Of a stretch of 64,000 nucleotides of DNA, positions 1-64,000 are shown piece after piece. The stretch lies in the NCBI GenBank assembly GCA_037893245.1, contig JBAIAA010000661.1:43501-107500 (forward strand), in the 5' to 3' direction. How positions within the stretch are numbered: the stretch's first letter is position 1; each line of letters begins with the position of its first letter. This DNA comes from Crossaster papposus. Its lineage: Eukaryota; Echinodermata; Asteroidea; Velatida; Solasteridae. The translations under genes and the position numbers were made by a program. A model generated the notes under the pieces. That model made no database searches and had not been told where the DNA came from. It saw only the letters and a list, made by a program, of their open reading frames with translations.

Positions 1-139
1 TTGATTTCTGGGTCTTAATTTAAAGTATTTCAAATATTAATGGCTCAGTTTATCCTGGGGTCCGCCATCGGGATTTTGTACCACCTCGATTTTATTCTTG
101 CTTATTTATTCTTGGCTCGTGTAGGTTTGGTAAATGTTT

Positions 140-262
140 TTAAAAGCTAGCCTTGTAATTTATGGGCCACGAAATAGATCTTTTTTGTCAAATACAAGAA
201 AAATGGAAAATAAATCGTATTAAATTTCCCATTTAAATCTGTTGGAAAAATGTTGAGGAGCT
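140..262. repeat. Diverged direct repeat, left copy
   Basis: This stretch (GCTAGCC-TGTAATT..., then ...AATAAATCGTATTA...) is recognisably similar to 1624-1738 about 1.49 kb downstream, with the same order of short motifs but many substitutions. The two copies flank the THAP-bearing TTAA element. This suggests an older duplication in which only one copy took the insertion, or a repeat family present on both sides. No gene is visible in 1-270. Confidence 0.5.
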
Positions 263-273
263 CAAAATATTAA

Positions 274-1535
274 AGATGGACTACAACGGAATAATGATAA
301 AGGCTTTGTTGCCTTTTTTTGTTCGAGAAATGTATAATGATTACTAATATATCATTAGTATTCAATAAATCTTGTTCCTTCATGCAAACAAAACCCAAAA
401 TTGATCGGCGTTCTACGACCCAGAAAAACTCAGTTTCAGCAAAAGCCCTTAACTCATGAATAATTCATACGTTGTGTGTGACGTACTACCCATGACGATT
501 TACTCGGGTCGATCGTGTGCGTGCATTTTTACCGTACAATGCAATGCGGAATAACAGCGGACAAGCTAGGCTATATTTTGGTACAACTATTTTCGACCGA
601 AAAACAGCGAAAAATGTCCGATAGCAGCGAGTATGAAGACCACAGTATAGATGAGGAAGAGGCATTTCGTGGAGGTACTTCTAAGGACAATGATGGCAGC
701 TCTAGCGATGAGGGGAGCTCACCAGACTTCAAGAGCCCTTGCGACTCAGCACCTGCTGATGACTCTGCGGCCACAGCAGACCCGGCGGTTGCCGATGACT
801 TGGCCGACGTAGAAGCAGTAGGCCTGGTGGTAGTACTAGTACGAATTCTCTCGATGTTTGGCGCTTTCAATGTGGGGATCGATCCAGGCTTCAAACGAAA
901 CTTTGTTGTCAATCCCAGTAATTTTTTCAAAGCCCTTGAAGGTTCAACACAGCCCTCTGAAAAATGTGCTGAACAAATCAAAGGCCTACTTCTTGCCGAG
1001 AAGGTGAAATCCTTTCGTGTAATATTTACGAACTTCACCCATTCCTTTGATAACGCAGGATCCCGCGGAAATTGCACAAAATGAATCTCTGGATTCTTCG
1101 AACAATTTCTCGTGCATCCACCAACAACACATGAAGTTGGAATTATTGTAGCTGATAGTGATACACTATAAAAAAAAAATTGGAAAAACTTCATGCCTCT
1201 GCATGAAAACGCATACATAATACACACGGAATAACATGGCGTATTTTGTTTACTCTCGGTTGCTCATGGGTAGTACGTCATCACTTTTCGCTGGTTTACA
1301 AGTCCGCTGGTACTATATCGTGGATTTTATTGTGGTTTTCAGTGGATCTTTGCCGGGAACCAGTACAGGGCGGGAAATTTCAAAATCGAAGAATCGAGGT
1401 CTAATTTTTTCGGTCAAATTGCAACAAAATTATTTAGAGAAAAACATGACCGTAACAATAAAGTGTTACCTGAACACAACATAAACAAGGTCCGATAATA
1501 AATTTAATGTGTGAGTTTTCGTTGTAGTCCATCTT
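274..1535. mobile_element. TTAA-flanked DNA transposon carrying a THAP gene
   Basis: The ends are perfect 15-bp inverted repeats, AGATGGACTACAACG at 274-288 and its reverse complement at 1521-1535. Each is flanked directly by TTAA (270-273 and 1536-1539), the target duplication typical of piggyBac-type elements. The element is 1,262 bp, and its only credible gene is the minus-strand THAP ORF. No DDE transposase is visible, so it is either a non-autonomous element that captured a THAP domain or one whose THAP protein is all that remains. Seen: repeats and TTAA. Inferred: superfamily. Confidence 0.7.
571..1227 (-). CDS. THAP-domain protein
   Basis: The reading frame gives up to 218 residues. 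A THAP (C2CH zinc-coordinating DNA-binding) domain covers roughly residues 33-120 (about nt 868-1131). It contains the N-terminal C-x5-C (CVVGGC), the conserved W/F core (KEWVKFVN), the downstream C-x2-H (ICSAHF) and a C-terminal IPTL in place of the usual AVPTIF box. A Ser/Ala/Thr-rich tail follows, with no coiled coil or second domain. THAP domains normally begin within a few residues of the start. Here about 20-30 residues precede it, so the true exon may begin at an acceptor-like TATCAG near nt 1155, and the start is unsettled. The gene lies wholly inside the TTAA-flanked element, opposite an open but unrecognisable plus frame. THAP domains are common in P-element-type transposases and in host transcription factors; function here is probably element-related DNA binding. 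Confidence 0.7.
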   Translation of the reverse strand: MCIMYAFSCRGMKFFQFFFYSVSLSATIIPTSCVVGGCTRNCSKNPEIHFVQFPRDPALSKEWVKFVNITRKDFTFSARSRPLICSAHFSEGCVEPSRALKKLLGLTTKFRLKPGSIPTLKAPNIERIRTSTTTRPTASTSAKSSATAGSAVAAESSAGAESQGLLKSGELPSSLELPSLSLEVPPRNASSSSILWSSYSLLSDIFRCFSVENSCTKI

Positions 1536-1539
1536 TAAG

Positions 1540-2350
1540 TGTTGAGGTCCCGTTTTCTTTTTTGTTCTTTTTTAAACAATAAAACTAGAAATAAATATTA
1601 TTATATAAACCTGGAATTTATTTCGCTAGCCTCGTAATTCAATGGTCAGGTGTATGTCGATTTTGTTAGATACCGGAAAAACCAAGAATAAATCGTATTA
1701 TTATTTACCCCTGAAATTGGTTGGAAATGTTTTGGGAAATCAGACAAATAAGTCTTTAAGTACCCTTTTTCTTTTTTTCTATAAAACAAGGACAATTTCA
1801 TAATTAACCTTAGAAATATATTTTTTTTACGACTAGGGTTTCGTAAATAAACAGGTTCAGGGTTTTTTAACCCCTTTTTATTTTTACATCTTAATACATT
1901 TTGCAAATGAGTAGGCAAAGTTTGTTTAAAGTACTCACACCCAATTTAATGACCATCGGTTGGGCCAAGAGATAAATAAATTCGAGGAATACACCAGCCA
2001 AAGCCTTTTAAATACATTCTGTATCTGCCAGGCAAGGGTTAGTGTAAGTAAATACAATGTATCTTTGTTGGAGATAAGCGGGGCCAGGGCACCATTTTTT
2101 GAGTAGCCCTTTGTGTTGAGAGAACGTCTGTGCGGAAAGCTAGAAAAGAAAGTCAACACCAAATAGCAACGAAGAATTTTTTTGGATTGGATAACGATCT
2201 TTTCACTGAGGAAGTAGTGAGCGGCGCATCGGCTGCAATTGGGTTTGTTGACAAAGGGTACGTTCAGGGGAAGGCGTAAGTTACAATAACTTTTGCGGCA
2301 CATATTAAGTTCTGATTTCAGTGAAGTTTTTTGTTTGTTTGCAAGCAGTT
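1540..2350. other. Non-coding AT-rich stretch
   Basis: It includes the right copy of the flanking direct repeat (1624-1738). Open frames here have no recognisable domain and no coding-like composition. I see no gene. Confidence 0.5.
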
Positions 2351-2364
2351 TTAATACATTTTGT

Positions 2365-2502
2365 TAAATATCGACTATATCTTGCGAATATCGTCTGGGT
2401 CACGATATTTCGATATTTTTAAAACCAAAGTCGATACTGTCGATATCGTCTTCAGTATCGTATCGTGACGATATTATCGTGATATCGTCCAGCGCTAATG
2501 TA
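2365..2502. repeat. CGATAT-rich MITE-like end
   Basis: The stretch is dominated by TCGATAT/CGATAC words and finishes with CGTGATATCGTCCAGCGCT, a form seen at the ends of CGATAT-rich MITEs in many animal genomes. No clear opposite terminus was found nearby, so it is probably a truncated element. Confidence 0.4.
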
Positions 2503-2612
2503 GACATTACAATGGGCGAGAACAAAACGCAAAGGAAACGCACCCTGAGTCCCTGACCATGCTTCTCAAATTACACATTGTCATTGGGCATGCGCATTAC
2601 CCAGCAAATAAA

Positions 2613-3345
2613 ATGCGAGATGCAAGATCCGCGACGCGAGATCCGCGACGCGAGATCCGCGACGCGAGATCCGCGACGCGAGATCCGCGACGCGAGATCC
2701 GCGACGCGAGATCCGCGACGCGAGATCCGCGACGCGAGATCCGCGACGCGAGATCCGCGACGCGAGATCCGCGACGCGAGATCCGCGACGCGAGATCCGC
2801 GACGCGAGATCCGCGACGCGAGATCCGCGACGCGAGATCCGCGACGCGAGATCCGCGACGCGAGATCCGCGACGCGAGATCCGCGACGCGAGATCCGCGA
2901 CGCGAGATCCGCGACGCGAGATCCGCGACGCGAGATCCGCGACGCGAGATCCGCGACGCGAGATCCGCGACGCGAGATCCGCGACGCGAGATCCGCGACG
3001 CGAGATCCGCGACGCGAGATCCGCGACGCGAGATCCGCGACGCGAGATCCGCGACGCGAGATCCGCGACGCGAGATCCGCGACTCGCCATCCGCGACGCG
3101 AGATCCGCGACGCGAGATCCGCGACCCGCGATGCGCGACCCGCGATGCGAGATCCGCGACGCGAGATGCGAGATCCGCGACCCGCGATGCGCGACCCGCG
3201 ATGCGAGATCCGCGACGCGAGATGCGAGATCCGCGACCCGCGATGCGAGATCCGCGACCCGCGATGCGAGATCCGCGACCCGCGATGCGAGATCCGCGAC
3301 CCGCGAGGCGAGATCCGCGAGGCGAGATCCGCGGCGCGAGGTGGC
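2613..3345. repeat. CpG-dense 14-bp minisatellite (7-bp substructure)
   Basis: From about 2626 to 3083 the unit GATCCGCGACGCGA repeats with almost no variation, roughly 32 copies. From about 3084 to 3340 it degenerates into 21- and 28-bp arrangements assembled from the heptads GATCCGC, GACGCGA, GACCCGC and GATGCGA, so every period is a multiple of seven. Each 14-bp unit carries four CpG. Because 14 is not a multiple of three and no unit contains a stop, all frames on both strands stay open, giving a 14-residue peptide repeat rich in Arg, Asp and Glu. The repeat runs in frame into the Harbinger nuclease that follows. Confidence 0.97.
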
Positions 3346-3721
3346 AGATATAGAACTCCATACTTCATAGATATTTTTACTGGCTATCCAGGAAGTGTGC
3401 ACGATGCCCGAGTGTACAAGAATAGCCCCCTCAAGATGGAGGGCACATTCCCACCAAGAGGCTATTATCTTCTCGGTGACTCTGCTTATCCGAGTTCCAT
3501 CGGTTTGTTAGCTCCATTCAAGGAGCCAGAAGCATCAAGGCCAATCAATAGACGATTCAATTACCACCACAGTAAAGCGAAATGCATTATTGAACGGGCC
3601 TTTGGTGGGCTGAAGGTGCGCTGGAGAGTGATCTTTACAAAGGTCATTGAACTTCGCTCTAGGTCTGCACCCCATGTGGTTGCAGCATGTTGCGCCATGC
3701 ACAATTTGTGTCATGCATCAG
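3346..3721 (+). CDS. PIF/Harbinger nuclease, penultimate exon (N-terminus lost)
   Basis: The translation continues in frame from the minisatellite into a HARBI1-type DDE nuclease. It shows the TGYPGSVHDARVYKNSPL motif, then LLGDSAYP with the second catalytic Asp, then CIIERAFGGLKVRWR with the catalytic Glu. The first catalytic Asp, normally in an IDGTHI-like motif upstream, is missing because the minisatellite occupies that place, so the protein cannot be a complete nuclease. The exon ends ...CATCAG|GTGAGT at 3721/3722 in phase 1, matching the acceptor at 4177. Domesticated HARBI1 and Harbinger transposases need a Myb/SANT-like partner for nuclear import and DNA binding; a candidate lies on the minus strand at 7862-8671. 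Most likely a transposon pseudogene. Confidence 0.85.
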
Positions 3722-4176
3722 GTGAGTAATTGTTGGCTTACTACAATGTTGTACTTGTGTACGTGTACAGTCATGGATCATCAGGAAGTACATCACAAAA
3801 ACACCTCAGATGAAACAATGCAAATGAGTAAAGTCTTTGTCTAATAAGGAGGGAAAAAAATCTTTAAGAAGCACAACTAGAAAAAAAACTGGTCAAGGAA
3901 ATCTCCCCTTTTAAAATGCCCTTTAACATTGCTAGTTTGGAATTTCAAACATCAAAGCCGGAATTTCTAGGTCCCATAAAAAAAAATTGGTCGGATTTCC
4001 CTTGTGACAAAATCTTTTAAAAAAATAACAAGAAAAGGGGAACCAATGGCACGCATCACTATTGCTGTCAGAAATGGGCAAAAGTACAAATCCACTGATG
4101 GCACTCAGCAGTTACATGGTAAATGTACATTGTGTGTAAATAATGTGTTTTTGCCCATTATTATTTTTTTGGGTAG

Positions 4177-4385
4177 GTGATGTTTTAGATATAGATGACG
4201 ACATGATACATGATGACAACGATGGCAACCTTGAGATTCCTGCCAATGAAGGGCAAGCTGATGATGCAGAGGGAATCAATATGCGCAACAGAATGGCTTG
4301 TATGGTGTCAACTCCATCTGAATGCCCACATCATCTCCATCACCATGATTACTTCATGCTGCATCGTTCAGATAATGAAATGTAA
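4177..4385 (+). CDS. Harbinger nuclease, C-terminal exon
   Basis: An acceptor TTTGGGTAG precedes 4177. Joining G from the upstream exon to GT here restores Gly and continues GDVLDIDDDMIHDDNDG..., so the intron (3722-4176) is phase-consistent. The exon encodes an acidic stretch and then a His/Met-rich tail ending at 4385, and it lacks the usual C-terminal Arg-rich ending of the family. Splicing is inferred from sequence only. Confidence 0.6.
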
Positions 4386-4432
4386 TGTCTTACAATAAAC
4401 CGGTGCATGTACATGTAGTGACCCCTTATTAA

Positions 4433-5177
4433 CCAGTTCGTGCCAGGTTTATTTTCAATCTTTTTAAATTTGAATGTCAAGAAATTACTTGACGCTGATA
4501 ATCCTCGGCTGTATGAATTCAATGGAGACATTGGAAATACATGTAGGCCTAATACTAGGCCTAATCACTGAAGCGTGATATATAGTCAGGTTTCTTATGT
4601 ATTTTCGTTCACTTTTTTTGTAGATTTGCTAAACTATATATTTTTGGAAATGTTGGGATATACTTAACATGAAAACCAATGTTTACATTTGTTTTCAGCT
4701 TCTTTAGGGCGGCCATCTTGGAATTTTTAAATGGCATTTTTATGACGTCATGATGACGCACATCACACATTTTCCACAATTGTGTGCATATGTCTATGAC
4801 CCAATAAACATATTACAATTTGTTTTTTAAATTGCTTATGTTCTGTTGATGAAAATCATAACAAATAACATGATGACGCCATCACGATTTCACTTCAAAT
4901 TTATAACACATTCTGCCATACCTGCAATCCATATAGTTTGAACCCAATCGGACTTATACTTCCAGAGATATAGGGCATTGAAAAAATAATTGAATCTTTA
5001 GTGTGACACCAATGACTTTTCATGTGTCACGTCACATTAAAGGTTCACTTTTTTCAAAAGACCTAAAAACAAATGTAAACATTGCTTTTTATGTTGAGTA
5101 TATCCTAGCGTTTCAAAAAATGTATAGCGTCTTTGAAATTTTTTGTGTATATATATGCGTGCTCTGGCGTGAACTGG
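4433..5177. mobile_element. piggyBac-type MITE
   Basis: TTAA at 4429-4432 and 5178-5181 flank imperfect inverted ends, CCAGTTCGTGCCAG and CTGGCGTGAACTGG. The interior (for example GATATACTTAACATG near 4660 and its near complement near 5090, both next to AATGTAAACATT) is also partly palindromic. No coding capacity is seen. The ends match those of the 190-bp element at 55622-55811. Confidence 0.8.
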
Positions 5178-5181
5178 TTAA

Positions 5182-7861
5182 TTGAAAACATGCCAAATCA
5201 ATTTTGTTGCTGCTAGTTCAAGTGTTGTTACTAAATTATTCAGGTAACTTGTTATGAGTCGAGTCACAAGTCTTGTAACTATCTGTACTAATCTTCATGG
5301 CATAAACCAGCAATCGCTGCACAATAATTAACACATTGTCCTCCTAATGTTGTGATGCTTGTAATTTACAAGATTTCTAACATTTTCCAATGTTTGGCCT
5401 TGTCTACTTGAATTGCCCGTTTGTGGGAATTTCCATAGGAAAACCCAATGAGACACCATTCACTAAAAATTCACCAAGGATGCAAAAGACAATTTCGATA
5501 CATAGATAATAAAACATACATACTCGATGTGTAACCTTGCTGAAGAAAATGTACAATTTAATATTTACAGATGTTTAACTTATTAAAGGTGTGTACATAC
5601 ATGTATACCGTTATGTATTCAGAATATTTAATATATCATATGATTATCTATGACTTCTGCACCTGGCCAACTTGGCACCCAAAACATGACTTCCCGAAAC
5701 CTATTGAACCCAAAGTGGTATTTTCGCAACAAACAAATCTAAAACACTTTTTAGGGATATATAATTGATAGAGATATAAAAAAACAAAGTCTCAGAATAT
5801 TACATGTGTAACACTGAGTGGGCGCATGCGCCCGTAAATTGTAAACTTACATGTATATCAGATCCTAGGTGCCAAGTTGGCATGGTGCTGATACCCTACA
5901 TGTTTACATGTGTACGAATACACTTGTTGACATTAATTTTAAGAATTGTACGTTATTCCTTAACTACCCAGGGTTGCTGGTTGGCTTATATTGCAAGAAT
6001 ATTTTGTAATCAAATTTGTGAGGGACAACTGATAAATCCTAACCTCAAAAGTTCTCCGGGCAGTTTTGGAGGATTTTTGGTGGATGGGTTGAGGTCGTTG
6101 GCCATACCCAGCATTTGATGTTTATGAGCCATGTTTAACGGAACCCTGCATTATGTTCTATCATCGGTACTGATGTAACAAATAGCAATGATTGGTGGAG
6201 GATTAATCAAATTTGTACAGGGGGACAATTCAACCACGAATATTTTGTTGAATGCATATAGCGGCTTCACGCAGTCAACTACCCATTCAGCAGTCGCCTG
6301 GGCCTGGGCCTGCTCTAAAAAATAAACGTATGCGTGGGTGTATATAGTATATAGGTGTTGCAAGTACATGTATGTAAACAACTGCCATTCTGTGATCGCT
6401 TATTGGCTCCCTAGAAAAGCCTGCAGAGAAATAAAGAAAATGTAACTGCTGGCACAGGTTTGCAAAGACGTCTGCATTAGGGGAGCTAGTATATTATTTG
6501 CAACATGCATAGTATTGATTAATGTCATCTTTGGCAACGACTACCGGCATAATAATTACCCATAGCATAGGTAGTGACCGTAGTGTAAACATGTATGTTT
6601 ACATTTAAGGTTAATCCATTTTTGTTTAAAGGAATGAAATTGCTGCAAACCACTCACTGGCTGGGATGACCTTCAAAATACATATCAAATAAGTTAAGAG
6701 GGCCCAATATTTTTAAAGTTAAATATTTATAAATCTATTAAATTAACTAATTTAAAAAGTATTTATTGTTAATGTTATATGTTCAGCTTATGCGGGCAAT
6801 AAAGTTGTGTTCTGCATTGTACAGGGAATTACATATGTATTAAGTGAACATTTTTATTTGAGTTTTGCATGTATACATTTTTTTAAACAGGTTCACAGTA
6901 CTCTCCATTAGATGATGTCATTAAAAGGGGAAATATAGCATTTATCATGTGTGCATTTTTATCATTTGAAGCGAAAACACAGTGCTCAAAATATAAATAA
7001 AGGTGCTTGACAAACAACCTTTAGCTCTGTGAATGCAACTATCTTATTCCGACAAAAAAACAATATTTTAAGATTTCAATTCAAGTTGAATCGCAATTTG
7101 AATTGCGACCACAATGCCCGTTAATAGCCAGCGGATTGCAGCTACTCACGTGTCACGCACTGAACTTACCATAATAGCGTCAACGTATTTTGAAAAACTT
7201 GCATGCCCTATTTGCTTAAATTTCCAAAAGTGCGTCTCTGAGACGCATATTATGGAGTAACTGTGCCAGTAAGCAACTTGGTAAATTTAAAACTCATCAA
7301 TACTGACTACTTTATGATATCTTGAGATGGTAAATGCGGGCAAATAATAAGGTATGATGTACATGTAGTAATGTTTTTATCATTATATATGTTCTCATAA
7401 TAATTCAGTCACTTATAAGCTTTATAAAATGTTCTCAAAGTTTATGCAAGGATGTGTAAGTAGAATCTTCCAAATAAACCCAAATATGGGAATAAATATA
7501 TTACACAGCAGGTATTAACACTTTATGCAAATTAGTCATATTTCAACCACTTGGATTTGTTAGGAATTTTAGTAGGGACCTTATAAAAATGTGGTGCACA
7601 CAAATTATGTTGCAATTTGTGTGAGGTTCTCGTAAACAAAATATGTATTTTGCCTGTACATGTACTATTACAAGTAAGCTTTTCAACAGTTTTGTTTGGC
7701 TACTTTATAGAAAGCTGCAAATGGTATATCCGTCTCTTGAAAAAAATATTGATTTAGCTTGCAAAGACCGACAAACAAAATTGTCAGTCAGCAAGGTCAC
7801 ATAATAAACTCGTCATCAACAAACTAAACATTTAAAAAGGAATTTGAGGGACAGCAGTTTT
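5182..7861. other. Non-coding 2.7-kb spacer
   Basis: No frame here has a recognisable domain. It is AT-rich with TACATGTACATG-like words, and contains a short inverted pair (GCCAACTTGGCACC near 5668 and GGTGCCAAGTTGGC near 5869). The segment 7480-7680 is a diverged copy of 61545-61755. It may represent the interior or the decayed flank of the Harbinger element. Confidence 0.5.
7480..7680. repeat. Interspersed repeat, copy 1 of 2
   Basis: Shared words in the same order as 61545-61755 (CCCAAATAT, TTTATGCAAATTAGTCATATTT, CACCACTT, TTGCAATTTGTGTGAGGT) show an old dispersed repeat. In the second copy it directly precedes a C2H2 gene; here it lies about 180 bp downstream of the Myb/SANT-like gene's stop. 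Confidence 0.65.
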
Positions 7862-8209
7862 TTAGTTACTTTTACGTTCCAAAATATCAATCAAACGCTC
7901 AAAGGCACTTATCATCTGACCTTGCTGATTGACAATTTCTTTGTCCGTCTCTGTCATACGGGTTAAATTGTCACTAATTGCCTCCAGGAACTGATCATTT
8001 TTAATTTTTTTTGGCTTTGGGCTGCCAGAGGGGCTCTTGGATACGCTGACTGGTCTTGATACAGTCCCTCCGCTGCTAGATATTAGTAGCGGGGGGGGGG
8101 GGGGGGGGGGGGGGGGGGTGCTGTGTCTTTCTCCCATTGCCTCATGCATCGCATTGTAGAATGGCCACGGTGGAGTCTTTCCCGACCCAGTTTTTGGATT
8201 CTTGATATC
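7862..8209 (-). CDS. Myb/SANT-like DNA-binding protein, last exon
   Basis: This exon follows a clear minus-strand acceptor (TCTGTAG before 8209) and continues in phase 0 from the exon at 8584-8671, as DIKNPKTGSGKTPPWPFYNAM. It runs on through a homopolymeric Pro stretch (encoded by the C-run opposite the G-tract at 8091-8118), a basic PKPKKIKND segment resembling a nuclear localisation signal, and a C-terminal amphipathic helix (...MISAFERLIDILERKSN). This architecture is typical of Myb/SANT-like partner proteins of PIF/Harbinger nucleases, which bind the transposon ends and carry the nuclease into the nucleus. The G-tract makes the Pro length, and possibly the frame, uncertain. Confidence 0.7.
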   Translation of the reverse strand, partial: DIKNPKTGSGKTPPWPFYNAMHEAMGERHSTPPPPPPPPPLLISSSGGTVSRPVSVSKSPSGSPKPKKIKNDQFLEAISDNLTRMTETDKEIVNQQGQMISAFERLIDILERKSN

Positions 8210-8583
8210 CTACAGACCCAAAAAGGAAATGTTGCTGTACAAATTCTGATACAGTATAGGAATGTTCTTTAACCCTAACAACCCCCATCCAGTCAAACTT
8301 CAACAACAGGTTTTGTTAGGATAGGTACTGGACACCTATACTATTACATTGGGTTTATAGGCATACCTCCAGAATCATAGTCCAATGTTTACAGTTTCAT
8401 ATGGTATTGGAATTTGCCAGGATGGGTATGTTCCTAGTAACTTACACTAGAGAGTTAGGGTAAAACAAAATGGGGTTGTAAATATTACAAAATTACGGCC
8501 AGACAAAAATCTTACTTCTCAAATTGACAAATTGCACATATTTGATCTTGCAAGAATGTGTCGACAGTGGTGGTTGAACTTAC

Positions 8584-8671
8584 CTTGTATTTTTTGCACA
8601 GATTATTCCATTTTTTTCGAAGCTGATCCGGCTTCTGCTTGTCAGAAATACCCAACTCCTTTCCAATATCT
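8584..8671 (-). CDS. Myb/SANT-like protein, trihelix exon
   Basis: The minus-strand exon lies between an acceptor-like AAATTCAG at 8672-8679 and a donor CAAG|GTAAG at 8584/8583. It encodes DIGKELGISDKQKPDQLRKKWNNLCKKYK, the second and third helices of a Myb/SANT-like (trihelix) fold. A further upstream exon with the first helix and the start is required but not identified with confidence; 8762 downward holds open frames only. Confidence 0.6.
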
Positions 8672-8762
8672 CTGAATTTAACAAAAAGAAAGTCCAAGGT
8701 ATATTAACCTTAACTACAACTACAAGCCCATCAATTCTTTGAGGCTCAAGGCAGAAAGACAT

Positions 8763-9136
8763 TACTTGTGAAAATGTTGGAGTTTGGATAAATGCACAGG
8801 CATTTATTCGTGGTTGAGCTCAGGCTGGTCACAGCACAGTTCTTGGTCAACTGTAAGTGTGATGCGAACACCGTGTGTCTCGGACTCGGCCCAACAAACA
8901 GAACTAATATATTGGCCAGTCATCACAACACTGATTCTGAACACTTAACATTGCATAGACCCATCTGTACCAAGTCGATCAAACTTCAACAGATTTGATT
9001 TTGGCAGGATTAATACTCAGTGTTATAGGTTCATTCCAATAATTACTGAACCTGCTGCCACTCTGGGGAAAATTATACTTTAACCCTAACTCCCTACACA
9101 ACAAAGGAAGTTGGAGGATTTTGAAGGAATTGTATT
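8763..9136. other. Non-coding stretch
   Basis: Open frames are short and unrecognisable. The first exon of the Myb/SANT-like gene may lie here, but I cannot place it. Confidence 0.4.
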
Positions 9137-9149
9137 GTTCAATAACAAT

Positions 9150-9438
9150 GGTGAGGGACGGCGGTTTTCGACGTGGCAGCGTTACACTTTTTGAACGTGA
9201 TGGAGGCACGGTTTTCGACGTGGCAGCGTTACACTTTTGGGCTTAAACGTGAGGGAGGCACGGTTTTCGACGTGGCAGCGTTACACTTTTGGGCTAAAAC
9301 GTGAGGGAGGCACGGTTTTCGACGTGGCAGCGTTACACTTTTGGGCTAAACGTGAGGGAGGCACGGTTTTCGACGTGGCAGCGTTACACTTTTGGGCTAA
9401 ACGTGAGGGAGGCACGGTTTTCAACGTGACACAGGCAC
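9150..9438. repeat. 51-bp minisatellite
   Basis: About five tandem copies of a 51-52-bp unit that starts near GTGAGGGAGGCACGG and contains TTTTCGACGTGGCAGC and ACACTTTTGGGCT. The first and last copies are partial and more diverged. One-base length differences (AAAC versus AAAAC) break any reading frame. Confidence 0.95.
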
Positions 9439-9604
9439 GAGTCGACTGATATATGTCTGCTACGGCGTTCCACTAGACTAGTCACCCTGGCGAATTAAGC
9501 CGTTGAGCTAACTCCGGTTGGTATTTGAAGACTATAATTTAATTCTTTTAAAGATAAGATTGCGAAATTTCGCGCGAAAAAAAAAAAACATCGGCCAGGA
9601 CAAG

Positions 9605-9668
9605 GACTCGAACCCAGGCGATTAAACCCCGCAAACGAGGAGCCTAACCACTCGGCCATTCGACTACC
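9605..9668 (-). repeat. tRNA-Ser-like module, first array copy
   Basis: On the minus strand it reads GTAGTCGAATGGCCGAGTGG..., matching the 5' half of a class II tRNA-Ser with an A box (TGGCCGAGTGGTTA). A CCTCG-TTTG-CGGGG hairpin and a B box GGTTCGAGTCC follow. Downstream comes a 12-nt T-run, a plausible Pol III terminator. The 3' acceptor strand does not pair with the 5' end, so this is a tRNA-derived repeat and not a tRNA gene. Related modules lie at about 10080, 10613, 11748, 12218, 12751, 13770, 14240, 14707, 15241, 16375, 16849, 17374, 18391, 18857, 19337, 19817, 20312, 20788, 21321 and 22457. Confidence 0.8.
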
Positions 9669-10229
9669 GGTCAACATTGTTTCAAATCGATGTGACTTAT
9701 GTTTGAAAACTGGAGTAATAGCTCCAATATAAAAGAATGAAGTAACCTATTCATTACTCCACCACCACCACCCCCCCCCCCCCCCCCCCCCCCCACTTTT
9801 AAAGTAAATCAAGAAAAATACAGAACGTACGTCTGCATTGGTGGTAAGGGGGAAATGAAGAACAAAAAGTAAAGTGGTGTTGACTAAGCAATTCAGGGGT
9901 ACGGACCTATGACTGAACACATTGACCGACTCCCATATAGGACTAGTCACCCTGGCGAATTAAGCCGTTGAGCTAACTCCGGTTGGTATTTGAAGACAAT
10001 AATTTAAATCTTTTAAAGATAAGATTGCAAAATTTCGCGCGTTAAAACTGCAAAAAAAAAAAAACATCGGCCAGGCCGAGGACTCGAACCCAGGCGATTA
10101 AACCCCGCAAACGAGGAGCCTAACCACTCGGCCATTCGACTACCGTTCAACATTGTTTCAAATCGATGTGACTTATGTTTAAAAACTGAATGAATAGCTC
10201 CAGTGTAGAATGAAGAAAAAAAAGTTATG

Positions 10230-11680
10230 TGGTGTTGACCAAGCATTCAGGGGGTCGAACCCGTGACTTTACTCACTGAACGACCACCCATATAGGACTC
10301 TTTTGGGTTCTAGGATTCCCGGCCCACCACACATCCTTCCCTGTCCATGTTCATGTAACCCGTATGCCACGCTACCGTAAAGGGAGGACTGACGGAGCGA
10401 GGCCCTAGCTCTTGCCGCCTATGCAAGCAAACGAGCTCCGTCCCTATACTAAGGTGCGCACCTGAACTCCGCGGACAGTACCAGCCTGACGAATTAAGCC
10501 GCTGAGCTAACTCCGGTTGGTGATTGAAGACGATCAATTAATTCTTTTATAGATAAGATTGTGAAATCGCGCGCGTTGAAACTGAGGAAAAAATGACGTC
10601 GGGCAGAACGGGGACTCGAACCCAGGCGATGGAACCTCGGAGACGAGGAGGCTAACCACTCGGCCATTCGACTACCAGTCAACACTGTTTGAAATCGATG
10701 TGACCTAATAGGTTTGGAAGCTGGAGTAATAGCTCTATCCTACATCTGCTCAAAGGAAGAAGGAGAAATTGTGTTTTCAGGGTTAATGAGCCGCCCACGC
10801 ATTAATTGTCCGAAAATTCGAACTATTTTATGTCGATAGAGGGCGCGCCACACAAATAGAAGTCACCAGCAAAGCGCGGGCTCAAAGGAAACAACACAAA
10901 ATCAGACAAACGGCGCTGCCTCGCGACACTCGGAGTAGGTTGGCAATGTATATATTTTTCATTGGAAATTCTGAAATTTTAATAAAATTGTCTTGTTTGC
11001 ATTGGGTAAGAATTTTTCAAAAAAAAATCATCGGTCAACCCACCAAAAATTGAAAAGAATATGACATGCTGGTCGTCATGTTTCTGTTGTCTCTGAACAC
11101 TTGAGAGTTCTTAGTATTTTAATAAGATCGTGAAAGTATAGGCGTTTTAGCCCTTAGGTCTATGGGAATTGATTTGCTCCGTTTAACCCAAAGGGCTCTG
11201 TGTTAATAAACCCCGGTCACAACGGATCGTACGAAAGGTTGTCGTGGTAAGGTCACAACGAACCCACGACGCATTTGTTCCACGACACGACATAAAATTT
11301 GGGCAGATCGTGGGTCATCGGGGGTCGTCGCGAGACAGTCCTACGAAATTTCGAGCATCGTGGCATCGATGTACGTGCATGTACGTACGGACGGGTAATG
11401 GACGCCTCGATCAAGACTAAAGAAAACTATGCATAGAAAGTTCAAGAAATTTTAAAATCGTATTATTCTCTATTCCACATCTTGTGGAAGTCCAAGGGTG
11501 GCATCGAAATGGATTTAGAAATTACAAGTCGATTTGCATGCGGGGGGACTACATTGTACGTTTGCACTTTCAAAAACATAGCATTCAAATGTATTGTAAC
11601 GTCGAGCGACACATCATGTCAGAGCCAACACACCCCGCTTGCGTACATTGACCGACTCCCACATAGGACTCTTCACCCTG
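10230..11680. repeat. L unit, long form (copy 1)
   Basis: About 1.45 kb absent from S units. It contains a third tRNA-like B box on the minus strand (GGGTTCGACCCCC, near 10250), a GTAGGTTGGCAATGTATA block, a GGTCACAACG...TTGTCGTGG region rich in ACGAC words, and the palindromic ATGTACGTGCATGTACGTAC near 11371. Long-form copies (also at 14860-16305 and 20940-22385) keep a ~125-bp segment that the short forms at 12370-13690 and 16993-18315 lack. I see no credible protein gene. Confidence 0.85.
10613..10676 (-). repeat. tRNA-Ser-like module, L-unit subtype
   Basis: This subtype differs from the S-unit module: GTAGTCGAATGGCCGAGTGG, then GGTTCGAGTCCCCG in the B-box region, then CATTTTTTCC as terminator-like T6. 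It recurs at about 12751, 15241, 17374 and 21321, always inside L units. Consistent subtype differences show that the two module lineages separated before the higher-order duplications. Confidence 0.75.
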
Positions 11681-14600
11681 GCGAATTAAGCCGTTGAGCT
11701 AACTCCGGTTGGTATTTGAAGACTATAATTTAATTCTTTTAAAGATTCTCGAACCCAGCCGATTAAACCCCGCAAACGAGAAGCCTAACCACTCGGCCAT
11801 TCGACTACCGGTCAACATTGTTTCAAATCGATGTGACTTATGTTTGAAAACTGGAGTAATAGCTCCAATATAAAAGAATGAAGTAACCTATTCATTACTC
11901 CACCACCACCCCCCCCCCCCCCCCCCCCCCACCCCTTTAAAGTAAATCAAGAAAAATACAGAACGTACGTCTGCATTGGTGGTAAGGGGAAAATGAAGAA
12001 CAAAAAGTAAAGTGGTGTTGACTAAGCAATTCAGGGGTACGGACCTATGACTGAACACATTGACCGACTCCCATATAGGATGAGTCACCCTGGCGAATTA
12101 AGCCGTTGAGCTAACTCCGGTTGGTATTTGAAGACTATAATTTAAATCTTTTAAAGATAAGATTGCGAAATTTCGCGCGTTAAAACTGCAACAACAAAAA
12201 AACATCGGCCAGGCCGAGGACTCGAACCCAGGCGATTAAACTCCGCAAACGAGGATCCTAACCACTCGGCCATTCGACTACCGTTCAACATTGTTTCAAA
12301 TCGATGTGACTTATGTTTAAAAACTGAATTAATAGCTCCAGTGTAGAATGAAGAAAAAAAAGTTATGTGGTGTTGACCAAGCATTCAGGGGGTCGAACCC
12401 GTGACTTTACTCACTGAACGACCACCCATATAGGACTCTTTTGGGTTCTAGGATTCCCGGCCCACCACACATCCTTCCCTGTCCATGTTCATGTAACCCG
12501 TAGGGCACGCTACCGTAAAGGGAGGACTGACGGAGCGAGGCCCTAGCTCTTGCCGCCTATGCAAGCAAACGAGCTCCGTCCCTATACTAAGGTGCGCACC
12601 TGAACTCCGCGGACAGTACCAGCCTGACGAATTAAGCCGCTGAGCTAAATCCGGTTGGTGATTGAAGACGATCAATTAATTCTTTTATAGATAAGATTGT
12701 GAAATCGCGCGCGTTGAAACTGAGGAAAAAATGACGTCGGGCAGAACGGGGACTCGAACCCAGGCGATGGAACCCCGGAGACGAGGAGGCTAACCACTCG
12801 GCCATTCGACTACCAGTCAACACTGTTTGAAATCGATGTGACCTAATAGGTTTGGAAGCTGGAATAATAGCTCTATCCTACATCTGCTCAAAGGAAGAAG
12901 GAGAAACTGTGTTTTCAGGGTTAATGAGCCGCCCACGCATTAATTGTCCGAAAATTCGACCTATTTTATGTCGATAGAGGGCGCGTCACACAAATAGAAG
13001 TCACCAGCAAAGCGCGGGCTCAAAGGAAACAACACAAAATCAGACAAACGGCGCTGCCTCGCGACACTCGGAGTAGGTTGGCAATGTATATATTTTTCAT
13101 TGGAAATTCTGAAATTTAAATAAAATTGTCTTGTTTGCATTGGGTAAGAATTTTTCAAAAAAAAATCATCGGTCAACCCACCAAAAATTGAAAAGAATAT
13201 GACATGCTGGTCGTCATGTTTCTGTTGTCTCTGAACACGTGAGAGTTCTAAGTATTTTAATAAGATCGTGAAAGTATAGGCGTTTTAGCCCTTAGGTCTA
13301 TGGGAATTGATTTGCTCCGTTTAACCCAAAGGGCTCTGTGTTAATAAACCCCGGTCACAACGGATCGTACGAAATGTTGTCGTGGTAAGGTCACAACGAA
13401 CCCACGACGCATTTGTTCCACGACACGACATAAAATTTGGGCAGATCGTGGGTCATCGGGGGTCGTCGCGAGACAGTCCTACGAAATTTCGATCATCGTG
13501 ATATGGCATCGATGTACGTGCATGTACGTACGGACGGGTAATGGACGCCTCGATTTGCATGCGGGGGGACTACATTGTACGTTTGCACTTTCAAAAACAT
13601 AGCATTCAAATGTATTGTAACGTCGAGCGACACATCATGTCAGAGCCAACACACCCCGCTTGCGTACATTGACCGACTCCCACATAGGACTCTTCACCCT
13701 GGCGAATTAAGCCGTTGAGCTAACTCCGGTTGGTATTTGAAGACTATAATTTAATTCTTTTAAAGATACTCAAACCCAGCCGATTAAACCCCGCAAACGA
13801 GAAGCCTAACCACTCGGCCATTCGACTACCGGTCAACATTGTTTCAAATCGATGTGACTTATGTTTGAAAACTGGAGTAATAGCTCCAATATAAAAGAAT
13901 GAAGTAACCTATTCATTACTCCACCACCACCCCCCCCCCCCCCCCCCCCCCACCCCTTTAAAGTAAATCAAGAAAAATACAGAACGTACGTCTGCATTGG
14001 TGGTAAGGGGAAAATGAAGAACAAAAAGTAAAGTGGTGTTGACTAAGCAATTCAGGGGTACGGACCTATGACTGAACACATTGACCGACTCCCATATAGG
14101 ATGAGTCACCCTGGCGAATTAAGCCGTTGAGCTAACTCCGGTTGGTATTTGAAGACTATAATTTAAATCTTTTAAAGATAAGATTGCAAAATTTCGCGCG
14201 TTAAAACTGCAAAAAAACGAAAAAAAAACGGCCACGCCGAGGACTCGAACCCAGGCGATTAAACTCCGCAAACGAGGAGCCTAACCACTCGGCCATTCGA
14301 CTACCGGTCAACATTGTTTCAAATCGATGTGACTTATGTTTGAAAACTGGAGTAATAGCTCCAATATAAAAGAATGAAGTAACCTATTCATTACTCCACC
14401 ACCACCCCCCCCCCCCCCCCCACTTTTAAAGTAAATCAAGAAAAATACAGAACGTACGTCTGCATTGGTGGTAAGGGGGAAATGAAGAACAAAAAGTAAA
14501 GTGGTGTTGACTAAGCAATTCAGGGGTACGGACCTATGACTGAACACATTGACCGACTCCCATATAGGACTAGTCACCCTGGCGAATTAAGCCGTTGAGC

Positions 14601-17600
14601 TAACTCCGGTTGGTATTTGAAGACAATAATTTAAATCTTTTAAAGATAAGATTGCGAAATTTCGCGCGTTAAAACTGCAAAAAAAAAAAAACATCGGCCA
14701 GGCCGAGGACTCGAACCCAGGCGATTAAACCCCGCAAACGAGGAGCCTAACCACTCGGCCATTCGACTACCGTTCAACATTGTTTCAAATCGATGTGACT
14801 TATGTTTAAAAACTGAATGAATAGCTCCAGTGTAGAATGAAGAAAAAAAAGTTATGTGGTGTTGACCAAGCATTCAGGGGGTCGAACCCGTGACTTTACT
14901 CACTGAACGACCACCCATATAGGACTCTTTTGGGTTCTAGGATTCCCGGCCCACCACACATCCTTCCCTGTCCATGTTCATGTAACCCGTATAGGCCACG
15001 CTACCGTAAAGGGAGGACTGACGGAGCGAGGCCCTAGCTCTTGCCGCCTATGCAAGCAAACGAGCTCCGTCCCTATACTAAGGTGCGCACCTGAACTCCG
15101 CGGACAGTACCAGCCTGACGAATTAAGCCGCTGAGCTAACTCCGGTTGGTGATTGAAGACGATCAATTAATTCTTTTATAGATAAGATTGTGAAATCGCG
15201 CGCGTTGAAACTGAGGAAAAAATGACGTCGGGCAGAACGGGGACTCGAACCCAGGCGATGGAACCTCGGAGACGAGGAGGCTAACCACTCGGCCATTCGA
15301 CTACCAGTCAACACTGTTTGAAATCGATGTGACCTAATAGGTTTGGAAGCTGGAGTAATAGCTCTATCCTACATCTGCTCAAAGGAAGAAGGAGAAATTG
15401 TGTTTTCAGGGTTAATGAGCCGCCCACGCATTAATTGTCCGAAAATTCGAACTATTTTATGTCGATAGAGGGCGCGCCACACAAATAGAAGTCACCAGCA
15501 AAGCGCGGGCTCAAAGGAAACAACACAAAATCAGACAAACGGCGCTGCCTCGCGACACTCGGAGTAGGTTGGCAATGTATATATTTTTCATTGGAAATTC
15601 TGAAATTTTAATAAAATTGTCTTGTTTGCATTGGGTAAGAATTTTTCAAAAAAAAATCATCGGTCAACCCACCAAAAATTGAAAAGAATATGACATGCTG
15701 GTCGTCATGTTTCTGTTGTCTCTGAACACTTGAGAGTTCTTAGTATTTTAATAAGATCGTGAAAGTATAGGCGTTTTAGCCCTTAGGTCTATGGGAATTG
15801 ATTTGCTCCGTTTAACCCAAAGGGCTCTGTGTTAATAAACCCCGGTCACAACGGATCGTACGAAAGGTTGTCGTGGTAAGGTCACAACGAACCCACGACG
15901 CATTTGTTCCACGACACGACATAAAATTTGGGCAGATCGTGGGTCATCGGGGGTCGTCGCGAGACAGTCCTACGAAATTTCGAGCATCGTGGCATCGATG
16001 TACGTGCATGTACGTACGGACGGGTAATGGACGCCTCGATCAAGACTAAAGAAAACTATGCATAGAAAGTTCAAGAAATTTTAAAATCGTATTATTCTCT
16101 ATTCCACATCTTGTGGAAGTCCAAGGGTGGCATCGAAATGGATTTAGAAATTACAAGTCGATTTGCATGCGGGGGGACTACATTGTACGTTTGCACTTTC
16201 AAAAACATAGCATTCAAATGTATTGTAACGTCGAGCGACACATCATGTCAGAGCCAACACACCCCGCTTGCGTACATTGACCGACTCCCACATAGGACTC
16301 TTCACCCTGGCGAATTAAGCCGTTGAGCTAACTCCGGTTGGTATTTGAAGACTATAATTTAATTCTTTTAAAGATTCTCAAACCCAGCCGATTAAACCCC
16401 GCAAACGAGAAGCCTAACCACTCGGCCATTCGACTACCGGTCAACATTGTTTCAAATCGATGTGACTTATGTTTGAAAACTGGAGTAATAGCTCCAATAT
16501 AAAAGAATGAAGTAACCTATTCATTACTCCACCACCACCCCCCCCCCCCCCCCCCCCCTTTAAAGTAAATCAAGAAAAATACAGAACGTACGTCTGCATT
16601 GGTGGTAAGGGGAAAATGAAGAACAAAAAGTAAAGTGGTGTTGACTAAGCAATTCAGGGGTACGGACCTATGACTGAACACATTGACCGACTCCCATATA
16701 GGATGAGTCACCCTGGCGAATTAAGCCGTTGAGCTAACTCCGGTTGGTATTTGAAGACTATAATTTAAATCTTTTAAAGATAAGATTGCGAAATTTCGCG
16801 CGTTAAAACTGCAACAACAAAAAAACATCGGCCAGGCCGAGGACTCGAACCCAGGCGATTAAACTCCGCAAACGAGGATCCTAACCACTCGGCCATTCGA
16901 CTACCATTCAACATTGTTTCAAATCGATGTGACTTATGTTTAAAAACTGAATTAATAGCTCCAGTGTAGAATGAAGAAAAAAAAGTTATGTGGTGTTGAC
17001 CAAGCATTCAGGGGGTCGAACCCGTGACTTTACTCACTGAACGACCACCCATATAGGACTCTTTTGGGTTCTAGGATTCCCGGCCCACCACACATCCTTC
17101 CCTGTCCATGTTCATGTAACCCGTAGGGCACGCTACCGTAAAGGGAGGACTGACGGAGCGAGGCCCTAGCTCTTGCCGCCTATGCAAGCAAACGAGCTCC
17201 GTCCCTATACTAAGGTGCGCACCTGAACTCCGCGGACAGTACCAGCCTGACGAATTAAGCCGCTGAGCTAAATCCGGTTGGTGATTGAAGACGATCAATT
17301 AATTCTTTTATAGATAAGATTGTGAAATCGCGCGCGTTGAAACTGAGGAAAAAATGACGTCGGGCAGAACGGGGACTCGAACCCAGGCGATGGAACCCCG
17401 GAGACGAGGAGGCTAACCACTCGGCCATTCGACTACCAGTCAACACTGTTTGAAATCGATGTGACCTAATAGGTTTGGAAGCTGGAATAATAGCTCTATC
17501 CTACATCTGCTCAAAGGAAGAAGGAGAAACTGTGTTTTCAGGGTTAATGAGCCGCCCACGCATTAATTGTCCGAAAATTCGACCTATTTTATGTCGATAG

Positions 17601-18720
17601 AGGGCGCGTCACACAAATAGAAGTCACCAGCAAAGCGCGGGCTCAAAGGAAACAACACAAAATCAGACAAACGGCGCTGCCTCGCGACACTCGGAGTAGG
17701 TTGGCAATGTATATATTTTTCATTGGAAATTCTGAAATTTAAATAAAATTGTCTTGTTTGCATTGGGTAAGAATTTTTCAAAAAAAAATAATCGGTCAAC
17801 CCACCAAAAATTGAAAAGAATATGACATGCTGGTCGTCATGTTTCTGTTGTCTCTGAACACGTGAGAGTTCTAAGTATTTTAATAAGATCGTGAAAGTAT
17901 AGGCGTTTTAGCCCTTAGGTCTATGGGAATTGATTTGCTCCGTTTAACCCAAAGGGCTCTGTGTTAATAAACCCCGGTCACAACGGATCGTACGAAATGT
18001 TGTCGTGGTAAGGTCACAACGAACCCACGACGCATTTGTTCCACGACACGACATAAAATTTGGGCAGATCGTGGGTCATCGGGGGTCGTCGCGAGACAGT
18101 CCTACGAAATTTCGATCATCGTGATATGGCATCGATGTACGTGCATGTACGTACGGACGGGTAATGGACGCCTCGATTTGCATGCGGGGGGACTACATTG
18201 TACGTTTGCACTTTCAAAAACATAGCATTCAAATGTATTGTAACGTCGAGCGACACATCATGTCAGAGCCAACACACCCCGCTTGCGTACATTGACCGAC
18301 TCCCACATAGGACTCTTCACCCTGGCGAATTAAGCCGTTGAGCTAACTCCGGTTGGTATTTGAAGACTATAATTTAATTCTTTTAAAGATACTCAAACCC
18401 AGCCGATTAAACCCCGCAAACGAGAAGCCTAACCACTCGGCCATTCGACTACCGGTCAACATTGTTTCAAATCGATGTGACTTATGTTTGAAAACTGGAG
18501 TAATAGCTCCAATATAAAAGAATGAAGTAACCTATTCATTACTCCACCACCACCCCCCCCCCCCCCCCCACCCCTTTAAAGTAAATCAAGAAAAATACAG
18601 AACGTACGTCTGCATTGGTGGTAAGGGGAAAATGAAGAACAAAAAGTAAAGTGGTGTTGACTAAGCAATTCAGGGGTACGGACCTATGACTGAACACATT
18701 GACCGACTCCCATATAGGAT

Positions 18721-20652
18721 GAGTCACCCTGGCGAATTAAGCCGTTGAGCTAACTCCGGTTGGTATTTGAAGACTATAATTTAAATCTTTTAAAGATAAG
18801 ATTGCGAAATTTCGCGCGTTAAAACTGCAAAAAAAAGAAAAAAAACGGCCACGCCGAGGACTCGAACCCAGGCGATTAAACTCCGCAAACGAGGAGCCTA
18901 ACCACTCGGCCATTCGACTACCGGTCAACATTGTTTCAAATCGATGTGACTTATGTTTGAAAACTGGAGTAATAGCTCAAATATAAAAGAATGAAGTAAC
19001 CTATTCATTACTCCACCACCACCCCCCCCCCCCCCCCTCCCCCCCCCCCCCCTTTAAAGTAAATCAAGAAAAATACAGAACGTACGTCTGCATTGGTGGT
19101 AAGGGGAAAATGAAGAACAAAAAGTAAAGTGGTGTTGACTAAGCAATTCTGGGGTACGGACCTATGACTGAACACATTGACCGACTCCCATATAGGATGA
19201 GTCACCCTGGCGAATTAAGCCGTTGAGCTAACTCCGGTTGGTATTTGAAGACTATAATTTAAATCTTTTAAAGATAAGATTGCGAAATTTCGCGCGTTAA
19301 AACTGCAAAAAAAAGAAAAAAAACGGCCACGCCGAGGACTCGAACCCAGGCGATTAAACTCCGCAAACGAGGAGCCTAACCACTCGGCCATTCGACTACC
19401 GGTCAACATTGTTTCAAATCGATGTGACTTATGTTTGAAAACTGGAGTAATAGCTCCAATATAAAAGAATGAAGTAACCTATTCATTACTCCACCACCAC
19501 CCCCCCCCCCCCCCCCCCCTCCCCCCCCCCCCTTTAAAGTAAATCAAGAAAAATACAGAACGTACGTCTGCATTGGTGGTAAGGGGAAAATGAAGAACAA
19601 AAAGTAAAGTGGTGTTGACTAAGCAATTCTGGGGTACGGACCTATGACTGAACACATTGACCGACTCCCATATAGGATGAGTCACCCTGGCGAATTAAGC
19701 CGTTGAGCTAACTCCGGTTGGTATTTGAAGACTATAATTTAAATCTTTTAAAGATAAGATTGCGAAATTTCGCGCGTTAAAACTGCAAAAAAAAGAAAAA
19801 AAACGGCCACGCCGAGGACTCGAACCCAGGCGATTAAACTCCGCAAACGAGGAGCCTAACCACTCGGCCATTCGACTACCGGTCAACATTGTTTCAAATC
19901 GATGTGACTTATGTTTGAAAACTGGAGTAATAGCTCCAATATAAAAGAATGAAGTAACCTATTCATTACTCCACCACCACCCCCCCCCCCCCCCCCCCCC
20001 CCCCCTCCCCCCCCCCCCCCCCCCCCCCCCCCTTTAAAGTAAATCAAGAAAAATACAGAACGTACGTCTGCATTGGTGGTAAGGGGAAAATGAAGAACAA
20101 AAAGTAAAGTGGTGTTGACTAAGCAATTCTGGGGTACGGACCTATGACTGAACACATTGACCGACTCCCATATAGGATGAGTCACCCTGGCGAATTAAGC
20201 CGTTGAGCTAACTCCGGTTGGTATTTGAAGACTATAATTTAAATCTTTTAAAGATAAGATTGCGAAATTTCGCGCGTTAAAACTGCAAAAAAAAGAAAAA
20301 AAACGGCCACGCCGAGGACTCGAACCCAGGCGATTAAACTCCGCAAACGAGGAGCCTAACCACTCGGCCATTCGACTACCGGTCAACATTGTTTCAAATC
20401 GATGTGACTTATGTTTGAAAACTGGAGTAATAGCTCCAATATAAAAGAATGAAGTAACCTATTCATTACTCCACCACCACCACCCCCCCCCCCCCCCCCC
20501 CCCCCCTTTAAAGTAAATCAAGAAAAATACAGAACGTACGTCTGCATTGGTGGTAAGGGGAAAATGAAGAACAAAAAGTAAAGTGGTGTTGACTAAGCAA
20601 TTCAGGGGTACGGACCTATGACTGAACACATTGACCGACTCCCATATAGGAT
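18721..20652. repeat. Run of four nearly identical S units
   Basis: The landmark GAGTCACCCTGGCGAATTAAG occurs at 18721, 19199, 19679, 20179 and 20653 (the last with one substitution), giving units of 478, 480, 500 and 474 bp. The length differences come mostly from the C-tract. This is the most homogeneous part of the array and probably the site of latest local amplification. Confidence 0.9.
19980..20032. repeat. Longest C-tract of the array
   Basis: A CCA repeat followed by an approximately 50-nt run of C broken by a single T. Comparable tracts (about 15-35 C) occur in most S units, for example near 9772, 11910, 13930, 14405, 16538, 18552, 19022, 19500, 20482 and 22617. The complementary G-run lies on the strand of the tRNA-like modules. 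Lengths may include assembly error. Confidence 0.9.
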
Positions 20653-22723
20653 GAGTCACGCTGGCGAATTAAGCCGTTGAGCTAACTCCGGTTGGTATTG
20701 GAAGACTATAATTTAAATCTTTTAAAGATAAGATTGCGAAATTTCGCGCATTAAAACTGCAAAAAAAAAAAAACATCGGCCAGGCCGAGGACTCGAACCC
20801 AGGCGATTAAACCCCGCAAACGAGGAGCCTAACCACTCGGCCATTCGACTACCGTTCAACATTGTTTCAAATCGATGTGACTTATGTTTAAAAACTGAAT
20901 TAATAGCTCCAGTGTAGAATGAAGAAAAAAAGTTATGTGGTGTTGACCAAGCATTCAGGGGGTCGAACCCGTGACTTTACTCACTGAACGACCACCCATA
21001 TAGGACTCTTTTGGGTTCTAGGATTCCCGGCCCACCACACATCCTTCCCTGTCCATGTTCATGTAACCCGTAGGCCACGCTACCGTAAAGGGAGGACTGA
21101 CGGAGCGAGGCCCTAGCTCTTGCCGCCTATGCAAGCAAACGAGCTCCGTCCCTATACTAAGGTGCGCACCTGAACTCCGCGGACAGTACCAGCCTGACGA
21201 ATTAAGCCGCTGAGCTAACTCCGGTTGGTGATTGAAGACGATCAATTAATTCTTTTATAGATAAGATTGTGAAATCGCGCGCGTTGAAACTGAGGAAAAA
21301 ATGACGTCGGGCAGAACGGGGACTCGAACCCAGGCGATGGAACCCCGGAGACGAGGAGGCTAACCACTCGGCCATTCGACTACCAGTCAACACTGTTTGA
21401 AATCGATGTGACCTAATAGGTTTGGAAGCTGGAGTAATAGCTCTATCCTACATCTGCTCAAAGGAAGAAGGAGAAACTGTGTTTTCAGGGTTAATGAGCC
21501 GCCCACGCATTAATTGTCCGAAAATTCGACCTATTTTATGTCGATAGAGGGCGCGCCACACAAATAGAAGTCACCAGCAAAGCGCGGGCTCAAAGGAAAC
21601 AACACAAAATCAGACAAACGGCGCTGCCTCGCGACACTCGGAGTAGGTTGGCAATGTATATATTTTTCATTGGAAATTCTGAAATTTAAATAAAATTGTC
21701 TTGTTTGCATTGGGTAAGAATTTTTCAAAAAAAAATCATCGGTCAACCCACCAAAAATTGAAAAGAATATGACATGCTGGTCGTCATGTTTCTGTTGTCT
21801 CTGAACACGTGAGAGTTCTAAGTATTTTAATAAGATCGTGAAAGTATAGGCGTTTTAGCCCTTAGGTCTATGGGAATTGATTTGCTCCGTTTAACCCAAA
21901 GGGCTCTGTGTTAATAAACCCCGGTCACAACGGATCGTACGAAATGTTGTCGTGGTAAGGTCACAACGAACCCACGACGCATTTGTTCCACGACACGACA
22001 TACAATTTGGGCAGATCGTGGGTCATCGGGGGTCGTCGCGAGACAGTCCTACGAAATTTCGAGCATCGTGGCATCGATGTACGTGCATGTACGTACGGAC
22101 GGGATGATGGACGCCTCGATCAAGACTAAAGAAAACTATGCATAGAAAGTTCAAGAAATTTTAAAATCGTATTATTTTCTATTCCACATCTTGTGGAAGT
22201 CCAAGGGTGGCATCGAAATGGATTTAGAAATTACAAGTCGATTTGCATGCGGGGGGACTACATTGTACGTTTGCACTTTCAAAAACATAGCATTCAAATG
22301 TATTGTAACGTCGAGCGACACATCATGTCAGAGCCAACACACCCCGCTTGCGTACATTGACCGACTCCCACATAGGACTCTTCACCCTGGCGAATTAAGC
22401 CGTTGAGCTAACTCCGGTTGGTATTTGAAGACTATAATTTAATTCTTTTAAAGATTCTCGAACCCAGGCGATTAAACCCCGCAAACGAGGAGCCTAACCA
22501 CTCGGCCATTCGACTACCGGTCAACATTGTTTCAAATCGATGTGACTTATGTTTGAAAACTGGAGTAATAGCTCCAATATAAAAGAATGAAGTAACCTAT
22601 TCATTACTCCACCACCACCCCCCCCCCCCCCCCCCTTTAAAGTAAATCAAGAAAAATACAGAACGTACGTCTGCATTGGTGGTAAGGGGAAAATGAAGAA
22701 CAAAAAGTAAAGTGGTGTTGACT

Positions 22724-23752
22724 ACGGAGTTAGGGTTAAAGTTAGAAATACCTTCTTATTCCTCCATGAGTCAATCAAGCAGCAGAATCTGTGGGTTTGT
22801 TATTCATAAAATGCAACTTACTCGTAGACATTCTGGTGTCCTCTCTTCCCCTCGCCGAATTCGACCTCATATTTACTCCTCACTTTAATTAACTTAATGG
22901 TAAGTTCATCCGTCCCAGTTAATACAAAATTGGAGTTTTGAAACAAAATGTAAAGGGACGTATTACAAAATGTACTGGCCTAGTGCATGTTTTCTCGTAA
23001 AGTAGGCCTAGTGCAGTAGTGACAGTGATAATGATAACAACATTAAACCTGTGTAGCTGTACCCCAATGTATCGTTATTATTAATTATAACTTATAAGAC
23101 TGCCTGCAGACTGAGTGAGAATTCCAGTACCCCTCGTCGTGGATGACAACGAAATATGTAACCTATCGCCTTTCTGTTAATTCTTTACTTTACTGACATT
23201 TAGGCCTAGTGATTTTATTCCAAAATTAAATAATTAAATAACTTACACTGAAATCCTTTCTTTTTCTGGGTCGAATTTGTGGACGGCTCCATATTCGTAA
23301 CGCGAAGTGCGTGGTTCATACAACTTCAAGCAGACGATAAGTTTCTACAATTTTTTTGTGACTTGTATCACGTGACTTGATTACACCACGTGACATTACC
23401 TCATGAAGCCTACACGAAGTCACCTCCTCGGCAGGCTTCGCTTGGCTTCATAATTTAGCCCAAAACGGAGCCTCTTGATGAAGCCGAAGCCAAAGCCTCC
23501 ATTTTGTATGGGCTTCAAAATGGCGGAATGGAGACGAAGCCGAAGACGAAGCCAAAACCGGGGGTTTGGAAAACAGCCCATAAGCCGTGTTCGCCGTGGG
23601 TAACTTTACCATGACGCCGGGTAACATTCCGATGGGTTAATCTTCCCACCGTCCGCACTTGGATTTAATTGACGCAGGTAGAATTGCCAAGACCATGGGT
23701 AAACTAACTGAGCTGGCTCCAAACCAATAAAGAGGGCGCCCTGCGTGACCTA
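22724..23752. other. Non-coding stretch after the satellite
   Basis: No recognisable gene. The part near 23405-23560 is low-complexity, built from GAAGCC/GGCTTC words in both orientations (...GACGAAGCCGAAG...), and could fold on itself. Confidence 0.5.
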
Positions 23753-24335
23753 ATGCTGCGTTCCAATCGCGTCGTATTTATCGTGTTCACCGTGAATTTA
23801 TCTATATTCACGAGTAGGTTGCATTCCAAACGCTACTCACCAAGACGCACGCGCACAGTCGAGTTTAGTTGTGCGGTAAGGACATTCTCGTGTGAGAACT
23901 TGTACGTGAACCAACACGCATGCGCGAGTATTTCATTCGTTATGAAGTCGTGAACATGTAGAAAAGAAATCCACCTCGAGTTCACCACTGGTGAACACGA
24001 GTTACCAGGGGCCAATTTCATAGAGCTGCTAAGCACAAAAATTTGCTTAGCATGACAATTTGTCCTTGGCAAAAACAAGGTTACAGACCAAATTTTCACC
24101 TGATCTTTATTGTTCTGGATTGATAATCAGCTGTGTTTTTGCTTAGCATGAAAAACACATATAATTTTGGCTGGTAACCTGTTTTTAATGAGCAAGACTT
24201 TTTTGTGCTAAGCAATTTTGTTTGCTTAGCAGCTCTATGAAATTGGCCCCAGGCGATTAGAACGCCATTATACGACTCGTGAACTCGTGAACACGATGAA
24301 CACGATATAAACACGACGCGATTGGAACGCAGCAT
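23753..24335. mobile_element. MITE with long terminal inverted repeats (outer)
   Basis: The left end ATGCTGCGTTCCAATCGCG matches the reverse complement of the right end near 24317-24335 over about 23 perfect bases, and imperfectly for about 40 more (TCGTGTTCA...CACGAG). The 583-bp element lacks coding capacity and is itself interrupted by a second inverted-repeat element at 24008-24250. The target duplication cannot be resolved (AT or TA). Confidence 0.75.
24008..24250. mobile_element. Nested MITE (inner)
   Basis: A 243-bp palindromic element with ends GGGGCCAATTTCATAGAGCT and the matching AGCTCTATGAAATTGGCCCC; inner words GCTTAGCA/TGCTAAGC also pair. A CAG on both sides of the GGGCC core may be a short target duplication. 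It sits inside the outer MITE, so it inserted later. Confidence 0.8.
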
Positions 24336-25640
24336 ATGACCGCGACTTGACGACCAGATTGTCTGTTCCCGACGCTAGCTCTCAACATTATTTTCATTCG
24401 ACCGGGTGATGGAAGATTTAACCGAGACGTCGCGTCCGCACTGGATTTTCTGGCTCGGTTAAACCGACCTGGTCAATCTTCCTGGGCACCTTTGGCTCGG
24501 TTAAACTACCCACGCAACCTGTCAGAAAAGTTACCCAGGCTGTTCGCACTAGACTTGAAATGGGTAAGTTACCCATTGGCTCGGTTAGTTTGCCCAAACT
24601 AAGTCCAGTGCGAACAGAGCTATAGACAAATTAATTTGAACAAAGTTAGCCAACAAATTTGGTGCAAATTTAATAATCGAATTTAATAACCTCAACATTC
24701 AACTTGTAAAATTATGTAATAATATTAATAATAATACTATTATTAAGATGAGTCATTAGTAACCAAAGTTAATCAACAGCAAGAACTAAAAAAATAATAA
24801 CAATGAGGTCGCTACTGTTGTCAGTGTATAACTATAAGCAAATAGAATTAAAGCAATTTGAAATTCTACAAATAAATGAAGCTATTCCGGCCATTGGTTA
24901 CAATAATTGCTAGACTCCCTGCAGACTCGTAAAACGTCCCGGTCAGTTTTTTAACCATTTATCCGGGTCAACCAGATTTGATAAAATTTCCGGGTCAGTC
25001 TGATCATTTTTGTGGTCAGATTTCCTGGCCAAAACTGACGTCATGACTGCTCGTCATTGGATAGGAATAATAATGTACTTTCAAATGTTTTCTATTGCGT
25101 CGCCATTTTGTTTCACTAGGGCATGGTGTGATTTTGCATTGACAGCGAACACGGCCAGTAACAGAATGTGATTTTAACAAAAGTTTTCAAATTCACATCC
25201 GAATGCTTTAAATTCACATCCTCTTCTAAATTCAAATCCTAGATTAAGTCGTTAAAGTCCAAATTCACATCCATTTTAATGACCTTATCCAATAGGTGAA
25301 TTTGGAAGAGCATGTCCGCTTAGAATGCAAAATCATATGCCCATTCCTAGTGTTTGTACCTGGTTATGTACGGAAGCGACGATGGAAAGTTCCATATTTT
25401 ATAACAAAAACTTGTTGAATATGGGTGATTACACGGATGTGTTTCAAGGTTATGCCAACTGCATTTCTCATGCGACATTGGTGATATCGGGGTTAAGGAT
25501 TAAGTGTAAACATTCAACGAGGATAACGTCGTTTAAGTTACTCGTTATTTTACACTAAATAAAGTATCTTGACTCAAGTAAATATGCCAAACTGCCACCC
25601 AACCTCTTGGAAAGTTCTATATAGACATTTAAGGGTGGGA
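24336..25640. other. Non-coding stretch with short repeated words
   Basis: Contains reiterated GGCTCGGTTA and CGCACT words (24380-24620) that partly pair with 23580-23730, suggesting a larger, decayed fold-back element around the nested MITEs. AAATTCACATCC-like words recur near 25190, 25211, 25230 and 25260. No gene is seen. Confidence 0.4.
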
Positions 25641-25645
25641 CTGAA

Positions 25646-25943
25646 CCACTGACCTCTACACCTGGACGGACCTTTGTCCATATTCTGCTGTGCTAACACT
25701 TGAAGTCGGCGCGAACTGGAAGTGCAACATGGCGGACCCGAGACGTCACTGCTGTGAGCCAATGAAATGTCCAGGTGTGGAGGTCAGCGAATTTATTCTG
25801 TACATTTTGTATTTATAAACATTACGTAATACGTATCGTACCAACACCTGGACATTTCATTGGCTCACAGAGTCACGTCGTGGGTCTGCCATGTTGCACT
25901 TCTCCGCATGCCGACCTGTCCATGTATATATAGAGGTCAGTGG
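25646..25943. repeat. Fold-back element
   Basis: Long inverted arms: GCCAATGAAATGTCCAGGTG (about 25759-25778) pairs with the complementary segment near 25846-25865. Flanking parts (AAGTGCAACATGGC with GCCATGTTGCACTT, CCACTGACCTCT with AGAGGTCAGTGG) extend the pairing across about 300 bp. It probably derives from a MITE. No coding capacity. Confidence 0.75.
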
Positions 25944-25949
25944 ACTGAA

Positions 25950-26860
25950 CACGCAATGTACATGGGGACACAGAAGAATAAAAACAAGGTCAACTCGATA
26001 TTGGGTTCGCAACATAATCACCTAAATTTATTTTTCACTAAATTAACAAATTCCCAAACATTTTTGGTAAAATGACAAACGAATGATTAAACGGAGTTCT
26101 ACTCAAACAAAACAATTGTCAAGTATTTACCAGATGTATAGTTTCACAGTTATAAAATGACTGTCACAATTAGAAAGAGGTTTAGCTGTACATCAATTAT
26201 TTTTGACTAAAATTCAGTATCCAGAAAATGCACGTGATATTATGTAATTATGTAATAATATACAATTGATAAAATGGCTTACAATGTATCGCTTATTTTA
26301 TTATACAAAAATTACACGTTCCAATTGAGGTTGATCACTTGAGGTTAATCAATACATAAATTCTAACAATTCAAATATTTCAATTTCAAACCTTTATTCA
26401 TTAATTATTCTTCACATTTTTAAGTCCGATTAATATTACCGCAGTAATATATTAACCTTAACTTCCATTTATAACAATCCACAATTTCAAATTACCAAAT
26501 AAACTGTGAAGTTTCAAACTTTCACTTCGCAAACGTCAATTGTGCAATCTTCCTTCAATCTCAAAATAATTCACAATTTGTTGATCAGACTCACTTATTC
26601 ATCATTGAATCTTCATCAAAAGTCAAAAGTTATACTCCCAAGTTAATTTAATATCAACTTTGTCTTCTGTTTAGGTTGAAACCTTTCCATTTCGATATTA
26701 ATCACACTTCATTTTTTAAACAACGCTTTGTTCTGGTTGTTTGTTCAAACACTTTAGTCACGACCAAATGCAAAAATTGAGAGTTGGCTATTGAAGCTAA
26801 TGTTATACACACTTTGGATCAAGTATTGACAAGGTCGAGAGAATATTGCAGCTATGCATT
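25950..26860. other. AT-rich non-coding stretch
   Basis: Very AT-rich with many AATTT/AAATT words. No gene or repeat structure that I can support. Confidence 0.4.
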
Positions 26861-26869
26861 GTCTAGGGT

Positions 26870-27505
26870 GATGGACACCAATACTGCAGAGAAACAAGGC
26901 GAATTACAGATGCAGGCAGAATAGTACATGTACATTCGTTTTGTTGCCAGAGAAGCAACGCCCCGAGCAATGTCGACGAGAGAAGTCGAAGAGGTCACGA
27001 AGATCGATGAAGAACTTAGTGCTGGGCAAAAGTGTCACAAAAAAGATAAGTGAGATAACTACAGTTATTTTTGTGCAGTAAGAAATAGGCCAAATTTTAT
27101 TAGGTATCTAGTGGTTAGGGAAACCAGAATTGTCATTCCAAAGAAATTGAGAACGAGATGTGTGAAATTGGCTTACCAGGGACATCTGGCAGTAGTTTGT
27201 ACAAAACAGACACTGGGAACAAAGGTATGGTAGCCTCAGATGGAAAAAGATGTTGAGAAATATATCAGATCGTGTCATGGATGTCAAGTTAATGGAGTGA
27301 TGCCTAATCCCGAACCACGGAAACCTACATGAATGCCAACCGCAGCATGGCGAGATTTGGCTATTGATTTGATGAGACCACTACCGTCAAAGCATTATGT
27401 TTGTTGGTAGTTGACTACTATAGTCGTTTTTATAAAGTGGAAATTATGAAATCATGAAAGCTACTTCAAGTGAGAATATCATTGAGGCTTTGGAGAATAA
27501 ATCAC
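26870..27505 (+). pseudogene. Ty3/gypsy pol fragment (integrase N-terminus and core)
   Basis: The translation reads YIRFVARE...REVEEVTKIDEEL, then TRIVIPKKLR, then the zinc-binding region (GHLAVVCTKQ...KVW...DVEKYIRSCHGCQ), then AWRDLAIDLMRPLPSKHYV and KVEIMKS. This is the spacer, HHCC domain and start of the integrase core of Ty3/gypsy elements. Stops replace residues at several points (for example KVW-stop-PQMEKD and KPT-stop-MP), and the DYYSR stretch is frameshifted. It ends abruptly where a piggyBac-like fragment begins. No LTRs are seen nearby. An inactive relic. Confidence 0.8.
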
Positions 27506-27519
27506 AAGATCTAATCACA

Positions 27520-27692
27520 GGATCTAACACCAGCTGGACGTCCGTCTAAACCGGACTGCACTGTCTGTTCAAATCGAGCCATCAAGCGTCATCAAACGGA
27601 ATACGTTTGCATTGAATGCAAGAAACTCATGTGACCTGCGCCCTGCTTCAGGAGATACCTCACTTTGGTCGACTACAAGGCCGACTGTGACC
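27520..27692 (+). pseudogene. piggyBac-type transposase C-terminal Cys-rich fragment
   Basis: LTPAGRPSKPDCTVCSNRAIKRHQ... YVCIECKKLM-stop-PAPCFRRY has the spacing of the C-terminal cross-brace zinc region of piggyBac transposases (C-x2-C, then C-x2-C, then PCF-x-x-Y). A TGA occupies the position of an expected Cys. It directly abuts the gypsy fragment, so it is either a deletion junction or an insertion remnant. No DDD catalytic domain is present. Confidence 0.65.
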
Positions 27693-27699
27693 CTGGTAC

Positions 27700-28871
27700 C
27701 ATAAATAACTGTACATCACAAGAACTGTAGATGGATTAGACAATATACACTGGTTGACTGATGACCAAATCAGTTTTTGTTTTCACTGAACAAACTCAGG
27801 CAATGCAAAAAGTGTTTTTAAATACTATTGTTTATTTGTCATGAAACTCTGCAGCTACACATGTACCCATACATGTATTTGTTACATGTACATACATAGA
27901 CCATGCGCCCTTTGTTTACATCTATACTGCCCTCCATTGGAACCTTGCCTGGTGGTTTGCGCACGCATCGACTCGTGATTTGCACGTAAAGAAATCTGCC
28001 CCGCGACGTCACTTCTAAGTAAAATTTATGCAAAACACGGTGCCTGCGCACACCTCTGGGCAAAAACTCAATGTTTTGGTCCAATCGTGATGTCAAAGAT
28101 CACATCGTCTATAATTATTCAAAACATATTTGACATAATGTGGCATTGAAATACATGTACCAGCAACAAGAGAAAAGTGAACTCATGCTTACTTCTTGTT
28201 TGGCTATCCAAAATAACCAACGATATAAACCTTGAGTGAAAGTTTGTATATGATGATGCATATTTTAGTCCAATAATTATATGCAAACATTTTTAGATTT
28301 TATGTGGCCTCAAGCTTTCATATTGATTGAAAATTGTGCTTTGGTTTATTTCCAGATACGCAATGTGTTAGTACAAAGTAAATGTCTGTTGAAAAACTAT
28401 GCATGTGTGTGGCACACTTGCAAAACAAATGCTGTGCATCAATTTTGAACACAAATTTATAATTGTGATTTTACCTGTGTCATATTTCACTAATTGTATG
28501 ACTTGGATAAAAACCATACCCACCAATGGAGAGGAAATTGCATACTGAACAAATAGTTTATGTTGCATTTTCCTGTAAAACACATCCATCATAGAGTAAA
28601 AAGCTTCGGAACATATTAGTGTGCATTGCATAATGACTTGCACAGAAAATCCAGCGCCATGGGAATACGTGTGTATATGAATGGTAGCGTGCTAAGGGTT
28701 AACACAAACATTACATAACATTACATTACAGCGTTTGCTGGGAAGGGCCGAATTATATCTGGTTCACAAAGAGGTAAAAGCGAAGAGATAAAATTAATCA
28801 ATTAGGCCTAGATTTCTTATTTTGGTACTCTTTTGTTTTTAATCTCATTCTTTGTTTTTCAATTACAATTA
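27700..28871. other. Non-coding stretch
   Basis: Open frames on the minus strand are short and unrecognised. I see no repeat or gene that I can support. Confidence 0.4.
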
Positions 28872-29214
28872 CAGGCCCGTACGCAGGAAGGGGGGGGGGG
28901 GGGGGGGGGGGGGGGGTGCAAAGGGTGCATACGCACTCCCAAATTAATAAAAGGTCCACATTTTCCGGGGTAATTAATGGTATTTTGATGTAAAGATAAC
29001 TGTTCTGGCACACGTACGACAACATTTTGGTTCCATTTTTGGTCCCATCAGTACAAATTCGCCCCCAAATTACCAAAAGGTCCACATTTTCCGGGGTAAA
29101 TAAAAGGTATTTTGATGTAGAAATAACGGTACTGGCACATGAACAATTTGGTTCCCGTTTTGGTCCCATCAGTACAATTCGCACCCCCCATACAAAATCC
29201 TGCGTACGGGCCTG
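28872..29214. mobile_element. MITE with CAGGCCCGTACGCAGGA ends and poly-G tract
   Basis: Terminal inverted repeats CAGGCCCGTACGCAGGA are flanked by AATTA on both sides (28867-28871 and 29215-29219), a possible 5-bp target duplication. The interior has two tandem copies of a roughly 130-bp segment (GGTCCACATTTTCCGGGGTAA... GGTCCCATCAGTACAA) and a G-tract at about 28890-28916. No transposase. Confidence 0.75.
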
Positions 29215-29278
29215 AATTAGAGGATGAACTAAAACAAGGATCACAGAAATCTGAAAGTATTGTCATGAACTTGAGGCC

Positions 29279-29850
29279 ATGATAAGTAACCATAATGCGA
29301 TGTTAGTTGCAGATGCTAAAAACATCAGTAAACTCCAGAGAAATTTTACTTCAAAGTCAAATGAGTTGGACAAGATCAATGAAAATGTACAAGATGGTTT
29401 CGAGGAAGGGAAAGTAACCGGTGTGGTGTTTGCTGACCTCTCAGCTGCATTTGACACAGTTAACCACATATGTCTTCTCCACAAGATCCTGGAACTCACA
29501 AAGGACATCCGTCTTTAATACAGAACTGGTTGAAAGCATGCTAGAGAACAGACACTTCTACGTTGAGCTTGGGAATAAGAAGAGCAGATGGAGGAAACTC
29601 AAGAATGGACTACCACAGGGCAGTGTGCTTGCACCTCTACTCTTAAACATTTACACCAATGATCAGCCAAGAAGTGAAGGTACACAACGCTTCATCTATG
29701 CAGATGGCCTTGGTGTAACTGCTCAAGATAGTGACTTTAGTACTGTTGAAGAAAGACTCTCGCATGCGCTCGACGAATTGTCACCTTACTACAAAGAGAA
29801 CCACCTCCGTGCAAATCCATCAAAAACACAGATGTGTGCCTTCCATCTGC
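29279..29850 (+). pseudogene. Non-LTR retrotransposon reverse transcriptase fragment
   Basis: It reads KVTGVVFADLSAAFDTVNH (RT motif A, with its catalytic Asp), then after a frameshift near 29515 LPQGSVLAPLLLNIYTND, then FIYADGLGVTAQD and NPSKTQMCAFHLR. The YxDD box has become YADG, removing one catalytic Asp. This is the palm of a LINE-type RT. It is truncated at both ends and passes straight into the Tnp2-like sequence. Confidence 0.85.
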
Positions 29851-29869
29851 GTACTGATCAATGTCAGTC

Positions 29870-31029
29870 TTCAGCCAATAGTGCATCCGTTTTAGCATCA
29901 TACTCTGGTGTTGAAAATACTTCAGAAGATACAACAAGTGATACTTCAAGTTGTATTCTTATACTGCGTCAGACATGTCAGATCTTGACTCTGAGACAGA
30001 AGTACAAGCAGAAGAAACTTTGACATCCAATGCAAAACAACTGTATTTCAAGTTGGCAAACTGGGCAACAGAGTGTAATATCGCACATGAGCATGTTCGT
30101 AAACTTTTGAAAATATTACAAGGTCCTTTCCTAGAATTACCAACGGACCCCAGAACACTACTGGGCACACCGAAGCACTGGAAAGTTTAGGAAATTGCTG
30201 GTGGTCTGTATTACCACTTTGGTGTTGAGAACGGAATTTCAAGTGTTATGCACTCAGTTGATAAACAAATTCCAAGAATAGTGAATGTGCAGATCAACAT
30301 TGATGGCCTTTCTCTCTTCAAAAGCTCAAAACTACAATTTTGGCCAATTTTAGGTTGAATTGTAGAGTATGAAGAATGTCCCCCTTCACTATTGGGCTGT
30401 TCAGTGGCCAGGGAAAGCCTGACAATATCAAGGAATTTCTCTTTGACTTTGTGGAAGAAATGAAAGATATTAAAGAAAATGGCGTGCATGTTGAAAGCGC
30501 TGAATATAATGTTGAGGTACAGCTGTCTTGTTTCATTTGTAATGCACCTGCAAGGGCATTTGTAAAACAAGTTAAAAGCCACAATGCTTATTATGGATGT
30601 GAACGCTGTGTGCAATGGGGCTCTTGGAACGATAAAGTTACATTTCCTCCGACTGACTCATGCCTACGCACTGATGAAAGCTGCAGTCAAGTGTCGGAGC
30701 ATCATAGTGGAACAGATCTTTCTCTTTGTGTGAGTTATCTGTTGGCATGGTCACTCAGTTTGTCCTTGATTCTATACATTTGGTTTACCTGGGGGTTACC
30801 AGGAGACTTGTATGGCTTTGGATGAAAGGTCCAGTTGCGACTAATTGCCGGTGGTAAAAGTGTTGCTGCAATATCAAACATGTTGCTTTCATTTCACTCA
30901 AATATTCCTCGTGAATTTGCAAGGAAATGTCGATCTCTCAATGAAATAGACCGCTGGGAAGCCACCGAGTTCAGGCAGTTCCTCTTGTACAGTGCAATTG
31001 TTGCACTAAAAAAGCAATTTCCAAGATAA
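29870..31029 (+). pseudogene. Tnp2-like transposase, copy 1 (near full span)
   Basis: Across three frames the translation follows the order of a widespread animal Tnp2/CACTA-like transposase family. It has an acidic Ser-rich N-terminus; LYFKLANWATECNI...LLKILQ...LPTDPRTLLGTP; YYHFG...INIDGLSLFKSSKLQFWPILG; IGLFSGQGKPDNIKEFLFDFVEEM; the Cys-rich YYGCERC; then RTDES...EHH. Only after a two-base frame change come LSVGMVTQFVLDSIHLVYLGV and RSLNEIDRWEATEFRQFLLY. Stops follow HWKV and WPILG. Family assignment rests on recalled motif order; the exact superfamily is less sure than the transposon origin. Confidence 0.7.
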
Positions 31030-31226
31030 TCGTTACAGGCATTTTTTGCTTCTCTTTGTTAGTATCTTCTGCCTATCTAATACACTGTACATATATACTG
31101 TGTATCGCATTGCGATTTGCTAATGAACTTCTGCATATGTTTGTTGACCAATTTGGAGATATCTATTGTAAAAACATGCTTGTTTACAATGTTCATTCCG
31201 GTGAACACTGACACGACGTCATCAAT

Positions 31227-31520
31227 ATGGGGCTGTTGAAATATTTTCAGGTTCCATATTCAAGACTTGAGGAAATCAAACTTGAGCTGCGCTCACTGAA
31301 ACGAACATCCAGGCGGTTGGAACCAAACAGCACCAACAAGCCTGTGGAACTTAGATTTGAAATGTTCCCACTCAAAACAATGGAAGACCTTCTCAAATTT
31401 GAGGAGCAGCTTCGAGATGAGGATTTCGTGTCATTGGAGGTGTATATGGTGAATCGGTTATCTCACGCACTGGAGCGATACAAGACAAATATGAACTACC
31501 CTTTTGACCCGAGTTACTAG
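31227..31520 (+). pseudogene. DUF4806-like gene, copy 1 (deleted form)
   Basis: A 97-residue frame: a basic helical N-terminus (RLEEIKLELRSLKRTSRR) suggesting a coiled coil, then FEMFPLKTMEDLLKFEEQLRDEDFV, the start of a DUF4806 domain. After DEDFV it diverges into SLEVYMVNRLSHAL..., which in copies 2 and 3 lies more than a kilobase downstream. The domain is thus cut short by a deletion, with CGTG at both breakpoints. DUF4806 proteins often accompany transposons in invertebrates; their biochemical role is unknown. Confidence 0.55.
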
Positions 31521-31812
31521 GATACGACCTGTTTTGTGTGCCTATAGCTAGGTAAGTGCGATCTAGCCTAACCGTGTTTGTTTAATCTGTTTTCTCGGCC
31601 CTCGAGCCATAACAGACAAATATTAACTACCCTTTTGACCCGAGCGCCTACAGATACAGGAGCAAGTTTATGGGTTATTTCTACATTCGAGAGCTACAAG
31701 GCAAATATGAACTACCCTTTTGACCCGAGTAGGTGAATTATGTCATGCTGTCGAGTCATTGTAGATTAATTATGTCATCGGTTATTTTTTACACTCGAGA
31801 GATACAAGGCAA
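31480..31812. repeat. Spaced direct repeats (ACCCTTTTGACCCGAG motif)
   Basis: A ~35-bp motif, ACAAGACAAATATGAACTAC followed by CCTTTTGACCCGAG, recurs at about 31483, 31613 and 31697. Each copy is preceded by CTCGAG-like or TTCGAGAG sequence. Its first half occurs a fourth time directly before the ATG of the next ORF (31803). The same arrangement returns at 47036, 47166, 47250 and 47361, with single copies at 35608 and 49190. Spacing is irregular (84-130 bp), so it is not a simple satellite. Confidence 0.8.
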
Positions 31813-31814
31813 AT

Positions 31815-32093
31815 ATGGACAAAAATCATGAAGACAAGCGACGTCTGTATAACAAGATTGTCCTATCGTTGTGGCGGCAGGGCCGTATATATGAAAGGCG
31901 GTTGCTATTATGGAATGTTCTTTGTAATGAAGAAACTTTACAGAAAAAGACGGCCATGATTGTGAGGAAACATAACTTCCAGGATGGAAAACAGAAGTCT
32001 ATATTTTTACATGCAGACGAAATACATCCTGCCCTCCAATCGCTAGACTTATCCATGCGCCTGAAGGAATATATTCAGTTTTGTAACCCCTAA
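31815..32093 (+). CDS. MEFFK/DKNHED family ORF, copy 1 (5'-truncated, frame reopened)
   Basis: 92 residues, MDKNHEDKRRLYNKIVLSLW..., ending in RLKEYIQFCNP. It lacks the ~34 N-terminal residues of the fuller copies because the spaced repeats lie directly upstream. It shares the family's 2-base deletion after VVRK/IVRK, but a TAA found in most copies reads AAA here (DGKQKS). A later 4-base deletion makes the net change six bases, so the C-terminal frame is regained. Unknown function; predicted helical and basic, with no recognised domain. Confidence 0.5.
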   Translation: MDKNHEDKRRLYNKIVLSLWRQGRIYERRLLLWNVLCNEETLQKKTAMIVRKHNFQDGKQKSIFLHADEIHPALQSLDLSMRLKEYIQFCNP

Positions 32094-32613
32094 TAGATAT
32101 ACACGAACGGTCCATTTTAGGCCCAACACTTTTTATCGGAAGAGATTAGAACTCGAGTGGCTGCACGAGCTAGTTTAAGTCAATGACTCACGCCCAGCTA
32201 CCCTACAGGTCCAAGCAAGTTTATCACACGTCTCTTTACTCAGTTCTGATTGGTCGATGAGGATTCTAGGTAAAATAATCAAATAATCAAAAATAATCAA
32301 ATAATCAAAAATAACTCGTCACCACATCACACAGTTTTGCACTAGACATCGAGCCAGAACAGTTTTACACTAGACATCGAGCCAAAACAGTTTTACACTA
32401 GACATCGAGCAAAAACAGTTTTACACTAGACATCGAGCCAGCTCCCGTGTGTTTTAAAATCACGAGTCTACTTTTAACCCAGAACTCAGCTACAGAATCG
32501 CTACTAAAAAAGGTAAGAAAATATAATTGTTTTGTTTACGTAAGTAGCTCAAAAGAATAATTGCTATGATATTAAAACTCTATCTATTATTTTATTTTAT
32601 TTGCTTTAGTATC

Positions 32614-33393
32614 ATGACGTTTCCAAGGCAAGTCCTCAAACTGACTTATATGAGGGAAGACGTCGATGAAGCCAATCGTCTCATCGACTCAAGCGGCAGT
32701 GGGTGGTGCAACAATTTCACCAATATCACCAACTCGTCGATGTGGCAAAAAGATTTATCATCGACGGTCGACATGAAGAAGCCTTGGAAGCCCTAAACAA
32801 CGAACCAAATGTAAATAATCCGCCACCACTCCCAACTTTAGAAGCCCAAGAAAATGATGAGGAAGTAGAAGAACAGCCCCAAATAAAGAAAAATACCCCG
32901 ACTCCCGAAGAAATGTATAACAAACTAAAAAGTACTTATAATATGCAACGACAGTTAAGTAATTGGGAGGATATTCTTTTACCAGGTAATGAACGACATT
33001 ACAATTTAAGGGATTTAGAACAATGCGTAAAAGAATGAGGTGAAAAGTATAAACGGGGGAAAACAGGGGTTTGTTTAGCGCGGCAAAGTTTGGGAACTGG
33101 TTAGAAATTTCATTTCAAACATTTCGGCGAGATAAAAAGGGTGAGGTATTTTTACCAAATTTTGATACATGGTTAGAACAAAATTGTGACATAAGAAAAC
33201 ATTGGGCTAAAATATTGAGGGAATTTTACAAACTGGTAAACGAATATCCCAAATTACTTAACTGCCGTCTACCCTTAACTTTTTTCAGAAAAATAAGAGA
33301 TTAATTAAGACGTATTTTAGTATGACCCCAGCATTAGGTAAAAGATGGAAACATTCTGCAGAGTGTATTTGTAATCACTGTGGACCTGTGTAA
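32614..33393 (+). pseudogene. MTFPRQ family gene, copy 1
   Basis: Corresponds to the 260-codon gene at 48142-48924. A one-base deletion near 32698 (GGCAGTGGG versus GGCGAGTGGG) shifts the frame after DSSG. The shared TGA codon is present, and one G fewer in the following G-run shifts the frame again before FSAAKFGNWLE. An ATG lies directly after a TTTGCTTTAG acceptor, with the matching donor AAAAAAGGTAAG near 32510. Inactive. Confidence 0.7.
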
Positions 33394-33406
33394 ACAAGTG
33401 TAATTT

Positions 33407-33541
33407 TAGACATGACATCATTTATAAAAAAGTCTATTTTAAGAAGGAGACTGGCAGTCTCCTTTTCTAAATATAGACGTGACATCATTTATAAAAAAGT
33501 CTATTTTGAGAAAGAGACTGACAGTCTCCTTTTCTAAATAT
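33407..33541. repeat. Tandem 67-bp repeat with hairpin
   Basis: Two copies of a unit starting TAGACATGACATCATTTATA, each carrying the palindrome GGAGACTGGCAGTCTCC (one copy slightly mutated). It lies just downstream of the MTFPRQ gene and is kept at the same place in the other two copies (about 44227-44362 and 48936-49072). The hairpin and following T-rich or AAAATA sequence resemble a structured 3' end; function unknown. Confidence 0.8.
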
Positions 33542-33832
33542 AAAAAACCTAAAGGGTACTGGCAGATTTTTAGAAGTTAATTTTAGTTATATAAAACTGT
33601 AATCAATGAAAATAAAATAAAATAGCACCCTCTGTTGATGGCGCTTTAAAAAAAATTTTTTTTTTAGAGTTTGTCATTCCTTGTTTTTTTTTGTTAACCC
33701 ATAGAGGGCGCTGTTTTTTAAGATTCTCGCAAGATAAATAAAACTAGTTTGTTTTGTGAGTTTTTTTTTTGTTAGACAAAATTGATTTTTTTAAGATTTG
33801 GTTTACATACGGCATATCCCTACTACTAAAGC

Positions 33833-34282
33833 CACAATGCTTATTATGGATGTGAACGCTGTGTGCAATGGGGCTCTTGGAACGATAAAGTTACATTTCC
33901 TCTGACTGACTCATGCCTACGCACTGATGAAAGCTGCAGTCAAGTGTCGGAGCATCATAGTGGAACAGATCTTTCTCTTTGTGTGAGTTATCTGTTGGCA
34001 TGGTCACTCAGTTTGTCCTTGATTCTATACATTTGGTTTACCTGGGGGTTACCAGGAGACTTGTATGGTTTTGAATGAAAGGTCCAGTTGCGACTAATTG
34101 CCGGTGGTAAAAGTGTTGCTGCAATATCAAACATGTTGCTTTCATTTCACTCGAATATTCCTCGTGAATTTGCAAGGAAATGTCGATCTCTCAATGAAAT
34201 AGACCGCTGGGAAGCCACCGAGTTCAGGCAGTTCCTCTTGTACAGTGCAATTGTTGCACTAAAAAAGCAATTTCCCAGATAA
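33833..34282 (+). pseudogene. Tnp2-like transposase fragment, copy 2
   Basis: Starts abruptly at AAAGCCACAATGCTTATTAT (the KSHNAYYGCERC region) and carries on through RTDES...EHH and RSLNEIDRWEATEFRQFLLY. It shares with copy 1 the two-base shift between GTDLSLC and ELSVGMV. The N-terminal two thirds are missing. Confidence 0.75.
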
Positions 34283-34479
34283 TCGTTACAGGCATTTTTT
34301 GCTTCTCTTTGTTAGTATCTTCTGCCTATCTAATACACTGTACATATATACTGTGTATCGCATTGCGATTTGCTAATGAACTTCTGCATATATTTGTTGA
34401 CCAATTTGGAGATATCTATGGTAAAAACATGCTTGTTTACAATGTTCATTCCGGTGAACACTGACACGACGTCATCAAT

Positions 34480-34689
34480 ATGGGGCTGTTGAAATATTTT
34501 CAGGTTCCATATTCAAGACTTGAGGAAATCAAACTTGAGCTGCGCTCACTGAAACGAACATCCAGGCGGTTTGAACCAAACAGCACCAACAAGTCTGTGG
34601 AACTTAGATTTGAAATGTTCCCACTCAAAACAATGGAAGACCTCAAATTTGAGGAGCAGCTTCAAGATGAGGATTTCGTGGGTCAGGTG
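34480..34689 (+). CDS. DUF4806-like gene, copy 2, first exon
   Basis: Reads as copy 1 up to DEDF and continues VGQVV, matching the DUF4806 pattern, then meets a good donor GGTG|GTAAGT at 34689/34690. The continuation exon was not found; the sequence that follows contains gypsy pol remnants. One codon shorter than copy 1 in the TMEDL-KFEEQL segment. Confidence 0.5.
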
Positions 34690-35256
34690 GTAAGTACATG
34701 TATTGTTATAACATGATTCTAATTTTCTTTTTTTGCAATACAAGTGACGTGCACCAATACCCATATTAGAAAGGAGTTGTTTACGTCTTACTCGTGAGTT
34801 GGACACTCCATTATATAGCTAGAGGGGGTGTTTTAAAAAGCATTAAGTGACAATGTAAATCGTTGGAAAATTTGACTTTTGAAGCGAAAAGAGATTTAAG
34901 AATGGGAATAAATATGCTTGGTTGGTATTGAACGTGTTGAAGACCGGTATCCAAATCCCAACCGGTCTTGAAAATAGTGTTAAATACCTTCCAAACATAT
35001 ATGTAATAATAATGGATAATTTTTATAGCACACCGGTATCTGCCAAAAATGACGCTCTTCTGCAAAATACAATCAAAACAAATCAGAAAAATCCACACAA
35101 ATTAAATTAAACCCAAGCCAACTGCGGATAATCTGCGAACCGAGTTGGTGGCAGGAAACTTTGCCAGAACCGAGCCAACACAGAAAGGGCAGCCCCAGAA
35201 AACGCAGCCCAAGAAGAAAAACCAGAAGAAGACGAACCCAAGCTACCACAGTTAGT

Positions 35257-35493
35257 GATTTTACGTATCGCATTTAGAAGGGAGTTAAGACAAAACCGAG
35301 GATAGATCACTACAACTGTTTGAAACCTTATTGTGGTGAGAATTTGCCGACTTGGTTGACATCTTCAAGTTCACACCTAGTACATCCAGAAAATGAGAAT
35401 GATGATTCTACCGAAGTTGTAACTGAAGAAAAGAGCAACAATGAAGCTAATATGTCGCAGGAGACTGGTGGAAGGAAAGACGAAGAAGAGTAG
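35257..35493 (+). pseudogene. Ty3/gypsy pol C-terminal tail, copy 1
   Basis: DFTYRI-stop-KGVKTKPR..DHYNCLKPYCGENLPTWLTSS is the post-integrase tail of Ty3/gypsy polyproteins (the YRIQKG...HYNRLKPY pattern), followed by an acidic Asn/Glu-rich C-terminus ending in EEE at 35493. One in-frame TAG. The matching region at 46069-46305 is open. Downstream, the LTR-like sequence seen in the other copy is missing after 35565. Confidence 0.7.
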
Positions 35494-35819
35494 TATAAGC
35501 TAAGGCGCACACACCCCAAAAATATAGGGCAGTGTGAACTGCGCATGCGCGCCAAAGGCGCCCATCGTTAACGATAAGTTATCGGTTATTTTTTTACACT
35601 CGAGAGATACAAGGCAAATATGTACTACCCTCTTGACCCGAGTTACTAGGATACGACATGTTTTGTGTGCCTCACGGGTACATGCGACCTGTTTTGTTTA
35701 GCCTAACCGCGTTTGTTTAATCTTTTATCGGACAATACAAGACAAATATAGAGATTGGTATAAGATGGCCCTGCGACACACGATTTTAAAATTAAAAAAT
35801 TGTTCACCAATCTTACATT

Positions 35820-36197
35820 ATGGAGTTTTTCAAAATCGTTGAAGCCATTGAAAAATGTCGGGGAAATGTCCAGTCGCTGGTTGACTGTCTGTAGCTATGC
35901 TGGTTAAGACTTATTCCTATGGACAAAAATCATGAAGACCTGCGACGTCTGTACAACAAGATTGTCCTATCGTTGTGGCGGCAGGGCCGTATATATGAAA
36001 GGCAGTTGCTATTATGGAATGTTCCTTGTAATGAAGAAACTTTACAGAAAAAGACGGCCATGGTTGTGAGGAAACATAACTTCCAGGATGGATAACAGGA
36101 GTCTATATTTTTACATGCAGACGAAATCCATCCTGCCCTCCAATCGCTAGACTTACCCATGCGCCTGAAGGAATATATTCAGTTTTGTAACCCCTAA
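35820..36197 (+). pseudogene. MEFFK/DKNHED family, copy 2
   Basis: Full-length relative to the intact copy at 49392 but with a TAG in VDCL-stop-LCW and the common frameshift giving DG-stop after HNFQ. It is followed by the conserved tail (FCNP then TAATAGATATACACGAACGG). Confidence 0.7.
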
Positions 36198-36364
36198 TAG
36201 ATATACACGAACGGTCCATTTTAGGCCCAACACTTTTTATCGGAAGAGATTAGAACTCGAGTGGCTGCACGAACTAGTTTAAGTCAATGACTCACGCCCA
36301 GCTACCCTACAGGATCAAGCAAGTTTCCCACACATCTCTTTACTCAGTTCTGATTGGTCGTTGA

Positions 36365-36625
36365 GGATTCCAGGTAAAATAATCAAGGAGCGCATAGTGC
36401 AGAGGGTGTCCTGCATACAACGACAACTTCCCTGCAAAGGCTGTCCGGTTCGGCCGGAGTCGCCGCCCCACAGCGCCACGAACAATGACTGGAACAGAGG
36501 TGGAGTGGATGCAACAGCAGGCCTGCACTGACCGCAAAGCTGAAAGAAGTCGCAAAGACACACTGCATCCACTGGAATTTGGCGTGACCGTCCGAATGGT
36601 CACTCTTTATATTTTGTTTGGCATA
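36365..36625 (+). pseudogene. Internally deleted gene-set remnant (short derivative 1)
   Basis: The first ~85 bases match the start of the C-x2-C gene (RILGKIIKERIVQRVS...LPCKGC). The sequence then jumps to the 3' part of the C2H2 gene's Pro-rich region (GSAGVAAPQ...HCIHW). The jump omits the end of one gene, the intergenic region and most of the next, about 1.5 kb relative to 40033-41862. A sister derivative lies at 38145-38402. Confidence 0.75.
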
Positions 36626-36634
36626 TAAACAGTA

Positions 36635-36953
36635 TTTGCACTGCGGCGAGTGAGGGAGCAAGATAAGATACTGTCAGTGTTAAGTCTGGTTGAGGAAAGG
36701 ATAAACGGTAAGGTGTAGCCGGTAGGTACAAGTGAAACATTATGTGTGCTTCAATAAATCTGGGCCCAGACTCGAGTGGACAACAGCTGTTACTTACATT
36801 TTTTTAATTTTTTTTCTCTCCCCTTCTTTTACCACCCTACATGTATGTTGGTTTGTTCGGGCTCAGGTTTTTTTCTCTCGAATCTCCCCATATCTAAAAT
36901 TCTAGTATAGATTCTGGAACCCGAACAAAACAGCAGTGCAAATAGAGCACTAT
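36635..36953. mobile_element. ~318-bp insertion specific to this copy
   Basis: Sister copies read AACAGTATTCATTGTAAAC without interruption. Here AACAGTAT is followed by about 318 bp starting TTGCACTGC and ending near GCAGTGCAAATAGAGCAC, and then TATTCACTGTAAAC resumes. Inner inverted words (ATTTGCACTGC and GCAGTGCAAAT) and a possible TAT duplication suggest a small mobile element or solo LTR. Contains AATAAATC. Confidence 0.55.
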
Positions 36954-37597
36954 TCACTGTAAACTAGGGTTAACCTAAGGTAGGTGCAGATAATAGGAGA
37001 CTGGAGATAGTAGACGCGTGGAATAAATAACTTGAATTCCAAGTGCGAAATAGCAATGTTAACATCGTCCCAATGCTAATTAATAACATAATAACCATGC
37101 GTTATACGGTTTGAAATAAATTATTTAGTAATCTTCCTTTAAATGAACGAATTTTTTGTAACGTAAACATTTTTTTTTACAATTTCTATTTCCACATTCA
37201 GCCCTTATGGTATAATAAATAGCAAAAAATAGCAAATGGAAATATATTTTTTTAGGAGGAAAGCCAAACTAGCACAGACAGTAGTATATACCTCAAATAA
37301 TCTTCCGGTAACATTAAAATATAAAGGGTATTTAATCATCAATATTACAAGACTTGAAGCTTCAGTGGTTTAATCATCCTTATTTTTGACAACCCTCTCC
37401 TGATAAAAGCGGGTTTGTTTGTGGAGCGTGCTTACGTCATGGTTTCTCATCTCCCTTCACTCTTTGTGTACTAGCAACACAAATTCCTGGATGAGGTGAA
37501 TCTGATTAAAAGTACAGTGGTGGCTGGTGTAATCACAAAAGGCTTGGCGGATGGATTTGTTGGATAAAATTTTAAAAATGTTCACAAATCTTACATC
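36954..37597. other. Inter-copy tail and leader region
   Basis: A conserved non-coding segment that follows every gene-set derivative: GTAAACTAGGGTTAACCTAAGG, GTGGAATAAATAAC, a TAGCAAAAAATAGCAAATGG stretch, then a leader with TGATAAAAGCGGG (TATA-like, 37401) some 200 bp before the next MEFFK ATG. Equivalent segments are at 38410-38959, 41920-42560, 51350-51898 and 54665-55130. The copies at 38.9 and 51.8 kb lack about 100 bp between two CTGAT words, removing the TATA-like site. Confidence 0.6.
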
Positions 37598-37975
37598 ATG
37601 GAGTTTTTCAAAATCGTTGAAGCCATTGAAAAACGTAGGGGAAATGTCCAGTCGCTGGTTGACTGTCTGCAGCTATGCTGGTTAAGACTTAGTCCTATGG
37701 ACAAAAATCATGAAGACCTGCGACGTCTGTACAACAAGATTGTCCTATCGTTGTGGCGGCAGGGCCGTATATATGAAAGGCAGTTGCTATTATGGAATGT
37801 TCCTTGTAATGAAGAAACTTTACAAAAAAAGACGGCCATGGTTGTGAGGAAACATAACTTCCAGGATGGATAACAGAAGTCTATATTTTTACATGCAGAT
37901 GAAATACATCCTGCCCTCCAATCGCTAGACTTACCCATGCGCCTGAAGGAATATATTCAGTTTTGTAACCCCTAA
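37598..37975 (+). pseudogene. MEFFK/DKNHED family, copy 3
   Basis: Open for 91 codons (MEFFKIVEAIEKRRGNVQSL...VVRKHNFQDG) and then stopped by the TAA created by the shared frameshift; the C-terminal third (LHADEIHPALQSLDL...FCNP) remains recognisable to 37975. Preceded by the leader with the TATA-like sequence. Confidence 0.7.
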
Positions 37976-38144
37976 TAGATATACACGAACGGCCCATTTT
38001 AGGCCCAACCCTTTTTATCGGAAGAGATTAGAACTCGAGTGGCTGCACGAGCTAGTTTAAGTCAATGACTCACGCCCAGCTACCCTACAGGTCCAAGCAA
38101 GTTTCCCACACGTCTCTTTACTCAGTTCTGATTGGTCAATGAGG

Positions 38145-38402
38145 ATTCTAGGTAAAATAATCAAGGAGCGCATAGTGCAGAGGGTGTCCTGCATACAACG
38201 AAAACTTCCCTGCAAAGGCTGTCCGGTTCGGCCGGAGTCGCCGCCCCACAGCGCCACGAACAACGACTGGAACAGAGGTGGAGTGGATGCAACAGCAGGC
38301 CCGCACTGACCGCAAAGCTGAAAGAAGTCGCAAAGACACACTGCATCCACTGGAATTTGGCGTGACCGTCCGAATGGTCACTCTTTATATTTTGTTTGGC
38401 AT
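38145..38402 (+). pseudogene. Internally deleted gene-set remnant (short derivative 2)
   Basis: Same junction as at 36365-36625 (LPCKGC directly joined to the GGTTCGGCCGGAGTCGCC part), so the two derivatives descend from one deletion event and were then duplicated. It runs directly into the conserved tail at GGCATATAAACAGTATTCATTG. Confidence 0.75.
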
Positions 38403-38959
38403 ATAAACAGTATTCATTGTAAACTAGGGTTAACCTAAGGTAGGTGCAGATAATAGGAGACTGGAGATAGTAGACGCGTGGAATAAATAACTTGAATTCC
38501 GAATGCGAAATAGCAATGTTAACATCGTCCAAATGCTAATTAATAACATAATAACCATGCGTTATACGGTTTGAAATAAATTATTTAGTAATCTTCCTTT
38601 AAATGAACGGATTTTTTGTATTGTAAACAGTTTTTTTTTACAATTTCTATTTCCACATTCAACACTTATGGTATAATAAATAGCAAAAAATAGCAAATGG
38701 AAATATTTTTTTTTAGGAGGAAAGTCAAACTAGCACAGACAGTAGTATATACCTCAAATAATATTCCGGTAACATTAAAATATGAAGGGTATTTAATCAT
38801 CAATATTACAAGACTTGAAGAAGCTTCAGTGGTTTAATCGTCCTTATTTTTGACAACCCTCTCCTGATTGAAAGTACAGTGGTGTCTGGAGTCATCACAA
38901 AAGGCTTGGCGGATGGATTTGTTGGATAAAATTAAAAAATTGTTCACCAATCTTACATC

Positions 38960-39337
38960 ATGGAGTTTTTCAAAATCGATTAAGCCATTGAAAAACGTCC
39001 GGGAAATGTCCAGTCGCTGGTTGACTGTCTGCAGCTATGCTGGTTAAGACTTAGTCCTATGGACAAAAATCATTAAGACCTGCGACGTCTGTACAACAAG
39101 ATTGTCCTATCGTTGTGGCGGCAGGGCCGTATATATGGAAGGCGGTTGCTATTATGGAATGTTCCTTGTAATGAAGAAACTTTACAGAAAAAGACGGCCA
39201 TGGTTGTGAGGAAACATAACTTCCAGGATGGATAACAGGAGTCTATATTTTTACATGCAGACGAAATCCATCCTGCCCTCCAATCGCTAGACTTACCAAT
39301 GCGCCTGAAGGAATATATTCAGTTTTGTAACCCCTAA
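38960..39337 (+). pseudogene. MEFFK/DKNHED family, copy 4
   Basis: Two early stops (IVEA replaced by ID-stop, and DKNH-stop) plus the common downstream frameshift. Both early stops recur in copy 9 (51899-52276), so the two copies and the PC4-like genes after them come from one duplicated block. Confidence 0.75.
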
Positions 39338-39489
39338 TAGATATACACGAACGGTCCATTTTAGGCACAACACTTTTTATCGGAAGAGATTAGAACTCGA
39401 GTGGCTGCACGAGCTAGTTTAAGTCAATGACTCACGCCCAGCTACCCTACAGGTCCAAGCAAGTTTCCCACACGTCTCTTTACTCAGTT

Positions 39490-39530
39490 CTGATTGGTCG
39501 ATGAGTATATGACGTCACGCCCCATTACTG
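39490..39530 (+). promoter_or_regulatory. Candidate promoter of the PC4-like gene
   Basis: CTGATTGGTC (an inverted CCAAT box) lies just upstream of a TATATGA word and a perfect CRE-like TGACGTCA at 39510-39517. The same arrangement is at 52430-52456. The first two elements are shared with gene-set copies lacking the PC4-like gene; TGACGTCA is not. Binding is inferred. Confidence 0.4.
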
Positions 39531-39617
39531 AACACGTAATATATGTACACACGACACAGCGTGTACACATGACACAGCGTGTGGAACCTGCAAGATGTCC
39601 AGCAGCGTGAGCAGAAG

Positions 39618-39995
39618 ATGTTGCCCGACAAACCCAAGGCTGCCATGGATGAGCTGGGGACTGCTAAAGACGACACATCGGTAACACCAGCCGTGCCGAT
39701 AAAGCATCTGAAGGGGAAAATGCCCAGCAGAAAGTGCAGATTTGAACCCGATCCTGACCAGGAGGAGAACAAGAAAAAGGCCGTCAAGTTTCCCATCGGA
39801 GGTGAGTGTTACGTTACCGTGAAGAGTTTCAAGGGCCGTCCTTACGTCAATATCAGAGAATACTACTGGAACGAATTCCACAGTAAGATGCTGGTGGGGA
39901 ATAAGGGTCTGAACCTCCCTGCAGAACAGTGGCTCGAGTTGATTAGTCACGTCACCGACATCAATAACGCGCTGAATAAAATAACTGACTCTTAA
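39618..39995 (+). CDS. PC4/SUB1-like ssDNA-binding protein, copy 1
   Basis: 125 residues from the first in-frame ATG (a TGA lies just upstream of the frame). An acidic/Pro-rich N-terminus (residues ~1-50) with basic clusters precedes a PC4 domain at about residues 62-118: KKKAVKFPIGGECYVTVKSFKGRPYVNIREYY, then KMLVGNKGLNLPAEQWLELI. The F-x-IGG, VTV-x-x-FKGR-x-x-V-x-IREYY and QW positions fit the beta-sheet and helix of the PC4 (transcriptional coactivator p15/SUB1) family, whose members bind ssDNA or melted dsDNA and act in transcription and repair. It is single-exon, intact, and encodes the same protein as the copy at 52557, in a neighbourhood where nearly every other gene is broken. Host SUB1 is similar in domain but normally has a Ser-rich N-terminus and introns. 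It is probably an element-encoded or captured version. Confidence 0.85.
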   Translation: MLPDKPKAAMDELGTAKDDTSVTPAVPIKHLKGKMPSRKCRFEPDPDQEENKKKAVKFPIGGECYVTVKSFKGRPYVNIREYYWNEFHSKMLVGNKGLNLPAEQWLELISHVTDINNALNKITDS

Positions 39996-40032
39996 CTGTT
40001 ACCTTTCTGTTTATGATCCAGACGGTGACGTC

Positions 40033-40494
40033 ATGCTTTGTAGATCACGAGTCATACTAGTCCTCAAGAGGATTCTAGGTAAAATAATCAAGGAGCGCAT
40101 AGTGCAGAGGGTTTCCCGCATACAACGACAACTTCCCTGCAAAGGCTGTCTGGAGCACTGGGCCAGTCAAGACGACCACGCCTGTCTGTTTTTCGGCGAC
40201 ACGCCAGAGTATCACGTGGAGGACTTTGTTACCGATCATTATGAACACGTAGCGTCATCCATAGACGCGAATGAGATCATCGATATTTTCAACGCCGTAA
40301 GTCGACTTTTGGTCGTCGTGGGCTTTACTTACGCGGGACTGACCAAAGAAACTCTGAACGGTATAACTCAAGAAATCCTGCTGGGATGGGAAAACGAAAC
40401 CGAGGATATCGCACAAACATTGAATTCGTATTCATTCCCCAACGTCACTAGACTCTTAGATTTTGTAATGGCCCAAGTAAAAGGATCGGTGTAA
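40033..40494 (+). CDS. 153-aa protein with C-x2-C...SQ..H-x-C motif, intact copy
   Basis: Starts 37 bases after the PC4-like stop; the ATG overlaps a CRE-like TGACGTCA (40026-40033). The N-terminus is basic and helical (KRILGKIIKERIVQRVSRIQRQ). It is followed by a putative zinc-binding motif, CKGCLEHWASQDDHACLFF (C-x2-C, then SQ-x2-H-x-C), and a helical C-terminus (DEFVTDHYEHV-like, ANEIIDIFNAVSRLL, NVTRLLDFVMAQVK). I do not recognise a named family with certainty; similar motifs occur in invertebrate hypothetical proteins associated with repeats. Intact here, frameshifted at 52972 and truncated at 50285. Function unknown. Confidence 0.6.
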   Translation: MLCRSRVILVLKRILGKIIKERIVQRVSRIQRQLPCKGCLEHWASQDDHACLFFGDTPEYHVEDFVTDHYEHVASSIDANEIIDIFNAVSRLLVVVGFTYAGLTKETLNGITQEILLGWENETEDIAQTLNSYSFPNVTRLLDFVMAQVKGSV

Positions 40495-40741
40495 CTAATA
40501 TATACGCCTTAGGTCGTTTGTTAATTGTATTACTTTGTTCAAATAATAATCTGCCGTCTGCCTTTTGGCACAGGGGTGCCAATTCGTATTCATTCCCAAC
40601 GTCACTAGACTCTTAGATTTTGTAATGGCCCAAATAAAAGGATCGGTGTAACTAATATATACGCCTTTCGTCGTTTGTTAATTGTATTACTTTGTTCAAA
40701 TAATAATCTGCCGTCTGCCTTTTGGCACAGGGGTGCCAATA
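40426..40741. repeat. ~155-bp tandem duplication of the gene's 3' end
   Basis: The segment from AATTCGTATTCATTCCC through GGCACAGGGGTGCCAAT occurs twice here (junction about 40578) and once in the sister copy at 53360-53520. It includes the last codons of the C-x2-C gene. Both repeats hold the GGCACAGGGGTGCC palindrome, followed after the second by AATAAA (poly-A signal, ~40738). Confidence 0.85.
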
Positions 40742-40853
40742 AACCTTCTGTATGCGCTATGCACGTATTTACTGTACGTACGTGAATGTACACATAAGTA
40801 CATGTACATTTACAGTTTACGCCAGCTGCAGTAGAAAGACACAGAAAAGAAAG

Positions 40854-41288
40854 ATGATATTTAGTTGTGTATTTTGCAAGGGCCTATTTCGTAATTGGAG
40901 GGACTTGACCGAACACACTCAGGAAATGCATCGAGAAAGCAGGACCTGGAAATGTCGTGCCTGCAGGTTCGAGACCTCCAGTCAAGGAGATTTTGATCGG
41001 CACCGCCGAAGAATGCACCCGGAGACTGGTGATAACCGACGCCGGGTCATCAGGGTGTATTCTGCGGGACGCATACCCAGCCATAGTAGTCCCAGACGGG
41101 CCACAGGCAGAAGGGAAGAGCGGAGAGAGAGGGGACCACCAAATAAGGTAGAGCTACGGGAGGAGGGTAGTCGCTGCTTCCCCACGGTGTTAGTGGAGAA
41201 GCACATCGTTGGCCTCATCGACACCCCACGACAACAGGTGGTGGATGAAAGATTCCCCCAAATGTATCCATCCCCTGCAGCACTTTAA
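40854..41288 (+). CDS. Two-finger C2H2 protein, copy 1
   Basis: I favour the ATG at 40854 (MIFSCVFCKG...); an in-frame ATG at 40752 would add 34 atypical residues. Two fingers follow at once: CVFC-x12-H-x4-H and CRAC-x12-H-x4-H, then an Arg-rich stretch (RRATGRREERRERG) and VLVEKHIVGLIDTPRQQ. The frame ends in TAA after PSPAAL. In the copy at 50.7 kb that codon is GAA, and the same frame carries on into the Pro-rich segment at 41290-41862. The ancestral protein was therefore about 370 residues with a DNA-binding N-terminus. Likely element-encoded; target unknown. Confidence 0.65.
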   Translation: MIFSCVFCKGLFRNWRDLTEHTQEMHRESRTWKCRACRFETSSQGDFDRHRRRMHPETGDNRRRVIRVYSAGRIPSHSSPRRATGRREERRERGPPNKVELREEGSRCFPTVLVEKHIVGLIDTPRQQVVDERFPQMYPSPAAL

Positions 41289-41865
41289 GAGGAGACCCCC
41301 TTTAAGCTGGGTCCAGTCTTGACCAGCGATGAGCTGATGACATTGAGGGAGAGCCTGGCTACCCCGTCCTCTATCATGTCTATCTCAGTCAGCAGCCAGC
41401 CCCACAGTCATGACAGCGCAGCAGAAGCGAAAAGTGCCATCCCCCCTTCCTCCAGATGAGCCCATCGAGGTACCTGCTACCCCTGCGTCACCGATGGCAA
41501 AGTGGCTAGACGAGGTAGACCACCAACTAGACGACCTACTGCCACCCCCACCCCCAGCTGAGAGGTCGCCGGTAAAACCCCAAAAAAAACAGCCAGAGAA
41601 AGAAATTCAGAGCTCCTCTTCGGCCCCTGCCTCGGCCCTTGCAGCTGAGACCGAATTTCCGGCCATATACCAGCTACACCAGCCCCACCCGCAGCTTGCG
41701 GCCTACCCTGCACTAACCCCCAGTTCGGCCGGAGTCGCCGCCCCACAGTGCCACGAACAACGGCTGGAACAGAGGTGGAGTGGATGCAACAGCAGGCCCG
41801 CACTAACCGCAAAGCTAAAAGAAGTCGCAAAGACACACTGCATCCACTGGAGTCTGGCGTGACCG
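41289..41865 (+). pseudogene. Pro-rich C-terminal half of the C2H2 protein (detached)
   Basis: Continues the C2H2 frame (EETPFKLGPVLTSDELMTLRESLATPSS...) until an extra C in a C-run near 41447 shifts it. Then MAKWLDEVDHQLDDLLPPPPPAERSPVK...AAETEF...AYPALTPSSAGVAAP and a C-terminal HEQRLEQRW...KLKEVAKTHCIHWSLA. The segment is Pro/Ser/Ala-rich and mostly disordered. From 41410 it can still be read as a 150-residue frame, but that is probably not the original start. Confidence 0.6.
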
Positions 41866-42560
41866 TCCGAATGGTCACTCTTTATATTTTGTTTGGCATA
41901 TTTATAAACAGTATTCATTGTAAACTAGGGTTAACCTAAGGTAGGTGCAGATAATAGGAGACTGGAGATAGTAGACGCGTGGAATAAATAACTTGAATTC
42001 TAAGTGCGAATTAGCAATGTTAACATTGTCCCAATGCTAATTAATAACATAATAACCATGCGTTATACGGTTTGAAATAAATTATTTAGTAATCTTCTTT
42101 TAAATGAACGGATTTTTTGTAACGTAAACATTTTTTGTTTACAATTTCTATTTTCACATTCAGCACTTATGGTATAATAAATAGCAAAAAATAGCAAATG
42201 GAACCATTTTTTTTTAGGAGGCAAGCCAAACTAGCACAGACAGTAGTATACCTCAAATAATCTTCCGGTAACATTAAAATATGAAGGGTATTTAATCATC
42301 AATATTACAAGACTTTGAGAAGCTTCAGTGGTTTAATCGTCCTAATTTTTGACAACCCTCTCCAGATAAAAGCGGGTTTGTTTGTGGAGCGTGCTTACGT
42401 CATTGTTTCTCATCTCCCTTCACTCTTTGTGTACTAGCAACACAAATTCCTGGATGAGGTGAATCTGATTAAAAGTACAGTGGTGGCTGGTGTAATCACA
42501 AAAGGCTTGGCGGATGGATTTGTTGGATAAAATTTAAAAAATTTTCACAAATCTTACATC

Positions 42561-42938
42561 ATGGAGTTTTTCAAAATCGTTGAAGCCATTGAAAAACGTC
42601 GGGGAAATGTCCAGTCGATGGTTGACTGTCTGCAGCTATGCTGGTTAAGACTTAGTCCTATGGACAAAAATCATGAAGACCTGCGACGTCTGTACAACAA
42701 GATTGTCCTATCGTTGTGGCGGCAGGGCCGTATATATGAAAGGCAGTTGCTATTATGGAATGTTCCTTGTAATGAAGAAACTTTACAGAAAAAGACGGCC
42801 ATGGTTGTGAGGAAACATAACTTCCAGGATGGATAACAGGAGTCTATATTTTTACATGCAGACGAAATCCATCCTGCCCTCCAATCGCTAGACTTACCCA
42901 TGCGCCTGAAGGAATATATTCAGTTTTGTAACCCCTAA
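42561..42938 (+). pseudogene. MEFFK/DKNHED family, copy 5
   Basis: Open for 91 codons before the common TAA, like copy 3, and followed by a MTFPRQ gene, showing that this ORF can precede either type of downstream gene. The segment after FCNP leads into ATTGGTCGATGAGGATTC and then a run of ATAATCAAAA repeats. Confidence 0.7.
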
Positions 42939-43109
42939 TAGATATACACGAACGGTCCATTTTAGGCCCAACACTTTTTATCGGAAGAGATTAGAACTCG
43001 AGTGGCTGCACGAGCTAGTTTAAGTCAATGACTCACGCCCAGCTACCCTACAGGTCAAAGCAAGTTTCCCACACGTCTCTTTACTCAGTTCTGATTGGTC
43101 GATGAGGAT

Positions 43110-43260
43110 TCTAGGTAAAATAATCAAATAATCAAAAATAATCAAATAATCAAAAATAACTCGTCACCACATCACACAGTTTTGCACTAGACATCGAGCC
43201 AGAACAGTTTTACACTAGACATCGAGCCAAAACAGTTTTACACTAGACATCGAGCCAGCT
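43110..43260. repeat. 5' leader repeats of the MTFPRQ gene
   Basis: AATAATCAAA is repeated four times, followed by CAGTTTTACACTAGACATCGAGCCA in tandem (three copies here, four at 32335-32440, three at 47890-47970; about 27-bp period). They lie upstream of the donor GGTAAG and probably form part of the 5'UTR or promoter. Confidence 0.8.
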
Positions 43261-43430
43261 CCCGTGTGTTTTAAAATCACGAGTCTACTTTTAACCCAGA
43301 ACTCAGCTACAGAATCGCTACTAAAAAAGGTAAGAAAATATAATTGTTTTGTTTACGTGAGTAGCTCAAAAGAATAATTGCTATGATATTAAAACTCTAT
43401 CTATTATTTTATTTTATTTGCTTTAGTATC

Positions 43431-44213
43431 ATGACGTTTCCAAGGCAAGTCCTCAAACTGACTTATATGAGGGAAGACGTCGATGAAGCCAATCGTCTCA
43501 TCGACTCAAGCGGCGAGTGGGTGGTGCAACAATTTCACCAATATCACCAACTCGTCGATGTGGCAAAAAGATTTATCATCGACGGTCGACATGAAGAAGC
43601 CTTGGAAGCCCTAAACAACGAACCAAATGTAAATAATCCGCCACCACTCCCAACTTTAGAAGCCCAAGAAAATGATAAGGAAGTAGAAGAACAGCCCCAA
43701 ATAAAGAAAAATACCCCGACTCCCGAAGAAATGTATAACAAACTAAAAAGTACTTATAATATGCAACGACAGTTAAGTAATTGGGAGGATATTCTTTAAC
43801 CAGGTAATGAACGACATTACAATTTAAGGGATTTAGAACAATGCGTAAAAAAATGAGGTGAAAAGTATAAACGGGGGGAAAACAGGGGTTGGTTTAGCGC
43901 GGCAAAGTTTGGGAACTGGTTAGAAATTTCATTTCAAACATTTCGGCGAGATAAAAAGGGTGAGGTATTTTTACCAAATTTTGATACATGGTTAGAACAA
44001 AATTGTGACATAAGAAAACATTGGGCTAAAATATTGAGGGAATTTTACAAACTGGTAAACGAATATCCCAAATTACTTAACTGCCGTCTACCCTTAACTT
44101 TTTTCAGAAAAAATAAGAGATTAATTAAGACGTATTTTAGTATCACCCCAGCATTAGGTAAAAGATGGAAACACTCTGCAGAGTGTATTTGTAATCACTG
44201 TGGACCTGTGTAA
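43431..44213 (+). pseudogene. MTFPRQ family gene, copy 2
   Basis: Same gene as 48142-48924. The first 122 codons are open, then TTA has become TAA (WEDIL-stop), and the shared TGA follows some 20 codons later. The 3' half (WFSAAKFGNWLEISFQTF...NYPKLL-like...CNHCGPV) is in frame after those two stops. Confidence 0.75.
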
Positions 44214-44649
44214 ACAAGTGTAATTTTAGACATGACATCATTTATAAAAAAGTCTATTTTGAGAAGGAGATTGGCAGTCTCCTTTTCTAAATATAGACGC
44301 GACATCATTTATAAAAAAAGTCTATTTTGAGAAGGAGACTGGCAGTCTCCTTTTCCAAAATATAAAAAACCTAAAGGGTACTGGCAGATTTTTAGAAGTT
44401 AATTTTAGTTATATAAAACTGTAATCAATGAAAATAAAATAAAATAGCACCCTCTGTTGATGGCACTTTAAAAAAAAAAAATTTGTTTAGAGTTTGTCAA
44501 TCATTTTTTGTTGTTGTTAACCCATAGAGAGGGCGCTGTTTTTTAAGATTCTCGCAAGATAAATAAAACAATTTTTTTTTGTGAGTTTTTTTTTTGTTAG
44601 ACAAAATTGAGTTTTTTAAGATTTGGTTTACATACGGCATATCCCTACT

Positions 44650-45101
44650 ACTAAAGCCACAATGCTTATTATGGATGTGAACGCTGTGTGCAATGGGGCT
44701 CTTGGAACGATAAAGTTACATTTCCTCTGACTGACTCATGCCTACGCACTGATGAAAGATGCAGTCAAATGTCGGAGCATCATAGTGGAACAGATCTTTC
44801 TCTTTGTGTGATGAGTTATCTGTTGGCATGGTCACTCAATTTGTCCTTGATTCTATACATTTGGTTTACCTGGGGGTTACCAGGAGACTTTGGATGAAAG
44901 GTCCAGTTGCGACTAATTGCCGGTGGTAAAAGTGTTGCTGCAATATCAAACATGTTGCTTTCATTTCACTTGAATATTCCTCGTGAATTTGCAAGGAAAT
45001 GTCGATCTCTCAATGAAATAGACCGCTGGGAAGCCACCGAGTTCAGGCAGTTCCTCTTGTACAGTGCAATTGTTGCACTAAAAAAGCAATTTCCCAGATA
45101 A
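44650..45101 (+). pseudogene. Tnp2-like transposase fragment, copy 3
   Basis: Begins at the same base as copy 2 (AAAGCCACAATGCTT), so copies 2 and 3 share a breakpoint. It carries the common frame disruption at GTDLSLC with an extra GAT/ATG-type triplet, plus a short deletion near 44890. Confidence 0.75.
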
Positions 45102-45297
45102 TCGTTACAGGCATTATTTGCTTCTCTTTGTTAGTATCTTCTGCCTATCTAATACACTGTACATATACTGTGTATCGCATTGCGATTATGCTAATGAACT
45201 TCTGCATATGTTTGTTGACCAATTTAGAGATATCTACGGTAAAAACATGCTTGTTTACAATGTTCATTCCGGTGAACACTGACACGACGTCATCAAT

Positions 45298-45507
45298 ATG
45301 GGGCTGTTGAAATATTTTCAGGTTCCATATTCAAGACTTGAGGAAATCAAACTTGAGCTGCGCTCACTGAAACGAACATCCAGGCGGTTGGAACCAAACA
45401 GCACCAACAAGCCTGTGGAACTTAGATTTGAAATGTTCCCACTCAAAACAATGGAAGACCTCAAATCTGAGGAGCAGCTTCAAGATGAGGATTTCGTGGG
45501 TCAGGTG
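45298..45507 (+). CDS. DUF4806-like gene, copy 3, first exon
   Basis: GLLKYFQVPYSRLEEIKLELRSLKR...ELRFEMFPLKTMEDLKSEEQLQDEDFVGQVV followed by donor GGTG|GTAAGT at 45507/45508. As in copy 2 no continuation exon is evident, and gypsy sequence lies downstream. A truncated gene rather than a working one. Confidence 0.5.
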
Positions 45508-46068
45508 GTAAGTACATGTATTGTTATAACATGATTCTATTTTTTTTTTTTTTTTGCAATACAAGTGACGTGCGCCAATACCCATATTAGAAAGGAGTTG
45601 TTTACGTCTTACTCGTGAGTTGGACACTCCATTATATAGCTAGAGGGGGTGTTTTAAAAAGCATTAAGTGACAATGTAAATCGTTGGAAAATTTGACTTT
45701 TGAAGCGAAAAGAGATTTAAGAATGGGAATAAATATGCTTGGTTGGTATTGAACGTGTTGAAGACCGGTATCCAAATCCCAACCGGTCTTGAAAATAGTG
45801 TTAAATACCTTCCAAACATATATGTAATAATAATGGATAATTTTTATAGCACACCGGTATCTGCCAAAAATGACGCTCTGCTGCAAAATACAATCAAAAC
45901 AAATCAGAAAAATCAACACAAATTAAATTAAACCCAAGCCAACTGCGGATAATCTGCGAACCGAGTTGGTGGCAGGAAACTTCGCCAGAACCGAGCCAAC
46001 ACAGAAAGGGCAGCCCAAGAAGACAAACCGGAAGAAGACGAACCCAAGCTACCACAGTTAGGCCTAGT

Positions 46069-46305
46069 GATTTTACGTATTGCATTCAGAAGGGAGTTAA
46101 GACAAAGCCAAGGAAAGATCACTACAACCGTTTGAAACCTTATTGTGGTGAGAATTTGCCGACTTGGTTGACATCTTCAAATTCACACCCGGTACATCCA
46201 GAAAATGAGAATGATGATTCTACCGAAGTTGTAACTGAAGAAAAGAGCAACAATGAAGCTAATATGTCGCAGGAGACTGGTGGAAGGGAAGACGAAGAAG
46301 AGTAG
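46069..46305 (+). pseudogene. Ty3/gypsy pol C-terminal tail, copy 2
   Basis: DFTYCIQKGVKTKPRKDHYNRLKPYCGENLPTWLTSS and an acidic tail ending in DEEE, open throughout its 78 codons. It is followed by a polypurine-like AAGGGGTAGA and a candidate LTR at 46490. No upstream pol domains are present, so the element is 5'-truncated. Confidence 0.75.
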
Positions 46306-46489
46306 TATAAGCTAAGGCACACACACCCCAAAAATGTAGGGCAGTGTGAACTGCGCATGCGCGCCAAAGGCGCCCATCGTTTGCCCAACATTTTTTAGGT
46401 TGCGTTTGCCCCATATTGTTTTAATTTGTTTTTAATAATTTTATTATTTATTTATTTTGTATTTTCTTGTATTTTTCTAAGGGGTAGAT

Positions 46490-46988
46490 TGTTGGCAGTT
46501 TATTTTGTACGTAGTGGTGTGCGATGGCGAGCCACGGAGAGGTGAGCCGCTCGGCCCACGGCAGTGTTCGGGACGTCCGATGGGCCGATAGCGAGCCATG
46601 GAGTGGGGAGCCGTTCGGCCCACGGCAGTGTTTGGGAGGCCCGAAGGGCCGATAGCCTGAAGGGCTGATACGCAGATGGAAACATGATGATGGTGCATCA
46701 TGTTGAGCAGGTCAGGATTGTCTCACGACAGTGATAAAAAAAGCATTGGAGGTGCGGGAGTGATTTCTTAAAATCACGAAACGGTTCGGGGTAATTTTTT
46801 TTAAATCACGAAGCGCCGAGGTCCGTACCACGCAGCACAAACGAACGTTTACGTCTCGTTTGTATTTTCACGAAGTGAAAACCAAGCGTTTGATTCCAAG
46901 ACGTTTGACAAGACGTCGTGGAAGAACGAAAAGTGTAAAATATTTTAAAATTTTATATTTTGCCCTTTGTACCTATTGCCGCCGTGTC
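46490..46988. mobile_element. Candidate 3' LTR of the gypsy fragment
   Basis: Starts TGTTGGCAG directly after a polypurine-like tract, 185 bp past the pol stop. It contains two copies of a ~70-bp GC-rich unit (GAGCC..GGAG, CGGCCCACGGCAGTGTT, GGGCCGATAGC; 46520-46660) and AAATCACGAA words. It may end at ...GTGTCA (46988), but there is no second LTR to compare, so the right boundary is a guess. Confidence 0.45.
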
Positions 46989-47372
46989 ATTGGAGGTGTA
47001 TATGGTGAATCGGTTATCTCACGTACTGGAGCGATACAAGACAAATATGAACTACCCTTTTGACCCGAGTTACTAGGATACGACCTGTTTTGTGTGCCTA
47101 TAGCTAGGTAAGTGCGATCTAGCCTAACCGTGTTTGTTTAATCTGTTTTCTCGGCCCTCGAGCCATAACAGACAAATATTAACTACCCTTCTGACCCGAG
47201 CGCCTACAGATACAGGAGCAAGTTTATGGGTTATTTCTACATTCGAGAGCTACAAGGCAAATATGAACTACCCTTTTGACCCGAGTAGGTGAATTATGTC
47301 ATGCTGTCGAGTCATTGTAGATTAATTATGTCATCGGTTATTTTTTACACTCGAGAGATACAAGGCAAATAT
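46985..47372. repeat. Spaced direct repeats, second array
   Basis: Same arrangement as 31430-31812 (motif at about 47036, 47166, 47250, 47361), nearly identical in sequence, leading into the next truncated MEFFK/DKNHED copy. Confidence 0.8.
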
Positions 47373-47649
47373 GGACAAAAATCATGAAGACAAGCAACGT
47401 CTGTACAACAAGATTGTCCTATCGTTGTGGCGGCAGGGCCGTATATATGGAAGGCGGTTGCTATTATGGAATGTTCCTTGTAATGAAGAAACTTTACAGA
47501 AAAAGACGGCCATGGTTGTGAGGAAACATAACTTCCAGGATGGATAACAGAAGTCTATATTTTTACATGCAGACGAAATACATCCTGCCCTCCAATCGCT
47601 AGACTTATCCATGCGCCTGAAGGAATATATTCAGTTTTGTAACCCCTAA
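47371..47649 (+). pseudogene. MEFFK/DKNHED family, copy 6
   Basis: 5'-truncated exactly like copy 1 (starts MDKNHEDKQRLYNKIVL), but it keeps the TAA after HNFQDG that copy 1 lost. Confidence 0.7.
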
Positions 47650-48040
47650 TAGATATACACGAACGGTCCATTTTAGGCCCAACACTTTTTATCGGAAGAG
47701 ATTAGAACTCGAGTGGCTGCACGAGCTAGTTTAAGTCAATGACTCACGCCCAGCTACCCTACAGGTCCAAGCAAGTTTCCCACACGTCTCTTTACTCAGT
47801 TCTGATTGGTCGATGAGGATTCTAGGTAAAATAATCAAATAATCAAAAATAATCAAATAATCAAAAATAACTCGTCACCACATCACACAGTTTTGCACTA
47901 GACATCGAGCCAGAACAGTTTTACACTAGACATCGAGCCAAAACAGTTTTACACTAGACATCGAGCCAGCTCCCGTGTGTTTTAAAATCACGAGTCTACT
48001 TTTAACCCAGAACTCAGCTACAGAATCGCTACTAAAAAAG

Positions 48041-48137
48041 GTAAGAAAATATAATTGTTTTGTTTACGTGAGTAGCTCAAAAGAATAATTGCTATGATAT
48101 TAAAACTCTATCTATTATTTTATTTTATTTGCTTTAG
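48041..48137 (+). other. Candidate 5'UTR intron of the MTFPRQ gene
   Basis: ACTAAAAAAG|GTAAGAAAAT at the left and TTATTTGCTTTAG|TATC at the right give a 97-bp GT-AG intron that ends four bases before the ATG. The same boundaries occur in the copies at about 32512-32610 and 43330-43427. This supports a eukaryotic, spliced transcript. Confidence 0.6.
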
Positions 48138-48141
48138 TATC

Positions 48142-48924
48142 ATGACGTTTCCAAGGCAAGTCCTCAAACTGACTTATATGAGGGAAGACGTCGATGAAGC
48201 CAATCGTCTCATCGACTCAAGCGGCGAGTGGGTGGTGCAACAATTTCACCAATATCACCAACTCGTCGATGTGGCAAAAAGATTTATCATCGACGGTCGA
48301 CATGAAGAAGCCTTGGAAGCCCTAAACAACGAACCAAATGTAAATAATCCGCCACCACTCCCAACTTTAGAAGCCCAAGAAAATGATGAGGAAGTAGAAG
48401 AACAGCCCCAAATAAAGAAAAATACCCCGACTCCCGAAGAAATGTATAACAAACTAAAAAGTACTTATAATATGCAACGACAGTTAAGTAATTGGGAGGA
48501 TATTCTTTTACCAGGTAATGAACGACATTACAATTTAAGGGATTTAGAACAATGCGTAAAAGAATGAGGTGAAAAGTATAAACGGGGGGAAAACAGGGGT
48601 TTGTTTAGCGCGGCAAAGTTTGGGAACTGGTTAGAAATTTCATTTCAAACATTTCGGCGAGATAAAAAGGGTGAGGTATTTTTACCAAATTTTGATACAT
48701 GGTTAGAACAAAATTGTGACATAAGAAAACATTGGGCTAAAATATTGAGGGAATTTTACAAACTGGTAAACGAATATCCCAAATTACTTAACTGCCGTCT
48801 ACCCTTAACTTTTTTCAGAAAAAATAAGAGATTAATTAAGACGTATTTTAGTATCACCCCAGCATTAGGTAAAAGATGGAAACACTCTGCAGAGTGTATT
48901 TGTAATCACTGTGGACCTGTGTAA
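48142..48924 (+). CDS. MTFPRQ family gene, best copy (one in-frame TGA)
   Basis: 260 codons with a single interruption, TGA at codon 142 (48565-48567); the frame is continuous on both sides. The N-terminal half (MTFPRQVLKLTYMREDVDEANRL...) is helical, with an acidic/Pro-rich linker (NNPPPLPTLEAQ, EEVEEQPQIKKNTPTPEEMYNKL). The C-terminal half (FSAAKFGNWLEISFQTFRRDKKGEVFLPNFDTWLEQN..., HWAKILREFYKLVNEYPKLLNCRLP, RLIKTYFSITPALGKRWKHSAECICNHCGPV) is basic and helical and ends with a C-x-C-x2-C motif. I do not recognise the family. The TGA is present in all three copies; either the gene died before duplication or readthrough is used. Confidence 0.55.
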
Positions 48925-49391
48925 ACAAGTGTAATTTTAGACATGACATCATTTATAAAAAAGTCTATTTTGAGAAGGAGACTGGCATTCTCCTTTTCTA
49001 AATATAGACGTGACATCATTTATAAAAAAGTCTATTTTGAGAAGGAGACTGGCAGTCTCCTTTTCTAAATATAAAAAACCTAAAGGGTACTGGCAGATTT
49101 TTAGAAGTTAATTTTAGTTATATAAAACTGTAATCAATAAAAATAAAATAAAATAGCACCCTCTGTTAATGGCGCTTTAAAAAAAAAAAAAATGTACTAC
49201 CCTCTTGACCCGAGTTACTAGGATACGACATGTTTTGTGTGCCTCACGGGTACGTGCGACCTGTTTTGTTTATCCTAACCGCGTTTGTTTAATCTGTTAT
49301 CGGACAATACAAGACAAATATAGAGATTGGTATAAGATGGCCCTGCGACACACGATTTTAAAATTAAAAAATTGTTCACCAATCTTACATC

Positions 49392-49775
49392 ATGGAGTTT
49401 TTCAAAATCGTTGAAGCCATTGAAAAATGTCGGGGAAATGTCCAGTCGCTGGTTGACTGTCTGCAGCTATGCTGGTTAAGACTTAGTCCTATGGACAAAA
49501 ATCATGAAGACCTGCGACGTCTGTACAACAAGATTGTCCTATCGTTGTGGCGGCAGGGCCGTATACATGAAAGGCGGTTGCTATTATGGAATGTTCCTTG
49601 TAATGAAGAAACTTTACAGAAAAAGGCGGCCATGGTTGTGAGGAGACAAATAACTTCCAGGATGGATAACAGAAGTCTGTACGATTTTTTACATGCAGAC
49701 GAAATCCATCCTGCCCTGCAATCGCTCGAATTACCCATGCGCCTGAAGGAATATATTCACTTTTGCAACCCCTAG
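49392..49775 (+). CDS. MEFFK/DKNHED family, intact copy
   Basis: The only copy with a complete 127-residue frame: MEFFKIVEAIEKCRGNVQSLVDCLQLCWLRLSP, LRRLYNKIVLSLWRQGRIHERRLLLWN, ETLQKKAAMVVRRQITSRMDNRSLYDFLHADEIHPALQSLELPMRLKEYIHFCNP. Helical and rich in Leu/Arg, with no recognised domain. Compared with the others it has two more bases at AGGAGACAAATAA and four more at CTGTACGATTTTTT, which identifies the shared 2- and 4-base deletions in the rest. Probably the ancestral coding state. Confidence 0.65.
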   Translation: MEFFKIVEAIEKCRGNVQSLVDCLQLCWLRLSPMDKNHEDLRRLYNKIVLSLWRQGRIHERRLLLWNVPCNEETLQKKAAMVVRRQITSRMDNRSLYDFLHADEIHPALQSLELPMRLKEYIHFCNP

Positions 49776-49842
49776 TAGATAAACACGAACGGCAACACTC
49801 TTTATCAGAAGAGATTAGATCTGATGGTTAAGACTTAGTCCT

Positions 49843-50121
49843 ATGGACACAAATCATGAAGACCTGCGACGTCTGTACAACAAGATTGTCCTATCGTTGT
49901 GGCGGCAGGGCCGTATATATGAAAGGCGGTTGCTATTATGGAATGTTCCTTGTAATGAAGAAACTTTACAGAAAAAGACGGCCATGGTTGTGAGGAAACA
50001 TAACTTCCAGGATGGATAACAGGAGTCTATATTTTTACATGCAGACGAAATCCATCCTGCCCCCCAATCGCTAGACTTACCAATGCGCCTGAAGGAATAT
50101 ATTCAGTTTTGTAACCCCTAA
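49843..50121 (+). pseudogene. MEFFK/DKNHED family, copy 8 (5'-truncated)
   Basis: Begins MDTNHEDLRRLYNKIVL directly after the intact copy (a local duplication), carries the common frameshift and TAA, and leads into a C-x2-C gene fragment. Confidence 0.7.
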
Positions 50122-50284
50122 TAGATATACACGAACGGTCCATTTTAGGCCCAACACTTTTTATAGGAAGAGATTCGAACTCGAGTGGCTGCACGAGCTA
50201 GTTTAAGTCAATGACTCACGCCCAGCTACCCTACAGGTCCAAGCAAGTTTCCCACACGTCTCTTTACTCAGTTCTGATTGGTCG

Positions 50285-50535
50285 ATGAGGATTCTAGGTA
50301 AAATAATCAAGGAGCGAATAGTGCAGAGGGTGTCCTGCATACAACGACAACTTCCCTGCAAAGGCTGTCTGGAGCACTGGGCCAGCCAAGATGACCACGC
50401 CTGTCTGTTTTTCGGCGACACGCCAGAGTATCACGTGGAAGACTTTGTTACCGAACATTATGAACACGTAGCGTCATCCATAGACGCGAATGAGATCATC
50501 GATATTTTCAACGCCGTAAGTCGACTTTTGGTCCC
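50285..50535 (+). pseudogene. C-x2-C gene, 3'-truncated copy
   Basis: Matches 40069-40310 (RILGKIIKERIVQRVS...CKGCLEHWASQDDHACLFF...FNAVSRLLV), then jumps at TTTTGGTC|CCAGACGGGCCAC into the middle of the C2H2 gene, losing about 780 bp. No PC4-like gene precedes this copy. Confidence 0.75.
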
Positions 50536-51305
50536 AGACGGGCCACATGCTGAAGGGAAGAGCGGAGAGAGAGGGGACCACCAAAGAAGGTAGAGCTACG
50601 GGAGGAAGGAAGTTGCCGCTTCTCCACGGTGTTAGTGGAGAAGCACATCGTTGGCCTCATCGACACCCCACGACAACAGGTGGTGGATGAAAGATTCCTC
50701 TAAATTCATCCATCCCCTGCAGCACTTGAAGAGGAGACCCCCTTTAAGCCGGGCCCAGTCTTGACCAGCAATGAGCTGATGACATTGAGGGAGAGCCTAG
50801 CTACCCACATTCCTCTATCTTGTCTATCTCAGTCAGCAGCCAGCCCCACAGTCATGACAGCGCAGCAGAAGCGAAAAGTGCCATCCCCCTTCCTCCAGAT
50901 GAGCCCATCGAGGTACCCGCTACCCCTGCGTCACCGATGGCAAAGTGGCTAGACGAGGTGGACCACCAACTAAACGACCTACTGCCACCCCCACCCCCAG
51001 CTGAGAGGTCGCCGGTAAAACCCCCCAAAAAACAGCCAGAGAAAGAAATTCAGAGCTCCTCTTCGGCCCCTGCCTCGGCCCTTGCAGCCGAGACCGAATT
51101 TCTGGCCATATACCAGCTACCCCAGCCCCACCCGCAGCTTGCGGCCTATCCTGCACTGACCCCCGGTTCGGCCGGAGTCGCCGCCCCACAGCGCCACGAA
51201 CAACGGCTGGAACAGAGGTGGAGTGGATGCAACAGCAGGCCCGCACTGACCGCAAAGCTGAAAGAAGTCGCAAAGACACACTGCATCCACTGGAGTTTGG
51301 CGTGA
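50535..51305 (+). pseudogene. C2H2 gene, 5'-deleted copy with unbroken Pro-rich half
   Basis: Both zinc fingers are missing. After IDTPRQQVVDERF a TAA interrupts, but the later TAA of the other copies is GAA here (PSPAALEEETPFKPGPVLTSNELM). From 50820 a continuous 161-residue frame reads MSISVSSQPHSHD...KWLDEVDHQLNDLLPPPPPAERSPVKPPKKQPEKE...AYPALTPGSAGVAAPQ...KTHCIHWSLA. This copy fixes the correct frame of the Pro-rich segment in the others. Confidence 0.65.
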
Positions 51306-51898
51306 CCGTCCGAATGGTCACTCTTTATATTTTGTTTGGCATATAAACAGTATTCATTGTAAACTAGGGTTAACCTAAGGTAGGTGCAGATAATAGGAGA
51401 CTGGAGATAGTAGACGCGTGGAATAAATAACTTGAATTCCGAATGCGAAATAGCAATGTTAACATCGTCCAAATGCTAATTAATAACATAATAACCATGC
51501 GTTATACGGTTTGAAATAAATTATTTAGTAATCTTCCTTTAAATGAACGGATTTTTTGTAATGTAAACAGTTTTTTTTTACAATTTCTATTTCCACATTC
51601 AACACTTATGGTATAATAAATAGTAAAAAATAGCAAATGGAAATATTTTTTTTAGGAGGAAAGTCAAACTAGCACAGACAGTAGTATATACCTCAAATAA
51701 TATTCCGGTAACATTAAAATATGAAGGGTATTTAATCATCAATATTACAAGACTTGAAGAAGCTTCAGTGGTTTAATCGTCCTCATTTTTGACAACCCTC
51801 TCCTGATTGAAAGTACAGTGGTGTCTGGAGTCATCACAAAAGGCTTGGCGGATGGATTTGTTGGATAAAATTAAAAAATTGTTCACCAATCTTACATC

Positions 51899-52276
51899 AT
51901 GGAGTTTTTCAAAATCGATTAAGCCATTGAAAAATGTCGGGGAAATGTCCAGTCGCTGGTTGACTGTCTGCAGCTATGCTGGTTAAGACTTAGTCCTATG
52001 GACAAAAATCATTAAGACCTGCGACGTCTGTACAACAAGATTGTCCTATCGTTGTGGCGGCAGGGCCGTATATATGAAAGGCGGTTGCTATTATGGAATG
52101 TTCCTTGTAATGAAGAAACTTTACAGAAAAAGACGGCCATGGTTGTGAGGAAACATAACTTCCAGGATGGATAACAGGAGTCTATATTTTTACATGCAGA
52201 CGAAATCCATCCTGCCCTCCAATCGCTAGACTTACCAATGCGCCTGAAGGAATATATTCAGTTTTGTAACCCCTAA
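51899..52276 (+). pseudogene. MEFFK/DKNHED family, copy 9
   Basis: Carries the same two early stops as copy 4 (38960), showing it belongs to a duplicated block that extends through the following PC4-like gene. Confidence 0.75.
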
Positions 52277-52556
52277 TAGATATACACGAACGGTCCATTT
52301 TAGGCACAACACTTTTTATCGGAAGAGATTAGAACTCGAGTGGCTGCACGAGCTAGTTTAAGTCAATGACTCACGCCCAGCTACCCTACAGGTCCAAGCA
52401 AGTTTCCCACACGTCTCTTTACTCAGTTCTGATTGGTCGATGAGTATATGACGTCACGCCCCATTACTGAACACGTAATATATGTACACACGACACAGCG
52501 TGTACACATGACACAGCGTGTGGAACCTGCAAGATGTCCAGCAGCGTGAGCAGAAG

Positions 52557-52934
52557 ATGTTGCCCGACAAACCCAAGGCTGCCATGGATGAGCTGGGGAC
52601 TGCTAAAGACGACACATCGGTAACACCAGCCGTGCCGATAAAGCATCTGAAGGGGAAAATGCCCAGCAGAAAGTGCAGATTTGAACCCGATCCTGACCAG
52701 GAGGAGAACAAGAAAAAGGCCGTCAAGTTTCCCATCGGAGGTGAGTGTTACGTTACCGTGAAGAGTTTCAAGGGCCGTCCTTACGTCAATATCAGAGAAT
52801 ACTACTGGAACGAATTCCACAGTAAGATGCTGGTGGGGAATAAGGGTCTGAACCTCCCTGCAGAACAGTGGCTCGAGTTGATTAGTCACGTCACCGACAT
52901 CAATAACGCGCTGAATAAAATAACTGACTCTTAA
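52557..52934 (+). CDS. PC4/SUB1-like protein, copy 2
   Basis: Encodes exactly the same 125 residues as 39618-39995, and the flanking DNA (CRE-like TGACGTCA at 52449-52456, C-x2-C gene 38 bases downstream) is almost unchanged. PC4 domain as described for copy 1 (FPIGG, FKGR, IREYY, QWLELI). Confidence 0.85.
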   Translation: MLPDKPKAAMDELGTAKDDTSVTPAVPIKHLKGKMPSRKCRFEPDPDQEENKKKAVKFPIGGECYVTVKSFKGRPYVNIREYYWNEFHSKMLVGNKGLNLPAEQWLELISHVTDINNALNKITDS

Positions 52935-52971
52935 CTGTTACCTTTCTGTTTATGATCCAGACGGTGACGTC

Positions 52972-53432
52972 ATGCTTTGTAGATCACGAGTCATACTAGT
53001 CCTCAAGAGGATTCTAGGTAAAATAATTAAGGAGCGCATAGTGCAGAGGGTGTACCGCATACAACGACAACTTCCCTGCAAAGGCTGTCTGGAGCACTGG
53101 GCCAGCCAAGATGACCACGCCTGTCTGTTTTTCGGCGACACGCCAGAGTATCACCTGGAGGACTTTGTTACCGAACATTATGAACACGTAGCGTCATCCA
53201 TAGACGCGAATGAGATCATCGATATTTTCAACGCCGTAAGTCGACTTTTGGTCGTCGAGGGCTTTACTTACGCGGGACTGACCAAAGAAACTCTGAACGG
53301 TATAACTCAAGAAATCCTGCTGGATGGGAAAACGAAACCGAGGATATCGCACAAACATTGAATTCGTATTCATTCCCCAACGTCACTAGACTCTTAGATT
53401 TTGTAATGGCCCAAGTAAAAGGATCGGTGTAA
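52972..53432 (+). pseudogene. C-x2-C gene, frameshifted copy
   Basis: Same as 40033-40494 with a few replacements until a one-base deletion near 53322 (CTGCTGGATGGG versus CTGCTGGGATGGG) shifts the frame; the original end (TLNSYSFPN...MAQVKGSV) remains in the next frame to 53432. CxxC and SQ..H.C residues are all retained. Confidence 0.75.
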
Positions 53433-53634
53433 CTAATATATACGCCTTTCGTCGTTTGTTAATTGTATTACTTTGTTCAAATAATAATCTGCCGTCTGCC
53501 TTTTGGCACAGGGGTGCCAATAAACCTTCTGTGTGCGCTATGCACGTATTTACTGTACGTACGTGAATGTACACATAAGTACATGTACATTTACGGTTTA
53601 CGCCAGCTTCAGTAGAAAGACACAGAAGAGAAAG

Positions 53635-54069
53635 ATGATATTTAGTTGTGTATTTTGCAAGGGCCTATTTCGTAATTGGAGGGACTTGACCGAACACACT
53701 CAGGAAATGCATCGAGAAAGCAGGACCTGGAAATGTCGTGCCTGCAGGTTCGAGAACTCCAATCAAGGAGATTTTGATCGGCACCGCCGAAGAATGCACC
53801 CGGAGACTGGTGATAACCGACGCCGGGTCATCAGGGCGTATTCTGCGGGACGCATACCCAGCCATAGTAGTCCCAGACGGGCCACAGGCAGAAGGGAAGA
53901 GCGGAGAGAGAGGGGACCACCAAAGAAGGTAGAGCTACGGGAGGAGGGTAGTCGCTGCTTCCCCACGGTGTTAGTGGAGAAGCACATCGTTGGCCTCATC
54001 GACACCCCACGACAACAGATGGTGGATGAAAGATTCCCCCAAATTTATCCATCCCCTGCAGCACTTTAA
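53635..54069 (+). CDS. Two-finger C2H2 protein, copy 2
   Basis: Same two fingers as copy 1 with an Asn change (RFENSNQGDF), the Arg-rich stretch, and the TAA after PSPAAL. The frame continues past TAA to KGP..TSDELMTLRE...ASPMAK, where a TGG (Trp) has become TGA (54283-54285). Confidence 0.65.
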   Translation: MIFSCVFCKGLFRNWRDLTEHTQEMHRESRTWKCRACRFENSNQGDFDRHRRRMHPETGDNRRRVIRAYSAGRIPSHSSPRRATGRREERRERGPPKKVELREEGSRCFPTVLVEKHIVGLIDTPRQQMVDERFPQIYPSPAAL

Positions 54070-54640
54070 GAGGAGACCCCCTTTAAGCCGGGTCCAGTCT
54101 TGACCAGCGATGAGCTGATGACATTGAGGGAGAGCCTGGCTACCCCGTCCTCTATCATGTCTATCTCAGTCAGCAGCCAGCCCCACAGTCATGACAGCGC
54201 AGCAGAAGCGAAAAGTGCCATCCCCCTTCCTCCAGATGAGCCCATCGAGGTACCTGCTACCCCTGCGTCACCAATGGCAAAGTGACTAGACGAGGTGGAC
54301 CACCAACTAGACGACCTACTGCCACCCCCACCCCCAGCTGAGAGGTCGCCGGTAAAACCCAAAACCAAAAACAGCCAGAGAAAGAAATTCAGAGCTCCTT
54401 TTCGGCCGAGACCGAATTTCCGGCCATATACCAGCTACACCAGCCCCACCCGCAGCTTGCGGCCTACCCTGCACTGACCCCCGGTTCGGCCGGAGTCACC
54501 GCCCCACAGCGCCACGAACAATGGCTGGAACAGAGGTGGAGTGGATGCAACAGCAGGCCAGCACTGACCGCAAAGCTGAAAGAAGTCGCAAAGACACACT
54601 GCATCCACTGGAGTTTGGCGTGACCGTCCGAATGGTCACT
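54070..54640 (+). pseudogene. Pro-rich C-terminal half, copy 3
   Basis: The continuation of the C2H2 frame, broken by TGA at 54283-54285, then by a change at AAACCCAAAACCAAAAACAG and a ~30-bp loss near 54403 (the SSSAPASALAAE region). The GGAGTC(G/A)CCGCCCCACAGCGCC and HCIHW parts are present. Confidence 0.65.
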
Positions 54641-54664
54641 CTTTATATTTTGTTTGGCATATGA

Positions 54665-55130
54665 ACAGTATTCATTGTAAACTAGGGTTAACCTAAGGTA
54701 GGTGCAGATAATAGGAGACTGGAGATAGTAGACGCGTGGAATAAATAACTTGAATTCCAAGTGCGAAATAGCAATGTTAACATCATCCCAACATAATAAC
54801 CATGCGTTATACGGTTTGAAATAAATTATTTAGTAATCTTCCTTTAAATGAACGGATTTTTTGCAACGTAAACTTTTTTTTACAATTTCTATTTCCACAT
54901 TCAACACTTATGGTATAATAAATAGCAAAAAATAGCAAATTGAAATATTTTTTTTAGGAGTAAAGCCCAACTAGCACAGACAGTAGTATATTAATCATCA
55001 ATATTACAAGACTTGAAGAAGCTTCAGTGGTTTAATCGTCCTCATTTTTGACAAACCTCTCCTGATTGAAAGTACAGTGGTGTGTTGAGTCATCACACAA
55101 GGCTTGGCATATGGATTTGTTGGATAAAAG
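54665..55130. other. Last conserved tail of the gene-set array
   Basis: Carries GTAAACTAGGGTTAACCTAAGG and TAGCAAAAAATAGC as elsewhere, shortened by several deletions. It ends at GGATTTGTTGGATAAAAG (about 55130), where a MEFFK ORF would begin in the other copies; here unrelated repeat sequence takes over. This is the right edge of the array. Confidence 0.6.
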
Positions 55131-55467
55131 TAAGCCTCATCTGAATATGAACACGTGACAGATGGAAACAGAAACGTCGAGGTAACGCAACTTAATGTTT
55201 TTTCCAGTTTGTGCACCTTGCTACGGAAGCCCGATCGTGTCAGGTTTTAACAGTGTAAACATATTTTTATTGCAAAATAACTCAATAGTTTTGCGAGATA
55301 ACGCAATATAGTATTGCAAAATAACGCAGTACTAGTCTGTCCGTGATTCCCATGCCCCTCTTTCCCACCCCACTCCCGCCCACTAGGTTATCTTAAAAAC
55401 TGATACATCTATGCACGAGTTTTTGTCTCCCTTAGAAAACGTAATTTTGTCTTTGCTTTTGTTGTAG

Positions 55468-55596
55468 GTGTTCACGGGTAACACTGATGCCATCAATCCT
55501 GTCACTAATAGGTTTGATAAAAGCGTTCTGGTGACTGTAGTGCGCATTGACAATTCACTAAGGGGAAAGGAAGGATCTGGCGCATATCAATACTAA
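55468..55596 (+). pseudogene. Discoidin (F5/8 type C)-like exon fragment, copy 1
   Basis: After an acceptor-like TTTTGTTGTAG the frame reads VFTGNTDAINPVTNRFDKSVLVTVVRIDNS..., matching the late part of F5/8 type C domains (VF-x-GNTD-x-x-T-x-V-x-N-x-F ... VRI). It reaches a stop after 42 codons and lacks the remaining LR-x-E-x-x-GC ending. Probably a captured exon of a host gene, no longer functional. Confidence 0.55.
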
Positions 55597-55621
55597 CGAG
55601 TACGAGCATCAACTGTTTTAA

Positions 55622-55811
55622 CCAGTTCGCGCCGGGATTATTTTAACATCGCCGAGCCGACGGGCGGGATTATTTTTAACGAAACTCGATCCGAAGCGAA
55701 TTGAGGCTGATAGTGCCGGGAAGCACACCCACGCATTTCCGGCCTTGCGCGCTGCTGATATACATTTCCGAATTTTGTTTGCGTTTATATACGTCATCCG
55801 GCGCGAACTGG
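55622..55811. mobile_element. Short piggyBac-type MITE (190 bp)
   Basis: TTAA (55618-55621 and 55812-55815) flanks perfect 14-bp inverted ends CCAGTTCGCGCCGG. The ends are close relatives of those at 4433 and 5177. Non-coding interior. Confidence 0.85.
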
Positions 55812-55889
55812 TTAACACCATCAGACTGTACCCAGAAGTATTCGAGGCAGACCATTATCCGCTGCTCTGCAGACATGTCCTGTTTTAAT

Positions 55890-56430
55890 GTGTCCTGCCG
55901 TACACATTAAAATTTGTGGTCATTGTACGTATAACATCTTCCAAAAGTTGAACAATCTTGGAGTAATTTTTGGTTGTAATTTTAACATGCAAAGTCATAT
56001 TCGCGAGGTATCTCGTAATGCACTGAACCATCTGCACAATATCAGTAGGATAAAACAATACCTGAATTATTCTGTTACTGAGCAGGTTATTGTAATGCTG
56101 GTCATGTCTAAGATAGACTACTGCAATGCCTTGTTTGCAGGTTTGCCCCAATCCACGCTCGCACCGTTACAAAGAGTTCAAAATTGTGCTGCTAGGCTTC
56201 TTACAGGAACCAGAAAGTTTGAGCATATTACACCGGTACTTATGAAGCTACATTGGCGTCCAGTGAATTATAGAATCTTGTACAGAGTGTGTTTTTTAGT
56301 TTTAAATGGTCTAGCCACTGACTATCTTAGTGATTTAATTCATACTATTAGTTCTATTTCACGTAGACAAACACTATTGTCATGTGATAGAACTAGACTA
56401 CAGCATAACACAAGATTATGCACATTTGCC
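55890..56430 (+). pseudogene. CR1/L2-like LINE, C-terminal region of ORF2
   Basis: Reads NLGVIFGCNFNMQSHIREVSRNALNHLHNISRIKQYL, MSKIDYCNALFAGLP, LQRVQNCAARLLTG, HITPVLMKLHWRPVNYRI and DYLSDL. This is the typical thumb/C-terminal region of CR1/L2/jockey-type LINEs, open for over 160 codons. 5'-truncated after the RT domain. The end of the ORF is separated by the repeat units at 56430-57440 and resumes at 57470. Confidence 0.85.
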
Positions 56431-56800
56431 TCATCGGAATATGAACACGTGACAGATGGAAACAGAAACGTCGTGGTAACGCACCTTAATGTTCTTTCCT
56501 GTTTGTGCGCCTTGCTACGGAAGCCCGATCGTGGCAGGTTTTAACAGTGTACAGATATTTTTATTGCAAAATAATAATAGTTTTGCGAAATAACGCAATA
56601 ATGTTTGCGAAATAACACAAAAGTATTGCGAGATAACGCATTAGTATTGCGAAATAATGCAATACTAGTCTGTCCGTGATTCCCATGCCCCTCTTTCCAA
56701 CCCCGCCTACTAGGTTGACAGAGCCTGTGCTGCCGTTACATCTATGCACGAGTTTTTGTCTCCCCTAGAAAACGTAAATTTGTCTTTGCTTTTGTTGTAG

Positions 56801-56944
56801 GTGTTTATGGGTAACACTTATGCCATCAATCCCGTCACTAATAGGTTTGATAAGAGCATGGTGGCGATTGTAGTGCGCATTGACAATTCACTATTGGGAG
56901 AGGAAGGATATACTGATCTGGCGCATACCAATACTAACGAGTAG
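56801..56944 (+). pseudogene. Discoidin (F5/8 type C)-like exon fragment, copy 2
   Basis: Same acceptor context (TTTTGTTGTAG) and VF-x-GNT-x-AINPVTNRFDKS...VVRIDNSLLGEEG, 47 codons to a TAG. The Asp of GNTD is Tyr here. Together with copy 1 it shows that the exon was multiplied along with its spacer. Confidence 0.55.
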
Positions 56945-57129
56945 GTAGGATTGGCGGTTTGGCGGATGGATTTGTTTGATAAAAGTTGCCTATAAAAAGC
57001 AAGCCTCATCGGAATATGAACACGTGACGGATGGAAACAGAAAAGTCGAGGTAACGCAACCTAATGTTCTTTCCTGTTTGTGCGCCTTGCTACGGAAGCC
57101 GGATCAGGACAGGTTTTAACAGTGTACAG

Positions 57130-57390
57130 ATATTTTTTTTGCAAAATAATAGTTTTGCGAAATAACGCAACAATGTTTGCGAAATAACGCAAAAGTATTG
57201 CGAAATAACGCAATAGTTTTGCGAAATAACGCAATAGTTTTGCAAAATAACGCAATAGTTTTGCAAAATAACGCAATAGTATTGCAAAATAACGCAACAG
57301 TATATTGCGAAATAACGCAATAGTTTTGCGAGATAATGCAATACATGTACATGTAGTTTTGCGAGATAACGCAATATAGTATTGCGGAAT
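57130..57390. repeat. TTTGCGAAATAACGCAATAG minisatellite, longest copy
   Basis: About a dozen ~20-21-bp units with G/A variation (GCGAAATAACGC or GCAAAATAACGC). The related tracts at 55265-55330 and 56560-56670 have about 3 and 5 units. On the minus strand this reads as Leu/Phe-rich peptides with no protein significance. Confidence 0.9.
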
Positions 57391-57469
57391 AACGCAGTAC
57401 TAGTCTGTCCGTGATTCCCATGCCCCTCTTTTCAACCCCAAACCCCGCCCACTAGGTTGACAGAGTCTG

Positions 57470-57785
57470 TGCTGCTACAGAGAGTATTGATGTTTTTAAA
57501 TCTAGGATTAAGGCGTTTTTATGATTTTACAAAAATCCGCCCTTAGCTAGTCAATGTAAATTATTTTCCTGTATAATTATATTTTGTATTCAAATAATAT
57601 TTTGTGATTTAGATGGTGATTTTAATTTTCTTAAAGTAATATTTATGGGCTATGTACGTGTAAAACTGTTTTAGTAATGTATTTCTACAATGTTTTTAAA
57701 GATGTCAAAGATTCGTTGGATTTAACCTTTATCTGTAAGCGCCTTGGAGCACTGTTTTTCGATGGATTGGGCGCTATATGAGAAA

Positions 57786-57817
<32 letters not shown>

Positions 57818-57820
57818 GTC
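57470..57820 (+). repeat. CR1/L2-like LINE 3' end and (ATT)n tail
   Basis: RESIDVFKSRIKAFL and a stop match the last residues of CR1/L2 ORF2. A 3' end with AAGCGCCTTGGAGCACTG, GGGCGCTATATGAGAAAATT and a (TTA/ATT)n microsatellite (57786-57816) follows. This is the characteristic 3' terminus of L2-type elements. Confidence 0.85.
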
Positions 57821-57829
57821 ATAACTAAG

Positions 57830-59105
57830 CAATTAGTTAGAACGGTGCTTGCAAGTTGTGTTGTGAAATCAAGCCCAATAGGTCTTAGTATACTAGCCTA
57901 CTGTATTGGCGACAATATTCCGAAGACGTTATTAGTCAATAATCCTGAATTAACATTTTGTGCAGTTACATCAAGCTGAACCTTTCATGTAAAGATGTTC
58001 ATGTACGAAAGACTAATGTGCCATAGACTAATGTTGATACGGTTTCCCTTCAGGCCCCTAGCAAGCCCCCACTCAAATCCCCCCCCCCCCCCCCCCCCCC
58101 CAAAGCTAGATCCGCCCCTGGTGACAATGTTGAATTTGTGTACAGTCGCATTTTCTAACGTATTTCAAACTAAAAAATCTTTTCTAATTTGACAAAAAGG
58201 AAAGTTGACTAAACTTAAAGCATATGTGGATTATATTTATGTGGATTATATTTATTATACTGGGGGTTCGTTTTTCCTAAATTGGTTCGTTAATAAAAAA
58301 TCAAACATTGATCTTTTGTATTCCTATCAGTGGTCTCGGAAGTGTTATTACCTCTTTAAGGTGCAGACTGGCGGTGGCACTTGGAACAAATCTAAATGGT
58401 GGAGCTAAAGGGTATTTTTAAACATTTTTCAATACATAAACGCTGGTCCTGATATTATATATGATAAAGTGCATTTAATTCCTGACAATTATTACAAGTA
58501 GAATTTCGGTTTGCATACATATATGCAATGGTTTGCCACCCCCCCTCCCCCTCTTTCGGAAAGTCCCTTGTGAAGAAGCAGGGAGGAGAGAGGATAATGA
58601 AGGCTGGACTACTCTCTCTAATTGCCATCTACTATTTCCTGGATCTTGAGTATCCCCCAGGGTACTCTGTTATGTTGCAATTTATTCAACATTGCCTGCT
58701 CAGAAAGGTAGTTAAGAATCTACCAAAGACAATCCGCACCCATTGCTCCAAAGCGGAAATTTAGTAAAGGGTTGGGCTTCTGCACTAAGACTTTTTTTCA
58801 AACTTTTCAAATCTCGGGGTTGACGCAGGGTTGAAACATGCCGTGTTTCACACTAGAAAATGTTCAACCCAGCGCCAACCCTGAGATTGATTTCCCTCTG
58901 GTTTGAACACAACCAAGATCCAAATTCACAGGTTGAATACATCATTTGTGCTGTTTATACTACATAATGGAAACAATTACTTACTGGGAGACAGGTTTTG
59001 GAGAGGCTTTTTATGAAAACTTCGCCCAATTTATAATAAAGAGAGCAATTTTTATATTTCTTGTTTATCATTTACAGTTTTTCACGTAGCTTTGTAAGTC
59101 GTTAT
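57830..59105. other. Non-coding region with hairpin and C-tract
   Basis: A C-tract at about 58079-58100 is followed by CTAGATCCGCCCCTG, a common MITE terminus form. A hairpin at 58808-58890 pairs TCTCGGGGTTGACGCAGGGTT with its near complement across a ~30-nt loop. No gene recognised. Confidence 0.45.
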
Positions 59106-59111
59106 ATTTAC

Positions 59112-59383
59112 CAATTATGGTTTCCAAATCTTTCTTCTAAATCGTCGTTGTCGTTGTGAACGCCGGGAATTTCATGTTCGCCATCATCATCACCGCTCTC
59201 CACCACTGGCTCGTACATATACGGAACTATTCGACCCTGAAAATCTCGGTGCTCTTCCTCAGAATCAGGATCACTATTTAATTCATCAGAAATATCTGCA
59301 CTGAAATCACTTTCTGAGCTTGATGTTGAATCCGAAGACGAAAATCCTGAATTAACTTCTTCTAGTTCTACCGTGTCTGCCAT
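59112..59383 (-). CDS. Acidic protein, first exon (P2X7-ICD-like family N-terminus)
   Basis: Starts at ATG 59383: MADTVELEEVNSGF, a Ser/Asp/Glu-rich stretch (SSSDSTSSSESDFSADI), then FQGRIVPYMYEPVVE and more acidic residues. It reaches a donor ATTG|GTAAAT at 59112/59111 after ...DLEERFGNHN. A short acidic head followed by a RPYMYEP-like motif is characteristic of invertebrate proteins with a Cys-rich domain like the P2X7 intracellular domain, but the Cys-rich exon itself was not found to the left. Upstream lies a GCGCGCGTG-rich segment and palindromic ACATGTACATGT. One of the few exons here without visible damage. Confidence 0.5.
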
Positions 59384-60085
59384 GATCTAGTTCAGGGCGC
59401 GCGTGTGTGTACAAAACTCATGTACATGTACATGTACATACATAGCGCGCGTGGCATAAGAAGCTAGCTTGCCAGCTTCGCTTTTTAGCTTTTGTTCCGG
59501 AGATGACGTCACGTCTAAACTAAGGACGGACAGTCTGTAAGTGGAATTTTTGGGGGCGGGGCAACGTGGTTTGTTTTTTTCCTTTCCAAGTCTAAAATAA
59601 TTACATTAACTCAAAAACACAAACAGTCCTTTATTTTGTACGTATTTATCATTAATAATATACTAATTTCCGTTTTTTTGAAAATTTGATTTCTCTCCAC
59701 CTTTAAAGGTAGGATACACCATTGGTAATTGCTTGACTGGCACCTGTATGCAAATCCACGCCTCATGTACTTGAAGTGACAGAGGTACCTCCAGTGTTCA
59801 TGATTCTGGGACAAAGGTAGTGCTAGTGATTATGTGCTAGTGATTATGTGCTAGTCAACATGTGCTAGTCAACTCAACTTGCACCAGAGGTGCGTGAGAC
59901 AATGCCTCAAGTGTTCATGATTTTGGTACAAATATCCGCGTTCCTACAAGTGCATGACGTGCAGCCAATTTTTACAGTGTATGTGAACAACGGGTGTTCA
60001 CATAGAAGTTCGACACTATTGTGACTGCGGGGAATTTGTGTAAGGTAAGGCTAAAGAAACTTGTGAAAACCCCAGTTCCTGGAAT
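59384..60085. other. Non-coding, short repeats
   Basis: Contains GTGCTAGTGATTAT in tandem (59818-59880) and a diverged direct repeat (CAGTGTTCATGATTCTGG near 59790 and AAGTGTTCATGATTTTGG near 59910). No gene seen. Confidence 0.45.
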
Positions 60086-60089
60086 AAAT

Positions 60090-60435
60090 TGAAATCATGT
60101 TCTAAAACGTATTATTGATGATGATAGGCAGCACCACTGGTCGGAAAATGTTCATCAGTTAGTTAAGCAAGGACAAATAATTAACATGTTGGAAGCTGAA
60201 AATAGTGATCGGACTTGGAAATCAATTATGTATGAGCTACCAAAGGGACTAAGCTTTGCAGTAAGAGCCACCATTGACAGCCTTCCTACACCAAATACCC
60301 TGATGTTGTGGGGTAACAAGTAATGCCAAGATGCAGCCTTTGTGGAGGCAGAGGTACCCTACTTCACATTCTGAATATGTGTCCAGTGGCTCTTGAGCAG
60401 GGCCAACTAACATACAGACACAATAGCCCATATTC
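60090..60435 (+). pseudogene. Non-LTR retrotransposon C-terminal region, part 1 (CCHC knuckle)
   Basis: LVKQGQIINMLEAENSDRTWKSIMYELPKGLSFAVRATIDSLPTPNTLMLWGNK, then in another frame PRCSLCGGRGTLLHILNMCPVALEQGQLTYRHN. The C-x2-C-x8-H-x4-C knuckle after an LPT-x-x-NL-x-x-W motif is typical of the C-terminal part of a group of non-LTR retrotransposons. One frameshift lies near 60325. The continuation is displaced to 61150. Confidence 0.7.
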
Positions 60436-60439
60436 ATAA

Positions 60440-61140
60440 CACGTAGCAATTGCTAGGTCTAGCTCAAGTAATTGATAAAAAAGCTATTCATAACCTTTTG
60501 CCTTTACTAACACCTGCTGCTTGCCATTTCTAGCAAATGCTTAACAACATCATTTACTTATTATGTCTAGGAGTGTGTATAGGCCTATACATGCTGTTAT
60601 AAAATTACGATTTGGTTTGCAAACATGGCTACCTTTGAATCTGACAACACTGAGACCAATAGTGAGCAAACACTTGCTGTTGTAATAGTGTCCATCATCA
60701 AGGATCGTCCTTATTGAGAAGAGCCAATTGCTTGACATTAAGGAGATAAAGACAAGCGCACTTCAGAAGGCTAATATCACCATTGCCAACAACATGGGTA
60801 AAACAATGGACGAAAAACAAATATCAAAAAAATAGCCAACATGAAACCACAGGTTAAGAAGAAAACCGATGCAAATGAAACCGGAAATCAGAAAATTGTC
60901 CTGAGTCTATGGGAGCAAGATCTCTGCATCATTTTAAGAGGCGATGAAAATCTGACCATCAGCAAGATGTCATCCTTAATTTCTGCTGGCATATATCTAG
61001 CTGTTACTTGTAAGTTTTTGCTTATTTTGTTGTATACAAATTTAAGTAAAATCTAAAAAAAGCCTAGTAAAAGCAATTGCTTATTGTTATGAATACGGCC
61101 TAATAGCGTCCTGGCATGCCTAGTTAAAATCCTCAAGTCC
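60440..61140. other. Insertion-like segment between retrotransposon parts
   Basis: About 700 bp with a 71-codon frame at 60841-61056 that has no recognised domain. It separates two pieces of what looks like one retrotransposon C-terminus. No inverted ends were found. Confidence 0.35.
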
Positions 61141-61149
61141 TCAGCAATA

Positions 61150-61335
61150 TAAATATAAACTGTACGCTGACCTTCAAGGCATGGGTATCATCAATGGGGG
61201 TACCGTTCCAGCAAGTATTCTTCCAACCTCTGAAAGGCCTGACATTGTCCTGCACTTCCTAGACACACGTGATGTTAATGGAACTGACTGTGCCTTTTGA
61301 GCCTAACATAAAAAATGCAACTGTGACTGCCAACT
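61150..61335 (+). pseudogene. Non-LTR retrotransposon C-terminal region, part 2
   Basis: LYADLQGMGIINGGTVPASILPTSERPDIVLHFLD and, after a one-base shift, ELTVPFEPNIKNA. The RPDIV...ELTVPFE-x-NI pattern follows the CCHC knuckle in invertebrate non-LTR elements, and its PD...E spacing recalls a restriction-like endonuclease core. Catalytic assignment is inference. Confidence 0.6.
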
Positions 61336-61544
61336 AATTTGCCTGAAGGTAGGAAGCCGTGGCGTGGTTACAAAGAATAACGTACTCCAGTGTAAAAGGC
61401 TTTTTAAGCATGTACACAGTTAAAACGCTGTTTAAAATATGGTTGTTCATAATTATGTATTAAACAACTACTGTTTTAAAGTGTAAGTAGAGTCACTTAG
61501 TAGTAAGTAGAATCACCAAATGAAAAAAAAATAAAAAAATATAA

Positions 61545-61755
61545 TAATAATATACCCAAATATAGGAATAATTATATTACGCTGCAGGGATTAACGATTT
61601 ATGCAAATTAGTCATATTTCCACCACTTAGATTTTTGAGATTTTTAGTATGTCATTCTTGGGACCGTATAGATGTGCACTGTGGTGAACAAATATTCTAT
61701 TGCAATTTGTGTGAGGTCAACAAAACAAAATTAAGTATTTTCCCTGGACTACTAA
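61545..61755. repeat. Interspersed repeat, copy 2 of 2
   Basis: Counterpart of 7480-7680; ends just before the C2H2 gene at 61769. Confidence 0.65.
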
Positions 61756-61768
61756 TGGTACAGATAAA

Positions 61769-62248
61769 GTGGATGTTGATTCCGTGAGTTTGACATGCTT
61801 TAAGTGTTACAAGTCCTTTAAAGGATTACCAGACTTATTTCAACATCACAGATATATTCACAATATTCAGTCTAATTCCTCAACAAATATAATATGTCCT
61901 GTCTGCCATTTGTCATATGGGCTGTATAAAACATACAAGAGACATGTTCTGCTTCATCTTCAAATAGCTCAGGTTGAGAATGTTGAAGCTGCTGATGCTG
62001 CAATTTTTGACCCCGACTTTAAAGATATTGATTATGATGTGCAGGGTGATTATGATGAAGTCCACCCAGAAGTCAATCGTGATGACAACTTGGATGAGGT
62101 ACATGTTGGCGATCAGTTCGATGGCAATTTTGATGACATGAGATTCTGCTTCGCAGCCTTTATATCCAGCATGAAGAAAAAAGCTGTTTCTACATCCATT
62201 GCCATTGTCCTTAGCAACCTTCAACGGGCTACTCAACAAGACCACTAA
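61769..62248 (+). CDS. C2H2 zinc-finger, acidic protein (transposon N-terminus-like)
   Basis: 159 residues. Two fingers, CFKCYKSFKGLPDLFQHHRYIH and CPVCHLSYGLYKTYKRHVLLH, are followed by an acidic Asp/Glu/Val-rich stretch (residues ~75-120) and a helical segment with FCFAAFISSMKKKAVSTSIAIVLSNL. This order resembles the N-terminal part of animal Tnp2-like transposon proteins, suggesting a detached transposon exon. The frame has no ATG in its first codons (a GTG-type opening codon), so an upstream exon may exist. Followed by a degenerate gene of another family. Confidence 0.5.
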   Translation: MDVDSVSLTCFKCYKSFKGLPDLFQHHRYIHNIQSNSSTNIICPVCHLSYGLYKTYKRHVLLHLQIAQVENVEAADAAIFDPDFKDIDYDVQGDYDEVHPEVNRDDNLDEVHVGDQFDGNFDDMRFCFAAFISSMKKKAVSTSIAIVLSNLQRATQQDH

Positions 62249-62349
62249 GGCCAGTCTGATGCACTACATTGAGTCATTGGTTGAGCCGTTGAGCCCTCAC
62301 CAGTAATAGACTGTATTCCAAAGGGCAGTGTTTGGATAATGGATGGGAT

Positions 62350-63490
62350 GGCAATACTTTAGGAGCTCTCACAGAGAAGTGTTCCTGCAACTTTTGGTTT
62401 GTTGGCAGATCATGTATTGAAGCTTCTTGCTGATATGGCCACAGCAGTGCAAAGTGATGTTATTCATTTCGTTATCGGCACCTATCCAGCAGCAAGCATA
62501 AAGAATGCAGAAAAAGGGCTTAGAGCTGCTGGGGAAAGTCAAGTCACTAAGATCTATGAAGAAAGCCAAAAAATACCACAGCAGTGGAAGAAGTTCCCGA
62601 TTATGCAGTGATAATAAAGTTGCTCTGGTTCTGGAGTTTTTGTTCCGAACCTAAAGTAAGCGTCCAGCAGCATCGTTGCATAAGGTCACAATATTTGTTG
62701 CTCATGTAGGTCTTTTTCATGCACCCAGTGATGTTGATAATCAAATGATAGTAAGGCAAATTTCAGAACTTGCCTGCAACCACGAAGAGGCAGATACACG
62801 ACTCTTCCTGCATGCCAAATATGCAGCAGCAGATCAGCCCTCAACACAGTATCAGGTACTACAAGATTGTATTTGAAGCACTTCAGAGGTTGAGATGGCA
62901 AGCATTTATGGACACATTGGATTATGACAGCATCAGTTGAAGGATTCTTGGCATCTTTGCAAGCAGAGTTTTCAGAGCCACATTTCAATGATATCGTCAG
63001 AATGATATCGTAGGAAGGGGCAGTATGAAGTTTTTCTCACAGCTCATAGTAACTCATTTGTGTTCTGGTTCACATATCTAGAGAAGGTTAAGATTCTCAT
63101 GCTTTTCATTCGTGCAACCCGTAAAGGAAATTGACCCTTTTACCTTTCTGCAGTTCGTGCAATGATGCCGTTGATGTTTGTGACTAACCGAGTGAATTAT
63201 TCACAATTTCCTCCAATCTACTGGATGCTCGCCTTACCCAACTCGCATCTAGATATTTATGCCGAGTTGATGAAAGTGGATTTCGTTGTTCAGCGCCAGT
63301 ATCGGTATGGTTTCTCTGAGATTGCTGGGGATCAGACAATCGAACAAACTTTTAAAAGGGTTACAAAAAGGGTTACAAAAACCAGAGGTGGCATGGTAGG
63401 AATCACACTGAACAAAGGCGCCACACAAAGAACCAGTTGGTTAATAGTCAGGGTCAAACCGAACAGCCAAAAATCGTGTCGTTGAATACC
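62350..63490 (+). pseudogene. 'EEADTR' repeat-associated gene family, degenerate
   Basis: Pieces in order but in several frames. VPATFGLLADHVLKLLADM...DVIHFVIGTYPAASIKNAEKGLR (62360-62610), then NQMIVRQISELACNHEEADTRLFLHAKYAA (about 62735-62830), then TNRVNYSQFPPIYWMLALPN...FVVQRQYRYGFSEIAGDQTIEQTFKR...TRGGMVGITLNKGATQR (63180-63440). Proteins with these blocks are abundant, repetitive and uncharacterised in sea urchins, cnidarians and other invertebrates. The HEEADTR block is often followed by a DTDV motif, which is missing here. Intervening sequence contains stops and shifts, so the gene is inactive. Confidence 0.65.
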
Positions 63491-63598
63491 ATTATTTCAG
63501 GTAACCAGACAGTTCCATAATAATACATATAAAAGTAGAAAGTCGTATTATTGTTGCTGTACAAATAGCAACGGCCCTAAAAAACAAATCATATTCTT

Positions 63599-63811
63599 TT
63601 AACCACAGTCCCAGTCAGCAGATGACGAGTCTTCTGATGAGATGTCAAATACATCTTCCAATTCTACGGAGTTATCGCTGTCAGCGACTATTGTGTTTGT
63701 CTCACAACCATCTGGATTAGACGAGTATGACTTTGAGAACACACCAGGTTCTTCTTCGCCCACACCAGGTTCTTCTTCGTCCACAACCCCAAAACCAAAG
63801 GTTTGCGACAT
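63599..63811 (-). CDS. Short acidic ORF
   Basis: 70 residues starting MSQTFGFGVVDEEEPGVGEEEPGV, then Ser/Asp/Glu-rich (DSDNSVELEDVFDISSEDSSS). Contains a GEEEPGV-type duplication. Composition resembles the acidic first exon at 59112, so it may be a first exon of a similar gene; no family signature and no convincing donor. Confidence 0.35.
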   Translation of the reverse strand: MSQTFGFGVVDEEEPGVGEEEPGVFSKSYSSNPDGCETNTIVADSDNSVELEDVFDISSEDSSSADWDCG

Positions 63812-64000
63812 TTGAAAAGAATAAGTAGCTTAACAATTATTATTGAAATAAAAGAACACAGAAGGCCCTATAGGCCAAGTAGAAAATAGTGATAAATGAG
63901 AACTTATAAACACACATTTTGATCCCAGTTTTAGCAAACATTAACCCTAACAGTGATGGTTAACTGCTCAACCAATTGCTTTTTGCAATTACAGTTTGCA

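Follow-up and report, generated by a model that had tools for sequence, protein, structure and literature searches.

A repeated gene cassette in the sea star Crossaster papposus is very probably a tandem array left by one Maverick/Polinton insertion

Transposable-element-derived tandem repeats arise where pieces of a mobile element multiply head to tail at a single locus. The array described here, on contig C661 of Crossaster papposus, shares this mode of growth; its unit joins the left arm of a Polinton to another gene family in a multi-gene fusion, is present in few copies, and in kind the array is ordinary. Maverick/Polinton elements, whose animal relatives are also called adintoviruses, carry a type-B DNA polymerase, a retrovirus-like (rve) integrase, often with a chromodomain, and an A32/IVa2-like ATPase, together with terminal inverted repeats, 6-bp target duplications and (AGT)2//(ACT)2 or (AG)3//(CT)3 ends, the (AGT)2//(ACT)2 ends being reported for vertebrate Mavericks (PMC8097293). 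Another Polinton-type element of a marine invertebrate is the Stylophora coral adintovirus (StCAV; PMC11071308). All of these Polinton features recur in two elements that we read end to end in the 1.02-Gb genome of C. papposus, whereas the array in the window (the whole 64,000-nucleotide stretch that was analysed) holds left-arm sequence only.

The two complete elements (C362:973065-990103, 17.0 kb, and C263:1817765-1834151, 16.4 kb) have ~0.9-kb inverted repeats with AGTAGT...ACTACT at the ends and perfect 6-bp target duplications (AACATA and TCCGGT, respectively; 2 of 2 full elements with both ends). The polymerase, of the type that is protein-primed in Polintons, was recognized in the C263 copy (DNA_pol_B_2, 7.6e-15, 55.2 bits, cut-off 25.8). 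The C362 copy yielded the integrase with its chromodomain (rve 3.9e-14 and Chromo 9.7e-9, both above cut-offs), an A32-like ATPase (Pox_A32, 2e-7, 31.2 bits, cut-off 22.8), an Adeno_IVa2 match (1.1e-4, 21.6 bits, cut-off 21), and a candidate adenovirus-like cysteine protease whose Peptidase_C5 match lies below the cut-off (0.0043, 17.2 bits, cut-off 21.3). Two further ORFs, of 443 and 247 aa, matched nothing in Pfam or NCBIfam, nor did the 443-aa ORF match any PDB sequence; going by their position, they are candidates for the double jelly-roll major capsid protein and the penton. Scans of viral contigs with the capsid ORF, WW-PC4, MTFPRQ and MEFFK found no relative.

The first ~3 kb of the complete Polintons contain MEFFK, WW-PC4 and C-x2-C (CxxC) genes in this order, and, judged by sequence comparison, MEFFK, PC4 and CxxC are Maverick/Polinton left-arm genes. 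The preliminary description had suggested that the proteins of the cassette would suit a replication or transcription module, either from a large DNA transposon or from an integrated DNA virus-like element, which holds for these three but not for the C2H2/Pro-rich and MTFPRQ genes. It had also looked to complete copies elsewhere with terminal repeats and more genes; the source Polintons C362 and C263 are such copies, although of the left arm's parent and not of the whole cassette. Profile searches identified PC4 (Pfam, 9.2e-14), whereas for MEFFK, CxxC and MTFPRQ matches were weak, under curated cut-offs, or none. Against solved structures MEFFK gave one chance match only (E 0.25), and structures predicted for MEFFK and CxxC with no sequences beyond those of the window were of low quality (mean pLDDT 45.9 and 48.7, respectively).

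Within the window, the cassette ORFs were located where they had first been placed, all on the + strand, and the units recur in order. The largest DNA repeat family of the window is present nine times, at 97-100% in eight places and at 63% in the ninth. Blastn of C362 pieces against the array matched left-arm and inverted-repeat DNA and 0 core genes. The same comparison placed nine MEFFK copies within 31.8-52.3 kb, of which only one is intact (49392-49775, 127 aa). The remaining eight share the same 2-nt and 4-nt frame-shifting deletions: five are full length with one (37598-37975; 42561-42938), two (35820-36197) or three (38960-39337; 51899-52276) in-frame stops, and three are without the 5' part (31809-32090, residues 32-127; 47371-47646; 49825-50118). 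The copies at 35820 and 37598 are followed by CxxC/Pro-rich fragments (36364-36584 and 38142-38362). In a MEFFK tree of 20 rows (nine from the window, six from a second contig, C1070, three intact Polinton and two palindromic Polinton copies), the 15 array copies split from the Polinton copies with support of 100/99. Stop-free full-length MEFFK genes outside the two arrays, compared by eye, are adjoined by WW-PC4 and CxxC in 11 of 11 cases, with a candidate capsid-gene match nearby in 10; the eleventh lies at a contig start.

We consider it highly probable that the array is what remains of one Maverick/Polinton insertion, whose left arm was fused to a C2H2/Pro-rich gene and tandemly duplicated. 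Two left termini in the window are genuine Polinton ends, and each follows ...AAGAAG in a repeat. The terminus at 35489-35553 (AGTAGTATAAGC...) matches the C362 inverted repeat at 74% over its first 65 bases. The first 65 bases at 46301 agree with those at 35489 in 63 of 65 positions, and this second terminus continues as an inverted-repeat remnant to 46974 (46570-46974, 72% to the C362 inverted repeat). The target repeat precedes both, at 35254-35488 (ending ...GACGAAGAAG; 91% to L050:253-480) and at 46060-46300 (89% to L050), and short stretches that blastn aligns with the inverted repeat of C362 mark remnants of its inner part at 31437-31813. A related target on C48 is uninterrupted and lies beside a C2H2/Pro-rich gene; at ~90% it is a paralogue, not an allele. 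In the fused unit, Polinton homology stops at 40710 and L050 homology starts at 40729, with the C2H2/Pro-rich gene piece (40729-41878; ORFs 40752-41288 and 41410-41862) standing 3' of the Polinton left arm; a second piece spans 53533-54639. As for the founding insertion's right terminus and flank, ACTACTAAGAAG and the L050 continuation had 0 matches in the window, and the termini of the array are two left ends, with no right end with target.

From this arrangement we infer that a Polinton inserted ~260 bp upstream of the C2H2/Pro-rich gene, and that a deletion starting immediately 3' of CxxC, and taking the right end and the ~260 bp with it, would have fused the left arm to that gene. A further deletion, with the same junction in six units, took out PC4; MTFPRQ copies may then have joined PC4-less units, and unequal exchange would have multiplied the units. 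The 18-bp sequence ATTGGTCGATGAGGATTC, rightly noted at the outset as shared by the two branches of the cassette, is the junction of this PC4-removing deletion, as seen against both C362 and the undeleted unit at 39.5-40.1 kb, and six units share it: four are exact in the window (32249-32266, and at 43094, 47805 and 50277) and two carry one mismatch (36353 and 38131). Exact matches in the genome fall on C661 and C1070 in 8 of 8 cases, and allowing two mismatches raises the number of matches to 38, versus 8 for the reversed control. One unit without PC4 retains a truncated CxxC ORF (50285-50593), followed by a C2H2 fragment (50533-50727) and a Pro-rich one (50886-51302). For the conserved tail before the next MEFFK (41903-42465) no source was found. 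Of seven + strand occurrences of AGTAGTAT, considered as unit boundaries, five run on differently within the tail, and these five are not Polinton ends.

The preliminary description had instead proposed an unrecognised mobile cassette, with five genes moving as one unit. Units that recur in order at high identity, and a related array on C1070, are what such a cassette would leave. C1070, however, looks like the other haplotype (its identity to the window is 99.9% across 3.4 kb in two overlapping pieces and 99.6% across 2.4 kb), and on both C661 and C1070 an MTFPRQ copy lies ~25-26 kb beyond the array. The order MEFFK-PC4-CxxC-C2H2-Pro is real, but among the own-genome matches listed it is found only on these two contigs, and outside them the components split into three separate families. 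Most units are without a Polinton terminus, and the missing right end beside a target speaks against mobility as well. We regard a mobile five-gene cassette as very unlikely; with its genes in this order, the cassette is a tandem array at one locus, not a free-standing mobile unit, and it is probably decaying. An order confined to this locus is one of the two outcomes that the preliminary description had itself named as refuting its proposal. The arrays lie within C661:75-98 kb and C1070:162-189 kb. The C1070 array is probably the other haplotype and the two contigs likely alleles; identity to the window is lower in several pieces of C1070 (97.2-98.8%), and unit order and number differ. The differing order, together with the difficulty of assembling near-identical repeats, could also point to an assembly artefact in which tandem copies arose from collapsed or chimeric reads, but substitutions and deletions distinguish the units and some agree at 99.6-99.9% between the two contigs, so that this explanation seems extremely improbable.

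Two PC4 ORFs of the window (39618-39995, 125 aa, and 52557-52934) are both open, the former being identical over 375 nt to 52557-52931. The Polinton PC4 protein also carries a WW domain; homology of the window protein to it begins inside that domain (residue 60 of 210), with one TGA in the homology before the ORF of the 39618 copy, and most of the WW domain is lost from both copies. CxxC is open at 40033-40494 (153 aa; 89.5% to the Polinton copy at C362 over 152 codons) and has a frame shift near the end at 52972-53361. The dN/dS of array ORFs (MEFFK, PC4 and CxxC) versus C362, C375 and C1182 is 0.27-0.35, and 0.32-0.34 for window PC4 versus Polinton PC4; the comparison of C362 with C375, based on few changes in either gene, gives 0.90 (MEFFK) and 0.14 (PC4) (the pairs window-C658, window-C263 and C362-C658 were left out). 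The values of 0.27-0.35 could mean continued use of the array ORFs. They are also to be expected if live elements account for most of the divergence.

The open PC4 ORFs and their dN/dS bear on another reading, in which the array is a domesticated cluster whose WW-less PC4, CxxC and C2H2 proteins, or small RNAs, are kept by the host to restrain live Polintons. The CxxC ORF at 40033 and the MEFFK ORF at 49392 are open too, and the near identity of the C362 and C263 elements (99.98% over 9.2 kb) suggests recent Polinton activity. Against domestication, eight of nine MEFFK copies are broken, the WW domain is mostly gone, recent duplication accounts for how alike the copies are, and within the clade of disabled MEFFK copies substitutions do not favour any codon position: in 10 such copies the variable sites number 12/11/11 at codon positions 1/2/3, versus 12/4/14 for fixed array-Polinton differences, a contrast that is not significant (Fisher p 0.31). 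Domestication is in our judgement unlikely.

The MTFPRQ and C2H2/Pro-rich genes belong to repeat families of their own. MTFPRQ, first described as spliced, need not be, since the copy on C18 is a single open frame of 279 codons; the dN/dS between it and the window copy at 48094 is 0.55. This window copy (48037-49178; ORF 48094-48567) has an in-frame stop after codon 157 and ends in AATAAA and a run of A. Two other copies are 3' parts with the end ...CCCTACTACT (32509-33827, 89% to L049 over 32509-33531; and 43326-44652), and directly 3' of their ACTACT ends stand the second and third copies of an unnamed repeat (33828-34670 and 44653-45488; the first is at 30575-31417). The ACTACT end of the MTFPRQ element occurs at two unrelated flanks, and the copies compared show no left end and no core genes; an ORF upstream of MTFPRQ is weakly like the 247-aa ORF of C362 (E 0.013, single comparison). 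Proximity to candidate capsid-gene matches was compared for 107 of 155 MTFPRQ matches (excluding array, weak and unlisted rows), 83 of the 150 rows listed for a 203-aa ORF (chosen for MTFPRQ on the same contig), 12 C2H2 places outside the arrays and 66 of 80 CxxC matches (excluding 11 rows from the arrays and 3 small pieces). The capsid-gene set comprised 92 of 97 rows, each split copy being represented by its first piece, from a list that covers 95 scored of 169 candidates. MTFPRQ is a high-copy element, near a candidate capsid gene in 0 of 107 cases within 6 kb and 1 of 107 within 20 kb, which speaks against residence inside the same Polintons, and none of the 12 C2H2 places lies within 20 kb of a listed match. 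For CxxC, such a match lies within 6 kb of 44 of the 66 places and within 20 kb of 57 of them.

The same genome holds another, diverged lineage of Polintons that likewise retains WW-PC4 followed by CxxC (identity mostly 44-49% for WW-PC4 and 34-38% for CxxC), and the literature searched, with little coverage of subscription journals, contained no description of a WW-PC4 fusion gene in Polintons. Judging by the domains and the conserved pairing, WW-PC4 of intact Polintons is probably an early-acting protein that attaches to single-stranded DNA and to the transcription machinery of the host, and CxxC is its presumed partner; such an accessory module could be an early switch. That the pair is a conserved, undescribed regulatory or replication module and, in addition, that the host kept the array's WW-less PC4 as a competitor restraining live elements is a combination we strongly doubt. 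Read as a fusion of decayed left arms, the cassette would record how a Polinton inserted, lost its right half, was joined to a neighbouring gene and then grew in tandem, a growth that still differs between the two contigs.

Palindromic left-end Polinton copies are present in the genome, and C343 is a palindromic Polinton derivative with mirrored flanks instead of the 6-bp duplication. Separately, a satellite shares a mobile-element end motif. We claim no novelty for the palindromic left ends or the satellite link; both suggest that such ends feed other repeats of the genome.

The array of tandem cassette units in the window extends from 31.8 to 54.7 kb, where nine MEFFK, two PC4, and three larger CxxC open reading frames (ORFs) alternate with C2H2 and Pro-rich ORFs and with three copies of MTFPRQ. 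DNA repeats tie these genes together; of the nine places occupied by the largest repeat family, eight show 97-100% identity and the ninth 63%. In the species' own genome (1.02 Gb, 1841 contigs; window at C661:43501-107500), MEFFK matched 46 places, 19 of them in arrays: 9 on C661 and 10 on C1070, a contig carrying a related array. Outside the arrays, 11 copies are full-length and stop-free; all 11 are followed by a WW-PC4 gene and CxxC, and 10 lie within a few kilobases of a match to a candidate capsid gene.

The preliminary description proposed that the cassette belonged to a large DNA transposon or virus-like element, and for MEFFK, PC4, and CxxC this is borne out by two complete Polintons (Mavericks) with terminal repeats, polymerase, integrase, and ATPase. 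These elements, at C362:973065-990103 (17.0 kb) and C263:1817765-1834151 (16.4 kb), were read piecewise over their full length, the former having about 650 bp extra in the polymerase region. Both carry inverted repeats of about 0.9 kb with ends AGTAGT...ACTACT and are flanked by 6-bp duplications (AACATA and TCCGGT), agreeing in end motif, duplication length, and size with Mavericks as described in PMC8097293. Core ORFs exceed the curated cut-offs for DNA_pol_B_2, rve with Chromo, and Pox_A32/Adeno_IVa2; the protease score falls below its own cut-off, and the capsid candidates of the two elements had no match by sequence. Recent movement of these Polintons is suggested by their collinear stretches, whose identity is 99.5-100% (99.98% over 9.2 kb). 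Intact elements would act as other Polintons do, inserting by integrase with 6-bp duplications and encoding their own replication, and the left-arm genes are accessory, with a role predicted from their domains.

The PC4 gene product of the C362 element, 210 residues long, combines a WW domain (1.6e-6) with a PC4 domain (1.5e-14); among solved structures, the PC4 part matches 1pcf (5.4e-12) and the WW part the PRP40 WW domains (1o6w, 7.6e-9). Homology of the two window copies begins at residue 60, partway through the WW domain, and includes one TGA, after which the open frame starts. A second Polinton lineage in this genome likewise has WW-PC4 followed by CxxC, mostly at 44-49% and 34-38% identity, respectively.

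Within the window, only the MEFFK copy at 49392 is intact (1/9); the other eight share identical 2-nt and 4-nt deletions. A tree of 20 MEFFK sequences sets 15 array copies (9 window, 6 C1070) apart from 5 Polinton copies (3 intact, 2 palindromic) with support 100/99. The array is most likely inert. dN/dS is 0.27-0.35 for the window MEFFK, PC4, and CxxC ORFs against C362, C375, and C1182; the window C2H2 compared with C48 gives 0.27-0.29, and MTFPRQ compared with C18 gives 0.55. Variable sites in 10 disabled MEFFK copies are spread 12/11/11 over the codon positions and fixed differences to Polintons 12/4/14, a contrast that is not significant (Fisher p 0.31). We read this as a sign that the sequences probably diverged within live elements and decayed later, inside the array.

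Two Polinton left termini lie in the window, at 35489 and 46301 (63/65 bases alike), each directly behind a copy of one target repeat whose last bases are AAGAAG. On contig C48 this repeat (L050:253-480, 89-91%) continues past the AAGAAG point with no element, and homology to the C2H2/Pro gene starts about 260 bp beyond. Because Polinton homology in the window runs up to 40710 and C2H2 homology begins at 40729, and because the target is uninterrupted at C48, loss of the remainder of the element most likely fused the left arm to the neighboring C2H2/Pro gene. The insertion that founded the array would also have had a right end, which a search did not find. C2H2 and Pro-rich sequences also occur together elsewhere in the genome, in places apparently as a single frame of 367-401 residues; none of 12 C2H2 places has a listed capsid-gene match within 20 kb.

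The motif ATTGGTCGATGAGGATTC is, on comparison of the units, a deletion junction: the left part corresponds to sequence behind MEFFK and the right part to the start of CxxC, and PC4 sits between the two in the undeleted unit at 39.5-40.1 kb. MTFPRQ units bear the same junction; therefore PC4 would have been deleted first and MTFPRQ would have joined the already deleted unit.

MTFPRQ has at least 155 matches in the genome (150 of 242 candidates scored). At no fewer than 78 of the 107 places checked, it has a 203-residue ORF containing a hydrophobic stretch no more than 2.6 kb away, a lower bound from 150 of 726 candidates scored and 83 rows used. Listed capsid-gene matches lie within 6 kb of 0/107 MTFPRQ places and within 20 kb of 1/107. 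The ACTACT end of its element borders two unrelated flanks, so MTFPRQ may represent another Polinton-type lineage. At the end of the third window copy (48037-49200), AATAAA and a stretch of A residues stand in place of ACTACT, as in a reverse-transcribed copy. Five MTFPRQ-like copies stand in tandem at C147:94682-97392, the matched part being stop-free in three.

The terminal 18 bases of the MTFPRQ element, AGTAGTAGGGATATGCCG on the reverse strand, lie at 33810-33827 and 44635-44652 (-) and at L049:3193-3210, a stretch of the same genome. Allowing one mismatch at most, they occur about 534,000 times genome-wide (290,839 + 243,016; reversed control 0); the 100 listed places are all at the C10 start (C10:8-4408), mostly at a spacing of 43 bp. 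A 43-bp satellite, as these matches indicate, has sequence in common with a mobile-element end; assuming that every copy is tandem, it would make up perhaps 2% of the genome.

One stretch of the C1070 array (L006 overlapping L025) is 99.9% identical to the window over 3.4 kb and another is 99.6% identical over 2.4 kb, other pieces reaching 97.2-98.8% at best, and on both contigs an MTFPRQ copy lies about 25-26 kb beyond the array. The two arrays are probably alleles. They differ in unit order and in counts (C661 vs C1070: MEFFK 9 vs 10, PC4 2 vs 3), as unequal exchange would produce. At C1070:177619-178231, MEFFK occurs as two incomplete copies (residues 1-100) directly in tandem, which lack the shared deletions and show 95-97% identity to the intact copy of the window.

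Palindromic Polinton derivatives, with two left ends and MEFFK genes facing each other, occur at C343:2730342-2741317 and C251:1244455-1252103 (L037-L040), with arms of about 5.5 kb (98-99.7%) and 3.8 kb (95-98.7%), respectively. Flanking DNA is also mirrored at C343, so this palindrome is possibly an assembly artifact. WW-PC4 match coordinates at C53, C354, C428, C566, and C678 also appear mirrored.

Elsewhere in the window, a unit of about 470-480 bp forms tandem arrays at 13768-14829 and 18391-20911; it gives a tRNA-like impression, and tRNA and Rfam searches of the window returned no matches. The window also contains a THAP-domain ORF (571-1218, reverse strand), a DDE_Tnp_4 transposase in one frame with a 14-bp repeat array (2590-3729), and a reverse transcriptase fragment (29538-30023).
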